Source of the DNA: Melioribacteraceae bacterium
Lineage (GTDB): Bacteria > Bacteroidota > Ignavibacteria > Ignavibacteriales > Melioribacteraceae
Assembly (NCBI GenBank): GCA_021739765.1
Contig: JAIPBD010000001.1
Coordinates: forward strand, 62,001 to 126,000
Length of the DNA stretch: 64,000 nt
Direction: 5' to 3'
The first letter of the stretch is position 1, and every line of letters begins with the position of its first letter. The notes beneath the pieces are model-generated. The model was not told the origin of the DNA. It searched no databases and was given only the letters and a program-made list of their open reading frames with translations. Shown here in pieces: positions 1-64,000 of the stretch. The position numbers were made by a program, and so were the translations under genes.

Positions 1-107
1 AAATGAAGGAATGGCAAAAAGCCCGCGATATGTTCAGATCGGTTTTGCAACGACATAAAAATGATGATTTCGGGTATGAAGCCCGCAAGAAATTGAGCAC
101 GTTATGA
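1..107 (+). CDS. 3' end of a TPR-like protein (partial)
   Basis: An open frame enters the window from the left and stops at 105-107. Its last 34 codons, from the ATG at position 3, have the spacing of a tetratricopeptide helix pair: small and aromatic residues in ARDMF, then GYEARKKL. The stop overlaps the next start as ATGA at 104-107, so the two genes are probably translationally coupled. The call of a TPR tail rests on about one repeat only; the rest of the gene lies outside the window. Confidence 0.55.
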   Translation, partial: MKEWQKARDMFRSVLQRHKNDDFGYEARKKLSTL

Positions 108-1690
108 AAAAATTAATATTGATTAGTTTGTTTGTCACCGGCAACTTTTTTGCCCAATCTAACCCGGGTAATCAAAGTATTGAATTGCCGGATTTTGTAA
201 TTACTGGTGTGCAGAGTGTAAATATTCCGTTTATTGAGAAGAATCAGCCAAAAATGATCACGGTTCTTTCCAAAGAATTTTTTACGCCAAAATTTAATCC
301 TGAAGATTTTTCACCGACTGATATTTCAAATCCACTTAAAGATGAAATTACTTTATACAATGAAAAACCGCGGACGAGTGGAATTCTGAAACTTGGTGCA
401 GGACTCGAAACGTTGCCGGTGGGTTCGTTAAATATGGGATGGAATTTCGACAATGGATTTATTAACGCCAATTTATTCGGTTACAACGAAAACGAATATG
501 TCGAAAACGCCGGCGAAAATGTATCGGGTGGAAAGATATCTTCGGAGTTTTTTGTGAATACACAATCTTCCTTTTTACCGGGCTCAAGAATCTCGGCTGA
601 CATCGGATTCGATCAGAATACATTTAAGTTTTTCGCCTCTACATCTCCACAGTTGGAGAGAAGGATCAGAAATCTAAGCGCAAATATTGGATTTGAAAAC
701 AAATACTACGATTTATTTAATTTCGGTTTAAATATAAACCCAATTAAATCTGAACTGGAAAATGAAAGTTACGATGAGACTTTATTAAATTTGAACGGAT
801 TTTTGACGCTAAAATTCAGAAGTTTCGGAATTCAATTAGATGCGAGATATATAAGTCAATCTTCAAATTTGAGCTCATTTTCGCATGAAGGTTCTTTTAT
901 TAGTGCAAAACCTTTTATTTATTTCTCGCCAACAAATTCAATTTTGCTAAAGGTTGGTGTTAATTACAATAAAGCTGATACAACCGATTCTTTTTCCCCG
1001 TATGCATTTATGAAAATATCATTTACAAACGAATTGGAATTAATCGCCGATTACTCACCACGCATGGAATATTTATCCTATGCGCAAATTGTCGGCTCAA
1101 ATCAGTATTTAGGTTTTGGCGAATACTTTCATTTGAACGAAATTGACGCGGACATCAATATTGCTCTAAAGTATGAGTTTGAAACATATTTTGGTTTCAG
1201 CGGAGGAATTAATCTAAAAAAGGCAGATAATTATTTAGTGTTTCAAGATACCGATTACAATGGAATCTTTGAGATGGGAGGAATTAATGATGCCTCAATA
1301 TTTACCGGATTCATTTCAGCAATGTTTAATCCGGGTCCCATGGGAAGATTTTATGGCGAACTAAAGTTTTCCAAAGCCGAAACCGGAGGCGGATTAAAAC
1401 TGCCGTATCATCCTAATCTATCGCTTAATGCTACTTATGGAAATAATATCGCCGGATTTTTGGGTCTATCGGTCGGTTATGAACTTAAAACCGGGATGTA
1501 TGGAGATTTGATTGGCCTGGATGAAATTCCCGCTTATCATAATTTTTACACCGAATTAGATTTTAATATTACCAAACAATTTTCGATAGTAGCGGAGTTT
1601 AATAACTTGCTGAACCGTGAAAATTATTCCTTTTATAATTACCAAAAGAAACCATTTGATGTTATCGGATCAATAATATATACTTGGTAA
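104..1690 (+). CDS. Outer-membrane beta-barrel protein, TonB-receptor-like without plug
   Basis: A 528-residue protein with a cleavable signal peptide (MKKLILISLFVTGNFFAQ, about residues 1-18). It continues with a short segment, LPDFVITG, that resembles the start of a TonB-box/linker, and then alternating amphipathic strands to the C-terminus, which ends in the aromatic residue Trp as outer-membrane strands often do. The last strands (FNNLLNRENY) resemble the closing strands of TonB-dependent receptors. I see no plug domain, and the length is short for a full receptor. The start is coupled by ATGA to the upstream TPR frame. The neighbours downstream are an HU/SPOR protein and ExbB-ExbD-TonB, which suggests an energised envelope role. 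The substrate is unknown. Confidence 0.7.
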   Translation: MKKLILISLFVTGNFFAQSNPGNQSIELPDFVITGVQSVNIPFIEKNQPKMITVLSKEFFTPKFNPEDFSPTDISNPLKDEITLYNEKPRTSGILKLGAGLETLPVGSLNMGWNFDNGFINANLFGYNENEYVENAGENVSGGKISSEFFVNTQSSFLPGSRISADIGFDQNTFKFFASTSPQLERRIRNLSANIGFENKYYDLFNFGLNINPIKSELENESYDETLLNLNGFLTLKFRSFGIQLDARYISQSSNLSSFSHEGSFISAKPFIYFSPTNSILLKVGVNYNKADTTDSFSPYAFMKISFTNELELIADYSPRMEYLSYAQIVGSNQYLGFGEYFHLNEIDADINIALKYEFETYFGFSGGINLKKADNYLVFQDTDYNGIFEMGGINDASIFTGFISAMFNPGPMGRFYGELKFSKAETGGGLKLPYHPNLSLNATYGNNIAGFLGLSVGYELKTGMYGDLIGLDEIPAYHNFYTELDFNITKQFSIVAEFNNLLNRENYSFYNYQKKPFDVIGSIIYTW

Positions 1691-1752
1691 GTATCAAATC
1701 ATTTCAGCAGATAAATTATTATATTTCCTAAATATTTGAATTTACGTGGCAG

Positions 1753-3558
1753 ATGAAAACCGAAGATCTCAAAAAAAGAATTTTAGAATTTTTCCAAATG
1801 GAGGAATCAGATTCCGAACTTGCATATAAGTTATTTATGCAACGTATCACTCAGGATTTGTCTCCAAATGATGCCTTAAAAATTGAAGGACTCGGAGTTT
1901 TCCAATTAAAAAAGGATCCGCTTCCGAGAGCTGAAAGAGGAAATGATTATTCACGCAGTGCCAGAGTAAAAGAATCGCTTATTTATTGTCCGCCTTTGGA
2001 TGATTTTACTGTACGTTCGCACTCGCTTTTCCTCACAATTGATATAAATAATACGGAAAAGGACGCATCGCAATTTGATGAATCCGTATTTAGTTTAAGT
2101 GTCAATCAACCGCTTATTCCTCTTGGTAGATCGAATACCGGGACGGATTTTGTCGATCGGAAAAAAGTAATTCAGGAAAAGATTAATTCGAAGATTAATT
2201 CTGGTATTCGATTAAAAGACTTCGATATTTGGACTGACTACTTAAGCGATAAGCCAAAAAATGCTTCAAAAACTGAGGTTGTTCACACGGTTCCTAAAAA
2301 AGATTCGCCTCCATCCGGAGACGAAACATCCAAAGATTTAGTTGATAGTACGGAAATCGATAAAGAATTATTAGAGAACGATGAAAATGAAATAATCTCC
2401 ATCTCTGATGTTAAAGGTGTTGAGCCGGAGCCGGATCCTTTTGAGGAAGAGGACGAAGAAGTTTCCTGGGATTGGAGCGATGAACTCGACGAAGCACTTT
2501 CTGAGGAAGAGGAACCGGACGAAGAAATAGAGTTGATTGATGAAGACGATCCGTTTGCCAGTCTGGAAGCTTCGTTAGAAGATGATTTGGCGATTCAAAA
2601 AGAAATTGAATCCGAACCCAAAAAAGTACGGATTGACAAACCTACATTCAGAAACACATTATTTGATGAAGGTGATTCCCGAACATTAAACACCGATCTG
2701 TATGAAGAGGAAAAGAAAAGCCAAGAAAAGAAAGAGACGGCTAATGATTCTGCCGAATCAAAAAATAGCAAAGAAGAAGACTTCGCGAGTCGAATGAAAA
2801 AGGAATTGTCTTCGATTAAAGGGAAATCCACTCATCATGATGAGATCGAGGAAATTAAAAAAACTGAAGAAAGAAAAACTGAACCGACCGTAAAAGTCGA
2901 AAAACCGAGAGAAAACATTAGCGGCAATACTGACATTCGACCAATGTTTGGCGGCAAAAATCTGCCGGAAGAACCCGAAGAGGAAGAGGAAACAGAAAAA
3001 CCGGTTTGGACAAAATATATCTGGGCAGCTTCCGCAGTGCTTTTAATTGTAATTATTTATTTCGCTTATATTCGGGATGATAGTTCTGTTCAAGTACCTG
3101 ATAATGTTGAACCGCCTGCTGTTGATAATGAAATTGAATCTGATAATTTAATAAAACCGGTTCCGATTAATGAGGATTCATCAACAGAAACAAATCCGGT
3201 TGATGAAAAACAAAATAGACAAGATCCGATTGTTTCTAAAACCGGAACAAAACCGGCGCTGAATCGTGGGAACGAAGCAGCGACTACAACGAAAGAAGTT
3301 GTTCAAAAGCCGCGAGGAAATTCATCTGATACTCAAATCAGCTCGTTCGTTTTTTTCGATGGGAGTGAATACAGCAAACAAGTCGCTTCTTTTTCATCAA
3401 AATCTGTTGCTGAAAAAGAGAGGGACAGAATACAGCGGCTCGGTTACAATGCATTTATCGTTGACGCGTATATTGAAAAATTTCAAAGCACGTGGTATCG
3501 TGTAAGAGTTGGCGGATTTAAAACTCGTCAAGAAGCCGAAAACTTCGATTTAAACTAA
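1753..3558 (+). CDS. HU-like domain / transmembrane / SPOR domain protein
   Basis: A 601-residue protein with three recognisable parts. Residues 1-100 look like the HU/IHF-type fold seen in Bacteroidota (IEGLGVFQLKKD resembles the HU strand-turn with conserved glycines). Residues about 150-415 are a very acidic, Glu/Asp-rich, low-complexity linker. A single membrane helix follows at about 420-440 (AASAVLLIVIIYFAYI), then a short linker, then a SPOR domain at about 535-601 (YSKQVASFSSKSVAEKE, with YRVRVGGFKTRQEAE). SPOR domains bind denuded peptidoglycan at division sites. The expected topology is N-terminus in the cytoplasm and SPOR in the periplasm, which would tether a nucleoid-binding-like domain to the septal wall. 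It lies 20 nt upstream of exbB. DNA binding is inferred from fold resemblance only. Confidence 0.75.
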   Translation: MKTEDLKKRILEFFQMEESDSELAYKLFMQRITQDLSPNDALKIEGLGVFQLKKDPLPRAERGNDYSRSARVKESLIYCPPLDDFTVRSHSLFLTIDINNTEKDASQFDESVFSLSVNQPLIPLGRSNTGTDFVDRKKVIQEKINSKINSGIRLKDFDIWTDYLSDKPKNASKTEVVHTVPKKDSPPSGDETSKDLVDSTEIDKELLENDENEIISISDVKGVEPEPDPFEEEDEEVSWDWSDELDEALSEEEEPDEEIELIDEDDPFASLEASLEDDLAIQKEIESEPKKVRIDKPTFRNTLFDEGDSRTLNTDLYEEEKKSQEKKETANDSAESKNSKEEDFASRMKKELSSIKGKSTHHDEIEEIKKTEERKTEPTVKVEKPRENISGNTDIRPMFGGKNLPEEPEEEEETEKPVWTKYIWAASAVLLIVIIYFAYIRDDSSVQVPDNVEPPAVDNEIESDNLIKPVPINEDSSTETNPVDEKQNRQDPIVSKTGTKPALNRGNEAATTTKEVVQKPRGNSSDTQISSFVFFDGSEYSKQVASFSSKSVAEKERDRIQRLGYNAFIVDAYIEKFQSTWYRVRVGGFKTRQEAENFDLN

Positions 3559-3578
3559 TTTTATTTTACAGGAGAATC

Positions 3579-4205
3579 ATGAAATTACTTTCTATTTTAT
3601 TGAAAGGCGGTTGGATAATGCTGCCGATATTCCTTTCCTCAATTATTGCCATCGGCGTAATAATCGATCGTTATATTGTGATTAGAAAGGCGAAGAAAAA
3701 CATCCCGAATTTTTTAGTTAAAATTAGAACAATTCTGAAAAAAGGCGATATTGATGGCGCGATAAATTATTGCGTCGAGGAAAAATCGTCCGCGGCAAAT
3801 ATTATAAGACAAGGATTAAAAAAACATAAACTCGGACACGCGAGAGTAAAAGAAGCAATCGAAAATGCTGGTCGTCAGGAAGTAAAAAAATTGGAAAAAG
3901 GATTATCGGTTTTGGCAACTATTTCTGGGGTCGCGCCTCTTCTCGGATTCTTGGGAACAGTTACCGGTATGATTGGCGCATTTATGCGAATTGAAGATCT
4001 TCAGGGTGCCGCAAACCCCAGTGACCTTGCCGGCGGAATTTGGGAAGCACTGTTAACTACAGCTTTTGGATTGGCAGTCGGAATCATTGCGTTTATGTTT
4101 TACAACTATCTTGTTTCGGCAATAAACCGCTTAGTTTTAGATATGGAAATTGTTTCGAATGATGTTATTGACATTTTGGAAGAAAAAACACTTGAGTGGG
4201 AATAA
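3579..4205 (+). CDS. exbB: MotA/TolQ/ExbB proton channel protein
   Basis: A 208-residue inner-membrane protein of the ExbB/TolQ family, which forms the proton channel that energises TonB or Tol. The first membrane helix is near residues 10-30 (MLPIFLSSIIAIGVIIDRY). A cytoplasmic helical loop follows, then the conserved pair of helices, including the family motif around residues 110-145 (GVAPLLGFLGTVTGMIGAF) and the Thr-containing last helix (LLTTAFGLAVGIIAFMF). An AGGAGAA Shine-Dalgarno precedes the ATG. It is followed by ExbD and TonB with no gap or overlapping ends, so the three form one transcription unit. Whether it serves TonB or Tol is not decided by sequence; the TonB-type third gene favours ExbB. 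Confidence 0.92.
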   Translation: MKLLSILLKGGWIMLPIFLSSIIAIGVIIDRYIVIRKAKKNIPNFLVKIRTILKKGDIDGAINYCVEEKSSAANIIRQGLKKHKLGHARVKEAIENAGRQEVKKLEKGLSVLATISGVAPLLGFLGTVTGMIGAFMRIEDLQGAANPSDLAGGIWEALLTTAFGLAVGIIAFMFYNYLVSAINRLVLDMEIVSNDVIDILEEKTLEWE

Positions 4206-4207
4206 AG

Positions 4208-4612
4208 ATGAAATTTGAAACATCAAACAAACCACTAAGTATTTTTAGTTATTCCTCACTTACTGATATTGTGATGCTGCTGCTGATATTTTTTCTCCTT
4301 ACATCACAATTTGTGATTCAAACCGGCGTAAAAGTTCAGTTGCCCGGGGCAAAAAATAATGAGCAAACTGCTCCCGCGAGAACAATTGTTTCAATTACAG
4401 CGGAGAGTAAAATGTATTTGGGAAGTGAAGCTATAAGCCTTGACGCATTACCCGGAAGACTCGAGAAAGAAATCGGAAAAACCGAAGAAAGCAATTTAAT
4501 TATACGTGCCGATAAACAAGTAAACATCGATCTGGTAATTAAAGTAATTGATGCCGCAAAAGGAATCGGTGTCAGCAAATTTACGATTGAAACCGAGAAA
4601 GAATCATTCTGA
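4208..4612 (+). CDS. exbD: ExbD/TolR biopolymer transport protein
   Basis: About 134 residues. A single N-terminal membrane helix (LTDIVMLLLIFFLLTSQF) carries the conserved Asp, in LTDIV, that takes part in proton translocation. A periplasmic TolR-like domain follows, including IRADKQVNIDLVIKVIDAA. I chose the ATG at 4208, two bases after the exbB stop (4203-4205). A GTG at 4196 would add four residues inside the upstream gene. The 3' end overlaps the TonB start as ATGA (4609-4612 region), which supports translational coupling. Confidence 0.9.
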   Translation: MKFETSNKPLSIFSYSSLTDIVMLLLIFFLLTSQFVIQTGVKVQLPGAKNNEQTAPARTIVSITAESKMYLGSEAISLDALPGRLEKEIGKTEESNLIIRADKQVNIDLVIKVIDAAKGIGVSKFTIETEKESF

Positions 4613-5277
4613 TGAAACTTTTCAGGCGCTCCAATATTTCGTATTTATATTCAATTATTATTCACGTCATTTTGATCATGCTGTTTTACTTTGTAAACCT
4701 CAGCCGAGAAAATGAAGAAATTGAATATGTGACGGTCGGTTTCGGCACATTCGGACAATTTAGTTCTACAAGCAAAGCCTCAAAAGAAGAAGATATAAAA
4801 AAGAAAACCGAGCCTGCCGAGAAAGAAAAAAAAGATGTTGAATTACCTAAAACCGTTAACGTTGATCAGGAAAATATTTCCACCACAATTGATGATAAAG
4901 AAGAACCCAAAAAAGAAGAAAAAGAAAAGACCAATCTTCCCAAATTTGATGAGGATAAAGGACTTGAAAACCAGGATTCGGGGCTGGGTAATTTCGGGAT
5001 TACGTTTGACTGGGGTGGACAAGGCAAAAGAAGAATTTATAGTTGGGTAATTCCTCCATATCCTCCGGGTGTTGCTAAGGAAATTGATGTTAAACTCAGA
5101 TTTTCAATTTTACCGGATGGAACAGTCGGAAGAATTCTTCCATTAATTAAGGCTGATACCAGGTTAGAAAATGCGGCAATTACATCTCTTCGTCAATGGC
5201 GGTTTGAACCTTTGAATTCGAAAGGTGCTGATAAAGAACAAACGGTGGTAATTATTTTCCCTTTCCGGTTGCAGTAA
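4612..5277 (+). CDS. tonB: TonB-family energy transducer
   Basis: A 221-residue protein with one N-terminal membrane helix (IIIHVILIMLFYFVNL). A long Lys/Glu-rich periplasmic linker, which replaces the Pro-rich spacer of enterobacterial TonB, leads to a C-terminal TonB domain at about residues 140-221 (IPPYPPGVAKEIDVKLRF, LENAAITSLRQWRFEPL). It transmits the proton-motive force captured by ExbB/ExbD to outer-membrane partners. The likely partner in this cluster is the barrel encoded at 104-1690, but this is inference. The final 26 bases overlap the 3' end of the convergent small membrane-protein gene. Confidence 0.88.
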   Translation: MKLFRRSNISYLYSIIIHVILIMLFYFVNLSRENEEIEYVTVGFGTFGQFSSTSKASKEEDIKKKTEPAEKEKKDVELPKTVNVDQENISTTIDDKEEPKKEEKEKTNLPKFDEDKGLENQDSGLGNFGITFDWGGQGKRRIYSWVIPPYPPGVAKEIDVKLRFSILPDGTVGRILPLIKADTRLENAAITSLRQWRFEPLNSKGADKEQTVVIIFPFRLQ

Positions 5278-5545
5278 TTCCGGCATAATATTTTTTGTAA
5301 AAGAAAAACTCGCAGATTGTAAGCAAAGAAAGCACGAAAGTATTCCTATCAAATCCATTCCCGAATCCTTCATTTTCCATAAATAGTTTTACAATCAATT
5401 CTAAAATTGACCAACCAACAGCGAAAAGTAAAATAATCAAGAACAGATTCTGGAAGGCAGAAGCAATGTTTTCGGTTTTCCACTTTTTATAAAAAACATA
5501 AAGCACAAAAATGATATGCAAGACCCAAATAAACGCGATTACCAT
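5252..5545 (-). CDS. Small membrane protein, unknown function
   Basis: A 97-residue protein with three predicted membrane helices (MVIAFIWVLHIIFVLYVFY; LFLIILLFAVGWSILELIV; FVLSLLTICEFFFY). I do not recognise the family. It is the last gene of a four-gene minus-strand operon, starting six bases after the stop of the preceding membrane-protein gene. Its 3' end overlaps tonB on the other strand by 26 bases. The hydrophobic pattern and operon position support a real gene despite the small size. Confidence 0.65.
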   Translation of the reverse strand: MVIAFIWVLHIIFVLYVFYKKWKTENIASAFQNLFLIILLFAVGWSILELIVKLFMENEGFGNGFDRNTFVLSLLTICEFFFYKKYYAGITATGKGK

Positions 5546-5551
5546 TCTAAG

Positions 5552-6049
5552 TTATTTCATTCTTTTGTTGATAATCTGAATTCCGATCAATCCGCCGATA
5601 AATCCAAAAATTGCATCAAAAAGGAAGTTGTTAAATCCGATTGAAAAAGTGTAAAGCAGGGAAAATCCTTTCTCACTAATCTCGTCGGCCATTGCACCAA
5701 TCATATCTATCGCTTGTTGTTTTAATTCGTCACTCACCGGTAAATCTTGAAAGGCTTGCTGCATCTGCGGAAGTCCTTCAACAAGATCGTTCGTTTTGGT
5801 TATCATCGTTATAATCACATCGAATAAAGTACCGAAAAACGCGGCGAAAATGCCTGTTAGCAAACCCAAAACAATACCTTTTGAAATTGCGATTGGGGGA
5901 ATTTCACCGTTTACCCTAACTTGAAGGTAAATCGCGGCGATGGCTGCCAAGGGTACAATAAAGCAGCAAGCTAATGCTTTTGTTATCGGAATAATACTGA
6001 AAACACCGGCTCCAAATCCGGCGACAAGAGCAGGCAGAATTTTTTTCAA
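5552..6049 (-). CDS. Membrane protein, unknown function
   Basis: A 165-residue protein. An N-terminal segment contains two close hydrophobic helices with a CC pair (ALACCFIVPLAAIAAIYL). A third helix follows (GIVLGLLTGIFAAFFGTLFDVI), then a soluble amphipathic stretch at about residues 85-125 and a final helix (FNNFLFDAIFGFIGGLIGI). The glycine-rich hydrophobic layout resembles small, poorly characterised Ignavibacteria/Bacteroidota membrane families, but I cannot name one. The start overlaps the stop of the DUF2085 gene by four bases, so it is translationally coupled. It could be an accessory subunit of whatever the operon makes. Confidence 0.65.
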   Translation of the reverse strand: MKKILPALVAGFGAGVFSIIPITKALACCFIVPLAAIAAIYLQVRVNGEIPPIAISKGIVLGLLTGIFAAFFGTLFDVIITMITKTNDLVEGLPQMQQAFQDLPVSDELKQQAIDMIGAMADEISEKGFSLLYTFSIGFNNFLFDAIFGFIGGLIGIQIINKRMK

Positions 6050-6516
6050 AATTGATTCCCTATTTTTTCAATGATAAATTTTTCAAGAGGAATATAAAAA
6101 TATAAAAATCCGACTGAACCTAAAAGAAACCCGGTAATAAATGCAAAGGTTTTCGAATAATTATAAACTCCGATATTTACTAATAACACATCCGACAAAA
6201 GGATAAACGAAGTTCCCGCTAACAATTTGAGTCGCGGAACATCGGAGAAGCATGAAATAAAAACCAACACCAAACTCGCGGCTCCACCCAAATATATTCC
6301 AAAACATCTCGCGCAAACCATCGTTGAATATTGTCCGAATTCGATCAGTTTTTGAGAATCTTGATGGCAAATGTTTGAAATCCCGTTATCGATGAATGGT
6401 TTGAAAAGACCTAATTCCGGTAGAAAACTCGCAACAACGGGAAACATAATTAAACCAAAAAATAGAACGAGCACAAATGAACAACTTAAACGTAGGAATA
6501 GTATACTTCCGCTCAC
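6046..6516 (-). CDS. DUF2085 family membrane protein
   Basis: A 156-residue protein matching the DUF2085 pattern: a CHQ motif (ISNICHQDS), and about 20 residues later CARCFGIYLGG, between hydrophobic helices. Four helices are predicted. The conserved His/Cys set (CHQ, CxxC) could bind a metal or undergo redox chemistry; the family has no established function. It overlaps both neighbours by four bases (ATGA-type junctions), which places it centrally in a coupled operon with a beta-propeller protein upstream and two membrane proteins downstream. Confidence 0.75.
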   Translation of the reverse strand: MSGSILFLRLSCSFVLVLFFGLIMFPVVASFLPELGLFKPFIDNGISNICHQDSQKLIEFGQYSTMVCARCFGIYLGGAASLVLVFISCFSDVPRLKLLAGTSFILLSDVLLVNIGVYNYSKTFAFITGFLLGSVGFLYFYIPLEKFIIEKIGNQF

Positions 6517-7361
6517 TTTGATTTTTTCGGATACTTAAAAACAATGATTTCGTTTTTTAGCAACAGAAGTAATTGCTCTTTGTGTTTCCGAGCCTCAACT
6601 ATCCGGAATTTGTTATTCCCGTCAATTAAATATTTGGTCCCGGCAATTAGGTTATTTTTTATTTCAATTTCCATTACGGTATTGTTGCTGTTCGCGATGA
6701 AAAGATTTTCGTGGGCGGAAACGCTTATCGGTTGGAAATCGAGTTCCAGAATTTGCAGTCCGTTCCCAAATTGATCCAACAAAACAAAACGTTTACCATC
6801 AATTATTCCCAGTAATAAATCGTTAATAATTGCGAAGTCCGCGGGAGAATTTAAGCCGAATTTACCGGCGTCATATCCGCCAATTGTGAGTTTGAAACGA
6901 CCATTTAAATCAAACTTAAGGATTGAATTATTATCACTTTCCAATATGAAAAAATCGCCCAAATTGGAAACTTGTACTGCTTTCGGATAATAAAATTCGA
7001 CTGAATTTGAATTATTACTGCGCGAAGGTAAAACCGAGATAAAGTTCAAATCTTTGTCGAAAAATTGGATTCGGTTATTATTAAAATCAGCAATGTAAAT
7101 ATTTAACGTATTCGCGAATACATCCACCGGAAGATCAAATGATTCAATTTCCCATCCGTATCCGCCGACTGAGCCCAGTTTTTTGCCTTGCAGCGAATAC
7201 TTATATACTTCATTCGACTGATCATCCGAGATGTAAACAAATCCCGTTGGTGCGATTGAAAATGAATTTGCTGAATTAAAATTCCCGAATTCGTATTCCT
7301 CGATTAATTGAGCCGATAGAAAGGAATTTGTAATAAAAACGATAATTAGTAATAATTTCAT
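6513..7361 (-). CDS. Secreted NHL-like beta-propeller protein
   Basis: A 282-residue protein with a signal peptide (MKLLLIIVFITNSFLSAQ). It carries repeats of about 45 residues with the NHL/SMP-30 signature hydrophobic-Tyr-hydrophobic-Asp: YISDDQSNEVYKYS, IYIADFNNNRIQFFD, FFILESDNNSILKFD. This indicates a six-bladed propeller in the periplasm or outer envelope. It is the first gene of the minus-strand operon. The 182-bp region between it and arsR carries divergent promoters. Propellers of this kind usually bind ligands or proteins; no catalytic residues are evident. Function unknown. Confidence 0.7.
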   Translation of the reverse strand: MKLLLIIVFITNSFLSAQLIEEYEFGNFNSANSFSIAPTGFVYISDDQSNEVYKYSLQGKKLGSVGGYGWEIESFDLPVDVFANTLNIYIADFNNNRIQFFDKDLNFISVLPSRSNNSNSVEFYYPKAVQVSNLGDFFILESDNNSILKFDLNGRFKLTIGGYDAGKFGLNSPADFAIINDLLLGIIDGKRFVLLDQFGNGLQILELDFQPISVSAHENLFIANSNNTVMEIEIKNNLIAGTKYLIDGNNKFRIVEARKHKEQLLLLLKNEIIVFKYPKKSK

Positions 7362-7490
7362 TCAAAAATATATCAAAAATTCATGGATAATTTTTGATCG
7401 AAGTGGCGTTCAAATAGACAAATTACTCGATGTAGTTTCTGCCGGCTCACTTTTTTTCAACGTTTCTTAACAATTACGTAATACAACTTG

Positions 7491-7523
7491 TTTGCTCAAT
7501 AGTAAAAAATCGATTACATTTCG
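7491..7523 (+). promoter_or_regulatory. Candidate ars promoter, Bacteroidota type
   Basis: TTTG at 7491-7494, then 20 nt, then TACATTTC at 7515-7522. This fits TTTG-N17-23-TAnnTTTG except for the last base. The downstream element overlaps the left arm of the candidate ArsR operator, as expected if the repressor blocks initiation. Inferred by pattern only. Confidence 0.45.
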
Positions 7524-7538
7524 GTAAATAACGAAATG
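7517..7538 (+). promoter_or_regulatory. Candidate ArsR operator (inverted repeat)
   Basis: A perfect 7-bp inverted repeat, CATTTCG (7517-7523) and CGAAATG (7532-7538), with an 8-nt centre, lies four bases upstream of the arsR start. It overlaps the putative -7 element. ArsR-family repressors bind such interrupted palindromes in their own promoters. The site's position and symmetry are visible; binding is inferred. Confidence 0.5.
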
Positions 7539-7542
7539 GAAA

Positions 7543-7896
7543 ATGATAACAACGGCGCAATTATTTAAAGCAATATCCGACCAGAATCGAATAAGAATAC
7601 TAAATATGCTGAAGGAAAGGATTCTTTGTGTGTGCGAAATCCGAACAATTTTAGGACTCGCAAATTCTACAGTATCCCAACATTTGAGAATCTTAAAAGA
7701 GAACGGATTTATTGAGGAGTCAAAAGACGGTAAGTGGGTAAATTATTCGTTAAATATTAAATCGAGTGATTATAGAATAATCGAACTTTTATCCTTAATT
7801 CCGACATTTATCAAAGAAGAAGAAGAAAAAATTTTCCAAACCGATTTACGGCGAATCAATAAAATCGATAGAAATATAATTTGCGGAATAAGTTAG
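7543..7896 (+). CDS. arsR: ArsR-family metalloregulator
   Basis: A 117-residue winged-helix repressor. The N-terminal helix has [14 protein letters not shown], typical of ArsR. The metal-binding helix has ILCVCEI, the CxC motif used by arsenite-responsive members. The recognition helix is [17 protein letters not shown], followed by the wing ([11 protein letters not shown]). It probably represses its own operon until As(III) binds the cysteines. It lies directly upstream of an ACR3 pump and an arsenate-reductase-like gene, which supports the arsenic assignment. An inverted repeat four bases before the start is the likely operator. Confidence 0.9.
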
Positions 7897-7904
7897 AGGA
7901 AGAA

Positions 7905-8981
7905 ATGCCAAAAAAACAATTGAATTTTTTAGATAGATTTTTAACTCTGTGGATCGTTTTGGCAATGGCTGCCGGCGTAATAATCGGTTATCTGGTTCCG
8001 GAATTTTCCATTGCCCTCGGTGATTTATCAAGTGGAACAACTAATATTCCCATTGCCATAGGGTTGATTCTGATGATGTATCCGCCATTGGCAAAAGTTC
8101 GATATGAATCTTTGCCTCAAGTTTTTCGTAATTGGAAAATCCTTTTGTTATCGCTTGTTCAGAATTGGTTTATCGGTCCTTTTCTTATGTTTTTCCTCGC
8201 AATAATATTTTTGCAAGATTATCCGCATTATATGGCCGGATTAATTTTGATTGGTCTAGCACGGTGTATCGCTATGGTGATTGTTTGGAATGAACTTGCT
8301 GAAGGAGATACAGAATATGCCGCCGGCTTGGTCGCGTTCAATTCCGTGTTTCAAATCCTTTTCTTTTCCGTATACGCGTATGTTTTTATGACCGTCCTTC
8401 CCGAGGCATTTGGAATTCAATCGTTCTCCGTAGATATTACAATCGCCGAAGTTGCCGAATCCGTTTTAATTTATCTTGGTATCCCGTTTTTTGGAGGAAT
8501 GCTCACACGTTTCATATTGTTAAAATTCAAATCCAAAACGTGGTACGAAACTGTATTTATACCCAAAATCAGCCCGATAACTTTAATAGCGCTTCTTTTT
8601 ACAATTTTGATGATGTTTTCCCTAAAAGGGGAATACATTGTAAAAATTCCTTTTGATGTTGTCAGAATCGCGATTCCATTGGTGATTTATTTTATCGTAA
8701 TGTTTTTTGTTTCGTTCTACATGGGCAAAAAAGTCGGGGCAGATTATTCGAAAACAACTACACTTTCATTTACGGCGGCAAGCAACAACTTTGAATTAGC
8801 AATCGCGGTCGCTATTTCTGTTTTCGGATTAAACAGTGGCGAGGCTTTCGCGGCTGTTATCGGGCCGTTAGTTGAGGTACCGGTCCTAATCGCGCTGGTA
8901 AACGTCGCATTAAAATTTCAAAAAAAGTATTTCGGTAAATCGGAGACATCGGAAATTGAGAACCCCGATTTATGTCCTTAA
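7905..8981 (+). CDS. acr3: ACR3-family arsenite efflux transporter
   Basis: About 358 residues with ten hydrophobic helices, matching the ACR3/BASS fold. Visible family features are the N-terminal [20 protein letters not shown], the segment [20 protein letters not shown] with the conserved Cys required for arsenite transport in characterised ACR3 proteins, and [16 protein letters not shown]. It exports As(III) across the inner membrane using the proton-motive force. I chose the ATG at 7905 because GAGGAAG sits 2 nt upstream; a TTG at 7881 would extend into arsR. It is followed by arsC with overlap. Confidence 0.92.
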
Positions 8982-9001
8982 ATGAAATCAAGGAAATTAA
9001 C

Positions 9002-9628
9002 ATGAAGAATAATATTTATGATGAAGTGATAAACTTTATTGAAGATGCGAAGAAGGACTTCGCCTCAATTTCGGTTGAAAGGAAAAGTATCCTACTTGAG
9101 CTTTCAAAATATATCAGATCAAAACATAAGAGTGGAGATGAGATAAATCTAATTTTTATTTGTACTCACAATTCGCGAAGAAGTCACATGGGACAAATTT
9201 GGGCTAAAGTGGCTGCCGATTTTTACAAAATACCAAATGTAAATACTTTCTCGGGTGGAACCGAAGCTACGGCTTTTAATCCAAGAGCCGTAATAAGTTT
9301 TGAGTCTGCCGGATTCAGAATATCCAAAAGCGAGGATTCGGAAAATCCGGTATATCAACTTCGGTTTTCTGATTCGATTGATCCCATAATCAATTTTTCA
9401 AAAGTTTATGATGATGAAACAAATCCCAAAAATAATTTCGCCGCGATAATGACCTGCGATCATGCCGATGAGGCTTGCCCATTTATTCCCGGAGCAGAAG
9501 CCCGGTTTCCGGTTATGTACGAAGATCCCAAAAAGTTTGACGATACAGATCTTGAAACCGAGAAGTATAATGAAAGAAACAAGCAAATTTGTTCAGAGAT
9601 TCTGTTCGTGTTTGAGAATTCGTTTTAG
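9002..9628 (+). CDS. arsC: Arsenate reductase / low-molecular-weight phosphatase family
   Basis: About 208 residues. The P-loop CTHNSRRS near residue 57 fits CX5R-S of the LMW protein tyrosine phosphatase superfamily, to which thioredoxin-type arsenate reductases belong. Further conserved pieces are FSGGTEATAFNPRAV, and DHADEACPFIPGAE, which carries a later Cys. It should reduce As(V) to As(III) for export by ACR3. ATG 9002 has an AAGGA about 7 nt upstream. ATG 8972, inside the end of acr3, is an alternative giving ten more residues. A longer-than-usual N-terminal helical region (about 45 residues) precedes the P-loop. Confidence 0.85.
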   Translation: MKNNIYDEVINFIEDAKKDFASISVERKSILLELSKYIRSKHKSGDEINLIFICTHNSRRSHMGQIWAKVAADFYKIPNVNTFSGGTEATAFNPRAVISFESAGFRISKSEDSENPVYQLRFSDSIDPIINFSKVYDDETNPKNNFAAIMTCDHADEACPFIPGAEARFPVMYEDPKKFDDTDLETEKYNERNKQICSEILFVFENSF

Positions 9629-9843
9629 CCGATTTTTCTTTATTACCCAAACACAACGCTTCATAAATATTGGTATAAAGGAATGTACCGGTCTTTTTAT
9701 TCCCATCTATTTCCTATTTTTCAGTACTCAGTTTTTATGATTACTGATTGAATCCAATCGTTACTGAATTGAATCAAACAGAAACATAATTTGTTTTTGC
9801 AAGTATCAGTATCAAATCAAGAAGGTCGTTTAAGGGAATTGTT

Positions 9844-11925
9844 ATGAAATTATTATTAAAAATGTTGTTCGTCATTATTCTATCTGCTCAGCTTTTTGGA
9901 CAAGCGGAAGAATATGTTGAAGGAAAATTATTAAGTGAAGTAAAAACAATTGAAGCTGGAAAACAATTCACACTCGCGGTAAAGTTGAAAATGGAAGATC
10001 ATTGGCATATTTACTGGCGAAATGTTGGAGATACCGGTTTACCGACAACAATAGATTGGACATTACCGGAAGGATTTGAAGCCGGTGAAATTAATTGGCC
10101 CTATCCCGAATCATTCGATTTTGGAGGATTGATAAATCTTGGTTACGAAAATGAAGCAGTTTTACTTGTCGATATTAAAACCCCGGATGTAATCACATCT
10201 GATCAAATAACCATAAAAGCAGAAATTAAATACCTCGCCTGTTATCGAAGCTGTATCCCCGGAAAAGAAGAAATTGAAATAATATTGCCTGTCGGAAATG
10301 AAATTGCTAACACAGAATTGGCGGAAGAGTTTGCCGATGCGCGGAGTAAAATACCTATCAGTTCCAATGATTGGAAAATAGAAGCCGCAACTAATGGGGA
10401 AATACTAAATATTTTTGCCGCCAATCCTTCTTGGTTTGAAGGAGAGATTAATAAAATTAAATTCTTTCCTTATAGTGAAGAGTTAATCGCTTATGCCCCT
10501 GAACAGAAGTTAGAAAAATTAGATAACGGCTATATTCTAAGTATAGAACTTTCTGAATATTACACCGGCGAAAATCAAAATATTGAAGGTGTTTTGGTAA
10601 CTGATTCCGGTTGGAGAGGCGAGGGTTCCGAAAAAGCGATGGAGATTAAAGTAACACTTTCTGATGAAATCCAATCGGCTGAAGGCGGCTCGGTTTCCGG
10701 AAGCGGATTAATGGTCGCGTTACTATTTGCATTTCTTGGTGGAATCATACTCAATCTTATGCCGTGCGTTTTACCGGTTTTGTCTCTTAAAATTATGGGA
10801 TTGGTACAGCAAGCGGGCGAAGATAAAAATAAAAGCCTTAAACATGGATTGGTATTTACGCTCGGTGTACTTGTTTCATTTTGGATCCTTTCCGGTCTTC
10901 TTCTACTATTGAGAGCCGGTGGGGAACAACTGGGTTGGGGATTTCAATTACAATCACCTGAATTTGTGATTGTACTGTCTCTGTTTTTGTTTTTATTCGG
11001 CCTGAGCATGTTCGGAGTTTTTGAAATCGGAGCTTCATTAACAGCAGTTGGTGGTAAAGCTCAAAATAAATCCGGTTTTGGAGGTTCATTTTTAAGCGGT
11101 GTGCTCGCTACGGTAGTCGCGACTCCTTGTACAGCTCCATTTATGGGTTCCGCCTTAGGATTTGCCCTAAGCCAGCCTGCAATAATTTCATTGCTGATTT
11201 TTACATTCCTCGGATTAGGGATGGCTTCTCCTTATGTATTGCTTTCCGCATCGCCGAAACTCTTAAAGTTTGTTCCTAAACCCGGCGCGTGGATGGAAAC
11301 TTTAAAACAATTTATGGGATTTTTACTTTTCGCTACCGTCCTCTGGCTGCTTTGGGTCTTGAGTTTGCAGACCGGCTCGATGGGTGTTTTAATATTATTA
11401 TTCTCGTTTTTAATTTCATCACTCGGCGCCTGGATTCTTGGCAAGTGGGGCAATTTGTCAAAGGGTAAAGCTATTAGAACTATTGCAATGATAATAGCTC
11501 TGTTTACTTTCGCCGCCGGATTTTATATTGCTCTTGATAATATCGAATTACAAACTGAAAATGCATCTGTTTCAAAATCACAAGGAAAAATTGAGTGGCA
11601 GAATTTTTCTCCAGAATTAGTAACTAAATATCTTGAAGAAGGAAAACCGGTATTTATCGATTTTACTGCCGCTTGGTGTTTGAGCTGCCAGGTAAACGAA
11701 CGGGTAGCATTCGGTTCCGAAGAAGTTCAAGATTATTTTGTTGAAAATGGAATTCAAACCATTAAAGCTGATTGGACAAATCGTAATGAAACCATAACCA
11801 AAGCATTAGCCGAGTTTGGAAGAAATAGCGTTCCGCTTTATGTTTATTACGATGGAAAGGGAGCCGAGCCGATTTTGCTCCCCGAAGTAATTACTCCGGG
11901 AATTGTACTTGATGCCATTAAGTAA
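9844..11925 (+). CDS. dsbD: DsbD-type thiol:disulfide interchange protein
   Basis: A 693-residue, three-part protein. A signal peptide (MLFVIILSAQLFGQ) leads into an N-terminal periplasmic domain, about residues 20-270, with the Cys pair in YLACYRSCIPGKEE. Residues about 285-570 form a CcdA/DsbD membrane domain with the two conserved cysteines in LNLMPCVLPVLSLK and ATPCTAPFMGSAL. Residues about 585-693 are a thioredoxin fold with AAWCLSCQ (CxxC). It carries electrons from cytoplasmic thioredoxin to periplasmic partners in disulfide isomerisation or cytochrome maturation. It is a single transcription unit following a gap of about 215 nt in which I see no gene. Which periplasmic acceptor it serves is unknown. 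Confidence 0.9.
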   Translation: MKLLLKMLFVIILSAQLFGQAEEYVEGKLLSEVKTIEAGKQFTLAVKLKMEDHWHIYWRNVGDTGLPTTIDWTLPEGFEAGEINWPYPESFDFGGLINLGYENEAVLLVDIKTPDVITSDQITIKAEIKYLACYRSCIPGKEEIEIILPVGNEIANTELAEEFADARSKIPISSNDWKIEAATNGEILNIFAANPSWFEGEINKIKFFPYSEELIAYAPEQKLEKLDNGYILSIELSEYYTGENQNIEGVLVTDSGWRGEGSEKAMEIKVTLSDEIQSAEGGSVSGSGLMVALLFAFLGGIILNLMPCVLPVLSLKIMGLVQQAGEDKNKSLKHGLVFTLGVLVSFWILSGLLLLLRAGGEQLGWGFQLQSPEFVIVLSLFLFLFGLSMFGVFEIGASLTAVGGKAQNKSGFGGSFLSGVLATVVATPCTAPFMGSALGFALSQPAIISLLIFTFLGLGMASPYVLLSASPKLLKFVPKPGAWMETLKQFMGFLLFATVLWLLWVLSLQTGSMGVLILLFSFLISSLGAWILGKWGNLSKGKAIRTIAMIIALFTFAAGFYIALDNIELQTENASVSKSQGKIEWQNFSPELVTKYLEEGKPVFIDFTAAWCLSCQVNERVAFGSEEVQDYFVENGIQTIKADWTNRNETITKALAEFGRNSVPLYVYYDGKGAEPILLPEVITPGIVLDAIK

Positions 11926-12221
11926 GTAATTGTTCAACTGTTCGCCATTAAATAGAACCATTTTCGGCGGAACTGACCAAAAACGTCATGGGCATAATTT
12001 AACTTTTCCCACGAATTTCAATTTATTCAAAAGTTGATTTTTTACTTAATTGTTTATATGCCCGGGCTACCTCCATTCTCAGCAGAGTGATCGTTTCCTG
12101 CTAAATTGTAAATCAAATTAAAACCGATGAAGTGTTTACACTCTCAACTCACCACGGGTTAAAAGTGCGTCAAATTCAAAATTGAATTCAATGCTAATGA
12201 AATCCTCCAAAAATCCATCGG
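11926..12221. other. Intergenic, no gene seen
   Basis: No convincing coding frame or RNA gene. The segment around 12058-12110 (CTCCATTCTCAGC, then TGCTAA) loosely resembles 16437-16480 at the opposite edge of the same island (CTCCATATTCAGC, then TTGCTAA). This may be a decayed shared sequence. It marks the left edge of the repeat island. Confidence 0.4.
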
Positions 12222-12570
12222 TTCACAAAAAAAACCGGGATCAAGAAAAAATGATGTCAGGGCGAAAAAAAATGACTCGAGGGCACAAAAAAATGATACA
12301 ACGGCACAAAAAAATCACTCAAAGTCATAAAAAAATAGCATTGCGTCACAAAAAAATCACTCGGGGTCATAGAAAACCGTATCGAGTCACAAAAAAATCA
12401 CTCGGGGTCATAGAAAACCGTATCGAGTCACAAAAAAATCACTCGGGGTCATAGAAAACCGTATCGAGTCACAAAAAAATCACTCGAAGTCATAAAAAAC
12501 CGTATCGCGTCACAAAAAAATCACTCAGGGTCATAAAAAAATGGTATTGCGTCACAAAAAAATACTCGGA
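12222..12570 (+). repeat. Tandem array of about 21-bp units with 41-bp higher-order repeat
   Basis: About sixteen units of 20-21 bp, head to tail. There are two alternating types: CACAAAAAAATCACTCGGGG-like (21 bp) and CATAGAAAACCGTATCGAGT-like (20 bp). Units are regular from 12284. From 12347 to 12469 three 41-bp dimers are identical, so this part was amplified most recently; the flanking units are more diverged. A poly-A core of seven A's recurs every 20-21 bp, i.e. about two helical turns, which would favour DNA bending. There are no spacers, so it is not a CRISPR. Confidence 0.9.
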
Positions 12571-12732
12571 GGGCAAGTACCACTCCATGCCCTTGCGTTC
12601 GTGTAATCCTTCCCGAAGTTTTGTTTATCCAAAATTGGACGGTGAAAAGAAGATAGTGACATGGAAATGGTGGTTTAGATAGGTTGTGTGCTGAGTTTAT
12701 GTTTCAAAGCGTCTGTTTTGCCAGCCGGGGCA
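12568..12732 (+). repeat. Dispersed structured repeat, copy A
   Basis: One of five related + strand copies of about 165 bp (others at 13223, 15855, 31999 and 33279). Shared blocks are a G/C-rich hairpin at the left end (here arms GGGCA and TGCCC), CGTGTA, CGAAGTTTTGTTTATCC, AAAATTGG, GGTGAAAAG, GATAGTGACATGG, AAATGGTGG, AGGTTGTGTGC, TTTATGTTTCAAA and GCCAGCCG. It has no coding potential. Copy A directly abuts the 21-bp array; diverged array-like units reappear just after it (12739-12778), as if it had inserted into the array. Confidence 0.8.
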
Positions 12733-12930
12733 TAGTATCATAGAAAATGCATCGGGGTAAACAAATGGTATTTCCTCACCGGAAAATGATAAGCCGGAAA
12801 TTTGCGGGGCATTACAAAGTCTTATTTTTTGATTTCTTACTCTTGTATAGTAAATAATTCTTAAGTATCTTCAATCCGATTTTCAATTATTCTAAGAACA
12901 AAAGATTTCAACTCTTTTTAACGGGATAAA

Positions 12931-13140
12931 TTGACCGCATCAAGCAAAATATTAAAAGCCTCGAATTTACTTGACCAAGTAAGAATCTCATTACAAAGAA
13001 ATCGCTACAGCCCCAAAACAGAAGAAACTTATACTAAATGGATTAGTCTATTTTTTCTGTATAACGGAATTAATGCATTGATAAATGAGGAAAAGAAGCA
13101 TAGAGTTCTCAAGATTGTAGTACCCACTGCTTGGTTTTAA
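12931..13140 (+). pseudogene. Integron/phage tyrosine-recombinase relic (N-terminal part)
   Basis: A 69-codon frame opening with TTG. Residues 12-45 match the N-terminal SAM-like core-binding domain of IntI/XerC-type recombinases: LLDQVRISLQRNRYS, then KTEETYTKWISLFFLYNG. IntI proteins have LLDQ(V/L)R...YS..TE..Y..W...F..FHG at the same place. The frame ends after 69 residues, whereas a whole recombinase has over 300. Beyond the stop, fragments such as KNGIAWIR and, in another frame, LKGFHGHTIILYS (about 13150-13218) may be the decayed catalytic end (ENGIDIRT...LLGH...YTH), but this is weak. No catalytic residues survive in frame. Confidence 0.65.
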
Positions 13141-13222
13141 CATCCGGTTCAAAAACGGTATTGCATGGATAAGATGTTGTAATTAAAAGGTTTTCACGGA
13201 CATACTATTATTCTTTACTCGT

Positions 13223-13390
13223 AGGCCAAGGACCACTCCTTGCCCTCGAGCTCGTGTAAAGACTTATCCAAAATTTGGATCATCCAAACTTGGATGGTGA
13301 AAAGAAGATGGTGATATGGAAATGGTAGTTAAGTTAGGTTGTGCTGAGTTCATGTTTCAAATCGTGGGGCTTTGACAGCCGAGGACAATT
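13223..13390 (+). repeat. Dispersed structured repeat, copy B
   Basis: The second copy of the family. The left hairpin has arms GGCCAAGGA and TCCTTGCCC (8 of 9 pairs) around CCAC. The centre contains two short palindromes, ATCCAAA/TTTGGAT and ATCCAA/TTGGAT. The right part has TGGTGATATGGAAATGG, TTAGGTTGTG, TTCATGTTTCAAA and TTTGACAGCCGAGG. A continuation GTGATTTGGCTAAC at 13416-13429 matches the right-hand ends near copies D and E, with about 25 extra bases intervening here. It precedes the barrel gene at 13447. Confidence 0.8.
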
Positions 13391-13446
13391 TATGAGATGG
13401 CACCCACGGAACGTAGTGATTTGGCTAACAAAAAAGTGAGTAAATA

Positions 13447-14085
13447 ATGAAGCTCGAAGTCTTTTCTCGGTATTATTCTTTTGCGATTATTCTTTTATGT
13501 TGCTCATTTACCCAAACATTCGCTCAGCCAAATATTTACATTTTCGGAATGGGGGGCGGGAATTATATTCCAATGAAAAACTTTGCACATTTTTTAAATG
13601 AATTGCCAAATCATAAAATTGATGAAATTGGATTTAATGGCAGCGTAGGAATAAAATATGCTCCATCAGCTAATCATATATTTTTAATTAGTTCTGAAAT
13701 TATAAATAAAAATGCTTCTTTTTCCGGAGGTTTTCTTGGTGCTACTTGGAATTTTAATGTAATCCCTATTGCAATCGGTTATCAATATTTATTTTCAAAC
13801 GAGGAGAGTAATTTCAGACCCTTCACCGGAATTAATATTTCATATTCATTCATCGAGATAGAAGGTGAGTATTATAGCGATACGCCTCCAACACCAAACG
13901 ACTTTACAAAAAGGAATAAATTTGGAATAGAACCAAACTTCGGATTCAATTACAAATTAGTCGAGAGGTTTTTCCTAGTTACTGAGATTAAATATAGATA
14001 TATGAGTGATATAGAGTTTTGGGGTAAAGATGTAAATCTATCCGGATTAATTGTAAATGCCGGTTTTCAATTTGGATTACTATAA
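13447..14085 (+). CDS. Outer-membrane beta-barrel protein (porin-like)
   Basis: A 212-residue protein with a signal peptide (IILLCCSFTQTFAQ, ending near residue 26). About eight alternating strands follow, of the small Omp beta-barrel type (VGIKYAPSANHIFLISSE, FLVTEIKYRYMSDIEFW), ending in FQFGL. It lies inside the repeat island between copies B and C. No partner gene is adjacent. Members of this broad family are often annotated as OmpW/OmpX-like or PorT-like barrels; I cannot assign a ligand. Confidence 0.7.
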   Translation: MKLEVFSRYYSFAIILLCCSFTQTFAQPNIYIFGMGGGNYIPMKNFAHFLNELPNHKIDEIGFNGSVGIKYAPSANHIFLISSEIINKNASFSGGFLGATWNFNVIPIAIGYQYLFSNEESNFRPFTGINISYSFIEIEGEYYSDTPPTPNDFTKRNKFGIEPNFGFNYKLVERFFLVTEIKYRYMSDIEFWGKDVNLSGLIVNAGFQFGLL

Positions 14086-14339
14086 AACCATTTATCCCGA
14101 GCCTCAAAGTGTCTGCCTGTTTAGATCGGCAGTTTTGTGATTTCTGAAATTGTGTTTTAGTTGATGTTTTTGTTCAGGGTATTCGTTCTAATTAATAAAC
14201 TTGCCTCCGGTGCTTACTGAGTGAGTTAAGCACCTACGGCTTAATCATCAGCATGTGTGTTTTACTCGGTTTTCTTGTTATTGTTGACGGGTTAACCGCA
14301 AGGCAGTTGGGCATCTAATTTCTGCTAAGAGGTAATTTA
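14086..14339. other. Intergenic, inverted repeat only
   Basis: No gene is seen. A short inverted repeat, TTAAGC/GCTTAA around 14225-14243, and a palindrome GGTTAACC near 14290 are present. A GTTGGGC heptamer at 14306-14312 fits the integron core-site pattern GTTRRRY, but no matching RYYYAAC partner is found in the preceding 200 nt. Confidence 0.4.
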
Positions 14340-15830
14340 ATGGAATTAAAAAAGCACAATTCAAAATTCAATTCTCCGAAACAGTCTGTTAAAATTGGTT
14401 TAGGTTATTTAATCTTTGGTGTTGTACTCTTACTCTTTTCAGGTGGGAAATGGAACATTCCCATTGCTTCCTGGTTAGCTCCTGTGTTTTTCATTCGTTT
14501 TTCTCGCGGGCAAAGACCATTAATCGGATTTATAATAATTTTGCCGGTAAGCTCACTTATAGCAATTATAACCTGGGAAGGATTAATACCTGTTCAGGGA
14601 CCTCCGTATTATGTAATACACATAATCGGCGGTTTATTTACAGCATTGACTTACCTGATAGACCGTTTAGTTGCTACTAGAATTAATAATTTTTTATCCA
14701 CATTAATTTTTCCACTTACATCCGTTGCATTCGGATTTCTGCATATCTCAACCAGCCTGTATGGAGCTAACGGATCACTTGCACTCACCCAGAATAATTT
14801 GCTTTTTCTTCAAATTCTATCGATTACCGGAATGTGGGGTGTAATTTTTCTTATTACCTGGTTCGCTTCATTTATTAACTGGATTTGGGAGCGTAATTTT
14901 AAGTTTGAATATGTGCGAATCGGAACAATTGTTTACATCGGAGTTATGGTTTCTGTCTTTTTATTTGGAATTATTCGGTTATCCTTTTTCCCTCCTAATT
15001 CCGAGACCATACGGATTGCTTCTATTTCATCAAAATTGCCTGATCCCGATCTTCCAACAAATGATCAAAGCTGGGATGTATTTAAAAATGAGTCGTATAA
15101 AAAACAGACTGAAATACTTGCTCTAAGTAAAAAAGCTTCTATTGTAGGAGCCGAAATTGTTACCTGGCGCGAGGGGGAAATTTACATATTAAAAGAAGAT
15201 GAAACTGAATTTGTAAAACAGGGAAGCAAATTAGCAGAAATGCAAAATATGTTTTTGGGAATGTCTATCGCTGTATTTACTAAAGATTTTCCAAATGTAT
15301 TAGCCGAGAATAAAATTGTATGGATTGATACAACGGGAACTATCATATTTGAATATTTTAAGGCACTTCCCACACCCACAGAAAAATGTGTTGCCGGAGA
15401 CGGAGAAGTTAAGATGCTAAATTATTCCAAAAGTAAGATTGCATCAACAATTTGTTTCGATCTCGATTTTCCCAATTTTATAAGCAAATTTGGGAGAGAA
15501 AAGATTGATATTATGCTAAGTCCCGCAAATGACTGGTATGCAATAGCCAGAATTCATCCTCAACAGGTTTCTTTCCGTGCGATTGAAAATGGTTTTTCAT
15601 TAGTGCGTCCAAATCCGAATTTCGGACTCGCCACTGCATTTGATTATCAAGGCAAAATGATCTCTTATGTTGACTTCGAAAAAACAAAAAATGAAATTAT
15701 GATTTCTGATGTTCCAGTTAAGGGCGTTAATACAATCTACAATATTATTGGAGATTTTTTCGCCTGGATAAGTTCAATAGGAATAGTACTTATAATTATA
15801 ATTGTAATATTTAGCAAAAAAAACACATAA
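14340..15830 (+). CDS. Apolipoprotein N-acyltransferase-like (Lnt/nitrilase fold)
   Basis: A 496-residue protein with six or seven membrane helices in residues 15-220. A nitrilase/carbon-nitrogen-hydrolase domain follows at about 225-465, and then one C-terminal helix. The candidate Glu-Lys-Cys triad is Glu in GAEIVTWREGEI, Lys in EYFKALPTPTEK and Cys in ASTICFDLDF (about residue 371). This is the architecture of Lnt, which adds the third acyl chain to lipoproteins. The periplasmic domain is divergent from classic Lnt (no YRKxHLVPFGEY-like run), so the acceptor could differ. It sits in a repeat island between copies B and C and may be an accessory paralogue rather than the housekeeping Lnt. 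Confidence 0.75.
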   Translation: MELKKHNSKFNSPKQSVKIGLGYLIFGVVLLLFSGGKWNIPIASWLAPVFFIRFSRGQRPLIGFIIILPVSSLIAIITWEGLIPVQGPPYYVIHIIGGLFTALTYLIDRLVATRINNFLSTLIFPLTSVAFGFLHISTSLYGANGSLALTQNNLLFLQILSITGMWGVIFLITWFASFINWIWERNFKFEYVRIGTIVYIGVMVSVFLFGIIRLSFFPPNSETIRIASISSKLPDPDLPTNDQSWDVFKNESYKKQTEILALSKKASIVGAEIVTWREGEIYILKEDETEFVKQGSKLAEMQNMFLGMSIAVFTKDFPNVLAENKIVWIDTTGTIIFEYFKALPTPTEKCVAGDGEVKMLNYSKSKIASTICFDLDFPNFISKFGREKIDIMLSPANDWYAIARIHPQQVSFRAIENGFSLVRPNPNFGLATAFDYQGKMISYVDFEKTKNEIMISDVPVKGVNTIYNIIGDFFAWISSIGIVLIIIIVIFSKKNT

Positions 15831-15854
15831 TCTATATATAAATTTGGAATTATT

Positions 15855-16022
15855 GGGAGTGGAAGGACGATTCCTTCCCCTTGAGTTCGTGTATTCTTTT
15901 CCGAAGTTTTGTTTATCCAAAATTGGTGGTGAAAAGGAGATAGTGTCATGGAAATGGTGGTTAAGTTTGGTTGTGTGCCGAGTTCATTTGTCAAAATGTG
16001 GGCTTTGAGAGCTGAGGAAAGT
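15855..16022 (+). repeat. Dispersed structured repeat, copy C
   Basis: The third copy. The left hairpin is perfect here: GGAAGGA and TCCTTCC around CGAT, although its sequence differs from copies A, B and E, so base pairing is retained while bases change. Later blocks are CCGAAGTTTTGTTTATCC, AAAATTGGTGGTGAAAAG, GAGATAGTGTCATGG, TGGTTAAGTTTGGTTGTG, TTTGTCAAAATGTGGGC and TTTGAGAGCTGAGG. It begins 24 nt after the Lnt-like gene. Confidence 0.8.
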
Positions 16023-16492
16023 TATAATTTTTTGGATCGTGATTATGATCATTTCACGTAAGGAATCCTTAAACCAAAACATATAAAAATGGCCGCGATG
16101 AACTAAAAGTCGGTTTTATTCTCTCCTGTAATCCTTCATAAAAAAAACTAAAGTGGTTCTTCGAAATTTGGTATCGACAATAATTGCATGAATCAATTGG
16201 CGAATTCGTGTACTGATGGATTTATTGTAAAATTAAAGTGAAAATGCCCAATCCCGTGTTTGTGAATTCCAACTTTTCGTAAAGAATGGAGTTTTTGGTT
16301 TCACTCATTCACTTTGCGGCTTGTGAGTAACATCACATCCGATTTAAGTGAATTGCGCATTTAAAAGTGTTTTTGCATAACTTCAAACACTTTGGTAAGA
16401 TTTCGATTATCAACAAGTTATTATTTGCTTTTCGAGCGTCCCCTCCATATTCAGCTAAGTATCTATAAAGGCTTGCTAAGAAAGGTGTTGTG
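16023..16492. other. Intergenic, no gene seen
   Basis: About 470 nt with no convincing frame. The only short frame, on the minus strand at 16333-16518, overlaps the start of the kinase gene and has no recognisable similarity. A weak AAAGG Shine-Dalgarno for the kinase sits at 16481-16485. Confidence 0.4.
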
Positions 16493-19400
16493 ATGGCAGC
16501 TAAAAATAAACCTGTCACGAACGGTAAAAGGAAATTTGTCTGGCTCTATGTAGTAATTGCTGTAATCTTTACAATATCGGCATATTTTTATTACCGAGAG
16601 GAAGAAACGGTACTAATCAAGCAGAAACAGAGTGAGCTTGAATCAATTGCCAAACTTAAAATAAACCAGATATCTAAATGGTATTCGGATGAAAAAGTAG
16701 ACGCGGAGATACTCTCTCACAACACATTCCTAATAAGGGAAATTCAGCAAACACTTCTAACCGGGGAACCAAGCTCATTTGATGCGCTGACCCAAGTCCT
16801 TCAAAACATCAAAGTCGAACATGACTACGCGGATATTATTTTAACAACTCCGGATGCGGAGCTAATTACTTCGACAAATCCATCTCTAAAAAACCTAGAC
16901 AGTAGTTTAAGTCAAAAAATATTTGAAACTACGAATTCAAATAAAATAGTCGAATTAGACTTTTTTAGATCAAATTCATTAGGCGATAAAATATTGTTAG
17001 GCTTTATAGCCCCAATCAGAACTGAGATAAACGCAGAGCAGTTATCAATTACTTTTCTGATTGATCCAGAGGATAATATATACCACTCAATAAATCACTG
17101 GCCTGTAACAAGCACTACATCCGAAACATTCTTTTTCCGTATTGAAGACGGCAGTATTATTTACTTAAATGAATTAAGACACAGGAAAAATACGGCATTA
17201 GAGTTTGTGTTACCTATGTCACTCAGCCACTTGCCGGCAGCAAAAGCTGCAGAGGGGTATACCGGAATTTATAGAGGGAAAGACTACCGAAACGTAAATG
17301 TTGTTGCTTACGTTTCCGATATTCCAAAAACCAATTGGTATATTGTTGCCAAAGTTGATGAACGAGAACTTTTTGCCGGACTATTTGCCAGGATGATGGC
17401 GCTTAGTCTTATTGTTTTGCTGTTGATGATTATAACAGGTATCGGACTTTATTTAATTTATTCAAACCGACAAAATAGTTTAACAAAGAGGCTATATAAA
17501 AAGGAGAAGGAATTATGGAGACAGCAGGAGAAATTTAGGATTACGATGGACAGCCTCGGTGAAGGAGTAATAACCCTTGATGTTGACGGTAAGGTGCAAT
17601 ATCTGAATAATATGGCCGAAGATTTAACCGGGTGGGACTTAAGGAGTGCAAGAGGGCATGACTTACATGAGGTTTACCAAATAAAAAATGAGCAAACGGG
17701 TTTTAGAGAAAACAACATTTTAGAAAAAATATTGAAGTACGGCCTTGTAAAAGAATTAGCTAACCACACAATCCTTATAACGAGAGATGGACGAGAAATA
17801 CCGGTTATTGATACGGGTGCCCCTGCTTATGATGCGGACAGCTCCATTATCGGAGTGTCTATCGTATTCCAAGATGAAACAGAAAGGCGCAAGCAGGCAA
17901 GAAGGATTAAAGACAGCGAGGAGAGGCTTCGCTCTACTTTGGATGATTTGATTGAAGGTTGTCAAATAATCGGTTTTGATTATGAGTATTTGTATTTGAA
18001 TAAAGCAGCACTCGTGAGCAGCAGAAAAACAATCGAAGAACTGATGGGCAATTCTATGGTGGAATGTTATCCCGGAATAGAGAATACTGAAATGTTTAGC
18101 AAGCTGAAAAATTCTATGGAGACACGGGAACCGATAAATTTTGAAAATGAATTTGAATACCTTAATGGTGAAAAAAGAATTTTCAATTTACGCTTTGAGC
18201 CTGTTCCTGAAGGGCTTTTTATACTTTCCGAAGATATTACAAACCTGAAATCCGCACAGGATTTTATCGTAAGACTTAGAATGGGCATAGAACTTTCAGG
18301 TGAAGCGGTTTATTTAACGGATGTAGATGGAGTGATAACTTATGTAAATCCCGCCTTTGAAAAAATATTTGGTTATTCAAAAGAAGAAGTGATTGGGAAA
18401 ACACCTCGTGTCTTACAGTCAGGAACCCAATCTATAGAGTTTTATGAAAACTTTTGGAAAGACTTAATCGCAAATAAACCCGTTAATTGCGTGATTATAA
18501 ATAAGACAAAAGACAACCGGCTGATTTATATTGAAGCATCCATCAATCCGATAAATGATGAAACCGGGAAAATTGTGGGATATCTTGCAATTGAGCGAGA
18601 TGTAACCGAACGTAAACTATCCGAAGAAAAACAGAGGCAGCTTACAACTATTTTGGAGGCAACACCGGATTTTGTTGCTATCGCGGATAGCAACGGGAGT
18701 CCAATTTTTACTAATACAGCGGGGAAAAAAATGTTGGGGTTAGCTGCTGATTTTGATGAAAAACAAATTTCTATCGCGGAATCCCACCCGGAATGGGCAA
18801 GAAACATAGTCCTCGAAGAAGGAATACCAACTGCTGCCAAGGAAGGAATATGGAGAGGCGAGACGGCACTATTGCATAGAGATGGATCCGAAACCCCAAT
18901 TTCGCAAATAATTGTCGCACATAAATCGGCTGATGGAGTGGTAAAATATTTTTCAACAATCGGTCGGGATATTACAGAGCGAAAACTATATGAAGAAGAG
19001 CTGATAGAAAAAACTACTTTGTTAGAATCATTTTTTCAAAATACCTTGACTTCAATCGCGTTGCTTGATAAAAGTTACAATTATATCAGAGTAAATGAAG
19101 CTTACGCAAACGCAGAAGGTCGTACTGTTGATTTCTACATCGGCAATAACCATTTTGATCTTCATTCCGACGACACAAAAGAAATTTTTAAAGAAGTTGT
19201 GAAATCAAAAACGTCTTATTACACAATAGAAAGACCATTTTTTGATATGAATAATTCCAATCGAGAAATATCATATTGGGATTGGAGCCTCGTACCGCTG
19301 TTGGACGTTGAAGGGGAGGTTGAATCACTGATATTTACTTTGCTGAATGTAACAGATAGAGTAAAATCAAAAGAAAAATTAATGAAGAATGAAAAATTTC

Positions 19401-20914
19401 TTTCCAAATTATTTGATTCTGTTAATGATGCGATTTTTACTGTTTCAATGCGCGACAGAAAAATTCAAAGAATCAATAAAGCTGTACTGGAATTATTTGG
19501 TTGTGATCAGGATGAACTAATCGGTAAGGGAACTCAGGTTTTATTTTCTTCCAAAGAAGAATTCTTGAAATACGGCACAATGATAACTGAAGCGAAAAAC
19601 GAAAATAAACCTTTTGTGAGAGCCGAGTTAAAATTACTTAGAAAAGACAGAACAAAAATTTATTGTGATGTACAAACATCCTTCCTTCGCGAGACAGGTA
19701 CGAGTGATATGGTGATTTCTGTGCTTAGGGATATTACAGAAAAAAGAGAAATGATTAATGAATTGATCGCGTCAAAGGAAAAAGCCGAAGAAATGAACCT
19801 GCTAAAAACTAACTTTCTTGCGAATATGAGCCACGAGCTGCGTACTCCATTAATTGGGATAAATGGATTTGCCGATTTACTGATGCAGGATTTGGAGGAA
19901 CCTGATTTAAAAGAAATGGCAGAAAATATTTACAATAGCGGAAATCGTTTGTCGGAAACTCTTAATCTTATTTTGGATTTGTCAAAGTTTGAAACTGAAA
20001 ATGTGAAGTTCAATTATGAGAAGATCGATTTAATTAAAGAGACTGATGAAACTCTTAATCTTTTTAGCAAAGTTGCTGAAAAAAAAGGACTTTACTTAAA
20101 ATCAACGTACAGTCATCCTTCAATAATAATTTATACTGATGAACGAGCTTATCGGACAATACTAAATAATCTAATCAATAACGCTATTAAGTTCACTAGA
20201 GAAGGCGGAGTTATTGTTGATGTCTCCGTAAAAGAAAACCATACCGAAATAAAAGTAAAGGATACAGGAATTGGTATCTCAGAAGAATACCTTAAAACAA
20301 TTTTTGAAGAATTCAGGCAAGTTAGTGAAGGTATGAGTAGAAACTTCGAAGGAACCGGTTTGGGATTAAACATTACCAAAAAACTTGTCGAAAAATTCGG
20401 TGGTGAGATTTATGTAGAAAGCGAACCTGGCAAAGGTGCAACATTTCATGTAAAATTACCTTTCGCGACTGATGTTGAAATCACGGAAGAGCAAATCACA
20501 AATAATCAACCGGAAAAAAAATACGTCCCTGCCAAGAAAACAGTTAAACCTCTTGCATTATTAGTTGATGATGACCCGATTGTGTATCCCGTGCTTAAAA
20601 GATATATCTCCGGGCAAGTCGATTTGGAAAGAGTCGAAGACGCCCGCTCCGCGATTAAACTTTGTGAAACGAAAAAGTATGATTTAATTTTTATGGATAT
20701 TAATCTGAAACAAGGAATGGATGGAAAAGAAGCAACCAGGGTGATCAGAAAATTAAAAGGTTATGAAATCATTCCTATTGTTGCAGCTACTGCTTACGTG
20801 ATGCCGGGTGATAAAGAAGAATTTTTGGAAGCAGGTTGTTCCCATTATATTTCAAAACCGTTCCAGCGGCAAGATATATCGAATTTGGTTGACGCGATAT
20901 TGAGGGAAGTCTAA
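16493..20914 (+). CDS. Hybrid sensor histidine kinase with six PAS domains and a receiver
   Basis: About 1,473 residues. Membrane helices at about 15-34 and 301-323 flank a periplasmic sensor region of about 265 residues. Six PAS modules follow, starting near residues 345, 478, 591, 717, 842 and 969; examples are GEGVITLDVDGKVQYLNN and GEAVYLTDVDGVITYVNPAF. The HisKA box is NMSHELRTPLIGINGF (His about 1114). The HATPase has N, G1 and G2 boxes (NNLINNAIKFT, KDTGIGIS, GTGLGLNI). A C-terminal REC domain carries Asp about 1402 in FMDINLKQG. It senses an unknown signal and passes phosphate to its own receiver, presumably then to another response regulator; none is adjacent. I chose ATG 16493, 7 nt after AAAGG; GTG 16490 is possible. 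Confidence 0.93.
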   Translation: MAAKNKPVTNGKRKFVWLYVVIAVIFTISAYFYYREEETVLIKQKQSELESIAKLKINQISKWYSDEKVDAEILSHNTFLIREIQQTLLTGEPSSFDALTQVLQNIKVEHDYADIILTTPDAELITSTNPSLKNLDSSLSQKIFETTNSNKIVELDFFRSNSLGDKILLGFIAPIRTEINAEQLSITFLIDPEDNIYHSINHWPVTSTTSETFFFRIEDGSIIYLNELRHRKNTALEFVLPMSLSHLPAAKAAEGYTGIYRGKDYRNVNVVAYVSDIPKTNWYIVAKVDERELFAGLFARMMALSLIVLLLMIITGIGLYLIYSNRQNSLTKRLYKKEKELWRQQEKFRITMDSLGEGVITLDVDGKVQYLNNMAEDLTGWDLRSARGHDLHEVYQIKNEQTGFRENNILEKILKYGLVKELANHTILITRDGREIPVIDTGAPAYDADSSIIGVSIVFQDETERRKQARRIKDSEERLRSTLDDLIEGCQIIGFDYEYLYLNKAALVSSRKTIEELMGNSMVECYPGIENTEMFSKLKNSMETREPINFENEFEYLNGEKRIFNLRFEPVPEGLFILSEDITNLKSAQDFIVRLRMGIELSGEAVYLTDVDGVITYVNPAFEKIFGYSKEEVIGKTPRVLQSGTQSIEFYENFWKDLIANKPVNCVIINKTKDNRLIYIEASINPINDETGKIVGYLAIERDVTERKLSEEKQRQLTTILEATPDFVAIADSNGSPIFTNTAGKKMLGLAADFDEKQISIAESHPEWARNIVLEEGIPTAAKEGIWRGETALLHRDGSETPISQIIVAHKSADGVVKYFSTIGRDITERKLYEEELIEKTTLLESFFQNTLTSIALLDKSYNYIRVNEAYANAEGRTVDFYIGNNHFDLHSDDTKEIFKEVVKSKTSYYTIERPFFDMNNSNREISYWDWSLVPLLDVEGEVESLIFTLLNVTDRVKSKEKLMKNEKFLSKLFDSVNDAIFTVSMRDRKIQRINKAVLELFGCDQDELIGKGTQVLFSSKEEFLKYGTMITEAKNENKPFVRAELKLLRKDRTKIYCDVQTSFLRETGTSDMVISVLRDITEKREMINELIASKEKAEEMNLLKTNFLANMSHELRTPLIGINGFADLLMQDLEEPDLKEMAENIYNSGNRLSETLNLILDLSKFETENVKFNYEKIDLIKETDETLNLFSKVAEKKGLYLKSTYSHPSIIIYTDERAYRTILNNLINNAIKFTREGGVIVDVSVKENHTEIKVKDTGIGISEEYLKTIFEEFRQVSEGMSRNFEGTGLGLNITKKLVEKFGGEIYVESEPGKGATFHVKLPFATDVEITEEQITNNQPEKKYVPAKKTVKPLALLVDDDPIVYPVLKRYISGQVDLERVEDARSAIKLCETKKYDLIFMDINLKQGMDGKEATRVIRKLKGYEIIPIVAATAYVMPGDKEEFLEAGCSHYISKPFQRQDISNLVDAILREV

Positions 20915-21085
20915 ATACCCGAGCTATTAAATCATGTGCAAGTGGAAAGGTGAGTTCAACATCACCGATGTAGCAATCCGATTAACCACTCGAAATCGTT
21001 TTCTGATTGATGAAAATACCGGATCTTAATTTTCAATTAAAGTAACTGTGAAAATCCGATAAGCTGTTTTATATAAAAGAATTTG

Positions 21086-21172
21086 CGGAAAGAGAGGGAT
21101 TCGAACCCTCGATACCCGTGAAGGTATACACGCTTTCCAGGCGAGCCAGTTCAACCACTCCTGCACCTTTCC
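21086..21172 (-). tRNA. tRNA-Ser (GGA anticodon)
   Basis: Read on the minus strand the sequence folds as a class II tRNA. The acceptor stem GGAAAGG pairs with TCTTTCC (one G-T pair) and the discriminator is G. The anticodon loop is CTGGAAA with anticodon GGA, and the T arm is GAGGGTTCGAATCCCTC. There is a long variable arm of the serine type (GTGTATACC...GGGTATC). CCA is not encoded. It reads UCC/UCU codons. Confidence 0.95.
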
Positions 21173-21343
21173 TCAAAATTTTAGATCACCAATATAACAT
21201 TTCTAATCTGAAATTTGAACAGATCATTTCATTTATTCCGATAATTGATTGAAAATATAAGCTGTTTTTGAAATTCAAGTAAAGGATTGCAAAGTAACTC
21301 TGGTCAAATTTATTCCATTTTGAATTGTCGTAGCAAATAGATA

Positions 21344-21375
21344 TTTCACTTATCGTATAATGATTACTATATTTG
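21344..21375 (+). promoter_or_regulatory. Candidate tatA promoter, Bacteroidota type
   Basis: TTTC at 21344-21347, 20 nt, then TATATTTG at 21368-21375, a full match to TAnnTTTG with one mismatch in the upstream element. It lies about 55 nt upstream of the tatA start. Pattern-based inference. Confidence 0.4.
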
Positions 21376-21432
21376 TGGAAAGATATTAGTTTTAGAAAAT
21401 TATTTGATTTTTTTTATTAATTAGAGGTAAAG

Positions 21433-21633
21433 ATGGGAAATTTAGGCCCAACTGAAATAATCCTTATTGTGCTTGCAATTCTGGTACTTTTTGGAGCAAA
21501 AAAAATACCTGAGTTTGCTAAAGGACTCGGCAAAGGTATGAAAGAATTTAAACAAGCGGTTAAGGATACTGAAGATGATATTAAACAAGTAGAGGATGAA
21601 AAACCCTCTCAAAAAGCTGAAAATAAATCTTAA
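21433..21633 (+). CDS. tatA: Sec-independent translocase TatA/E
   Basis: A 66-residue protein with the family layout. A short N-terminal membrane helix (PTEIILIVLAILVLFGAKKI) contains the Glu near residue 8 and the FGxKKIPE hinge. An amphipathic helix follows (FAKGLGKGMKEFKQAV), then an acidic/lysine-rich tail. It forms the translocation pore for folded proteins with twin-arginine signals. An AGAGGT ribosome site precedes the ATG. No tatC is in this window. Confidence 0.93.
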   Translation: MGNLGPTEIILIVLAILVLFGAKKIPEFAKGLGKGMKEFKQAVKDTEDDIKQVEDEKPSQKAENKS

Positions 21634-22400
21634 AACTGAAAAGTAAAATTTAATATTGGAATAGGCGGAGTTGGATTTACCAACTCCGTTTCAGCATGCA
21701 AATCATTAATCCAGCTTCCACAAAAATATCCTATCGCGGCTCCCATAAACACATCCGATAACCAATGATGATTCTGATAAATTCTTGAAGCTCCGGTTAA
21801 AACCGCCGGAATGAAATAGACAATTTTTAATAAATCATTTTTTTCGTTCGTGGCGAGCACTGTCGAAATTGAAAACGCGAGGGTGGTATGCCCTGAAGGA
21901 AAAGACCACCGGTCGTTGTTTATCAATTGGAAGGGTGAAAACGAAAAGGCGCCTTCATTCATATAAGGTCGGGCTCTTCCGATACTCATTTTAATTGTCT
22001 GCGTCACAAGAACGGAATAGAGTGAAGATTGCAAAATTTCGAATCCAAGTTGTTTATTTGCAACATTTCCATTCGAATTTCCGGTGATAATCGAGATGAT
22101 TCCGATCCCAAAAGTAAAATACGGTTCGCCCCAGATTCTTCCGAATTCAGCAATTATACTTTCGGAATATTGGTTGTTTTCCTGACCGAAATTTTTAACA
22201 TCCACATCGAAATGCATTAAACCATATGAAACTGCGGATAATGAAGCGGCAAGAATAAAATCTTTTGATTCCCAGTTTGAAGGAATTCTAAAAAACTCTT
22301 TTGTTTCGTTTGCGGCTTGTTTAAAATCATATTTACTTTGCGGTAATATCAGCGTTGGCAAAAAAAGTAAAACTGCGATTATACTTAGTTTAATATTCAA
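21630..22400 (-). CDS. PAP2-family phosphatase
   Basis: A 256-residue protein with a signal peptide or first helix (LSIIAVLLFLPTLILPQ). It has all three PAP2 phosphatase motifs: KMSIGRARPY (motif 1, KX6RP), SFPSGHTTLAF (motif 2, PSGH) and SRIYQNHHWLSDV (motif 3, SRX5HX3D). Such enzymes dephosphorylate lipid phosphates, for example undecaprenyl pyrophosphate or phosphatidylglycerol phosphate, on the outer side of the membrane. The start overlaps the DUF190 stop by four bases, making it the third gene of a crcB-DUF190-PAP2 operon. The 3' ends of this gene and tatA overlap by four bases on opposite strands. Confidence 0.9.
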   Translation of the reverse strand: MNIKLSIIAVLLFLPTLILPQSKYDFKQAANETKEFFRIPSNWESKDFILAASLSAVSYGLMHFDVDVKNFGQENNQYSESIIAEFGRIWGEPYFTFGIGIISIITGNSNGNVANKQLGFEILQSSLYSVLVTQTIKMSIGRARPYMNEGAFSFSPFQLINNDRWSFPSGHTTLAFSISTVLATNEKNDLLKIVYFIPAVLTGASRIYQNHHWLSDVFMGAAIGYFCGSWINDLHAETELVNPTPPIPILNFTFQF

Positions 22401-22750
22401 TCAAATTTCCCTATCGTATATCTGATAATTTCTGCATGCTCCATCGTTATCAATCCTTCCACGCGACCGTCTTCAAAAATTCGGTCTAAAATGGGCAAGA
22501 ATTTTTCAATTTTTTCCTCTAAATCCACAATTTCAATAATTAAAGGCAAATCATTAGCAAGCGCCAAAACTTTTGCCGAGTGGATTTTACCACCACCTCC
22601 ATAACCCATAATGCCTTTATAAACCGTTGCTCCGGAAAGTCCGTTAAGTTTAGCTTCTCCAACAATTTTTTCATAAACCGGAATTGCTCCGATTTTATGA
22701 GATTCTCCCATAAAGATTCTTAATAATTTTGCATTCATCTCTTTTTTCAT
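22397..22750 (-). CDS. DUF190 family protein
   Basis: A 117-residue protein of the DUF190 family, PII-like in fold. Typical pieces are LLRIFMGESHKIG, YEKIVGEAKLNGLSGATVYKGIMGYG, LPLIIEIVDLEEKIEKFLP, and the final GLITMEHAEIIRY. In many bacteria this gene sits beside crcB, as it does here with a 2-nt gap. A regulatory role in ion export is assumed in the literature but not established. Confidence 0.88.
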   Translation of the reverse strand: MKKEMNAKLLRIFMGESHKIGAIPVYEKIVGEAKLNGLSGATVYKGIMGYGGGGKIHSAKVLALANDLPLIIEIVDLEEKIEKFLPILDRIFEDGRVEGLITMEHAEIIRYTIGKFD

Positions 22751-22752
22751 TA

Positions 22753-23118
22753 TTACCTCGTAATTATATACGAAAGATAAATAGCCGATAAACTCAATAT
22801 TACGTTTGCTATTACATTTATTGAAGCCAGCAAAAATTCGTAGTCGCGAAATAAATTTATAGTCTCAAGCGAAAAAGTTGAAAAGGTTGTTAATCCGCCG
22901 CAAAAGCCTATTCCAAGAAAGATTTTCATTTTCTGCGAGACAAGCTGTTTTTCGTCGAGACCAAAAATTAGAAATCCAAGAATAAAACTTCCCAGAAAGT
23001 TTACAAGCAAAGTTCCGAAAGGCATAACAACGGAAATATTTTTTTGAAGAAAAGTGGAAATAAAATATCTCAAAGTCCCGCCTATGCCTGCTCCCAAAAA
23101 AACCAATATATAATTCAT
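22753..23118 (-). CDS. crcB: Fluoride channel CrcB/Fluc
   Basis: A 121-residue protein with four membrane helices. Family motifs are GAGIGGTLRYFIS with its Arg, FGTLLVNFLGSFILGF with the conserved Asn, and GFCGGLTTFSTFSLE, which carries the TTFST phenylalanine-box region. Dual-topology dimers export fluoride. It is first in an operon with DUF190 and PAP2. The 110-nt region separating it from the divergent DUF4097 gene was read for a fluoride riboswitch and none was recognised. Confidence 0.92.
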   Translation of the reverse strand: MNYILVFLGAGIGGTLRYFISTFLQKNISVVMPFGTLLVNFLGSFILGFLIFGLDEKQLVSQKMKIFLGIGFCGGLTTFSTFSLETINLFRDYEFLLASINVIANVILSLSAIYLSYIITR

Positions 23119-23227
23119 AATTGCCTGTAAATTTTTATCTTTTCGTACAACTTTTTTACGCTGTCAAAGTCAAATATAGTAAGCAAACTGATAATTACCT
23201 TGGATTTAGAGAAAAATGGAGAATGAG

Positions 23228-24082
23228 ATGACAAAAAAAATAAGTTTAGTCGTGGTTCTAGCCATTGCCGGCGGACTTTTATTACTATTTGCCGACGCAA
23301 ATGCACAAAGCCGTAGAACTATTCATGATAAGTCTTTCGATGTTCAACCGGGTCAAAAGTTGAGAATCAAAACTGATGTGGGTGATATTCGTGTAAAAAC
23401 GTGGAGCAAAAACGAAGTCTCCGTTAAAATTAATGGAAACAGAGAAGCCGAAGACAAAATAGAATTTTTCTTCGATCAGGATTCTGAAGGGGTTTCTATT
23501 CGAGGAGAAAAGGAGGGTAATTCTTGGGGTTGGTTCAACTCAATTAAGTTAGAATATCTCGTAATGGTTCCCGAACAATTTGACGCATATCTCGGAACAT
23601 CCGGGGGGGATGTAACCGTGGAAGATCTAAAAGGATATTTGCACGCCGGCACATCCGGCGGGGATGTTTCAGCGATAAATCACTTCGGCGAAAAAGTTTT
23701 AAAAACATCCGGTGGCGACATTGACGTTTCCAAAGGGGAAGGGAATGTTGAAGCGGGAACTTCCGGCGGGGACATTAGAGTAATCACTGAAAACGGGAAA
23801 ATCGATTGCAGTACTTCAGGCGGAGATATTGAAATAGATTATAAAGGTGAAAATATGGGAATTTACGCAGGCACTTCAGGTGGCGATATTGAAATTTATA
23901 TTCCACGAGAGTTTAAAGCTGATGTTTCCTTAGGAACTAGCGGCGGCAGGGTAAAATGCCGGGCGGAAGGAACAAGACTTAGCAGCGAAAAGAAAACCAG
24001 AATTAGAGGCGAAATCAACGGCGGCGGAAATCAAATTAAGGGTTCCACATCGGGGGGCAATGTACTTGTTGATAACAGATAG
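23228..24082 (+). CDS. DUF4097-type beta-repeat exported protein
   Basis: About 284 residues. A signal peptide (LVVVLAIAGGLLLLFADANA) is followed by a repetitive beta-strand domain in which TSGGD-type motifs recur about nine times (GTSGGDV, KTSGGDI, STSGGDI, GTSGGRV, STSGGNV), as in DUF4097 adhesin-like proteins. Such proteins form single-stranded beta-solenoids; they often sit in the envelope near anti-sigma or stress systems. ATG 23228 has GGAG six nt upstream and gives a clean signal peptide; ATG 23216 would add four residues. The gene is divergent from crcB and is followed by a strong terminator. Function unknown. Confidence 0.82.
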   Translation: MTKKISLVVVLAIAGGLLLLFADANAQSRRTIHDKSFDVQPGQKLRIKTDVGDIRVKTWSKNEVSVKINGNREAEDKIEFFFDQDSEGVSIRGEKEGNSWGWFNSIKLEYLVMVPEQFDAYLGTSGGDVTVEDLKGYLHAGTSGGDVSAINHFGEKVLKTSGGDIDVSKGEGNVEAGTSGGDIRVITENGKIDCSTSGGDIEIDYKGENMGIYAGTSGGDIEIYIPREFKADVSLGTSGGRVKCRAEGTRLSSEKKTRIRGEINGGGNQIKGSTSGGNVLVDNR

Positions 24083-24103
24083 ATTCTTGAAATCGTGATC
24101 TAG

Positions 24104-24130
24104 AAAAACGCGGCTTTACGTCGCGTTTTT
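24104..24130 (+). terminator. Rho-independent terminator
   Basis: AAAAACGCG and CGCGTTTTT form a 9-bp stem around a 9-nt loop, followed by T's. It lies 22 nt after the DUF4097 gene. Confidence 0.85.
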
Positions 24131-24276
24131 TATTTTAAATGTTTTTTAAGTCATCGAATTTCAACTTACTTAATCTCTCCGTTGTAATACAATATTTGGT
24201 TGAGTAACTTTGATATTAAAATTTAGAGATATAATTAAGGACATTTCTGTTTAGTTTTCAGAAAAGTAAAGAATTC

Positions 24277-25524
24277 ATGAAATTAATATTAACTTTAATA
24301 TATCAACCCCACCAAAAAAATAGATTGCTCGCTCTTAAATTCTTTCTAATTTTTGCATTCATTTCAACATTAACATCGAATGGCCAAGTTGTAGTAAAAT
24401 CTGTTGCATTCGGCGGTTCAAGTTATGGAAGTGCTTTCCCGATTGCACCAATCACAATTGAAGCTGATGTATCCGCAAATGAGAAACCCGATCTTTCAAT
24501 TATCTTTCGATTTTGTGACGAAAACTGGAGACCTTACGAGAATTTTTTCCTTGAAAATACAGGTTTCAACAAAGATCATGAAATATGGTTAACAAATCTT
24601 CCCGTTTCAGTGTCAGGTGCTTCTTATCATTTTTCTAAATCCTTTCCGAATAAAAATGTTACGTTCCCGTTTCCTGGCAAATGGATGTATTTTATTGTTG
24701 ATAGATTTGATGAGGCAAAGATCTATTACTCCGGAGGATTTTTTGTAACCGCCAACGAAGTGAGATTAATAACCGCTGTTAAAAAGGAAACATTAATCGG
24801 CAGTACCGCACTGCAAAATACCGAGGGACGTTCCCAGAAATTAACTATTGATTTTGAACTTCCTGATGAATTGTTTTATAACAAAGTGTCGCATATTGAA
24901 GTAGTAGAGAACAGAAAAATTTATAGTCCTATTAAACTAGATACGGAAGAGTTTGATAATTTGAGATACTACGAGTTTGACGGATATAAAGGATTTTCAT
25001 TTGTTGTGAGAGATTTATACCCTGGAAATAATTACAGACAAACGGATTTGCGAAATTCAAAAAGATTTATTGAGCCGGATGTAAAAGCACAAATTGATAT
25101 GTACGAAACCTCGAGATACTTTCGACCCGGAAAACGTGACATGAACGGCAGTTTTAAACTTATGAACGATCAGAATCCGGAAGCTGACTATCTAAATGTC
25201 GAATTTACTTTAAGTCCTGATATAGACCCTGGGGATCGTGTATTTATCGCCGGTTCATTTACCGATTGGCTCGTTCTCCCTGAATTCGAGTTATTTAAGG
25301 AACAAGGTATTTATAAGCGCGTAATCGAATTAAAAAGGGGAATCTATGACTATCAATACGTAGTTTTGACAAGCGGATTCTTAGATTGGTATTATCTCGA
25401 AGGAAATTTTTGGGAAACGGAAAACTCCTACAGTATTTTTCTTTATTACAATTCTGACGAAAATGGCGGATACAAAAAAATGATTGGATACAAAAACATA
25501 GCCGGTGCAAATGCAAAAGATTAA
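24277..25524 (+). CDS. DUF5103 / T9SS plug-like protein
   Basis: A 415-residue protein with an N-terminal hydrophobic signal (FFLIFAFISTLTSNGQ). The arrangement is that of DUF5103, which in type IX secretion organisms includes the plug protein that seals the SprA channel: a beta-sandwich with YGSAFPIAPITIE and FRFCDENWRPYENFFLENTGF, a central strand region, and a C-terminal CBM48-like part (RVFIAGSFTDW, GIYDYQYV). The presence of a T9SS sorting domain elsewhere in the window is consistent. It is the first gene of an envelope operon with an oxidoreductase, a lipoprotein and an LptD-like barrel. Plug identity is an inference from fold and length. Confidence 0.7.
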   Translation: MKLILTLIYQPHQKNRLLALKFFLIFAFISTLTSNGQVVVKSVAFGGSSYGSAFPIAPITIEADVSANEKPDLSIIFRFCDENWRPYENFFLENTGFNKDHEIWLTNLPVSVSGASYHFSKSFPNKNVTFPFPGKWMYFIVDRFDEAKIYYSGGFFVTANEVRLITAVKKETLIGSTALQNTEGRSQKLTIDFELPDELFYNKVSHIEVVENRKIYSPIKLDTEEFDNLRYYEFDGYKGFSFVVRDLYPGNNYRQTDLRNSKRFIEPDVKAQIDMYETSRYFRPGKRDMNGSFKLMNDQNPEADYLNVEFTLSPDIDPGDRVFIAGSFTDWLVLPEFELFKEQGIYKRVIELKRGIYDYQYVVLTSGFLDWYYLEGNFWETENSYSIFLYYNSDENGGYKKMIGYKNIAGANAKD

Positions 25525-26500
25525 AATCGGGGTTATCGGAACGGGGCATCTCGGGAAACTTCATACAAATTTTTTAAGCAAAAGTGAATTTGCAGAATTT
25601 ATTGGTGTATACGATTCGGATGCCGACCTTGCGAACAGTGTCGCAACCGAATTTGGAACAAAGTCGTACGAGAGTTTTGATAAATTACTGGATGAAATCG
25701 ACGCTGTTTCGGTCGCTGCCACTACAAGCGCGCATTATAAATTGATGAAAGAAGCACTCGAAAAGAATGTTCATGTTTTTGTCGAAAAACCGATTACTTC
25801 AAAAGCAAAAGAAGCTGAAGAAATTGTGGCGCTTGCCGAATCAAAAAATTTGAAGATTCAAGTCGGTCATATCGAGCGATTTAATCCGGCAGTTCTCGCG
25901 ATTGCAAAATATATTGATAATCCGACATTCATTCAGACTGATAGATTGGCTCAATTTTCAACTCGCGGAACCGATGTAGCGGTGGTTCTGGATTTGATGA
26001 TCCACGATATTGATTTGATATTGAGCTTCGTTAAAAGTCCGGTAAAAGAAATTAAAGCGAACGGTGTTGCGGTTGTTTCCGAAACCTATGATATTGCGAA
26101 CGCACGAATTGAATTTGAAAATGGCGCTGTCGCAAATGTTACCGCGAGCAGAATCTCTCAAAAGAAAATGCGCAAAATGAGGATTTTCCAGAAAGATGCT
26201 TATTTGTCCTTAGATTTTACAACCGGTACTCCCGAAGTTTACCGGATTGTTGGTGACAAATCAGAACTTGCCGAAGGACACATTTCATTCGGATCGATGG
26301 GAACGGGTACAAGAAAGAAAAATTTAATTTATCTTCAACCGGAAATTGAAGAAATAAATGCGTTACAATATGAATTGGATTTATTTCTTAAATGTATAAT
26401 TAACAAAGAAAACCCTACTGTTTCAGGCAAAGATGGATTGGAGGCATTAAGGGTAGCACGAATAATTGAAAGTATAATTGAGGAGAACCAAATAACATGA
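25511..26500 (+). CDS. Gfo/Idh/MocA-family oxidoreductase
   Basis: About 329 residues. The N-terminal Rossmann fold has GVIGTGHLGKLH, followed by HVFVEKPITS, which carries the EKP catalytic motif. A C-terminal alpha/beta dimerisation domain has VGHIERFNPAVLA and HDIDLILSF. These NAD(P)-dependent enzymes act on sugars or sugar nucleotides, and UDP-N-acetylglucosamine 3-dehydrogenase-like members occur near LPS genes. ATG 25511 is used, so the gene overlaps the DUF5103 stop; GTG 25505 would add two residues. It is coupled by four-base overlap to the next lipoprotein gene. The envelope context suggests a role in surface glycan synthesis, but the substrate is not shown. Confidence 0.85.
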   Translation: MQKIKIGVIGTGHLGKLHTNFLSKSEFAEFIGVYDSDADLANSVATEFGTKSYESFDKLLDEIDAVSVAATTSAHYKLMKEALEKNVHVFVEKPITSKAKEAEEIVALAESKNLKIQVGHIERFNPAVLAIAKYIDNPTFIQTDRLAQFSTRGTDVAVVLDLMIHDIDLILSFVKSPVKEIKANGVAVVSETYDIANARIEFENGAVANVTASRISQKKMRKMRIFQKDAYLSLDFTTGTPEVYRIVGDKSELAEGHISFGSMGTGTRKKNLIYLQPEIEEINALQYELDLFLKCIINKENPTVSGKDGLEALRVARIIESIIEENQIT

Positions 26501-27099
26501 AAAAAATAATTTTATCGGCGTTATTAATTGTCGGTTTGTACGGTTGTAATGTTGTAAAACAAATGCAGGAAGATTTTTCCAAACTGAAATTCAAAATTCA
26601 TTCAGTTCAAGGTGTAAACTTAAATTCAATGAACCTTTCCGATAAATCAAAATTTAGTGATTTCGGCGCATTGGAAATCGTGAAGTTAACATCAATGCTT
26701 ACCAGCGGTAAAATGCCGATGAAATTTACGGTAAATGTTGAAGCCCTAAATTCTAACAAAATGGTATCAAGCTACACAAGCTCTATGATCAGAATAAAAT
26801 CATTTCCTTTTACGCTTTTACTTAATGACAAAGAAGCATTCAAGGGAAATATCAACGAACCGATTGAAGTTCCGGGTGGTGGCGAATCAACTTTGTTTCC
26901 TGTTGATGTAGAATTTGATTTATTAAAATTAGTTAATGACCAAGGCTTGAGCGAAATTGTAAATCTTGCACTTAAATTGGGTGGTCAACAAGGTTCACCG
27001 GCTAATATTAAAGTAGTTTCACGACCTGTTCTGGATACTCCCTTGGGAGAATACCAATATCCGAGTGAACTCACAATTGTAAACACAACATATAATTAA
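26497..27099 (+). CDS. Lipoprotein, LEA-14-like
   Basis: A 200-residue protein with a lipoprotein signal (LIVGLYGCN, lipobox Cys near residue 17). The following beta-rich domain resembles the LEA type-2 fold: IHSVQGVNLNSMNLSD, KFTVNVEALNSNKM, PFTLLLNDKEAFKG. It starts inside the stop of the oxidoreductase gene (ATGA overlap) and is followed after about 54 nt by the LptD-like gene, so it is probably an envelope accessory protein. The domain call is tentative. Confidence 0.7.
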   Translation: MKKIILSALLIVGLYGCNVVKQMQEDFSKLKFKIHSVQGVNLNSMNLSDKSKFSDFGALEIVKLTSMLTSGKMPMKFTVNVEALNSNKMVSSYTSSMIRIKSFPFTLLLNDKEAFKGNINEPIEVPGGGESTLFPVDVEFDLLKLVNDQGLSEIVNLALKLGGQQGSPANIKVVSRPVLDTPLGEYQYPSELTIVNTTYN

Positions 27100-27153
27100 T
27101 CTGAAACTGATTAGTTCAGTTGCGGTATAAAGCTTACTTAATATTTTTGGTTG

Positions 27154-29763
27154 ATGAAGAATTCTACTTTTATAATTTTTTGCTTATTGTCAAAATTAAT
27201 TTTTGCACAAGTTGATTCTTCATCAACCGGTCTTTCTAATGATCTTAATTTCACTGATTCCTTAAACACACTTCAAGATTCATTGTCGGTTTTTGCCGAT
27301 TCCACAATCACCCCAAAAAGGAAATCTGATGTAGACGCGATAATTTATTCGTCATCAAAAGACTCTTTAATTTTTGATGTGAAAGATAAAAAGCTATTTA
27401 TTTACGGCACCGGTGAGCTGAAATATAAAAATACCGAACTTAATTCCGGCAAAATTGATCTTGATTTTACAACGAATGAATTATTTGCCGAAGGAAGAAT
27501 GGATTCGGTAAAAGGAGAATACGTTGAAATTGAAACTCCAAAACTTGTTGAAGGATCGGAAAACTATGAAGGGTATAAGATAAAATATAACTTCAAAACC
27601 GCTCAAGGTTTTATCTCAATGGCGAAGAATTCGAAAGAAGATAAATCCTATCGTGGTGATAAAGTTAAGAAAGTTAACAAGGATGTATTTTTTATTGAGG
27701 ATGGAATTTATACAACGTGTCAGGCAGATACACCCCATACTTACTTTACTGCTGATGAAATGAAAGTAATCAAAGATGAATTTATTGTCGCAAAATGGAT
27801 ATTTATGCATGTCGGTGGAGTACCGATTCCCATTCCGATTCCATTCGGAGTTTTCCCGAATGAAACCGGAAGACGTTCCGGGATAATTATTCCTTCTTAT
27901 GGCTCCAACGATTTACGCGGACAATATTTTAGAAATTTTGGCTACTATTTCGCGCTTTCAGATTATTACGATCTTACGCTTAACGGAGATTATTATTCAA
28001 AAGGTGGTTATGGTTTTAGGGGAAGAGCGAGATATAACAAACGGTATGAGTTGAGTGGAAATATTAACGCCGGGTATTCAAAAATAATTTATGGCGAGGA
28101 TTCCGATCCGGACAGAAGTGAGAGGGTTGATTGGAATATTGGAATAAATCATAATCAGACTTTTGATCCGACTATGCGGCTTGTCGCAAATCTTCAATTC
28201 CAATCCTCGACCTATTTACAAAACAATAGTAATTTTTTGAATGACCAGCTTACCAGAAACGTAACTTCAAACGCGACATTGAGCAAAAGATGGGATGAAT
28301 CGGGAAACAGCCTAACCGTAAACTACAGTCGTACACAAAATCTTGAATCCGGAAACATCACCGAGAGTCTCCCAAATGTTAATTTTAACATGCCGGTAAG
28401 TTATCCGTTTAAATCAACGGCGTCTCAACGGGATCAATCTTGGTATGAAAAAATGGGATTTAATTATTCGGCTAATTTCAAAAATCAACGAAAAAAGACC
28501 GATGGTGAGTTAAAAATTAGAGGTGGATTCAGGCATTCTATTTCATCCAGTTTGTCTCCAAAAATCGGATATTTTAATATTTCCCCGCGATTCGGATATT
28601 CGGAAAAGTGGTATAATAAACGAATTAAACGAACAAATTATCTCGTTGAAGAATTTGATGAGTTTGGAGCTGTGACGGGATATAAAGACACTGTGGTAAC
28701 GGATGATATTCACGAAATTAACGCTGTCCGAACTTTTGATTTCTCCCTTTCGGCATCAACTAAATTGTATGGAACAATGCAGCCTCATCTGCTTGGTGTA
28801 GAGGCTTTTCGTCATACATTAACTCCAAGTATTTCCTACAGCTACACACCGGATTTCTCAAAAGACACTTGGGGTTATTATGATGAATATACAACTTCGG
28901 ATGGAGATGTTATTCGTTATGATAAATTCGGTAATGAAATTTTTGGTGGTGCAAGTTCCGGTGAAAGACAGAGTGTATCGTTTTCATTGGATAATATTTT
29001 CGAAATTAAAACGATGAAAGATCCCACTGATACAACTTCTCAACAGGAAAAAATACGTTTGTTAAATGTTGGTGCATCAACAAATTATAACTTTGCTGCG
29101 GATAGTTTGAAACTATCGGATTTGAGTCTTTCGTTCAGAACACAAATTGGGGAATTTCTCAATATTAATGGCTCCAGTAATTATACGTTTTACGATTATA
29201 ATGTGAATCGAAAAATCAATCAGTTTCTTGCTTCAAATGGAAAGGGATTATTAAGATTAACGAGATTTCGTTTTTCACTCTCAACTTCTATTTCCGGAGA
29301 CAAGTTAAAAGGGAAGGATGAACCCGCAGAAGAAACCGATAATGATCTCGCCAACGATCAATTTAATGAACTTCGGGATGATTTTTATATCGGTCCGTAC
29401 GATTCCGGAAACGCAGACTTTTCGATTCCTTGGGACATTAGTTTATCTTACAATTATAATTTCAACAAACCATTACCTTCAGACCCAAGTATCAGTTCCA
29501 ATTTGGGAATTACAGGTAGCATTAATTTAACGGAATATTGGAAGATTCGTTTTCGGGGAAATTACGATATCGAAAACAAAGAATTAACTGCTCCACAGAT
29601 AACGATTTTCCGAGACCTGCATTGTTGGGAAATGAATTTTACCTGGAATCCGCTCGGCACATTCAGAGGTTATAGATTCGAAATTAGAATGAAAGCACCC
29701 GACCTCCAAGATATCAAAGTTGAAAAAGCAGATCGTTTTTATTCCGGTTTTAGGGGAAATTGA
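27154..29763 (+). CDS. lptD: LptD-like LPS assembly barrel
   Basis: About 869 residues. A signal peptide (IIFCLLSKLIFAQ) leads to an OstA-like beta-jellyroll at about residues 65-260 (LIFDVKDKKLFIYG, LNSGKIDLDFTTNELFAEG). A long beta-barrel rich in Asn, Tyr and Trp strands follows, with the segment PIPIPIPFGVFPNETGRRSG at the domain boundary typical of Bacteroidota LptD. It ends in FYSGFRGN. It should insert lipopolysaccharide into the outer leaflet. ATG 27154 is preferred to TTG 27151. It is last in the envelope operon that starts with the DUF5103 gene. Some Bacteroidota carry two LptD-like proteins, so it may be a paralogue. Confidence 0.78.
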   Translation: MKNSTFIIFCLLSKLIFAQVDSSSTGLSNDLNFTDSLNTLQDSLSVFADSTITPKRKSDVDAIIYSSSKDSLIFDVKDKKLFIYGTGELKYKNTELNSGKIDLDFTTNELFAEGRMDSVKGEYVEIETPKLVEGSENYEGYKIKYNFKTAQGFISMAKNSKEDKSYRGDKVKKVNKDVFFIEDGIYTTCQADTPHTYFTADEMKVIKDEFIVAKWIFMHVGGVPIPIPIPFGVFPNETGRRSGIIIPSYGSNDLRGQYFRNFGYYFALSDYYDLTLNGDYYSKGGYGFRGRARYNKRYELSGNINAGYSKIIYGEDSDPDRSERVDWNIGINHNQTFDPTMRLVANLQFQSSTYLQNNSNFLNDQLTRNVTSNATLSKRWDESGNSLTVNYSRTQNLESGNITESLPNVNFNMPVSYPFKSTASQRDQSWYEKMGFNYSANFKNQRKKTDGELKIRGGFRHSISSSLSPKIGYFNISPRFGYSEKWYNKRIKRTNYLVEEFDEFGAVTGYKDTVVTDDIHEINAVRTFDFSLSASTKLYGTMQPHLLGVEAFRHTLTPSISYSYTPDFSKDTWGYYDEYTTSDGDVIRYDKFGNEIFGGASSGERQSVSFSLDNIFEIKTMKDPTDTTSQQEKIRLLNVGASTNYNFAADSLKLSDLSLSFRTQIGEFLNINGSSNYTFYDYNVNRKINQFLASNGKGLLRLTRFRFSLSTSISGDKLKGKDEPAEETDNDLANDQFNELRDDFYIGPYDSGNADFSIPWDISLSYNYNFNKPLPSDPSISSNLGITGSINLTEYWKIRFRGNYDIENKELTAPQITIFRDLHCWEMNFTWNPLGTFRGYRFEIRMKAPDLQDIKVEKADRFYSGFRGN

Positions 29764-30123
29764 TCGAGCAATTCGTAGTCAGGATTTAGAAGTTAGGAAT
29801 CAATTCTGAGTGTCCCGTCCCAAAATGTCACCCCGTCGTTAACCGATTCAAGCATCCCTAATAATTAATTTTCAAAGAAATTCCATTACACTTAAAATGT
29901 ACATCTTTGTTGTAAGATTTTTAGAGAACATCGGCAATAGCTAATCGGATTGCAATAAACCGCAGTTAACTACGCCATCTCAAATAAATTGACGAAGACT
30001 TTTAATTACTAAAAATCTCAATCGTGACCTTAAGGGTACGATTACCTTTTGTTAAAAAGCGTTTCCACTCGTTACAACCGTTAAATCTATTTACAAAATA
30101 TGACATCTTTTTTAAAGTAAAGT
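29764..30123. other. Intergenic, no gene seen
   Basis: About 360 nt without a convincing frame, stable hairpin or repeat. The right end leads into the glnB promoter. Confidence 0.4.
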
Positions 30124-30124
30124 C

Positions 30125-30154
30125 TTGACTTCGCATAATAATTTTGTAGTTTTG
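30125..30154 (+). promoter_or_regulatory. Candidate glnB-amt promoter, Bacteroidota type
   Basis: TTG at 30125-30127, 19 nt, then TAGTTTTG at 30147-30154, a full TAnnTTTG match, about 66 nt upstream of the glnB start. I see no sigma-54 GG-N10-GC element here. Confidence 0.5.
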
Positions 30155-30220
30155 TCACTGTTTAACTAAATAATTAATGCAAATTAACTAATTCAACTAA
30201 ATAAATTAAGTAGGTGCGTA

Positions 30221-30559
30221 ATGAAAAAAGTCGAAGCAATTGTAAGGCCTCATAAACTTGAGGAAATACAAACCGAACTAAGAGAAGCCGGATTCTCCGG
30301 TATTACAGTATCGGAAGTAAGAGGTTATGGCCGTCAAAAAGGTCATAAAGAAGTTTACCGAGGATCAGAGTACAATTTGGAGTTCGTTCCAAAAGTAAAA
30401 CTTGAGGTAGTATGTAAAGATGAGCTTGTTGAGCAAGCAATCGAAGTTATAATCAAAATTGCCAAAACCGGTGAAGTTGGTGACGGTAAAATTTTCATTA
30501 CATCAATTGAAGAAGCAATTAGAATTCGTACAGAAGAGTCGGGCGAAACCGCACTTTAA
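30221..30559 (+). CDS. glnB: Nitrogen regulatory PII protein (GlnB/GlnK), amt-linked
   Basis: A 112-residue protein, the exact PII length. The sequence opens MKKVEAIVRPHKLEEI. The T-loop carries GYGRQKGHKEVYRGSEY with the Tyr51 modification site, and the B- and C-loop motifs are TGEVGDGKIFI and IRIRTEESG. It senses ATP/ADP and 2-oxoglutarate and gates the ammonium channel. It lies 29 nt upstream of amt in one operon. A second PII gene at 57113 is about two-thirds identical (73 of 112 positions by my ungapped count). Confidence 0.95.
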   Translation: MKKVEAIVRPHKLEEIQTELREAGFSGITVSEVRGYGRQKGHKEVYRGSEYNLEFVPKVKLEVVCKDELVEQAIEVIIKIAKTGEVGDGKIFITSIEEAIRIRTEESGETAL

Positions 30560-30588
30560 TAAGTTTATTAAAAAAGGGAGTATAAATA

Positions 30589-31836
30589 ATGGAAAATGAA
30601 GTAGCTGAATTAGCGGGAACAGCATTGTTTACTGTTAATAACGTTTGGATGATGCTGGCAACAGCACTGGTTTTTATTATGCATCTCGGTTTCGCATCTC
30701 TTGAAGCCGGTTTGACACAATCTAAAAACACCGTGAATATTTTATTCAAAAACTCAATTATTCCGGGTATCGGTTTAATTACTTACGCGCTTGTCGGATT
30801 CAACCTAATGTATCCCGGTGGAGAGGGAGGCGGCTTTTTCGGATTTGCCGGATTCTTCATCTCAACTGATGCAGCGGGATTAACATCCGCTTATAGTGAA
30901 GGTTATACCTACTGGACAGATTTCCTTTTCCAAGGAATGTTCGCCGCAACCGCCGCGACAATTGTTTCCGGTGCTGTCGCTGAACGAATTAAATTATCAT
31001 CATTTCTTGTTTTTTCCACAATTTTTGTCGGTATCGCATATCCGATTACCGGAATGTGGAAATGGGGTGGTGGATTCTTAGATGCATTAGGTTTCTACGA
31101 TTTCGCGGGTTCTACTCTTGTTCACTCTGTTGGTGGATGGGGAGCTTTAACGGGTGTTATCTTTTTGGGTCCAAGACTCGGGAAATATGTAGGAAGCAAG
31201 ATTCATCCGATTCCCGGTCACAGTATGCCGCTCGCTGCAATCGGCGTATTTTTACTATGGTTAGGTTGGTTCGGATTTAACGGCGGTTCAGTACTTTCTG
31301 CCGATCCCGGATTAGTTTCACTTGTATTGGTTACAACCTCACTCGCGGCGTCAACCGGAGCAGTGGGAGCAATGCTAGCTTCTTGGGGTTATACTAAAAA
31401 GCCCGATCTTTCTATGGTACTAAACGGCATTCTTGCCGGTCTTGTGGGAATTACAGCCGGTGCAGATGTAATGTCTCCATTGGACGCGATGGTAATAGGA
31501 TTAATTTCCGGTGTGATAGTAGTTTTTGCAGTTATCTTTTTCGACAAAATTAAAATTGACGATCCAGTTGGTGCGCTTTCTGTTCACCTTGTTTGCGGTA
31601 TCTTCGGAACATTAGCAGTTGGTATCTGGGGTGATTTAGCCGGATTGGATCAGCTTTGGAATCAATTTATTGGTGTTGCCAGTGTTGGAGCCTTTACACT
31701 CATATTCACGGGAGTTTTGTGGGGTATCTTAAAAGCAACGATGGGATTAAGAGTATCAAGCGAAGAAGAAACCGATGGTCTTGATCTTGGTGAGCACGGA
31801 ATGGAAGCATATCCGGATTTCGAGAAAAATTCATAA
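30589..31836 (+). CDS. amt: Ammonium transporter Amt
   Basis: A 415-residue protein with eleven membrane helices. Visible Amt motifs are FASLEAGLTQSKNTVNI, DFLFQGMFAATAATIVSGA, FAGSTLVHSVGGWGAL (first pore His), WLGWFGFNGGS, and SVHLVCGIFGTLAVGIW (second pore His). It conducts ammonium across the inner membrane and is controlled by the adjacent PII protein. A GGGAG ribosome site precedes the ATG and a terminator follows at 31872. Confidence 0.95.
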   Translation: MENEVAELAGTALFTVNNVWMMLATALVFIMHLGFASLEAGLTQSKNTVNILFKNSIIPGIGLITYALVGFNLMYPGGEGGGFFGFAGFFISTDAAGLTSAYSEGYTYWTDFLFQGMFAATAATIVSGAVAERIKLSSFLVFSTIFVGIAYPITGMWKWGGGFLDALGFYDFAGSTLVHSVGGWGALTGVIFLGPRLGKYVGSKIHPIPGHSMPLAAIGVFLLWLGWFGFNGGSVLSADPGLVSLVLVTTSLAASTGAVGAMLASWGYTKKPDLSMVLNGILAGLVGITAGADVMSPLDAMVIGLISGVIVVFAVIFFDKIKIDDPVGALSVHLVCGIFGTLAVGIWGDLAGLDQLWNQFIGVASVGAFTLIFTGVLWGILKATMGLRVSSEEETDGLDLGEHGMEAYPDFEKNS

Positions 31837-31871
31837 ATCTTTTGTGTGAGACCTAATATAATCTCTATGTT

Positions 31872-31897
31872 AAAGCCGGGTTCTGCCCGGCTTTTTT
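31872..31897 (+). terminator. Rho-independent terminator of glnB-amt
   Basis: AAAGCCGGG and CCCGGCTTT form a 9-bp stem around TTCTG, followed by a T run. It lies 35 nt after amt. Confidence 0.92.
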
Positions 31898-31910
31898 ATT
31901 GCATTTCTTG

Positions 31911-31954
31911 CTGTCACGGTATCGAACTTTAAAACGAATCCAAGGACCATGACA
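31911..31954. repeat. 44-bp imperfect palindrome, copy 1
   Basis: Begins CTGTCACGGT and ends ACCATGACA, so the termini are inverted repeats (CTGTCA...TGACAG with the next base). Its reverse complement aligns without gaps to 33117-33160 over 44 positions, with about 33 matches. It is followed by GCCGAGAAAAG and ATTTGGCTTGCC, which matches the right end of the larger dispersed repeat. Confidence 0.6.
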
Positions 31955-31998
31955 GCCGAGAAAAGACCATTTGGCTTGCCCGCCAGAACATATGCGAA

Positions 31999-32105
31999 GG
32001 AGGGCCTGCCTGCCGTCTTTTGAATTCGTGTAGTCTTTTCCGCAGTTTTGTTTATTCAAAATTGGATGGTGAGAAGGAGATAGTGGCATGGAAATGGTCG
32101 TTCTG
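31999..32105 (+). repeat. Dispersed structured repeat, copy D (truncated, rearranged)
   Basis: Left and central parts only: GGAGGGCC, TTCGTGTAGTCTTTTCCG, AGTTTTGTTTATTC, AAAATTGGATGGTGAGAAGG and AGATAGTGGCATGGAAATGG. The usual right-hand part is missing after it, but a right-end-like segment (GACAGCCGAGAAAA...ATTTGGCTTGCC) lies just upstream at about 31951-31983, so the order is permuted. Confidence 0.7.
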
Positions 32106-32379
32106 GAAGGAGTCGCATAAACGCGTTATGTAAACTCCCCGCCCAAAAACGTTGGCGGGCAGGCGCACAAAAGCCATTTGGTAGTAAATCGTACGTTGCG
32201 TTCGTTCGTCATTCATTACGTTCCGCCGTCCTGGCTTCACTAAATTCCACTGCCTAACATCACTGCATGTGAGAAATTAAAGAAATGAGAAAATGAAAAC
32301 AGTTTATTTTTTTCAAATGAAATCCGCCCAGCAAAACGGTGGACAAGAGAAAAATGGGAAAAGAAAAACTTGAAGGATA
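32106..32379. other. Intergenic, no gene seen
   Basis: No coding frame. It holds a short inverted repeat around 32138-32162 (CCCGCCC / GGCGGGC) and a GCCTAAC heptamer near 32253. It lies downstream of the toxin gene, which is on the minus strand. Confidence 0.4.
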
Positions 32380-32646
32380 TTATAAATAATGCCCTTTAGC
32401 GGAATGAATTAATATTCTATCATCAACAACTTTATAAACCAAACGATGCTCTCTGTTAATTCTGCGTGACCAAAAACCAATAAGGTCATATTTTAGTTGT
32501 TCAGGTTTACCGGTTCCGGTAAAAGGATGTTCGGTAAGTTCTTCTAGAAGAACGAGTAACTTTTTCAAAACGGTTTTATTACCGGATTTTTTATGAAAAG
32601 CTATATCATTATCGGCTTGTTTGGAAAACTCTAAATGGTAAGCCAT
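32380..32646 (-). CDS. yoeB: YoeB-type toxin (Txe/YoeB mRNA interferase)
   Basis: An 88-residue protein matching YoeB/Txe along its whole length. The pattern includes FSKQADNDIAFHKKSGNK, LLEELTEHPFTGTGKPEQLK, GFWSRRINREHRLVYKV (conserved Glu, Arg and His of the active site region) and the terminal HSAKGHY. Such toxins cleave mRNA at the ribosome A site. It starts immediately after the antitoxin stop, the standard antitoxin-toxin order. Confidence 0.93.
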   Translation of the reverse strand: MAYHLEFSKQADNDIAFHKKSGNKTVLKKLLVLLEELTEHPFTGTGKPEQLKYDLIGFWSRRINREHRLVYKVVDDRILIHSAKGHYL

Positions 32647-32871
32647 TTAGACGCCTAAGAACTTATGTAAATCCTTTTTCTCAACTCTTTTAAAGTTGCC
32701 TTCCTCAAACTCTTGTTCACTTTTCTTAATTTTAGCAACAAACTCCGGGTTGTAAGTACTTTCCTTTGAAGAAATCTCAAATTTAATTTTAAGAGCTTGC
32801 ATAAAAGCTTTCAGGGCATTTACTTGTTCAGTTGTCTTTGGATGGGCAATAACTATATCTTGCGTTTTCAT
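32647..32871 (-). CDS. Antitoxin of YoeB-type module
   Basis: A 74-residue protein. The N-terminal half (IVIAHPKTTEQVNALKAFMQ, then LKIKFEIS) resembles the short DUF2683-like antitoxins of Bacteroidota rather than classic YefM. The charged C-terminus (KKSEQEFEEGNFKRVEK) would wrap the toxin. It is immediately upstream of the toxin and probably autoregulates the pair. Identity as antitoxin rests mainly on position and size. Confidence 0.85.
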   Translation of the reverse strand: MKTQDIVIAHPKTTEQVNALKAFMQALKIKFEISSKESTYNPEFVAKIKKSEQEFEEGNFKRVEKKDLHKFLGV

Positions 32872-32942
32872 AATGTTGACATGATTTTATTGATTGAAAT
32901 ATTGAACAAAAATATATAATAAAGGGACTATCGGCAAGTTAA

Positions 32943-33284
32943 GGTAAAATATCTCCCTCTTATGCCTGGAACGATTCACTAAAATCCAGATACAACGACA
33001 TCGGAATGCGCATACATAAAAAACACCGGGTGGGTGATGTAATAACTGATAATTACTATCTGAATGGCATTTACGGAGAGGAATTAGCTGTTTATGAACA
33101 AGGCGAATTTCGACCGCTGTCATGGTCTTCGAATTCATTTTAGGACTAAATACCATGACAAAAAATTAGGCAAAATAAAAAGAGTAAACATGTACGGATT
33201 AGGAAGAATAGTGAGCATCCATTACACAACAAATGAAACCTACGATTACAGCGTTTATCCACTAAAAGACAATTACTCGGAGGG
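32943..33284 (+). pseudogene. RHS/YD-repeat protein relic
   Basis: Two frames together read like the conserved C-terminal part of RHS/YD-repeat proteins. Frame one (from 32943) gives RYNDIGMRIHKKH, then NYYLNGIYGEELAVYEQGEF, matching the YD-repeat pattern of YYxxGxxGxxLAVY. It stops at 33141. Another frame then gives NMYGLGRIVSIHY and YDYSVYPLKDN, matching the usual continuation (YGLGLIG...YYLKDHLG). The frame break coincides with a 44-bp palindromic element at 33117-33160. The relic ends at dispersed-repeat copy E. There is no start codon or signal sequence; it is a broken fragment of a much larger gene. Confidence 0.65.
33117..33160. repeat. 44-bp imperfect palindrome, copy 2, inside the RHS relic
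   Basis: Starts CTGTCATGGTC and ends ACCATGACA. It is in inverted orientation to copy 1 at 31911, with about 33 of 44 matches, the differences being mostly transitions. It lies where the RHS reading frame breaks; removing 43 or 46 bases here would rejoin the two frames. Confidence 0.6.
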
Positions 33285-33461
33285 TGAGGACCACTCCTTG
33301 CCCTTGAATCCGAGTCAGACTTTTTTACAATTTTGTTAAACCTACATTAAGTGGAGAGAATGAGATAGTGACAACGAAAAGTTGGTTAAGCTTGGTTGTG
33401 TGCCGGGCTCATGTGTCAAAGTGTGGGCTTTGAAAACCGAGAAAAAAATAATTCCGCTAAC
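33279..33461 (+). repeat. Dispersed structured repeat, copy E
   Basis: The fifth copy, with both ends. The left hairpin has arms GGGTGAGGA and TCCTTGCCC around CCAC (7 of 9 pairs). The central part is the most diverged of the family. The right part is close to copy C: TTGGTTGTGTGCCGGGC, TCATGTGTCAAAGTGTGG and GCTTTGAAAACCGAG, extending to CCGCTAAC at 33454-33461. Confidence 0.78.
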
Positions 33462-33506
33462 CTGCCAATTCCCTGCGAAAGGGTCGGTTTCGATTAAAAT
33501 AAATCC

Positions 33507-34184
33507 TTATTCAACTAAAACTCCATCCTTCATTTCAAAAGTGATATCGCCTAATTTTATCAGTTCGGGATTGTGAGAGACGATCAGCAAAGTTTGGTTA
33601 AACTCATCTCGTAATTGAAGAAAAAGTTCGTGCAGTTCGGTGCTGTTTTTGCTATCCAAGTTTCCGGTTGGTTCATCCATAAGAATTAATTCGGGATCGT
33701 TAATCAATGCTCGCGCAACAGCAATTCTTTGTTGTTCACCACCTGAAAGTTCGGCAGGTTTGTGCTCCTCACGATCTTCAAGACCGACACTTTTAATCAA
33801 CTTTTTGGCTTTTTCTAAAGATGTTTTTTTTGATTTTCCATTGATCATCATCGGGATGGCGATGTTTTCGATTGCCGTAAATTCAGGAAGCAGATGATGA
33901 AATTGAAAAACGAATCCAATTTCTGTGTTTCTAACTTTCGAAAGTTCTCTATCTGACAGATTGAAAATATTTTGTCCGGAAAGAATAACGCTTCCGGTAT
34001 CAGGTTCATCTAATCCGCCAAGAATGTGCAGGAGAGTGCTTTTGCCCGCTCCAGATGCACCGATAATCATAGAAATTTGTTTTTGTTCAACAGAGAGCGA
34101 AACACCTTTTAAAACTTCGAGTTTTTGTTTGTCGCTTTTGTTATAACTTTTTTTGATGTTTTCGGCTTCTAAAATTATTCCCAT
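33507..34184 (-). CDS. lolD: LolD-type ABC transporter ATPase
   Basis: A 225-residue ATPase with Walker [11 protein letters not shown]-loop [15 protein letters not shown] (the LLPEFTA form is typical of LolD), signature LSGGEQQR, Walker [14 protein letters not shown] and H-loop IVSHN. With the two FtsX-like permeases upstream it should extract lipoproteins from the inner membrane. The start overlaps the stop of the second permease by 10 bases. MacB-type export is the alternative, but the permeases lack a MacB-like long periplasmic domain. Confidence 0.85.
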
Positions 34185-35398
34185 TTAATAGCTTCAATTA
34201 AATTGATGGATAGTGATTTTTTCGCGGGGTAATACGCCGCAAAAAATGTTAAAGTAATTGCGGTAAACGCGATAATTATCAGATCGGAGAGATTAACAAC
34301 GACTGGTAATGAATCTATAATATATTTCGTCGGATCGAGAGGATAAATATTAAATTCAAGTTGAAGGTAACATACCAGTAATCCGAGCGATAACCCTAAC
34401 ATTGTGCCTAAAACTCCAGCGATCATTCCTTCGAACATAAAAATATTTTTAATGTCATTTTTAGTTAAACCGAGTGAACGAAGAATTCCGATATCTTTTT
34501 GTTTTTCCAATACCGTCATTGTTAAAGATGATAAAATATTAAAAACCGCAACAGTAATTATTAAAGTAAGTAAAATGTAAGCTGCCCACCTTTCGATCAG
34601 CATTACGTCAAACAAATCTTTGTGTAAATCGAACCAAGTGTAAACTTTAAAATTGGCTTCACGAAAGCTTTGTTGCAGTTCGTCCTTTAACTCAGCCGCA
34701 AAATTCGGGTCGGTTAATCGAATTTCAATTCCGGAAATTTGTTTTGCCGCCAGCAGATCCTTCGCTGATTCAATATTCGTGAATGCAAATCGATAATCCA
34801 ACTCCTTATTGTTTGTTTCATAAATACCAACAATTCGAAATTGTTCATTTCGTGGAAGCACAAAATTGGTTAAGCTTTCGCCTAATTCTGAAAAAGAAAT
34901 TGCTGTAAGGGAATCTCCTAATCTCACCGAAAGTTTAAGCGCAAGCGGGAAACTTATAATTATTTCTTTTTCCGGTGAATTCTCATCAAAATGTGATCTT
35001 CCGGCGATAAGTTTATTAATCACACCCCAATTTCTCTCTCGATTATTTTCAATGCCTTTCAGCTCAACTACGTCATACCCTCTTTTTCCTTTAAGCAAAC
35101 ATTTAGATTGTAAGAACTGCTCGGTTGAAACAATTTCTTCCCGGTCATCTAATAATTTATTCACATTTTCAATTTGAGCGGATTCGGTCGAATCGTTAAA
35201 CATAATCTGTACATGAGGATCAAAATTGATTAAACTTTCATTTACCAGATTTCCAAATCCGTTAAAAACCGAAAGAATAATCACCAACGCTGCAACACCG
35301 ATCGCTACGCCAAGAGTGGATAAAAGCGAAATGATCGATATAAAACTAATTTTATGTTTCGCTTTAAGATACCGTATGGCTATAAATAGTTTAATCAT
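34175..35398 (-). CDS. LolC/LolE-like ABC permease (second)
   Basis: A 407-residue protein with one N-terminal helix (SIISLLSTLGVAIGVAALVI), a periplasmic domain of about 220 residues and three C-terminal helices with the FtsX-family motif (TVLEKQKDIGILRSLG). It begins with FIAIRYLKAKHKISFISI, typical of LolC/E. It sits between the first permease and LolD; the upstream gap is one base. Confidence 0.87.
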   Translation of the reverse strand: MIKLFIAIRYLKAKHKISFISIISLLSTLGVAIGVAALVIILSVFNGFGNLVNESLINFDPHVQIMFNDSTESAQIENVNKLLDDREEIVSTEQFLQSKCLLKGKRGYDVVELKGIENNRERNWGVINKLIAGRSHFDENSPEKEIIISFPLALKLSVRLGDSLTAISFSELGESLTNFVLPRNEQFRIVGIYETNNKELDYRFAFTNIESAKDLLAAKQISGIEIRLTDPNFAAELKDELQQSFREANFKVYTWFDLHKDLFDVMLIERWAAYILLTLIITVAVFNILSSLTMTVLEKQKDIGILRSLGLTKNDIKNIFMFEGMIAGVLGTMLGLSLGLLVCYLQLEFNIYPLDPTKYIIDSLPVVVNLSDLIIIAFTAITLTFFAAYYPAKKSLSINLIEAIKWE

Positions 35399-35399
35399 T

Positions 35400-36611
35400 T
35401 TACTTGAATTTTATCGCGTTAACGGGAGTGATGTTTGCGGCGATTCTCGCGGGAATTAATGAAGCAAGAAAACCAAGCGCAACGGTTATTATCGAGATTA
35501 ATAAATAATTTCCCAAATCAATCGAAATTGGAACACTTGATAAAAAATAAATCTCGCCGGGAAGTTTTATAAGATTTGTTTCGTTCTGAACAAAACTCAG
35601 CAAAAAAGAAAAAATATTGCCTATCAGGATTCCGCTGATTGTTACAAACAATCCGTTTCCAAGAATGATTTTGTAAATGAGGGATTTGTTTCCGCCAACC
35701 GAACGTAGAATTCCTATATCGCTGGTGCGATCTAAAACCAAAACCAACAGAGTTCCGATTATATTAAAAACGGCAACAAGGATTATTAATCCGAGTACAA
35801 TCGGAATCGGTTCTTTTTGCAATTCGATCCAAGTGAAAATATTACGGTGAAGTTGATACAAATTTCTCACAAAATACGGGTAACTCAAGGCTTCCGCAAT
35901 CTCGTTTGTGAACGTATCCAAATTATTTAAAGAATTAAGTTGAATATTATAGCCGGAAACCAATTCGCCAATGTTTAAGAATTTTTGAAGTTCGGACATC
36001 TCCATAATCACAAACAAATCATCATATTCCGCCATCCCGCTCTCAAACAGAGCGTCAATTACATATTTTTTCACCGCAGGAGGATTTTGAAAAGAGGGAA
36101 GTTGATCATTTCTGAGAGATGCGATTAGGACTTCAGCATTGTTTACGGCTGAAATTTTTTCGGCTAATTTATTACCGACATAAATTACTCCGTCAGAAGT
36201 TTCGTCCTTAATCTCCACCCCGAATTTCTGCATCAGATTTTTCAAATCAGCCCGCGATAAACCAATTAGTTTTACACCTTCTGACTTTGGTCCGAATTTA
36301 ATTAATGCATCCTTTTCAACAAATGGTGCGATGTTCTGAATATTATCACCCAATTTTGCATGTAAAATTCTAATTACAGATGAATCATTTTCCACGAGTC
36401 GATTGCTGAACGTCGTAATTTTAATGTGAGAATTAAAACTTATAATTTTATCCGAAATAACTGATTCGAATCCATTCAGAATCGATATTGCTAAAATCAC
36501 AATTGTAACGCCAACCGCAATTCCACCGATAGAGATGGCTGAAACAAAAGAAAGGAAATTGCTGTTTCTTTTTGATCGAATGAATTTATTTGCGAGAAAG
36601 AATGAGATCAT
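35400..36611 (-). CDS. LolC/LolE-like ABC permease (first)
   Basis: A 403-residue paralogue of the following permease with the same layout. It has FFLANKFIRSKRNSNFLSFV at the start, helix one AVGVTIVILAISILNGFES, a periplasmic domain, and a C-terminal FtsX unit (LVLDRTSDIGILRSVGGN, then three helices). Two permeases and one ATPase make a LolCDE-like set rather than the homodimeric permease of some relatives. First gene of the operon. Confidence 0.87.
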   Translation of the reverse strand: MISFFLANKFIRSKRNSNFLSFVSAISIGGIAVGVTIVILAISILNGFESVISDKIISFNSHIKITTFSNRLVENDSSVIRILHAKLGDNIQNIAPFVEKDALIKFGPKSEGVKLIGLSRADLKNLMQKFGVEIKDETSDGVIYVGNKLAEKISAVNNAEVLIASLRNDQLPSFQNPPAVKKYVIDALFESGMAEYDDLFVIMEMSELQKFLNIGELVSGYNIQLNSLNNLDTFTNEIAEALSYPYFVRNLYQLHRNIFTWIELQKEPIPIVLGLIILVAVFNIIGTLLVLVLDRTSDIGILRSVGGNKSLIYKIILGNGLFVTISGILIGNIFSFLLSFVQNETNLIKLPGEIYFLSSVPISIDLGNYLLISIITVALGFLASLIPARIAANITPVNAIKFK

Positions 36612-36725
36612 AGTTCTGTTATTTTGGAAATGAAAGATAACACTGTTGAAGTAGATAAAAAATGAAAGAAGGTGTTTGATTTCAAAATAGGAAAACTATA
36701 TATTTATTATCTGGATTAAAAATTA

Positions 36726-36800
36726 CGGGGTGTAGCGTAGCCCGGTTAGCGCGCCTGCTTTGGGAGCAGGAGGTCGCAGGTTCGAATCCTGCCACCCCGA
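36726..36800 (+). tRNA. tRNA-Pro (TGG anticodon)
   Basis: A complete cloverleaf. The acceptor stem CGGGGTG pairs with CACCCCG and the discriminator is A. The D arm is GCGTAGCCCGGTTAGCGC. The anticodon stem CCTGC/GCAGG encloses TTTGGGA with anticodon TGG, and the T arm is CGCAGGTTCGAATCCTGC. No encoded CCA. Confidence 0.97.
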
Positions 36801-36801
36801 C

Positions 36802-36840
36802 AAAAAAAGCTCGAAAATTTATTATTTTCGGGCTTTTTTT
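36802..36840 (+). terminator. Rho-independent terminator after tRNA-Pro
   Basis: AAAAAAGC-T-CGAAAA pairs with TTTTCG-G-GCTTTTTT, one mismatch, loop TTTATTA. It directly follows the tRNA. Confidence 0.85.
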
Positions 36841-36924
36841 ATTTGTGCCATTTCCAAATTCCAATATTGAACACAAATGCTTGGTATCAATTTTGGTATC
36901 AATATAAAACTGCTTGTTTAAAAT

Positions 36925-36957
36925 AAAAAACCCTCTCCAGAATCTGAAAAGGGTTTA
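36925..36957 (-). terminator. Rho-independent terminator of rpsU
   Basis: On the minus strand AAACCCT and AGGGTTT pair around an inner CAGA/TCTG stem, followed by T-rich sequence. It lies about 50 nt after the rpsU stop. Confidence 0.75.
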
Positions 36958-37008
36958 ACATAAAACAGAATAATCTTTTTCGAGTAAAATAAATCTCAAA
37001 TAGGAATT

Positions 37009-37206
37009 CTAATTTCTTGTTCTAACACTGTCTTTAGCAGCACGGCGTTTGGCCTTAAGCCGACTCATTCTATTTTCGATAGAAGGTTTTACAAAATATG
37101 TTCGTTTTTTGTATTCTTTCAAAATACCGGAACGTTCATATTTTTTCTTGAATCTTTTTAAAGCTCTATCAATGTTTTCGTTTTCATTAACGTTAATGCC
37201 GATCAA
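37009..37206 (-). CDS. rpsU: 30S ribosomal protein S21
   Basis: A 65-residue basic protein. The bS21 pattern is clear: NENIDRALKRFKKKYERSG, LKEYKKRTYFVKPS and the Arg/Lys-rich tail RLKAKRRAAKD. It is a small-subunit protein involved in start-codon selection. It is monocistronic here with its own terminator downstream. Confidence 0.95.
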   Translation of the reverse strand: MIGINVNENENIDRALKRFKKKYERSGILKEYKKRTYFVKPSIENRMSRLKAKRRAAKDSVRTRN

Positions 37207-37287
37207 ACTAATTCACCTGCCTTTGGTTTTTTGCATTAAAAAAATACGTCAACTAATTTAACTGAAAATGGGTGAATATGCAATTGC

Positions 37288-38133
37288 TTACATAAATTTA
37301 GAAATAAATTCATCCTCGATTAGCGCGGGATCTTCATTGGTGACCAGTAAAAAAAGTTTGCCGTTCATTTTCCAGCAATACATCTCTTCGTCTTCGAACC
37401 TATGTTTTGCGAATAAATTACTTTCAAGATATTTATTCATATCATCCGAAACACAAACAGTTTTGTCTTTAAAATATTTTTGATCAATTTGATAGAGATA
37501 CAAAACTTCTCCATCGGCTGATGCATAAGCTTGATGCGCTAATTTTATTCCGTCGTGGTCGGAAACTACACCTCCCAAAAGATTCCATTTGGGGAATGAA
37601 GGCACGATGGTTGCATAATTTACACCGGATTTTTGAAAGTAATTGCTTACAGCTTCCGGATTATCGGAAGCAAATTGAACACCAAGTTCGCCGGCGAGAA
37701 TTTTGTGGTAATTATCTCGTGCTTGAAGAATCGCGTTGTTGTTTCCCGATTGCGAGATAAATATTTCATCAGAATTAAGGTTTGATGAGAGATTAAAAAT
37801 AATCAGTAAAACAAGAATTAAAGCGGCACCGAAGGCATATTTCGGAGTGAATAAAAAATCGGTTATTCTATCAAGCCAATTTATTTTATTGTCGGTTTGA
37901 TAAGTTTGGCCAAAAATACTCTTTTCTACGTTTTCTAAAACGATTGATGGTGTGCTAATTTTGTGAGATTTGTTCTTTAGGAGGTTTTTAACCGAATTTT
38001 GGACTAAATATTCATATTTGAAATCATCATCATTATTAATCAAATATTCCAGATCTGCCAGTTCTTTCTTATCGGCAATTTCATGATCAACAACAGCGGT
38101 TAATTTTTCATATGTTTCATTTCTATCGAGCAT
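37288..38133 (-). CDS. Probable anti-sigma factor
   Basis: A 281-residue protein with an N-terminal cytoplasmic helical domain (residues 1-85, YEKLTAVVDHEIADKKELAD) of anti-sigma type, one membrane helix at about 97-117 (YAFGAALILVLLIIFNLSS) and a periplasmic C-terminal domain (VQFASDNPEAVSNYFQKSG, MNGKLFLLVTNE). It follows the ECF sigma gene by 25 nt on the same strand, the usual sigma/anti-sigma arrangement. I see no HxxxCxxC zinc motif. The C-terminal part may sense envelope state. Confidence 0.8.
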   Translation of the reverse strand: MLDRNETYEKLTAVVDHEIADKKELADLEYLINNDDDFKYEYLVQNSVKNLLKNKSHKISTPSIVLENVEKSIFGQTYQTDNKINWLDRITDFLFTPKYAFGAALILVLLIIFNLSSNLNSDEIFISQSGNNNAILQARDNYHKILAGELGVQFASDNPEAVSNYFQKSGVNYATIVPSFPKWNLLGGVVSDHDGIKLAHQAYASADGEVLYLYQIDQKYFKDKTVCVSDDMNKYLESNLFAKHRFEDEEMYCWKMNGKLFLLVTNEDPALIEDEFISKFM

Positions 38134-38158
38134 AAACTAATACCTGTTCAACTTAAAT

Positions 38159-38752
38159 TTACAATTCGTTTACATAGCCTTTATCTTTCGCATAACCATA
38201 TAATTCGGCATACAACATTTTTCGTGCTCTATGCAATCTCGATCTTACGGTGCCTATCGGGCAATCAACAAAATCTGAAATTTCTTCATAAGTGAAACCT
38301 TCTAAATCACTCAAAATTATTACCGTTCTAAAATCTTCGGGTAATTTTGTAATCGCGACCGAAATGTCGTCGTCGAGCAAATCACTAAAAGCGTCTTCTT
38401 CAAAATGCTGAGACTTTACATCAGTTGATTTTATGTTTTCGTAAAAATTCTGAATGTCATCATAATCAACTTTGTCCGGCTCTTTTGATACTTTTCTATA
38501 ATCGTTAATAAAAGTATTTTTCAAGATACGAAACAGCCATGCCTTACAATTAGTTCCTTTTTCAAATTTATCAAAGAATCTAAATGCGCGTAGAAGTGTT
38601 TCCTGAACCAAATCACTTGCGTCATCTGGTGATCCGGTCATTTTTAGCGCATAGTTATAGAGGGCATCCGAGTGTGGAACAGCTTCTTCTTCAAATTCTT
38701 TATATTTAATTCTGAGCTCACTCTCAGAAAGTTTTGGGTCTTTTTTGGTCAT
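38159..38752 (-). CDS. ECF-family sigma factor
   Basis: A 197-residue sigma-70 family protein of ECF type. Region 2 is LYNYALKMTGSPDDASDLVQ, then RAFRFFDKFEKGTNCKAWLF. Region 4 is KLPEDFRTVIILSDLEGFTY, then CPIGTVRSRLHRARKML. A longer acidic linker (DDIQNFYENIKSTDVKSQ) separates them. It is paired with the downstream anti-sigma gene. Probably an envelope-stress regulator. Confidence 0.93.
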   Translation of the reverse strand: MTKKDPKLSESELRIKYKEFEEEAVPHSDALYNYALKMTGSPDDASDLVQETLLRAFRFFDKFEKGTNCKAWLFRILKNTFINDYRKVSKEPDKVDYDDIQNFYENIKSTDVKSQHFEEDAFSDLLDDDISVAITKLPEDFRTVIILSDLEGFTYEEISDFVDCPIGTVRSRLHRARKMLYAELYGYAKDKGYVNEL

Positions 38753-38811
38753 TATCTTGATTTTTGTAAATAAACCATCAATTTACTTAAAAATTTTTAT
38801 ATAATAAATGT

Positions 38812-40230
38812 CTAAAGAATCAAACAGTTGCTTTCAAAGTAGTCAATGCCAGGTTTAATTAATTCACCATTAAGCAAATAATAAGGTTCGGCATTATCCT
38901 TTTTGAAGATCAAATTCGCGTAATTGTCAATCTTGAGTGATGAATCTAAAGTTGAATTCGGATTTAGAATATTTATTGGTTTTTCAGAATATTTATCGTC
39001 CGATTTCTCCTTCAACCGAACGAACATAACATCGGATTTTATCAATTCGATTATTTGCTCCTCTGTTGGGAATGTATCGGATGAATATTCATAATCACTT
39101 ACTTTGGGTGAAAAAATCCTATAACCACTTAAGTTAACTTCTTTCTCCGCTGTTTGCGTTGAAAGGTCACCCAGATCCGCAATTATGGACTTTCGGAAGA
39201 ATTTATTCCTATTGTGGTTAAAATCCCATTTGTGTTTAATAGAAATATCAATCTTAGAGAAAACATCTCCTACATAATATCTAACGTTCCGGATGATCAA
39301 ATCATTCATCCTATCGACATTTTCGGGTATCTGAGAATAATCCTCGATCAGAAAATGGTTGTAAATGGCTTTAGCAAAACTTCTGAAAATGGATAATATG
39401 GTAACGAAATTTAGTTTTCTGACATATTCTTTATGGAAATCATTTTTCCACCAGCCTGATTCAATTAAAATCAACGGAATTCCGGCAAGGGCAAAATTAT
39501 CACCAAATCCACGCGGTTCAAACATATCATCATACCGTGAAATATGCCCGGGAACATTATCAGAAAGAATGTCGGCACACTCGGCAATAATTTTCATTGC
39601 TGTTTTCCGGGACTCGTTTAAATCCTTTTCTTTATTAAAAGTTGTTGCCAGAAACGAAATTACGGGAGCATTATTTGTAAAACCAACGGAGTATTTATTT
39701 TCTTGATCATGCAGATTGAGACAGAGCCCGGGTGCCAATCTGCTTTTCTCCTCAAACAATAAATTCGCTTCGGGAGATTGAAGAGCGACTGCATCACGAT
39801 TGAGATCAATTTGCTGGGCGTTTCTTCTCGTAAATTTTTTAGCGCCATCAGGGTTTAACATCGGAATGATAGTTATCGTTATTTTTTCGAGAATATCCTG
39901 CTTAATTTCATCGAATTCATTTTCTTTTTCGAAGAAATTGAGAATATCCAATATGGCTCGAGTTGCTGTTGATTCGTCGCCGTGCATTTGTGACCAAAGC
40001 AAAACGTTAGCGGGACCGTTTCCAATAACTATTTTATTGATTGACCGTCCTTCTAAAGATGATCCGATCTGGCAGACTTTTAGTTTTTGCGAATTTTTAA
40101 AATTATCTAAATGTGATGCAAGCTTTTTTGGTTCGACGTAAAAATTTTCGAATCCACTTTGATAAAAACGCTCATACTCTCTAAAAATTAGTTCTGCAAA
40201 GATTTTATTTGTAGTCTTCTTGCTTACCAT
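38812..40230 (-). CDS. M14-family zinc carboxypeptidase
   Basis: A 472-residue protein. The M14 metallopeptidase ligands are His and Glu in WSQMHGDESTATRA and His in LNLHDQENKYSVG. Substrate-binding motifs are NPDGAKKFTRRNAQQIDLNRD, with the Asn-Arg pair, and the catalytic Glu in LIESGWW. No signal peptide is evident, so it may be cytoplasmic. After the peptidase domain (about residues 45-300) a C-terminal region of about 150 residues has no recognised domain. Specificity is unknown. It is divergent from the thioredoxin-like gene. Confidence 0.85.
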   Translation of the reverse strand: MVSKKTTNKIFAELIFREYERFYQSGFENFYVEPKKLASHLDNFKNSQKLKVCQIGSSLEGRSINKIVIGNGPANVLLWSQMHGDESTATRAILDILNFFEKENEFDEIKQDILEKITITIIPMLNPDGAKKFTRRNAQQIDLNRDAVALQSPEANLLFEEKSRLAPGLCLNLHDQENKYSVGFTNNAPVISFLATTFNKEKDLNESRKTAMKIIAECADILSDNVPGHISRYDDMFEPRGFGDNFALAGIPLILIESGWWKNDFHKEYVRKLNFVTILSIFRSFAKAIYNHFLIEDYSQIPENVDRMNDLIIRNVRYYVGDVFSKIDISIKHKWDFNHNRNKFFRKSIIADLGDLSTQTAEKEVNLSGYRIFSPKVSDYEYSSDTFPTEEQIIELIKSDVMFVRLKEKSDDKYSEKPINILNPNSTLDSSLKIDNYANLIFKKDNAEPYYLLNGELIKPGIDYFESNCLIL

Positions 40231-40303
40231 TTTATATAGCCTGTTATTACTGCCAAAGCATAGTTATATTTATCAATTATTTCAATCAAAATTGAGAGGA
40301 AAA

Positions 40304-40843
40304 ATGGCAACAGATAAACTAAAAATTGGCTCCGCGCTACCATCGTTTGAACTGAGAGGAGTGGATGATGCAATTCGCAAAAGTTCAGATTATGATGAGA
40401 AAAAATTATTGTTAGTGATTTTCGGATGTAATCACTGTCCGTACGTTCAAGCTTATGAAGAAAGAATCAAAACAATTCAAAACGACTATTCTGCGGATTT
40501 GCAAGTTTTGGTGATTAACTCAAACGATGAAGTTAATTATCCGGATGATTCGTTCGAAAAAATGAAAGAAAGAGCGTTAGAACGCGGTTTTAATTTCCCA
40601 TATCTGAGGGATGATGATCAATCGATTGCACAAAAGTTTGACGCGACCCACACACCGGAAATATTTTTATTTGATGAGAATCGAGAATTAAAATTCCATG
40701 GGAAAATTGATGATAATTGGAAAGATGAAAACGCAGTCCAAACCGGTTATTTGAGAGATGCAATTGATGAATTATTGGCGGGAAAAGAAGTTTCTGTACC
40801 TGAAACTTTTACAATTGGCTGCACAATTAAATGGAAAAGTTAA
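40304..40843 (+). CDS. Thioredoxin-fold (AhpC/TSA-like) protein
   Basis: About 179 residues. The fold starts IGSALPSFELRGVDDAIR, with a CxxC active site in LLVIFGCNHCPYVQAYEE and a cis-Pro in FDATHTPEIFLFD. Close relatives are annotated thioredoxin family/peroxiredoxin-like proteins of unknown partner. The start at 40304 is chosen because GAGAGGA precedes it by 3 nt and upstream residues in the frame have no similarity; the longer frame would overlap the divergent carboxypeptidase gene. No signal peptide is seen. Confidence 0.85.
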   Translation: MATDKLKIGSALPSFELRGVDDAIRKSSDYDEKKLLLVIFGCNHCPYVQAYEERIKTIQNDYSADLQVLVINSNDEVNYPDDSFEKMKERALERGFNFPYLRDDDQSIAQKFDATHTPEIFLFDENRELKFHGKIDDNWKDENAVQTGYLRDAIDELLAGKEVSVPETFTIGCTIKWKS

Positions 40844-40853
40844 ACAAAAAATA

Positions 40854-40879
40854 GGCTGATTTGAAAAATCAAATCAGCC
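40854..40879. terminator. Bidirectional terminator
   Basis: GGCTGATTTGA and TCAAATCAGCC form a perfect 11-bp stem with an AAAA loop. It sits 11 nt after the thioredoxin-like gene and about 29 nt after the end of the convergent barrel gene, with A-rich and T-rich flanks on either side. Confidence 0.85.
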
Positions 40880-40907
40880 TTTCAAATTAACTAATCTGCC
40901 CTGAGAT

Positions 40908-41549
40908 TTAGTACATCATTCCAATATTAAGTGTAACGTAAAAACCGCCAAGATCTTTTCGAGTTTTGCCATACAAGCTCTCGACACCTTCATCAAAAAG
41001 TCTTGCAAAGTAGTAACGAACATTTAACCCAAGTAAACTTTCCTTACTTAATCCGAAATTGGCTCCAAAACCGATGTAACCTCCCGCAGCAACTCTAAAA
41101 TCAGCTTGGCCGAAACTCGCAAAGAATTCTTTCTCATAAGGAGTGGAAACAACAAAAGTTGGGCCGACTCCAAAATTGATGTAGGGCCTGAGGTTGTCAG
41201 TAATTTCATTGGTGAAGAGTCTGTATTGCAATCCAAAATTTAGTGGAAGAATAAATACTCGATTTTTTTTGCCGACAGTGTAAGAATTACCAAAATAATC
41301 GATGTATTCGAACTCCCGATCATCTTTAGATTCGGAAATGGAAAAATCGATAAACCCTTTTAGATCGAGGCTGAAAGATTTGCGATAAAAAGTGCCCAAA
41401 CCAAATCCGCCTTCGCCGAACATAATATCCGCGCCCCATGAATTAGGAGGAAATTGTTCCGGTGGTTTCTCTGCCGCAAGTTTCCCGATTTTTTGACCGC
41501 TTGTAAAAAGAAGCGGTAAAAAAACAAATATTAATAATAATTTTTTCAT
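40908..41549 (-). CDS. Outer-membrane beta-barrel protein
   Basis: A 213-residue protein with a signal peptide (MKKLLLIFVFLPLLFTSG) and alternating amphipathic strands of the small Omp barrel type (IDFSISESKDDREFEY, LPLNFGLQYRLF, YINFGVGPTFVV, LLGLNVRYYFARLF), ending VTLNIGMMY. It resembles general porin-family barrels. No partner gene is adjacent; function unknown. Confidence 0.75.
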   Translation of the reverse strand: MKKLLLIFVFLPLLFTSGQKIGKLAAEKPPEQFPPNSWGADIMFGEGGFGLGTFYRKSFSLDLKGFIDFSISESKDDREFEYIDYFGNSYTVGKKNRVFILPLNFGLQYRLFTNEITDNLRPYINFGVGPTFVVSTPYEKEFFASFGQADFRVAAGGYIGFGANFGLSKESLLGLNVRYYFARLFDEGVESLYGKTRKDLGGFYVTLNIGMMY

Positions 41550-41631
41550 TTTTGCCCCCGCAAAGCTTCAGATTTTTTCTGAAAGATAATTATAATATAT
41601 TAAAAAACAACTTTACAAAATTGTCAATGGA

Positions 41632-42240
41632 GTGATAATTACACTACTTTCCGAGCCTCGATTTTGGGATTCAAAATACTCGACAAATTCGGATCGCTGG
41701 AGTTTAAACACAACAACGCCGGCTTTTGTTCGATTACTCGAGGAGGAAAAATTTGACCCTTTTTCAAAGATAGCTTTTATCGGATGCGGGAAGGGTGATG
41801 ATGTGATTTATTATTCCGGCAAAGGGCTTGATGTAACAGGATTTGATTTCTCTGAATCCGTTCTTCGAGCGGCAAGAAATAAAGCGTCCGATCAAAATAT
41901 GAAGGCAAAATTTATCAATTTAGATTTGTTAAAAGAAATTGGCAAATATGCTAACTCATTTGATTACTTATTCGAATATGTTACTTTCTGTGCCGTCCAT
42001 CCCAATCATGTGCCATTGTTGATTAAAAATAGTTTTGGGATGCTTAAAAGTGGTGGAAAATTAATATCGTTACTTTTTCCAATTGAGAAAAGGATCGGAG
42101 GTCCGCCGTTTGGATTAGAGTTGGATATCTTTTTAGAAATGTTTACAAAATTTGGCGAAATTATAAAGATAGAAGCTAATCCCGGTTCCATTAAACCAAG
42201 GATTGGAAGAGAAAAATTGATAGTTATTAAGAAAAGGTAA
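41632..42240 (+). CDS. SAM-dependent methyltransferase, TPMT-like
   Basis: A 202-residue protein. The class I methyltransferase motif I is IAFIGCGKGDDVIYYSGKG, followed by VTGFDFSES. The N-terminus FWDSKYSTNSDRW and the later GGPPFGLE are typical of the thiopurine methyltransferase-like family, which methylates small S, Se or Te compounds. The frame has no ATG; the GTG at 41632 is the most plausible start. The next gene begins within about 50 nt on the same strand. Confidence 0.82.
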   Translation: MIITLLSEPRFWDSKYSTNSDRWSLNTTTPAFVRLLEEEKFDPFSKIAFIGCGKGDDVIYYSGKGLDVTGFDFSESVLRAARNKASDQNMKAKFINLDLLKEIGKYANSFDYLFEYVTFCAVHPNHVPLLIKNSFGMLKSGGKLISLLFPIEKRIGGPPFGLELDIFLEMFTKFGEIIKIEANPGSIKPRIGREKLIVIKKR

Positions 42241-42289
42241 TAATCTGATACTTTCGAAGGAATATATTTCTGAAATTGATCTGGAGGAG

Positions 42290-45200
42290 TTGCGGGATAA
42301 ATATATCAGTCGCGGCGATACTCGAAAATTATTGTGGATTGTTCCCACAAACCGGAGAGTGCGTAAACTTAAAAAAGTTATCATTTCAAGTTCCGAAAAT
42401 GAAAGCGCTACTTCGATTAATTTGGAAACACTTACAACATTATCCGAAAAGCTGCTAATGCAAGCTGAGAATTTTACAGTTTTAAGTGATGCTGCTGCAT
42501 CTGTATTTATATCACTCAGCGTTGAAAAAGTTGATCTGGATTACTTCTCAAAATATAAGGCCGGAATCCCTTTTGGAACTTTGGATAAAATAAAAAACGC
42601 GATATCCGAGTATAAAAAGCAAGGCTTAACGCCCGAAGGTCTGGCGCAACTTGCTCTTGGATTGGAAGCAGATGAAAGATTAAAAGCTTCTGATGTATCA
42701 AAAATTTACGAACAATATCAAAAATTTTGTTCGGAAGCGCGCGCTTACGAAATAGGCGATCTATACCATTCACTTTCGTTAGTGAAACCGGAAAATTTTG
42801 GGAATCATTTTCGAACCATTTATTCTAAAGTCGATTTGATAATTATTGATGGCTTTGATGAGTTTACATCACCGGAGATTGAAATACTTAAAAAATTGGA
42901 CTCGGTTGATGGAGTGAGAGTTTTTATCAATTTGGACTATTATGAAAAGAATGAATTACTCTTCGCGCATTTAGATAACACTCATTCGAAATTAGTGGCT
43001 TTTGGGTTTCGTGAAGTTTCGGGTTTAACGAATGGTGAGCGATCGATCTTCACAGATTATTTTAGGAAAAACTTCTTCAATAAGCTTCAACCGGTTACGG
43101 CTCCGGAATTTTTGGATGAAAATATTTTCAGTATTGAGGCGATAGATTTTGAAGAAGAGGTTCAGTTTATTGCTTCATCAATAAAAACTTTGATCACTTC
43201 GGAATGCGTAAATCCTTCACACATTGCGGTTGTTTTTAATAATATTGATAATTATTCGCAGCTTTTGCGAAGCACATTTATATTAAATGGAATTCCTTTC
43301 AATTTGACTGATCGTTTGAAGTTATCAAACGCGCAGCCGGTTATCGCTGTTCTCAGTTTTTTGGAAATTCTCGAAAATGATTTTTACTATAAGTCAATTG
43401 CCAAAGCGCTCAACTCATCGTTTATTGATATTGATCTCAACATCAATTCAATTCTAAATTCAGCGTCAGCACTTAAAGTTACTTCCGGCTTTAAGAATTG
43501 GATAAATTCGATTGATGAAAGAATAAAATACCTTAAAGAAATAGATGATGATTACGCGGTGGATGAAATTATTCAGAATCTAAAGAATGCAAAATCAGAT
43601 TTATTAAGAATTGACGAATTGCTACAACCCTTCAAAGAAAAATTAAATCCGATCCGGTTTAAAGAGGCGCTCTTCAATTTAATACAAGTATTAGGTATAA
43701 ATAAAACAGTTTTAAACTTGAATGATGAGTTTGCCGAACAAAACATAAAATCGGTTACACTTTTTGTTGAGATGGTAAATGAGTTGTTCGGATTATTCCA
43801 AATTTATTCCAATGGTGAGCAAAAAGATTTTGACTACTATCTTTATCAACTAAGGACAGCTTGCAATTGGGCCAGATATAATACAAAAGAAAGATCCGAT
43901 CACGGAGTTCTTCTTACAACGGTAAATGAAATCCGAGGACTGAAGTTTGATTATCTTTTTATCGGCGGTCTCTATGATGGGAATTTCCCCCTAAAATATA
44001 ACCCGGAGTTTTTTCTTTCGGGAGATTTTCGGAAGAAAGAAAGGAATCATCAAACTGAGGAAAGGTTTCATTTTTATCAAAGTCTAAATGCGTGGGAGAA
44101 GAGGCTTACTCTTTCTTACCCACTGTTTGAAGGAGAAAGGCAGCTTTCCAAATCAATTCTGCTGGATGAATTAGAACAAATAGTTAAGATTCAAGAAATC
44201 GATAAAAAAGAGTATCAGTCTTTAATATATAATATGAAAGATTATTTGCTCAACTTTAAGAGCCTGAGTGACCACTTTCAGACACAGCAGCCCCAACTTA
44301 AAACTGCGATTACCAAAATATTAAATATTAACAAAATTCGATTAGACTCCCCCTTCTCTGACTCAGTTTACAATGGTTTTTTAATCTCTCCTTATGAAAT
44401 AATTTCGGGTGAGGCAAAAGAAACACTGGCAAAATTATCTGATCGTACGTATTCAATTTCACAACTTGAATCGTACGCAAAATGTCCCATGCAGTTTTTT
44501 CTGGAGAGAATATTAAAATTGAGCAACGAAGAGGAACCGACCGAAGAATTTGAACTGACGGAAATCGGGTTAATTCTTCATAATACTTTTTTTGAGTTTT
44601 ATTCAAAAATTACAAATGAACAGATAGTGCTTCAAAACTGTAATGATTCTGTTTTTAATTATGCGTTGGAGCAAATATTTGAAATAGCCGAGGAGATTTA
44701 TTCTCAATATGGCTCGCAGTCAATTTCAAAATTTGCGGCAAGAGAAAAAATATTTGGTATGAACGGTGATTACAGAGATTCAATTTTATATAAATTTCTT
44801 GAAACAGAAAGAAATGAGGAGAATGGATTTGTACCCTCACATTTCGAAGTTTCCTTTGGTGGAAAAACCCCGGGGAAAAATGACGAATTACTGAGCAGTG
44901 AAAACCCACTTGAAGTGAATGACGTCAAAATCAGAGGGAAAATTGATAGAATCGACCTAAATGAGCAAAAGCAGGAATATAGCATTGTCGACTACAAACT
45001 TGGATTAAATAAACCGACTCAGCAAGATTTGGAATCCGGGATCGCTCTTCAAATTCCTATTTATATGTATGCCACATCAAAATTATTGAATGAGCGAAAA
45101 AATGCAAAATTCGAGCCACATTTTCCTTACATATATTCACTAAAATATGATCCGGATTCATTCGGTAAAACAGTCGTAAAGGTTTCCCGGAAAAAATTAT

Positions 45201-45385
45201 CGGATAACGAGGTTTATGAAATGAATTACAAATTAATTGAAACCGCGAATGAAAAAATTAAAGAGTATGTAAACTCAATAACATCGGGCAGATTTAATAT
45301 CACTCAATTAGAGAATTACAAGGAAAAAGCGTGTAAATATTGTAACTTCAAAACTGTTTGTAGAGTTGATGAATTGCTTGACTAA
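42290..45385 (+). CDS. AddB-like PD-(D/E)XK nuclease
   Basis: About 1,031 residues from TTG 42290. The N-terminal and central parts are UvrD/AddB-like but begin LLWIVPTNRRVRKLKK without a Walker A motif, so that half is probably not an ATPase. Residues about 725-1031 hold the nuclease with YAKCPMQFF, KIRGKIDRID and IVDYKLG (D-x-K). A cysteine set for a 4Fe-4S cluster is present: one Cys near residue 732 plus C-x2-C-x5-C at the end (CKYCNFKTVC), as in AddB. It should act in double-strand-break end processing with an AddA-type helicase, absent from this window. No ATG exists upstream; the frame is open back to 42224, so a non-standard start (CTG 42245 or ATA 42248) cannot be excluded. Confidence 0.83.
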   Translation: MRDKYISRGDTRKLLWIVPTNRRVRKLKKVIISSSENESATSINLETLTTLSEKLLMQAENFTVLSDAAASVFISLSVEKVDLDYFSKYKAGIPFGTLDKIKNAISEYKKQGLTPEGLAQLALGLEADERLKASDVSKIYEQYQKFCSEARAYEIGDLYHSLSLVKPENFGNHFRTIYSKVDLIIIDGFDEFTSPEIEILKKLDSVDGVRVFINLDYYEKNELLFAHLDNTHSKLVAFGFREVSGLTNGERSIFTDYFRKNFFNKLQPVTAPEFLDENIFSIEAIDFEEEVQFIASSIKTLITSECVNPSHIAVVFNNIDNYSQLLRSTFILNGIPFNLTDRLKLSNAQPVIAVLSFLEILENDFYYKSIAKALNSSFIDIDLNINSILNSASALKVTSGFKNWINSIDERIKYLKEIDDDYAVDEIIQNLKNAKSDLLRIDELLQPFKEKLNPIRFKEALFNLIQVLGINKTVLNLNDEFAEQNIKSVTLFVEMVNELFGLFQIYSNGEQKDFDYYLYQLRTACNWARYNTKERSDHGVLLTTVNEIRGLKFDYLFIGGLYDGNFPLKYNPEFFLSGDFRKKERNHQTEERFHFYQSLNAWEKRLTLSYPLFEGERQLSKSILLDELEQIVKIQEIDKKEYQSLIYNMKDYLLNFKSLSDHFQTQQPQLKTAITKILNINKIRLDSPFSDSVYNGFLISPYEIISGEAKETLAKLSDRTYSISQLESYAKCPMQFFLERILKLSNEEEPTEEFELTEIGLILHNTFFEFYSKITNEQIVLQNCNDSVFNYALEQIFEIAEEIYSQYGSQSISKFAAREKIFGMNGDYRDSILYKFLETERNEENGFVPSHFEVSFGGKTPGKNDELLSSENPLEVNDVKIRGKIDRIDLNEQKQEYSIVDYKLGLNKPTQQDLESGIALQIPIYMYATSKLLNERKNAKFEPHFPYIYSLKYDPDSFGKTVVKVSRKKLSDNEVYEMNYKLIETANEKIKEYVNSITSGRFNITQLENYKEKACKYCNFKTVCRVDELLD

Positions 45386-45403
45386 TCTAATTTAAGACAG
45401 AGA

Positions 45404-45434
45404 TTGAAAGCGAGAAATAAAATTTTTACTTTTG
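45404..45434 (+). promoter_or_regulatory. Candidate greA promoter, Bacteroidota type
   Basis: TTG at 45404-45406, 20 nt, then TACTTTTG at 45427-45434, a full TAnnTTTG match. Transcription would start near 45441, at the base of the hairpin listed next. Confidence 0.45.
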
Positions 45435-45439
45435 TAAAG

Positions 45440-45468
45440 CCACTGCAAATGCAGTGGTGATTTTTTTT
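45440..45468 (+). terminator. Hairpin plus T8 between addB-like gene and greA
   Basis: CCACTGC and GCAGTGG form a 7-bp stem with an AAAT loop, then TGA and eight T's. It is either the terminator of the upstream gene or a leader terminator of greA, since a candidate greA promoter lies directly upstream. Confidence 0.8.
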
Positions 45469-45495
45469 AAATAAATATTAATTGTAGGAGTAATT

Positions 45496-45966
45496 GTGGC
45501 GAACTTTGTTTATCTGAGCAAGGAGCGTCTTCACGAATTAGAGCACGAACTAAAGGATTTGAAGACAGAGGGGAGAAAAGGTGTTGCGGAAAGAATTGCT
45601 GAGGCGCGATCGCATGGCGATTTATCAGAAAACGCTGAGTATGATGCGGCAAAAGAGGAACAAGGTCTGCTGGAATTAAAGATTAGCAAGTTGGAAGAAA
45701 TGCTTTCTAAAGCTAGTATTATTGATACATCAAATATGAACCACGAAGAAGTTCATATTTTATCAAGGGTGAAAGTAAGAAATTTGGGAACGCAAAAAGA
45801 TTTTGAATACCAGATTGTTTCCCAGGAAGAAGCGGATCTTCAAAAAGGGAAAATTGCTATAAATTCACCGGTCGGCAATTCATTGGTTGGGAAAAAAGTT
45901 GGTGAAAAAGTTTCTGTTAAAGCACCTGCGGGCACTCTGAATTTCGAAATTCTCGCCATATCTTAA
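45496..45966 (+). CDS. greA: Transcription elongation factor GreA
   Basis: A 156-residue protein. The N-terminal coiled coil has LSKERLHELEHELKDLKTEG. The tip has LSENAEYDAAKEEQGLLE, carrying the acidic pair (DLSENAEYD) that enters the RNA polymerase secondary channel. The C-terminal FKBP-like domain ends GTLNFEILAI. It rescues backtracked polymerase by stimulating transcript cleavage. GTG start with AGGAG five nt upstream. Confidence 0.96.
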   Translation: MANFVYLSKERLHELEHELKDLKTEGRKGVAERIAEARSHGDLSENAEYDAAKEEQGLLELKISKLEEMLSKASIIDTSNMNHEEVHILSRVKVRNLGTQKDFEYQIVSQEEADLQKGKIAINSPVGNSLVGKKVGEKVSVKAPAGTLNFEILAIS

Positions 45967-45995
45967 TTAATTTCATTTACAATATGTATTTGTAA

Positions 45996-47369
45996 ATGCA
46001 TCCAAAAACTATAGAGCAACGCGTAATTAAATTCATCGATTCCGAAAGAATGATTTCGGACGGTGATTCGCTTCTTATTGGTTTAAGTGGTGGTGCTGAT
46101 TCAGTTTTTGCAATATATTTTTTTACAAAATATCTCAGCAGGTATAAAGTATCCCTCTCTGCGGCTCATCTTAATCATAATTTAAGAGGAGCGGAAAGTG
46201 ATGGTGATGAAGAGTTTTGCGGCAAGATTTGCGTTGATTGGGGTATACCTTTTTATTCCCGAAAAGTGAATATCGCAAAACTCTCAAAAAATAGAAAAGA
46301 ATCGCTCGAGACCGCTGCACGAAATGAAAGATATAAATATTTTGATTCCTTATCGAGTAAGCATGGTTTTTCTAAAATAGTAACTGCTCACACTTGCAGC
46401 GATAATGCTGAAACAGTTCTTTTTAATTTGAGTAAAGGGACCGGAATTCAAGGCATTTCCGGAATTCCACCAATTAGAGGGAATATTATTCGTCCATTTT
46501 TAGCAATTACAAAAGCGGAAATATTCGAATATTTGAAAATTAATGGAATTGACTATAGAACAGATTTTTCAAATGATTCACTGGAGTATGATCGAAATTT
46601 CATTCGACATAAAGTTTTATCAGAGTTAAAAGAACGAATAAACCCAAATGTTGAAAAATCGATTTTGGTTACTTCACAGAACCTGCGAAAGTCTGAAGAG
46701 TTGAATTCGTTTTTTATTTCTTATCTCGAACGCAAACATATTTTCGAAGTAGGAGAATCATTTTCCGTTTCAATCAAAGTGATAAACGATTTTGATGCGA
46801 ATGTTTTTAAAGAAATTGTTCGTAAAAAAGTAAAGTCTCATTTTAATAAGACTCTGTCGCAAATAGACTCAAACTCGATAGTTAAGTTGGCGGGTCAACA
46901 AGTCGGTAAATATTTATACTTAAGCGGAAAAATTGAAGTTGTAAGAGAAAGAGGAAGAATCAGCTTTCGTAAAGCTAAAGCGGAAGTCGAAACAGAAGAG
47001 TTGATCGTACCTTTAGGAAAGTGGGTAGAATTTCTTGACCGGAAAATTAAGATCGATAATTTAGAGCAAAATGAAAAAATAAAATTTAATAGAAATAATG
47101 AATTTATTTGCGCTGATGGATGTTCTGATAAATTCATAATTAGGCGTTGGAATTACGGTGACAAGTTCCGACCTTTAGGGTTACAGAATTTTAAAAAAAT
47201 TTCCGACTTTTTAACGGACGAAAAGGTTGATTCGAGAGATCGCCGAAATCAATCTGTATTAGTAAATAAAGGGAATGTTCTATGGGTTGTCGGGATGAGA
47301 ATAGACGATCGATTTAAACTAACTGATAAATCTAAAAATGTGATGCGTTTATGGCAGAAAAAAATATAG
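45996..47369 (+). CDS. tilS: tRNA(Ile)-lysidine synthase
   Basis: A 457-residue protein. The PP-loop is IGLSGGADSVFAIYF. Further TilS motifs are AHLNHNLRGAESDGDEEFC, TAHTCSDNAETVLFNLSKG, GIPPIRGNIIRPFL and NFIRHKVL. The C-terminal TilS_C domain has WNYGDKFRPLG. It converts cytidine 34 of tRNA-Ile to lysidine and is essential for decoding AUA. The gene overlaps hpt by 19 nt. Confidence 0.95.
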   Translation: MHPKTIEQRVIKFIDSERMISDGDSLLIGLSGGADSVFAIYFFTKYLSRYKVSLSAAHLNHNLRGAESDGDEEFCGKICVDWGIPFYSRKVNIAKLSKNRKESLETAARNERYKYFDSLSSKHGFSKIVTAHTCSDNAETVLFNLSKGTGIQGISGIPPIRGNIIRPFLAITKAEIFEYLKINGIDYRTDFSNDSLEYDRNFIRHKVLSELKERINPNVEKSILVTSQNLRKSEELNSFFISYLERKHIFEVGESFSVSIKVINDFDANVFKEIVRKKVKSHFNKTLSQIDSNSIVKLAGQQVGKYLYLSGKIEVVRERGRISFRKAKAEVETEELIVPLGKWVEFLDRKIKIDNLEQNEKIKFNRNNEFICADGCSDKFIIRRWNYGDKFRPLGLQNFKKISDFLTDEKVDSRDRRNQSVLVNKGNVLWVVGMRIDDRFKLTDKSKNVMRLWQKKI

Positions 47370-47908
47370 TTGATGAGTTAATTATTGGGAATGAAGTTTT
47401 TGTACCGTTCTTAACTGAAACTGTTATTCAAAAACGCATAGTTGAAATTGCGGAAGAAATTAATGTTGACTATAAATCTAAACTTCCTATTATAATTGGC
47501 GTTTTGAACGGATCCTTTATTTTTATGTCGGATCTTGTTAAAAATATCACTGTACAATGTGAAATTGATTTTTTCAAACTTTCAAGCTATGGCGATTCAA
47601 AAATTTCTTCCGGGGAAGTGAAATTAGTAAAAGAATTGAATGCTGATATAAAGGAACGGCATGTTATAATTGTCGAAGATATTGTCGATTCGGGGCTTTC
47701 AATTAAATTTATTGAAGAATTGATGGCGAGATTTTTGCCCGCAAGTATGAAGGTTGTTTCACTGCTGATGAAACCCGACAGCCTTAAATATAAGGTAAAT
47801 ATTGATTATATTGGGTTCGAAATACCAAATAAGTTTGTAATTGGGTACGGATTGGATTATGCCCAACGGTATAGGAACTTAAGGTCAATATATATGCTAA
47901 AAGACTAA
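47351..47908 (+). CDS. hpt: Hypoxanthine phosphoribosyltransferase
   Basis: A 185-residue protein with the PRPP-binding loop HVIIVEDIVDSGLSIKF, the N-terminal IIGVLNGSFIFMSDL, and the HPRT-type FVIGYGLDYAQRYRNL near the end. It salvages hypoxanthine/guanine. The tilS-hpt-ftsH order is conserved in many bacteria and supports all three calls. Confidence 0.95.
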   Translation: MAEKNIVDELIIGNEVFVPFLTETVIQKRIVEIAEEINVDYKSKLPIIIGVLNGSFIFMSDLVKNITVQCEIDFFKLSSYGDSKISSGEVKLVKELNADIKERHVIIVEDIVDSGLSIKFIEELMARFLPASMKVVSLLMKPDSLKYKVNIDYIGFEIPNKFVIGYGLDYAQRYRNLRSIYMLKD

Positions 47909-47947
47909 TGATTTTTTGTAATTCGTAAATGAAGGGAATTTTTCTTA

Positions 47948-50032
47948 ATGGCGAATAATTCTAATAAAACTCCAAAAAAGAAAGGAAATGGCGGACCTCA
48001 GAAGCCAGATGATTTTGATTGGTCGAAAATCATCAAAACAGTTTTAAGCTGGGGATTTGTAATAATTGCTGCAGTTGTTGTTATGCAATTAATGAAAACA
48101 GAAACTTCAAGTGCTACCGAAGTTACTTATGATGTGTATGAGAGTTTTATCGAAAAGGATAAAATTGCTGAAGCACGCATTATTAAAAGTGATATTAACG
48201 ATTATGTATTTGAAGGAACTCTGAAATCGGAAGAAAGAATTCTTGTTAACAATACTTATGTCAAGTTTACCAAATTCACTGTTGTTATGGTTGAACCAAT
48301 CGTTCAAGAACAAGTGAAAGTTTGGAAAGAGAATAACATTAAGTACACCTTTGTTAAAGACTCCAACGAATGGCTTACGGTGATATTAGGGTTTATCCCC
48401 TGGATTTTGATTATCGCAGTTTGGATTCTTTTTATGCGAAGAATGCAGGGAGCCGGTGGTTCGAAAGGAATATTTAATTTCGGTAAAAGCCGTGCAAAGC
48501 TCGTTTCTGAATCGCAAATAAAAGTAACATTTAAAGATGTTGCCGGAGCGGATGAAGCTAAGCAAGAGCTTGAAGAAATTATCGAATTTTTAAAAGAGCC
48601 TACCAAATTTCAAAAACTGGGTGGTAAAATTCCGCGTGGTGTTCTTTTGTTGGGACCTCCGGGAACCGGTAAAACTTTATTAGCAAGAGCGGTAGCAGGG
48701 GAGGCGGGGGTTCCTTTCTTCTCAATTTCCGGTGCGGACTTCGTGGAGATGTTTGTTGGTGTTGGTGCGAGCAGAGTCCGTGATCTTTTTGAACAAGGTA
48801 AAAAAAGTGCGCCGTGTATAATTTTTATTGATGAGATTGATGCCGTTGGAAGACATCGCGGAGCAGGATTAGGTGGCGGACATGATGAAAGAGAGCAAAC
48901 TCTAAACGCGCTCTTGGTTGAGATGGATGGTTTCGAACAAAATAGTGGCGTAATAATTATCGCTGCTACTAACAGACCGGATGTTCTTGATCCCGCGCTT
49001 CTCAGACCCGGAAGATTCGATCGACAAGTAGTTGTAGATCGGCCGGATGTAAATGGTAGAGAAGGAATTCTAAAAGTTCATACAAGAAAAATTCCTTTGG
49101 ATCCTGAAGTTGATTTGAAAACATTAGCTAAAGGAACCCCCGGATTAGCCGGTGCTGAATTGGCGAATCTTGTTAACGAAGCCGCATTACTTGCTGCAAG
49201 AAAAAACAAGAAGAACGTAAATACGGAGGATTTTGAGGAAGCAAAAGATAAAGTAATGATGGGAATGGAAAGAAAGAGTATGATTATTTCCGAAAAGGAA
49301 AAGAAACTTACTTCCTATCATGAAATTGGACACGTTCTAGTCGCATTGAAAATTCCAGAATCCGATCCGGTTCATAAAGTTACAATTATCCCAAGGGGAA
49401 GAGCATTAGGTGTAACTACTTACCTCCCGGTTGATGAGAAGCATACATATTCGCGTGAATATCTTGAAGCGATGATTACTTATGCTCTCGGTGGTCGTGC
49501 AGCTGAGATGGTTGTTTTTAACAGATATACAACCGGTGCCGGAAATGATATCGAAAAATCGACCAGCATTGCTCGCAAAATGGTTTGTGAATGGGGAATG
49601 AGTGAAAAACTTGGTCCTTTATCCTATGGTACTAACGAACAAGAATTATTTCTTGGCAGGGAAGTGACAAAATCGAAAGATTTTTCTGAAAAAACCGCCC
49701 AAGATATTGATGCTGAAATCAAAAAAATAATTGATACCTGCATGAAAAAGGCCGAAGCAATATTGAGAGAAAATATTGATATGCTTCATAAACTTTCGCT
49801 CGAACTTTTGGAGAGGGAAATTCTTGACGCTGACGAAATTAACAAAATCGTAAATGGTGAAGAGTTACCTCCGATGAAAAAAAACAAAGATGATGAAAAA
49901 TCAAAATCGGACGAAACTGAAGTTGAAGTTCCCGATCATGTTAAGAAACTTATGAAGGATAAAAAGAAACGATCTGGAGATGAATCTGAAAAATCTCCCG
50001 AATCCGATGAAGAAAAAGATGACAAAAAATGA
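47948..50032 (+). CDS. ftsH: ATP-dependent zinc metalloprotease FtsH
   Basis: A 694-residue protein with membrane helices near residues 29-50 and 134-155 and a periplasmic segment between. The AAA module has Walker [11 protein letters not shown] (about residue 240), Walker [17 protein letters not shown] and the second region of homology [20 protein letters not shown]. The zinc site is SYHEIGHVL (HExGH, about residue 457). The C-terminus is lysine/acid-rich. It degrades membrane and regulatory proteins. The last bases overlap the next gene. Confidence 0.97.
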
Positions 50033-50687
50033 TCCCGGTTCAATAGATTATAAGTTTGAACTGATGAGAAAGGGAATACATTTGTGTTCCCTTTCTTTTG
50101 CCGTCGGATATTATTATTTATCCACCGAATTGATGCTTCAAATTTTAATCCCTCTTACTGCTTTTTCGCTATTAATCGATTTTGGCAGACACTATTTTAC
50201 TCCGCTTGGTGATCTTTTTAACAGATTATTCGGAAGTTTGCTTCGAGAACACGAAAAAGATACAATCAAGAAAAATTTAAGCGGCGCCAGTTACGTTTTT
50301 CTGGGAGTATTGATAACCGTCATTATTTTTCCAAAACCGTTCGCTATTCTGGCAATTGCTTCACTAATTTTATGCGATCTTGCGGCTGCATTAGTAGGCA
50401 GAAGATTTGGGAAGACCAAATTTCTCGCAAAAAGTCTCGAAGGAACACTCACGTTTTTTATTGTTGGATTAGTTCTTGTTTTTTTGACTCCGAATGTTAC
50501 AACTTACCCGGTTGAATATTTATTTGCGGCTATCGCTATTGCCGTCGGAGCACTTAGTGAAAATATATCCTATGGTTTTCTTGATGATAACTTTGCCATA
50601 CCTCTTTCAATCGGAGGTACTTTATGGGTTTTATTCACAATATTTTTGCCAGATGTCGCCATTATTTATCCAAATGTTCCGCAGTAA
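50019..50687 (+). CDS. Dolichol/phytol/diacylglycerol kinase-like membrane protein
   Basis: About 222 residues with seven hydrophobic helices. It matches the SEC59/DGK1/VTE5 family: [19 protein letters not shown] at the start, then [49 protein letters not shown] and [17 protein letters not shown]. Characterised relatives are CTP-dependent lipid or phytol/polyprenol kinases. I place the start at ATG 50019, 14 nt inside ftsH; ATG 49980 would give 13 more residues with no similarity. Substrate unknown. Confidence 0.78.
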
Positions 50688-50762
50688 TTAGTATACTTAG
50701 TTTCTGAAACTCAATTTCATTTCTAGTGTTAAACAGATAATTTATTATTAATCCGAGTTATC

Positions 50763-51878
50763 ATGATTCGACTTTTACAATCACCCAACAATGTTTCCCG
50801 ATCCATAATTTTATTGCTGCCTCTTTTGTTCCTCGTTCTAAATGCTTGTGATCAGAAAAGACGCGCGATCGGTGAAGAAGATGAAATTTATGTTTTTGCC
50901 GATTCGACAGAATATTTTGAAATTGAGGCGGAATTACTTCAGATTTTTGGCAAAACAATTTTTACGCCTCAGCCTGAAAATTTATTTAAACTCACACATA
51001 AAAACATACAAGAACTGCCCAAGTATAAAAATCGGAAGAATATTATAATTGTCGCTCCACTAAATTCGGGTTCCGACGTCTCCACTTATATAAGTTCTAT
51101 CATTGATTCTACAGTCCAGAGTTTGTTTGAAAGTGGAGAAGAGTTCGTAATAAAAAAACGCGATTTATGGGCTGCGGGTCAGATGGTAATGATACTTAGC
51201 GCACCGACGATGGAACAATTAAAAAACGACGTTCTTTTAAATAATGAAGATCTGCTTTACGTTTTTAGGAAAATTTCGAATGAACGATTGTATGGAAATT
51301 TATATTCGAAAAAATATGAAAGACGAGAAATTCAAGGCAAAATATTAAACGAATATGGCTGGGTAATATATGTCCAGATTGATTTCCATCTTGCTTTGGA
51401 TAAACCCGAAGATAATTTTGTTTGGTTAAGAAGAGCTCCGGGATCAGATATGGAGCGGTGGATATTTGTGCACTGGATTGAAAATGCCTCACCGGAATTA
51501 CTAAATGAAGACTCAGTTTTAGCTATTAGAGACCGGATTACCAAAAAACGACTTTTGACCTCAGATGAAAAAAGCTATGTGATGATCGCAGAACATTACA
51601 GAAAAACATCAGAGGTAAATTTCCGTGGACGTTATGCGCTTATGACTCAAGGATTATGGCACATGAACGATAAAAGTATGGGCGGACCGTTCGTAAATTA
51701 TAGTTTTTATGATGAAAAATCCGGCAGATTTTATATGCTTGATGGATCTATTTACGCCCCGAAATATTATAAGAAGAAGCTGATTCAGCAAGTTGACGTT
51801 TTACTTCAATCCTTTCGCACAGAAGATGAACTTTCAGAGGATAGAAAAGAAGAATTGCTGGATGCGATTGAAGATTAG
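50763..51878 (+). CDS. DUF4837 lipoprotein
   Basis: A 371-residue protein with a lipoprotein signal ending LFLVLNACDQ (Cys about residue 29). It matches DUF4837: GEEDEIYVFADSTEYFEI, YKNRKNIIIVAPLNSGSDVS, RDLWAAGQMVMILSAPTME, then GRYALMTQGLWHMNDKSMGG. The family is confined to Bacteroidota relatives and has no known function. It is convergent with the DUF2723 gene. Confidence 0.85.
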   Translation: MIRLLQSPNNVSRSIILLLPLLFLVLNACDQKRRAIGEEDEIYVFADSTEYFEIEAELLQIFGKTIFTPQPENLFKLTHKNIQELPKYKNRKNIIIVAPLNSGSDVSTYISSIIDSTVQSLFESGEEFVIKKRDLWAAGQMVMILSAPTMEQLKNDVLLNNEDLLYVFRKISNERLYGNLYSKKYERREIQGKILNEYGWVIYVQIDFHLALDKPEDNFVWLRRAPGSDMERWIFVHWIENASPELLNEDSVLAIRDRITKKRLLTSDEKSYVMIAEHYRKTSEVNFRGRYALMTQGLWHMNDKSMGGPFVNYSFYDEKSGRFYMLDGSIYAPKYYKKKLIQQVDVLLQSFRTEDELSEDRKEELLDAIED

Positions 51879-51882
51879 GCAA

Positions 51883-53790
51883 TCACAATAATTTTTGCAA
51901 TTGAACAGGCAGTCTGAGGTTTTTCGAAATTTCAACTGCCTTTTTTGTATATAAAGCCGCCTTGTTTTCAAATCCGAATTGAAGCTCATACAAAGCTCGA
52001 TTGGTGTGAACAATAGCTGCGAAATTCTTCAAATTTTCAGTGTATTTGTTTTCAAAATCCGTTTCTCGAAATGTATAACCAGGCAATGGTGCTTCATAGT
52101 ACCTATTTTCTTTTACAACTTTATAAAGAAAAAGGTGTGGAACAAGCGTTGTGCCAGCAGGCAGTGTAAACTGTCCGGATTTCATTTCGTTATCAAATAA
52201 TTCCGGACCGATATAAAATTCACCCTCTTTTAATTTTTCGCTCACGAAATTTGTCATCAGGTCTCGATAATATTGCTCAATAATTTGGGGATTATAAGGT
52301 TCATCCCGTTCAAAGTGCTGCAATTGTTCCGTAAATACTTGTTTCGATTTCTCAAGTCCTTTAAATAATCCCGGATAACATGCTTCTAATTGATTGAAAT
52401 ACCAAGAGCGCCTCAGAAGTTCTTTATCAACTATAATTACATCTCGTCTATAGTTTTCAACGAATTGGTAATACAAGGATGCAGATAGAAAATAATCCCA
52501 TTGATAACTAAAAATAACCGCGTTTTCCTCAACACTGTTTATCATTGTTTTCGTGTAATCTTCAAAAATATAATTGTTGCTGTTATCATTCTTTTTAAAA
52601 TTGATGACTACCAGTAAGAGGACGATAATAGTGACTGAGTGGGGCAGAAATTTTTCATACTTAGCAGTTGAATTTGCTAAAAGAAATATGTGAAGAATTC
52701 CGATCGAGGCAAATGCGGCGACGGAGATAAAAGCGAGTAGAAAATATGAGTCAATATCGTGAATATCATAATTAATTGAATATAGAATTGTGAAACTAAA
52801 ATTAATTATCCAAAACCAAAAGATATCTTTCTTATTTTTGAAAAGATTAATTGCGCCCCAAATTGCCGGTAATAATCCAATGTATGCAAATTCGCTTGGG
52901 AATGAGGTAATAAAATATTGAAGCTGCTTTCCTGCCGAATCAAACGAGCTGAAAAGCCAAACGCGATATTGTGTTCCTGAAATATGTCTGAATATATTTT
53001 CAAAATTGACCGCATTTCCCCAATTAAGAAACGGATTTGATGAGGCACGAATCGGCAAATAAGAATAAAACAGTATCAATACCGGAACAAAAACCAAAAG
53101 CATTTTCCCGATTTGGAGCAACGAATTATTATCGAATTTATTCCTGTTAAAATACAACCACGCAAAACCCGGTAGGATTAGCAAAGTAGTCATGTGATTT
53201 GTAAAACCTAAAGCAAGCGCAAACGCGGTATAAAGCCATCCCTTTAAATTTGACTCATTATCCGGCATAAAATACACTTTTAAGAGCAAATAGATTATCA
53301 ATTTCAATAGTAGGAGGTGGAGTGAGTAAACTTCCACAGATGTTGCCTGAATCCAAAATGATTTGCTAAACGCAAGTATAAATCCGCCAAAAACTGAAGC
53401 CAGAATCGCGGTACGATTGTCGATTTTTGTCTCTAATATTTCTTTTCTACCCTTGCGCTTAGATTTACTTGTCTTAGCAGTTATTAGGGAATAATTGTTA
53501 ATAATCAAATACGAGCTTTTTATAAAGAATGTAACCGATGCAGCTACAAATATGGCTGAAAGCAAATTTGATAGAAATATTTTGCTGAAAGGTAAAGGAA
53601 GATTGACCCAGAGAAAACCAATTATGGTAAATAATGGATAACCGGTCGGATGCGCGATTCCTCCGATTGCTTGAACCGCTGCCAATTCACCGGAATCAAT
53701 TTGAGTGACACTTGGCGCAAGAGTTAAAAGGTAAACCGCAAATATGATTAACGAGGCAAACTCGGCATAATATTTTTCAAATATTTTCAT
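51883..53790 (-). CDS. DUF2723 glycosyltransferase-C-like membrane protein
   Basis: A 635-residue protein with about 11 membrane helices. The DUF2723 signature is near the N-terminus: TLAPSVTQIDSGELAAVQAI, then GIAHPTGYPLFTIIG. The Asp in the first loop (QIDSGEL) is at the position of the catalytic Asp in GT-C transferases. The C-terminal soluble part has helical repeats (VHTNRALYELQFGFENK). Members are annotated protein O-mannosyltransferase-like in Bacteroidota and may glycosylate exported proteins. Confidence 0.85.
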   Translation of the reverse strand: MKIFEKYYAEFASLIIFAVYLLTLAPSVTQIDSGELAAVQAIGGIAHPTGYPLFTIIGFLWVNLPLPFSKIFLSNLLSAIFVAASVTFFIKSSYLIINNYSLITAKTSKSKRKGRKEILETKIDNRTAILASVFGGFILAFSKSFWIQATSVEVYSLHLLLLKLIIYLLLKVYFMPDNESNLKGWLYTAFALALGFTNHMTTLLILPGFAWLYFNRNKFDNNSLLQIGKMLLVFVPVLILFYSYLPIRASSNPFLNWGNAVNFENIFRHISGTQYRVWLFSSFDSAGKQLQYFITSFPSEFAYIGLLPAIWGAINLFKNKKDIFWFWIINFSFTILYSINYDIHDIDSYFLLAFISVAAFASIGILHIFLLANSTAKYEKFLPHSVTIIVLLLVVINFKKNDNSNNYIFEDYTKTMINSVEENAVIFSYQWDYFLSASLYYQFVENYRRDVIIVDKELLRRSWYFNQLEACYPGLFKGLEKSKQVFTEQLQHFERDEPYNPQIIEQYYRDLMTNFVSEKLKEGEFYIGPELFDNEMKSGQFTLPAGTTLVPHLFLYKVVKENRYYEAPLPGYTFRETDFENKYTENLKNFAAIVHTNRALYELQFGFENKAALYTKKAVEISKNLRLPVQLQKLL

Positions 53791-54035
53791 AAGGCTAAAC
53801 TAAAAATTTTGATGAAATTATTTCTGCTTTTCTTTTTCTCTTTCGCTTCAATCATGCAACAAAAATTTGTGAGGATTGTTTAATTCTTTTTGGCGATTAT
53901 TTGGATAAATCTTGTCTCGGGCAAAAGGTTTTTAAATTAATTTTATCCGCAATAAATCAACGTCAAATTGCTTTTCAAACACTCAATGGGTATTTTTATA
54001 AGTTTGAAATAATTTACAGAAATGAAGGAAATTGT

Positions 54036-57000
54036 ATGATTAGTGGTCTGCTGAAAAAGGTATTTGGTGATAAGAATAAAAAAATGATGGATATGTATTG
54101 GCCCATCGTTGACGAAATCAATGTGCATTTTGAAACTCTTGCTGACTTAACCGACGAAGAATTGAAAGCGAAAACTGCCGAATTTAAAGAGAAGATAAAC
54201 AACCACACAAAAGAAGTTCGGAATCATATTGAGGAATTAAAAGAAAAATTAACTTCAGATGATCTTGAGGATAAAAATACTATTTATGATGAAATCGAAG
54301 AATTATCAGAAGAGTTAGATGATCAATACGAAGAAATTCTAAATGAAATTTTACCCGAGGCTTTTGCCGTCGTTAAAGAGACTTGTAAAAGGCTTGTTGG
54401 AAAAACTTGGGACGCTGCGGGAAATAAGATCGAATGGCAGATGGTTCCTTATGATGTTCAGCTTCTTGGAGGAATTGTACTTCACGAAGGTAAAATTGCG
54501 GAAATGGCTACAGGTGAGGGTAAAACTCTCGTTGCTACTCTTCCGATTTATTTAAATGCGCTTACCGGAAAAGGGGTTCATATTATTACGGTAAACGATT
54601 ATCTCGCAAAACGGGATAGTGAATGGATGGGAGAAATATTCAAGTTTCATGGACTTACCGTTGGTTGCATTATCAATACAATGAATCCGGATCAAAGAAA
54701 AGAAATTTATGGTTACGATATAACTTACGGAACCAACAACGAATTTGGGTTTGATTACCTCCGTGATAATATGGCTGTTGATAAAAATTTTCGAGTTCAA
54801 CGGCCGCATAACTACGCGATTGTTGATGAGGTTGACTCCGTTTTAATTGATGAAGCGAGAACGCCATTAATAATTTCGGGAGCGGTTGGAACTACTGATC
54901 ATAAGTTTTATGATATGAAACCGAAAGTTGATACGTTAGTGCGAAAACAAACAAATCTGGTTGCCAATCTGGTAAAAGAAGCTGATGATCTTTTACAAGA
55001 ATCTAACGGCAAAGATAAAAGTCGTGAAAAAGCCGGAATCGCTTTACTTCGTGCCCATCGTGGTTATCCTAAAAATAAAAGATTGCTAAAACTTCTGAGT
55101 GAACCGGAATATTCGAAATTATTGCAAACCACCGAGCTGGAGTTTTTAAGAGAAAATGCTAAACGGATGCCGGAAATCGATGAGGAGTTATACTACGCCA
55201 TTGATGAAAGAAATCACTCGATTGATTTGACAGATAAAGGGAGAGAAGAATTAGGCGGAACATCACCGGAAGGAAAAGACTTTTTTATTCTTCCGGATTT
55301 GGCCACCGAAATCGGAGCTTTGGAGAAGTCGGAGAATATGTCCGATGAAGAAAAAATTAAAAAGAAAGACGAATTGTATCAATTGTATGGTGAAAAAAGT
55401 GATCGGATTCATACAATAAATCAATTATTACGTGCCTATAGCATGTTTGAAAAAGATGATGAATATGTAATTACCGAAGATGGAAAAATCGCAATTGTAG
55501 ATGAGTTTACAGGCCGCGTGCTTCCTGGTAGAAGATATTCTGATGGACTTCATCAAGCAATCGAAGCAAAAGAAAACGTTAAAGTGGAAAGGGATACACA
55601 AACCCTTGCTACAATTACACTCCAAAATTATTTCAGATTATACAAGAAATTGGCCGGTATGACGGGTACTGCCGAGACCGAAGAAGGCGAATTTTTTGAA
55701 ATCTACAAATTAGATGTCGTTGTTATCCCAACCAATAAACCAATTGCCCGTAACGACGAGGATGACGCGATTTACAGAACCAAGAGAGAAAAATATAATG
55801 CGGTAATTGAGAAAATCAAAGAATTGCGTGAAGCACGCAGACCTGTGCTGGTTGGCACAACTTCTGTTGAAGTCTCGGAAACTCTTAGTAGAATGTTAAA
55901 ACGTCAAGGAGTTCAGCACAATGTTCTAAATGCGAAACAGCATCAGCGGGAAGCTGAGATTGTAGCTTACGCCGGACAGCCGGGAGCGATCACAATAGCT
56001 ACTAATATGGCCGGTAGAGGAACTGATATAAAATTAGGAGCCGGAGTTATTGAGAGCGGTGGTCTCTACATCCTTGGAACTGAGAGGCATGAGTCGAGGC
56101 GAATAGATAGGCAGTTGCGAGGTCGAGCCGGTCGGCAAGGTGATCCGGGAACTTCTAAATTTTTCATTTCGCTTGAAGATGATTTGATGAGACTATTTGG
56201 TAATGATCGAATCTCGAATGTTATGACGAAAATGGGATTTGAAGAAGGTGAGAAAATTGAACATTCGATGATCACCAAATCAGTTGAAAAGGCCCAAAAG
56301 AAAGTAGAGGAAAATAATTTCGCGATTCGGAAAAGATTGTTGGAATACGATAATGTGATGAACCAACAACGTGAAATAATCTATTCGAAAAGAAAGGCCG
56401 CGTTGGAAGGTGAACGATTAAAAGTTGAACTTCAAGAATTTCTGGAAGAATATGTAGAATCGGTCGTCGATAAATATTTTGATGAAGCACTGGTTGATGC
56501 AATTCATGACGAAATTCTTCAACATTTACTTGTGGATGTTAGAGTACAAACCGATGAACTCGAAGCTTTAGGAAAAACGGGAGTTCGTGATAGAATTTTA
56601 GAAGCGGCACACAAATTCTACCAGGAAAAGGAAGATATGCTCGGTCATGAATTAATGGCAAGACTGGAAAGATATTCAGTTCTAAGTGTCATTGATGAGA
56701 AATGGAAAGAGCATCTTAGGGAGATGGATGATCTAAAAGAGGGAATTGGACTTAGAGCCTACGGTCAGAAAGATCCGCTTGTTGAGTACAAAGCAGAAGG
56801 TTTTGCTTTATTCGTTTCGCTACTCGAACAAATACGGGATCAAGTTGTTTCATTCTGCTTCAAATTTTTCCCGCGCGAACCTGAACAAGTTCAAAGGAAA
56901 AGCGGACAGAACCAAAGAATGCAGACCGTAAAAGCAAATGTTACCAATATGGGAATTCAATCTGCCAGCAGTGCGGAAAGGGATCAATCCGAAAACCGTG

Positions 57001-57107
57001 GAAAAAGGCAGCCCGTAGTTCGCGAAGATAAAAAAATTGGTCGCAATGATCCTTGTCCATGCGGAAGCGGAAAAAAATACAAACAATGCCACGGAAAAGG
57101 AGCATAA
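54036..57107 (+). CDS. secA: Preprotein translocase ATPase SecA
   Basis: About 1,023 residues from ATG 54036, which is preceded by AAGGA seven nt upstream and begins the family N-terminus ([14 protein letters not shown]). The frame is open 135 nt further upstream but those residues do not look like SecA. Motifs are [20 protein letters not shown] (Walker A), [20 protein letters not shown] (DEAD-like box), [23 protein letters not shown] and [18 protein letters not shown]. The C-terminal SEC-C zinc motif is [20 protein letters not shown]. The extra length over E. coli SecA (901) reflects insertions, including at about residues 65-110 and 300-445, typical of Bacteroidota. It drives Sec-dependent export. 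Confidence 0.97.
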
Positions 57108-57112
57108 TCATT

Positions 57113-57451
57113 TTGAAAAAAATTGAAGCTATTATTCGTCCTCATAAAATTAGCGAAGTGAAAGATGCGCTCTCCGCTGAAGGGATAAAAAGTATAACCG
57201 TCTCTGAAGTAAGAGGGTATGGAAGACAAAAGGGTCATGTAGAATCTTATCGCGGAAGTGAATATAAAATTGAGTTCGTCCCTAAAATTAGAATTGAATT
57301 AGTTGTAAATGATTCTGATGTTGAGAAAGCAATTGAGGCAATTATTAAGTCAGCCAAAACCGGAGAAATTGGTGACGGAAAAATAATTGTAACCAATGTG
57401 GATGAAGTAATTCGAATTAGAACGGAGGAATCCGGTCCTGCGGCAGTCTAA
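57113..57451 (+). CDS. glnK: PII signal-transduction protein, second copy, behind secA
   Basis: 112 residues from TTG 57113, which is preceded by AAGGAG (57097-57102, 10 nt upstream). The frame is open further 5' but those residues lie within secA and are unlike PII. The sequence has KKIEAIIRPHKISEV, T-loop GYGRQKGHVESYRGSEY with Tyr51, TGEIGDGKIIV and IRIRTEESG. It is about two-thirds identical to the amt-linked PII at 30221. The gene is six nt from the secA stop and eight nt from the next gene, so it is probably cotranscribed with both and unlinked to amt. The glnK symbol only distinguishes the paralogue. Confidence 0.9.
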   Translation: MKKIEAIIRPHKISEVKDALSAEGIKSITVSEVRGYGRQKGHVESYRGSEYKIEFVPKIRIELVVNDSDVEKAIEAIIKSAKTGEIGDGKIIVTNVDEVIRIRTEESGPAAV

Positions 57452-57459
57452 AGGATATT

Positions 57460-59769
57460 ATGAAAAAAATAAACCTAATATTTATTTTGCTTCTTGGATT
57501 TGTTTTCTCAGCTTGTGGTGTTTGGACAAATTTCACAACTTATTTTAATGTTTACTTCAACGCCTCCACAGCCATGGAATTAGCTGAAGAGACGATGAAA
57601 GAAGAAAAAACCGAGTTGTTTCAGTTTCGAAATGATCCGCCGCGGGGAACCGCGAAAGCAAATCTTACGAAAGTGATAGAAAAAAGCTCACGTATCCTCC
57701 AATTCCATGCAGAATCCGATTATTTTGATGACGCTCTGTACCTCATCGGAAAATCATTTTATTATCAGCAAGATTATTCAAAATCCTTCCGAAAATTTTC
57801 TGAATTAGAATCGCTTCCAAATTCGGAATTAATAGCCGACGCTAAACTCTGGATTGCAAAATGTAATTTCCAGTTACGAAATTTTGAGGCCGGCCTTACC
57901 AAACTAAATGAAGTGAAAATTTTAGCCGCTGACCAAGAAAATGATGAACTGTTAGTTGAAGCGTTTATAACTGAAGTAAGCTTTTTGCTAAATCGTGAGG
58001 ATTATGAGTCCGCGGTCAGTTTAAGTCGTGAATTGATTGATATCGCCGGTGATGATGAACTCAGAGCTGAAATCGCATACGAGATGGGCAAAATTTATGT
58101 TAAAATTGAAGATATTGAAAATGCGGTTAAATTATTTGCCGAAGCGTTAACTTATTCGCCCACTTTTGAGATAGAATTTTATAGCAAGTTTGAATTTGCG
58201 AGGGGACGCGCACAACTTGGATTTGAAGAGGAAAGTCTCGAAATGTTCGAAGAAATGCGAGATGAAGACAAGTACAAATCATTTTATGATCTGATCGAAC
58301 TGGAAATCGCGCTCGTCTATTATAATCGTGAAGATTATGACACCGCTATGGATATGTTTACTGTTATTGATACAACCTATAAAAAATCGGAAAGTGTCGG
58401 TAACGCGCTTTTTTATAAAGGTGATATTTGGGAGTTTGTCTACGGAAACTACGACAGTGCCAAATATTATTATGATCAAACCTCATCGAATAACGCTCCG
58501 CAAGAAACTAAACTCCAAGCAAGGTTGCGAGCCGTTCCTATCTCTAAATATTTGAAAGTAAGTAGTGATTTAGCAAATAATCTTCTCGGAATCCAGTATC
58601 TGACAGATAGCCTTAAATTTCAGGAAGATTCGGTAAAGTATGTTCGATACTTAGATGCGCTTGAAGAAGAAAAAGCTGAATTGGGTGGTGATAAAGAGAC
58701 GCCAACGGATAATCGCAGAGCTGAAGGATCGGTCAACGACAGAAGAGATAGGCAAATAACTCAAGGGAATCCGAGGCAGCAAAACGCTCGTGGGAATCAA
58801 TTGCAAAGTAAGATTCCGTTTGTGCCTGAACCTGTAAAACCAAAAATATCGGCCGACTCAATTCAAGTATTGAATTCAGACTTAAAATTTCAGTTAGGGA
58901 ATTTATTTTTCTCGGAATTGAATGTGGCTGATTCGGCGGAATATTATTATCAAAGTGTGATTAATAATCATTCCGAATCTAAAATTTTGCCAAGAGCTAT
59001 CTATGCATTGGGAGCACTATATTCAACTTTAGATCAAAATGAAAAAGCTGATAGTCTATTCCAAATTATTTATGATAATTACAATGACTTAGATATTGCT
59101 CAAGACGCCGCTAAAAAACTCAATCTTCCGTATTACGACGAGGAAGTTGACCCTGCTGCCGAAATGTTTGCAAAAGCGGAGGAAAAATACTTAAGCAGTT
59201 CAATTCAGGATGCGATTGGAGATTATAGAATGATAGCGAGTTCCTTTCCGGAATCTCCTTTTGCCCCGAAAGCGTTGTATACTGTCGGATATATATTTGA
59301 AAATGAATTAAACCTTATGGATTCCGCGGCTGTTGTTTATGATTCACTTTCTTCCCAATACGAAACAACGGAATACGCACGTGCTTCAAAACCCAAACTG
59401 ATCGAATGGCGAAAAATTGAGCTCGCGAAACAAGCTGTTGCCGATAGTATCGCAAACGCTGAAAAACCGGTTGAGGAACAGCCGGAAATTTCCATGGAAA
59501 ACACCGAAGAAAAGCAATCGGAAACGGTAGCGGAAAGCCCGAAAATTGATGAAAATCTTATTGATGAATCCGAATCGGCAGTTGATTCTTCGAAAATAGA
59601 AGAAGCAATTATTGATGAAATCGATGAATCGAAACTTACTCCGGAAGAATTACAGAAGCTGAGACAGGAAAGATTGAAGAAAGAATTCCTACCGGCGCTT
59701 AAGGATTCGTTACAGAAAAAATTGGACCCCAAATCTAAACCGAAAGTTAAAGAGAAAGAAGACCAGTAA
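57460..59769 (+). CDS. Large TPR lipoprotein, SprE/PorW-like
   Basis: A 769-residue protein with a lipoprotein signal (FILLLGFVFSACG, Cys about residue 19). The mature N-terminus WTNFTTYFNVYFNASTAMEL recalls the YNGYFNA-type start of SprE/PorW, a T9SS lipoprotein. Many tetratricopeptide-like repeats follow (FDDALYLIGKSFYYQQDYSK, then NREDYDTAMDMFTVIDTTYK). A charged central linker with RRAEGSVNDRRDRQIT lies at about residues 415-450. More repeats follow, and then a Glu/Lys-rich tail. It lies 8 nt after the PII gene. T9SS membership is an inference from the N-terminal pattern and the presence of T9SS cargo in the window. Confidence 0.72.
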   Translation: MKKINLIFILLLGFVFSACGVWTNFTTYFNVYFNASTAMELAEETMKEEKTELFQFRNDPPRGTAKANLTKVIEKSSRILQFHAESDYFDDALYLIGKSFYYQQDYSKSFRKFSELESLPNSELIADAKLWIAKCNFQLRNFEAGLTKLNEVKILAADQENDELLVEAFITEVSFLLNREDYESAVSLSRELIDIAGDDELRAEIAYEMGKIYVKIEDIENAVKLFAEALTYSPTFEIEFYSKFEFARGRAQLGFEEESLEMFEEMRDEDKYKSFYDLIELEIALVYYNREDYDTAMDMFTVIDTTYKKSESVGNALFYKGDIWEFVYGNYDSAKYYYDQTSSNNAPQETKLQARLRAVPISKYLKVSSDLANNLLGIQYLTDSLKFQEDSVKYVRYLDALEEEKAELGGDKETPTDNRRAEGSVNDRRDRQITQGNPRQQNARGNQLQSKIPFVPEPVKPKISADSIQVLNSDLKFQLGNLFFSELNVADSAEYYYQSVINNHSESKILPRAIYALGALYSTLDQNEKADSLFQIIYDNYNDLDIAQDAAKKLNLPYYDEEVDPAAEMFAKAEEKYLSSSIQDAIGDYRMIASSFPESPFAPKALYTVGYIFENELNLMDSAAVVYDSLSSQYETTEYARASKPKLIEWRKIELAKQAVADSIANAEKPVEEQPEISMENTEEKQSETVAESPKIDENLIDESESAVDSSKIEEAIIDEIDESKLTPEELQKLRQERLKKEFLPALKDSLQKKLDPKSKPKVKEKEDQ

Positions 59770-60428
59770 TGAATTACAAGCAACTTTTAGCCTTAATCCG
59801 TTCGGGTGAAGGACTTAGAGTTGAATTTAAACAACGGTTTTCCGATTACGAAAAAATCGCAAAGGAAATGATTGCTTTCGCCAATACAAGAGGCGGAGTT
59901 TTAATTTTTGGCGTTGCGGATAATGGTTCCATTTATGGAGTTGACAGCGAAAAATCGATTACAGAACTTGTAGAAAAAACTGTTTCAAATTGGTGTGAGC
60001 CTCGGATAACTCCCAGATATAATTATTTTGAAATCCAAGGGTTAGAAGTTGTTGCGGTAGAAATAGAAGAGTCCGCTTTCAAACCGCATCGTTTGCAAGA
60101 TTACAACAAAAATTTTGATCTAAACTCTGCTCAAGTTTACGTGCGTGTGAATGATAAAAGTGTTCCGGCAAGTAAAGAAATGATCAAACTCCTCCAAACT
60201 CAAACCACAGAAAAACCATTGAAAAATTATAATATCGGGAAAAATGAAAAGACCGTATTTGAATTTGTAAATGAAAATGAGAAAATAAGCGTAAAAGAAC
60301 TTTGTGAAATAGCCAACCTTTCGAAGCGACGTGCTTCACGAACGTTAATAAATATGGTAAGAGCGAACTTGCTAATACTTCACACAAAAGATAACGGGGA
60401 AGAATATTTCACAAGTTTTGGACTATAA
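59769..60428 (+). CDS. AlbA_2/divergent-AAA-4 domain regulator
   Basis: A 219-residue protein. Residues 1-125 are an AlbA_2 (Schlafen-like) domain: GEGLRVEFKQRFSDYEKIAK, FANTRGGVLIFGVADNGSIY, VSNWCEPRITP. A C-terminal winged helix (about residues 155-215) has EKISVKELCEIANLSKRRAS. It is probably a DNA-binding regulator. Its ATG overlaps the TPR gene stop by one base (TAATG), so it is coupled to it and may regulate that operon. Confidence 0.82.
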   Translation: MNYKQLLALIRSGEGLRVEFKQRFSDYEKIAKEMIAFANTRGGVLIFGVADNGSIYGVDSEKSITELVEKTVSNWCEPRITPRYNYFEIQGLEVVAVEIEESAFKPHRLQDYNKNFDLNSAQVYVRVNDKSVPASKEMIKLLQTQTTEKPLKNYNIGKNEKTVFEFVNENEKISVKELCEIANLSKRRASRTLINMVRANLLILHTKDNGEEYFTSFGL

Positions 60429-60494
60429 TCCGGTACTTATTAAATTCTTCCCGCAAAATTAAATTAATGTTAGCATTTAACGCATTTTCAAAAA

Positions 60495-63410
60495 CTACTT
60501 AATTAATAACATTTTTTTGATAAACGATCTACCGTTTGCTTCAAATTTATAGAAAAATACTCCGCTAGACATTGACGAAGCTTCAAATTTCACCGCATAA
60601 TTTCCGGCTTCTTTAAACTCGTTTACCAAACTGTTGATCTCTTTCCCCAATAAATTATATATTCGAAGATTTACATGACCCGCTTCAGGCAATGAATATT
60701 GAATTGTTGTAGTCGGGTTAAACGGATTCGGATAATTTTGTGCCAATTTATAATCTGTGGGAATCTTCGTAAAATCATCAACCGAAGTCACCGTATCAAT
60801 TATTGAAAATGTCTGATTACTTAAACCAAATAAAGTGGAATCACTCATACTGCTAATTCTGATTTTGTAGTTATCGTTAGGTTCCAAAGTGAGCGGAACT
60901 TGCCATAAATAGGCTCCATTGCTTGGCGAAGTCAAAATTCGTTGGATTGTCGTTGAATCTTGGATTAAATCTATGTAAACATTCTCAAGAATATTATCCT
61001 GCCATTCAATATAATATTCAAGACCAATGTGCCATCTTTCGCCACCATTTGGTTTAACAATATCGATACCAGGTTGCGCCGTATAAAACGTTTGAATATT
61101 TGACCAGTCAGTTTTACCGATGTCATTTGATGAATTAACCCGCCAAAAATATTGCGTATCAGCGAGAGCACCTACAAAGCCATATTTTGATTCGGTTAAT
61201 AATGAATCATTCACAATAAAATCGGCAAAATTAGAATCGAGAGATACTTGAATTTGATAACTATTTACATAGCCTCTTCCACTCCATGTTATTGGAATAG
61301 GTAATAAATAGTTGTGCGATGATTCATTAAAGGGGGAATTCGGAATAGGTGGAACCAATTGAGATTCACTATCCGGCACTCCGACAACTAATTCACCATA
61401 ACCGCTTATTGTGGCTTGCAGGTTTCCCGTTACAAAATTATTCGTAGTCGAAAGTGGCAGAAATACTCCATTTCCTTCAAACTCTCTGTAATAAATAAGT
61501 GTATTTTCCGGATCAATTATATTCCATTTCTGAATGTCCAAACGTACTTCGGCTTCAATGGAAGTCGTACCAATTTGTGATAATACGATTCTTTGTGGAA
61601 TCAGGTGAGGAGATTTACCAAGGAATTGCGGATTGGAAGGCGCAAAGTTGTATTTACTGACGGTTATTTCATTATAACCGACACTCGCTACATCATTAAT
61701 CCTCAGTGAAACGCCGGGATCGGGTTGAGTGGTTGATGTAAAATCATAAGTATTCCCCGGAGCAACTTCAGAAACGGTAATTTCGCTGCTCGGTAATCCT
61801 TCATCGAGTTCAAAACGAAAAGCACGATAGCTTTCAAATTGAGTTCCTTCGTAAAACAGATCAAACACTTTTTCTCCACTCGCGGTAACTTCAGTCATTA
61901 TAGGTATTGAATTAGCACCTTGATTTGGAGGACCGCCCCAGCAAATTACCGTGTTTCCATTTGAAATTCTCTGCACACTACCTGCATGCCATCCCGAAAT
62001 AACCTGGTCAGGTTGATATTTCCAAACTAAAGTTGCGGTCAAATTAGTTTCATCGATTGAGTATTCTACAACTTCTGAAGAAATCTGCCCAAATCCCTGC
62101 TGCCAAGGAAAAGGTGAGTTATCATAAACTAAAATATTACCATTTGGTAACCGGTGAAAAGTATGACCGCCAAAATCACCAACCGCTTCCATAGGATTCA
62201 CATTGGTGAAAGAAAATTGATTCATAATACCGCCAATTATCCACATTAAACTTCCGGTTTGTCTGTTGACTTTTATCCCCATTCCGACAGTTCCGAGAAG
62301 TAAATTTCCGTCATTATCCAATCGAATGGAATTTAAATGAAACACATTAATAATTTGTTGAGTATTTCCGGGAACCATATTCCATGGAATAATATTGGGA
62401 TTGAGGTAATCCCAGGTTCTCCATTGAAATACAACATTTTTATCGGGATCAACTTCTTGTACCACGGCACCATCAATAAACGCGTTCGGGTGGGCGCCTT
62501 CAACCGTTCCTCTTAAATCAATTGGAACCAGGTAATACGCCATCATTAAAACGTTTCCGTTCGGCAGCATTTGAAAATCGTGAAGTTCTGCCGTATAACC
62601 GTTTCCCATTTGGTAACTATCAACTTCATTAAATGATTGATCTAAAATTGTGTGAGAAACTTCAGCGCCTCCGGTCCATGGATAATTTCTGATCACTTCG
62701 GGGTAACTCATCAATCCGTTGGAATGAAGTTTGAAATCGGTAAGTCCGGCACCTTTATTGGAGCCAATATTTTTTGAGAAATATAAACTTCCATCATTTT
62801 CTGCGATTAAAACAGATGAAGGAATGGTGTCACTGCTCTGAAAAGTTTGGTTAATAACTCCGTAAGCAGCGAGAAAAATTTTCCCATTTCCAATTAATGA
62901 ATCATTATAAACTTCAGTTCTAATCGTAGGTTTTAAATCACTTGTTGGTTGGTCTAAATCCGGAACTTCGGGTGAGTTATAATTACTCGCAATCTCTTGC
63001 CAGAGCGATTCGATATTATCCGAGGCTGTGCTGAATGAAAAACTAAGGCTATTAATTTCACCGCCATTAGCTTTACTCAATCCTTCAGAAACTTTAACAT
63101 CAACGTATTCGTCAAACTTAAATTTGTTAAAAGGTTTGAAGACGAGAGTTTTCCCATCCTTTAGCAAAACCAGCGATCCGTTGATCTTTCCACTTTTCGA
63201 CCCGACAACGGAAATCAAATCTTTATTTACTTTGCCCGGTTCGATTCCCGAACCCTCTCTAAGAATAATTGTACTGCTTATTGAGTTGGAGGTCGAATTC
63301 GGAACAGGACTAAGATGCTGCCAACCTATGTGGGCTTGCGCGTTAATTCCTATTGATTGGAGAATAAAAATAAGCGTAATGAAATAAAAAATTGTTTTTC
63401 TATGGATCAT
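60495..63410 (-). CDS. T9SS-exported arylsulfotransferase-like protein
   Basis: A 971-residue protein with a signal peptide (FYFITLIFILQSIGINAQ). Residues 25-130 are a Big-like beta domain. Residues about 145-600 match the arylsulfotransferase (ASST) propeller: ELHDFQMLPNGNVLMMAYYL, VFQWRTWDYLN, FHLNSIRLDNDGNLLLG, HTFHRLPNGNILVYD, GWHAGSVQRISNGNTVICWG, with the candidate catalytic histidines. A fibronectin-like region (about 710-790) and a C-terminal T9SS type A sorting domain follow, the latter having LAQNYPNPFNPTTTIQYSLP and ending MSSGVFFYKFEANGRSF, then KKMLLIK. It is thus exported through T9SS to the surface. Sulfate transfer between phenolic compounds is the family's activity; the substrate here is unknown. 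Confidence 0.88.
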   Translation of the reverse strand: MIHRKTIFYFITLIFILQSIGINAQAHIGWQHLSPVPNSTSNSISSTIILREGSGIEPGKVNKDLISVVGSKSGKINGSLVLLKDGKTLVFKPFNKFKFDEYVDVKVSEGLSKANGGEINSLSFSFSTASDNIESLWQEIASNYNSPEVPDLDQPTSDLKPTIRTEVYNDSLIGNGKIFLAAYGVINQTFQSSDTIPSSVLIAENDGSLYFSKNIGSNKGAGLTDFKLHSNGLMSYPEVIRNYPWTGGAEVSHTILDQSFNEVDSYQMGNGYTAELHDFQMLPNGNVLMMAYYLVPIDLRGTVEGAHPNAFIDGAVVQEVDPDKNVVFQWRTWDYLNPNIIPWNMVPGNTQQIINVFHLNSIRLDNDGNLLLGTVGMGIKVNRQTGSLMWIIGGIMNQFSFTNVNPMEAVGDFGGHTFHRLPNGNILVYDNSPFPWQQGFGQISSEVVEYSIDETNLTATLVWKYQPDQVISGWHAGSVQRISNGNTVICWGGPPNQGANSIPIMTEVTASGEKVFDLFYEGTQFESYRAFRFELDEGLPSSEITVSEVAPGNTYDFTSTTQPDPGVSLRINDVASVGYNEITVSKYNFAPSNPQFLGKSPHLIPQRIVLSQIGTTSIEAEVRLDIQKWNIIDPENTLIYYREFEGNGVFLPLSTTNNFVTGNLQATISGYGELVVGVPDSESQLVPPIPNSPFNESSHNYLLPIPITWSGRGYVNSYQIQVSLDSNFADFIVNDSLLTESKYGFVGALADTQYFWRVNSSNDIGKTDWSNIQTFYTAQPGIDIVKPNGGERWHIGLEYYIEWQDNILENVYIDLIQDSTTIQRILTSPSNGAYLWQVPLTLEPNDNYKIRISSMSDSTLFGLSNQTFSIIDTVTSVDDFTKIPTDYKLAQNYPNPFNPTTTIQYSLPEAGHVNLRIYNLLGKEINSLVNEFKEAGNYAVKFEASSMSSGVFFYKFEANGRSFIKKMLLIK

Positions 63411-63535
63411 GTTTACTCCGGCTATTTTGAAATTTATAAGTAGGAAGAATATGCTAATGGCAATGAAAACGCAATTTAAGTACTAATCACAAAAACTTCC
63501 ATTCATATAATTACCCACTTGATTGAACTTAAGAA

Positions 63536-64000
63536 TCATCTGCAAATCCTACTCATCTCAAAAATTGAAATACCGTAGGCAACAGCAACATTCAAGGATT
63601 GTTTAATACCATATTGTGGAATTTCAATTGAAAAGTCGCACAAATCAATTAACTCTTGTGATACACCTGTAATTTCATTCCCGACTATCAAACAAATTGG
63701 AAATTCTGATTTATCGAGTTTGGAATAATCGCGGCTCAAATCCGTTTGTTCGAGAGCGCATATTTTTACACCGTTATTTTTGAGATTTTTAATTAACTCG
63801 ACCGGATTTGCGACGTATTCCCACTCAACACTTTCTGTCGACCCAAGCGCTGTTTTTAATACTTCCTTTTTAGGCGGATGAGGAGTGTAACCGCAAAGAA
63901 ATAGTTTATTAATCATAACTCCGTCTGAAGTGCGAAAAATTGATCCGACATTGTAACTGCTCCGGATACTATCAAGCAATACGAATACCGGAAGTTTTTC
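63536..64000 (-). CDS. SpoU/TrmH-family RNA methyltransferase (partial)
   Basis: The C-terminal part of a SPOUT 2'-O-methyltransferase; the frame stays open to the end of the window (VFVLLDSIRSSYNVGSIFRT), so the true start is outside. Motifs are SSYNVGSIFRTSDG (motif 1, N and R), FPICLIVGNEITGVSQEL (motif 2, GNE.xG) and PQYGIKQSLNVAVAYGISI (motif 3, SLNVA...). It forms a trefoil-knot dimer that methylates tRNA or rRNA ribose. The target is not determined. Confidence 0.9.
   Translation of the reverse strand, partial: EKLPVFVLLDSIRSSYNVGSIFRTSDGVMINKLFLCGYTPHPPKKEVLKTALGSTESVEWEYVANPVELIKNLKNNGVKICALEQTDLSRDYSKLDKSEFPICLIVGNEITGVSQELIDLCDFSIEIPQYGIKQSLNVAVAYGISIFEMSRICR

Follow-up and report, generated by a model that had tools for sequence, protein, structure and literature searches.

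Repeat copies in the window

The window, the analysed stretch of 64,000 nucleotides from a Melioribacteraceae bacterium, includes five places with related repeat sequence, labelled copies A to E, and a relic of an IntI-like tyrosine integrase (Table 1). The blocks common to the five places were recovered by repeat finding and MAFFT alignment, and blastn of copy C against the own genome found copies A (E-value 1.3e-37), B (2.2e-30), E (3.6e-26) and D (2.9e-25). The family reported in the first-pass annotation is thus real, and its proposed length of about 165 bp agrees with the distances from tag to tag in copies A (165 bp), B (166), C (164) and E (166). All window copies are on the plus strand, also as first described. 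Copy D had been counted as a full copy, but only interior sequence matches copy C, with 90% identity over 83 bp, and neither of the end hairpins is present. The right stem of copy A is decayed, and the copy is situated inside or beside a 41-bp tandem array. Open reading frames (ORFs) of less than 100 amino acids overlap copies C and E.

Table 1. Positions of the repeat copies and the integrase relic in the window.
Feature	Position	Strand	Description	Left-end hairpin	Right-end hairpin
Copy A	12565..12729	+	complete site	12571-12592	12702-12723
Integrase relic	12943..13137	+	IntI-like tyrosine integrase, N-terminal part, between A and B		
Copy B	13218..13383	+	complete site	13224-13245	
Copy C	15853..16016	+	complete site	15859-15880	15989-16010
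Copy D	32020..32102	+	interior fragment, 83 bp		
Copy E	33276..33441	+	complete site	33282-33303	33414-33435

The integrase relic noted earlier between copies A and B was likewise confirmed as IntI-like, with matches below the curated cut-offs to the integron integrase model (E-value 5.7e-4) and to PF13495 (4.5e-5). It was matched in 63 of the 165 genomes of the order, and some of the matching loci have ends that by eye look like classical attC; the own genome is counted in both figures. A paralog of the relic is present on contig C33. The relic is regarded as a neighbour of the repeats that may belong to the element.

Extent of the family in the genome

The whole genome consists of 4.54 Mb in 37 contigs, and the blastn search with copy C matched nine places in it. 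Altogether 20 complete sites were identified, four in the window (C1) and 16 on eight other contigs, to which the family thus extends: C8 (four sites), C4 and C30 (three each), C6 (two), and C2, C17, C18 and C31 (one each). A covariance search without further copies, the refuting outcome named in the first-pass annotation, thus did not occur.

Two covariance models were used, and the figures refer to at most 150 candidates scored in each search. The right-end model R1, built from 8 copies, gave at least 23 matches in the own genome at E-values up to 1, at least 21 of these below 1e-6, and 8 of the 21 belonged to its own building set. The left-end model R2, for which all 20 complete sites were used, gave at least 30 matches at E-values up to 1 and at least 21 below 1e-5, its own building set accounting for 20 of the 21. 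Among the matches listed, the 21 strong left ends and 21 strong right ends formed one-to-one pairs on the same strand, 20 of them spanning 141–290 bp and one, on C4, 2.74 kb. Two weak R1 matches were judged by eye: C6:257883 is a solo right end, and C31:80307 resembles a chance match.

All 20 complete sites avoid ORFs of at least 100 amino acids, and ten begin no more than 2 kb from the end of a contig. Within each cluster the sites share one orientation (4/4 on C1, 4/4 on C8, 3/3 on C4, 3/3 on C30 and 2/2 on C6).

Ends and interiors

The left end is composed of a CTCGG tag, one base, and a 9-bp stem closed by a 4-nt loop, which is mostly CCAT or CCAC. The right end repeats this arrangement, usually with this loop too, when it is read on the opposite strand; each unit is thus bounded by two inverted copies of a single module, the CTCGG tag outermost. 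The left- and right-end consensus sequences, the latter derived from 15 of the 20 copies (B, C2, C6a, C6b and C30b, with shifted or longer right ends, being omitted), agree at 23 of 31 positions, a value equalled by one hairpin in a random set of 300,000 with this shape.

Ends and interiors were compared with simple shuffles in all 21 pairs of seven representatives. Nineteen of the pairs joined different subtypes; in every one the ends matched far better than shuffled sequence (z 3.6 to 13.8), and the interiors matched no better than it (z -2.4 to 2.5). Related interiors were present in the two within-subtype pairs (z 8.9 and 4.1). The units are hairpin-ended, with constant ends and interchangeable middles consisting of several unrelated sequences. 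Such conserved ends combined with interchangeable interiors suggest that it is the ends that are recognised.

Stem covariation and folding

The left-end hairpin with arms changing together, described in the first-pass annotation, was supported by the 20 copies: 90.6% of the cells of the left stem pair, and three pairs, including 10 cells, have changed on both sides. None of 500 shuffles reached the observed values of paired cells, changed cells or covariation, but 73 had at least three pairs changed on both sides and 475 at least as many pair types. With the partner arm displaced, pairing fell to 41–61%. The right-end inverted repeat exists as well, with 88.9% of the cells paired in 19 copies (C2 omitted), but compensatory change was found in none of its pairs. 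The earlier suggestion of selection on structure is consequently supported, on the basis of covariation, in the left hairpin and not in the right one.

The raw folding energy was lower on the plus strand at all 20 sites. After correction for composition the strands were alike, with mean z values of -2.67 (plus) and -2.48 (minus). When the interiors were folded alone, the corrected means were -0.50 (plus) and -0.22 (minus), and most interiors folded like shuffles, with C4c, C30a and C30c as the exceptions, their z falling below -2 on one strand or both. The subtype 2 units (C8, C4, C30) folded below shuffles (z -1.9 to -5.7). Since both strands fold equally after correction and the signal is located in the ends, DNA hairpins fit the data better than RNA.

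Signs of movement and duplication

The 41-bp tandem array and the integrase relic found around copy A recur in a paralogous region on C33, which is 85% identical over 294 bp downstream of A and lacks copy A itself. The insertion point is blurred by the degenerate tandem array, and this case of presence and absence therefore provides no clean empty site. The left boundary of C30a truncates another repeat, present also on C17 (91.8% identity over 110 bp).

No target duplication of fixed length was found across the junctions of the 20 sites. A junction direct repeat was present at one site only (C4a, 16 bp), and old copies may have lost the duplication; in the control, 3 of 334 flank pairs from different contigs, some of them sharing sequence, scored as high. 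The left end of the 2.74-kb span on C4 coincides exactly with the end of a 457-bp direct repeat of 95.6% identity. Two sites on C4 and C30 have right flanks that are 99.4% identical over 169 bp and different interiors, and they may represent separate loci or else versions of one locus assembled from different strains. Neighbouring copies within C8, C30 and C6 share flanking sequence. Among A, B, C and E, and for most single sites, no paralogous flanks were detected within the stretches compared.

Candidate enzymes

No transposase was found between any left- and right-end pair in the own genome. The 2.74-kb span on C4 encodes MazE and PemK/MazF-like proteins and an FkbM methyltransferase and includes a fragment of a duplicated regulator gene; with no transposase inside, it was rejected as an autonomous parent. 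Y1_Tnp matches were present at three places in the genome, two of them with an internal stop, and none of the R1 or R2 matches listed is located at these loci. The possibility that the repeats are REPs of a resident RAYT was rejected for the three loci, as the flanking palindromes differ by eye. Neither a RAYT nor a TIRYT gene flanked by the same module was found, and such a gene may be divergent or unassembled.

The integron integrase model TIGR02249 had 13 matches in the own genome, none over the cut-off, and below-cut-off matches in 14 of 14 control genomes as well, so that relics and no functional IntI were found. The genome does encode tyrosine recombinases, all of which score below the integron cut-off. 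A search of selected stretches for a presumed insertion sequence (IS) end beside contig ends produced one match on C8, which was of no use.

Distribution and database searches

With blastn, copy C matched one of 58 relatives (G031), and this match was dismissed as coding sequence and chance. The R1 search of the order, covering 165 genomes with the own among them, detected four others at E-values up to 1e-3 (G031, G035, G043 and G083), of which only G035, a member of another family, has a convincing right-end-like hairpin by eye. In the class-wide search of 392 genomes, again with the own among them, G035 was besides the own genome the only one at E-values up to 1e-4; this set overlaps the order set, and with its stricter filters 13 of the own 21 matches were recovered. 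A DNA pattern of the right hairpin matched three stretches in 84,980 species genomes, taken for chance by a rough estimate, and none in viral contigs. Copy C had no match in plasmids or phages.

Rfam identified only two tRNAs in the window, with no match to the units, and nothing at E-values up to 0.1 at four loci. No terminator-like site was detected in 12500-16100. In the literature search no description of this repeat family was found, which does not in itself prove that none exists.

Comparison with known repeat families

BOX elements have a modular boxA-B-C layout with repeated middle units. The present units resemble the pneumococcal BOX in layout, namely in the constant outer modules and the variable middle, but their interiors are unrelated sequences instead of repeated middle units. 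The near restriction to one lineage and the presumed parasitic nature of BOX also agree with the present family (PMC3049150).

The integron-like loci of the relatives and of the own contig C33 have classical-looking attC ends that by eye are unlike the units, which weakens their interpretation as sites of an integron. The core motif of attC is RYYYAAC/GTTRRRY, and by eye the units include no classical attC core or R-box type ends. The attC sites are palindromic, variable in length and arranged in arrays near accessory genes, as are the units, which also have an IntI-like relic nearby; in contrast to the single imperfect palindrome of attC, they have two separate end hairpins (PMC9024848).

In terms of IS-derived MITEs, the units have terminal inverted repeats and lack a target duplication of constant length. 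With REPs and REPINs they share a short palindrome, here the 9-bp stem, with the tag next to it at either end, and the inverted pairing of the two modules. REPINs and REP doublets associated with RAYTs are short extragenic palindromes with an unpaired tag, occurring in inverted pairs and having spacers less conserved than the palindromes, all as here (PMC3116915, PMC3733652). The REP super-families are named there by their tags GTAG and CGTC, and the CTCGG tag is neither of these two (PMC3733652). Further differences from REPINs are the low copy number, the longer spacers of several unrelated kinds, and the lack of these ends at any resident Y1 gene. The terminal inverted repeat families of TIRYT tyrosine transposases are in part self-complementary and also form dimers and clusters away from the gene, as here (PMC3733652). 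In contrast to these families, no transposase flanked by the ends was found for the present one.

Origin of the repeats

The best reading of the hairpin-ended repeats is a new family of an already known kind. We consider them lineage-restricted, small non-autonomous mobile elements, similar to REPINs or palindrome-ended MITEs, that are moved in trans and are now decaying, with a probability of about 0.5. The units have paired inverted ends and interchangeable interiors, and in one case presence contrasts with absence. An enzyme supplied in trans would recognise both ends, excise or copy the unit and insert it elsewhere. A tagged hairpin as signal, together with the lack of a fixed target duplication, makes a single-strand HUH/Y1-type transposase the most likely candidate. 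Local duplication and recombination between copies would have given rise to the same-orientation clusters and the swapped interiors, and the enzyme may have been lost from the assembly, or be unrecognised in it, leaving the copies to decay. From the three origins offered in the first-pass annotation, a MITE-like element fits best because of the conserved inverted ends, the interchangeable interiors and the presence and absence in comparison to the paralog; a small RNA is disfavoured, and a recombination site of a cassette system is weakened.

The foremost of the other explanations, still an unlikely one, is an ordinary MITE, the internally deleted remains of a DDE-type IS, with terminal inverted repeats self-complementary by chance and moved by the transposase of the IS. 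It would agree with terminal inverted repeats some 30 bp long, with the shortness and non-coding nature of the units and with lineage restriction, but a constant-length target duplication is missing at the 20 sites, the own genome revealed no parental element in which these ends enclose a transposase, and interiors so unlike each other are not what plain deletions within a single parent would leave. Ranked below it, and improbable, is the view that the units are attC-like or new recombination sites between which an integrase exchanges gene cassettes. The one-orientation clusters on five contigs, the toxin–antitoxin, GNAT and other accessory genes between the sites, and the IntI-like relic beside A and B are consistent with it. 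However, by eye the ends are not of the RYYYAAC/GTTRRRY type that integron-like loci elsewhere seem to have, copy A is present or absent without a gene, and neighbours in C8, C30 and C6 share flanks, so that the uniform orientation is in part due to local duplication. There is similarly little probability that the units are sites of an undescribed cassette platform, the enzyme of which would recognise tagged hairpin pairs and exchange the content inside or between them. If true, this would explain the interior swapping between near-identical flanks (C4c, C30c), the one-way arrays with toxin–antitoxin cargo, and the 16- and 457-bp direct repeats ending at C4 site boundaries.

An old immobile repeat, multiplied by nothing but segmental duplication and homologous recombination, is to be doubted to the same degree as the cassette sites: the duplicated C1/C33 region fits it, as do the flanks that sites have in common between C4 and C30, within C8 and within C6, but neither the lack of paralogous flanks among A, B, C, E and most single sites in the stretches compared nor the constant ends with unrelated interiors does. 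The least probable explanation by rank is a multi-copy structured RNA, either a small RNA or a cis-acting element. The left-stem covariation, the folding of the subtype 2 units and the lower raw energy of the plus strand would speak for an RNA. Against these stand the equal corrected z values of the two strands with interiors near those of shuffles, the lack of Rfam matches to the units and of a terminator-like site, and an orientation in relation to the coding strand that is mixed between contigs.

As mobile elements, the repeats add to known families tagged-hairpin elements in which conservation is confined to the ends. If the enzyme is found, it could be tested whether hairpin pairs with tags outside GTAG and CGTC are moved by Y1-type transposases; otherwise the family is one more genome parasite specific to a lineage.

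Some observations were counted against the mobile-element reading, namely that no transposase is enclosed, that the Y1 loci are without these ends, and that the right stem does not covary. The same-orientation clusters also count against it, as independent insertions predict otherwise. An insertion oriented by replication or by genes was rejected, the orientation of the sites in relation to GC skew and coding strand being mixed: the sites on C1, C8, C18, C31 and C4 are oriented one way and those on C30, C6 and C2 the other, while C17 is neutral.

A probable integron remnant and IntI-like integrases

A second IntI-like relic, besides the one between copies A and B of the hairpin-ended repeat, was found on the minus strand of another contig of the same genome (C33:33000-45000, locus L109). 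Upstream of it the 41-bp tandem array of the window recurs, and downstream follow accessory genes together with apparent true attC ends, located by eye at about 4460-4430 and 2530-2500 of L109. This locus is read as a decayed integron within the same genome as the window. The relic of the window was matched in 63 of the 165 genomes of the order, its own genome counted, and IntI-like integrases are common there. Several of the loci matching it (e.g. L110-L116) were situated near contig ends.

Surroundings of the repeat ends

The ends of contigs C4 and C30 have their flanks and a short non-coding spacer in common, but the interior of the last site differs between them. Elsewhere on C4, part of a regulator gene, Rrf2-like by eye, is present twice: a 457-bp stretch, at whose exact end a left end is placed, recurs 934 bp further along, and a MazE/PemK pair separates the two copies. 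A separate 65-bp hairpin repeat follows the right-end tail, with the same junction in four places, three of them in L011 and one in L044. On C8, a composite hairpin (L011:360-394), matched weakly by the left-end covariance model R2 (E 0.06), resembles a fusion in which a left end contributed its left arm and a right end its right arm.

The palindromic module around the interior fragment D is distinct from the A-E repeat family. Its two copies, in opposite orientation, enclose D together with a gene for a YoeB-type toxin, which has a DUF2683 neighbour, and relatives of the module occur on C5, C6, C14 and C33.

Coordinates of the features
Feature	Location	Remarks
41-bp tandem array	window 12291-12563	immediately upstream of copy A; paralog on C33
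Contig ends with shared flanks	C4, L042:1-640 (minus strand); C30, L044:9338-9996	
Short palindromic module (tag and hairpin, loop about 25 nt)	window 31903-31960 (-), 33116-33160 (+)	two copies
65-bp hairpin repeat	L011:592-656, 8894-8958, 9162-9226; L044:9273-9337	
Left end and repeated regulator-gene stretch	L043:6094-9322 = C4:176093-179321	

An intact Y1-type transposase gene on C9 (L064:1-2100) was surrounded by copies of a different palindromic repeat; both other Y1 places of the genome contain a stop. Beyond the own genome, the only convincing relative was a solitary right-end-like hairpin in G035, a genome from another family (L119:7164-7234).
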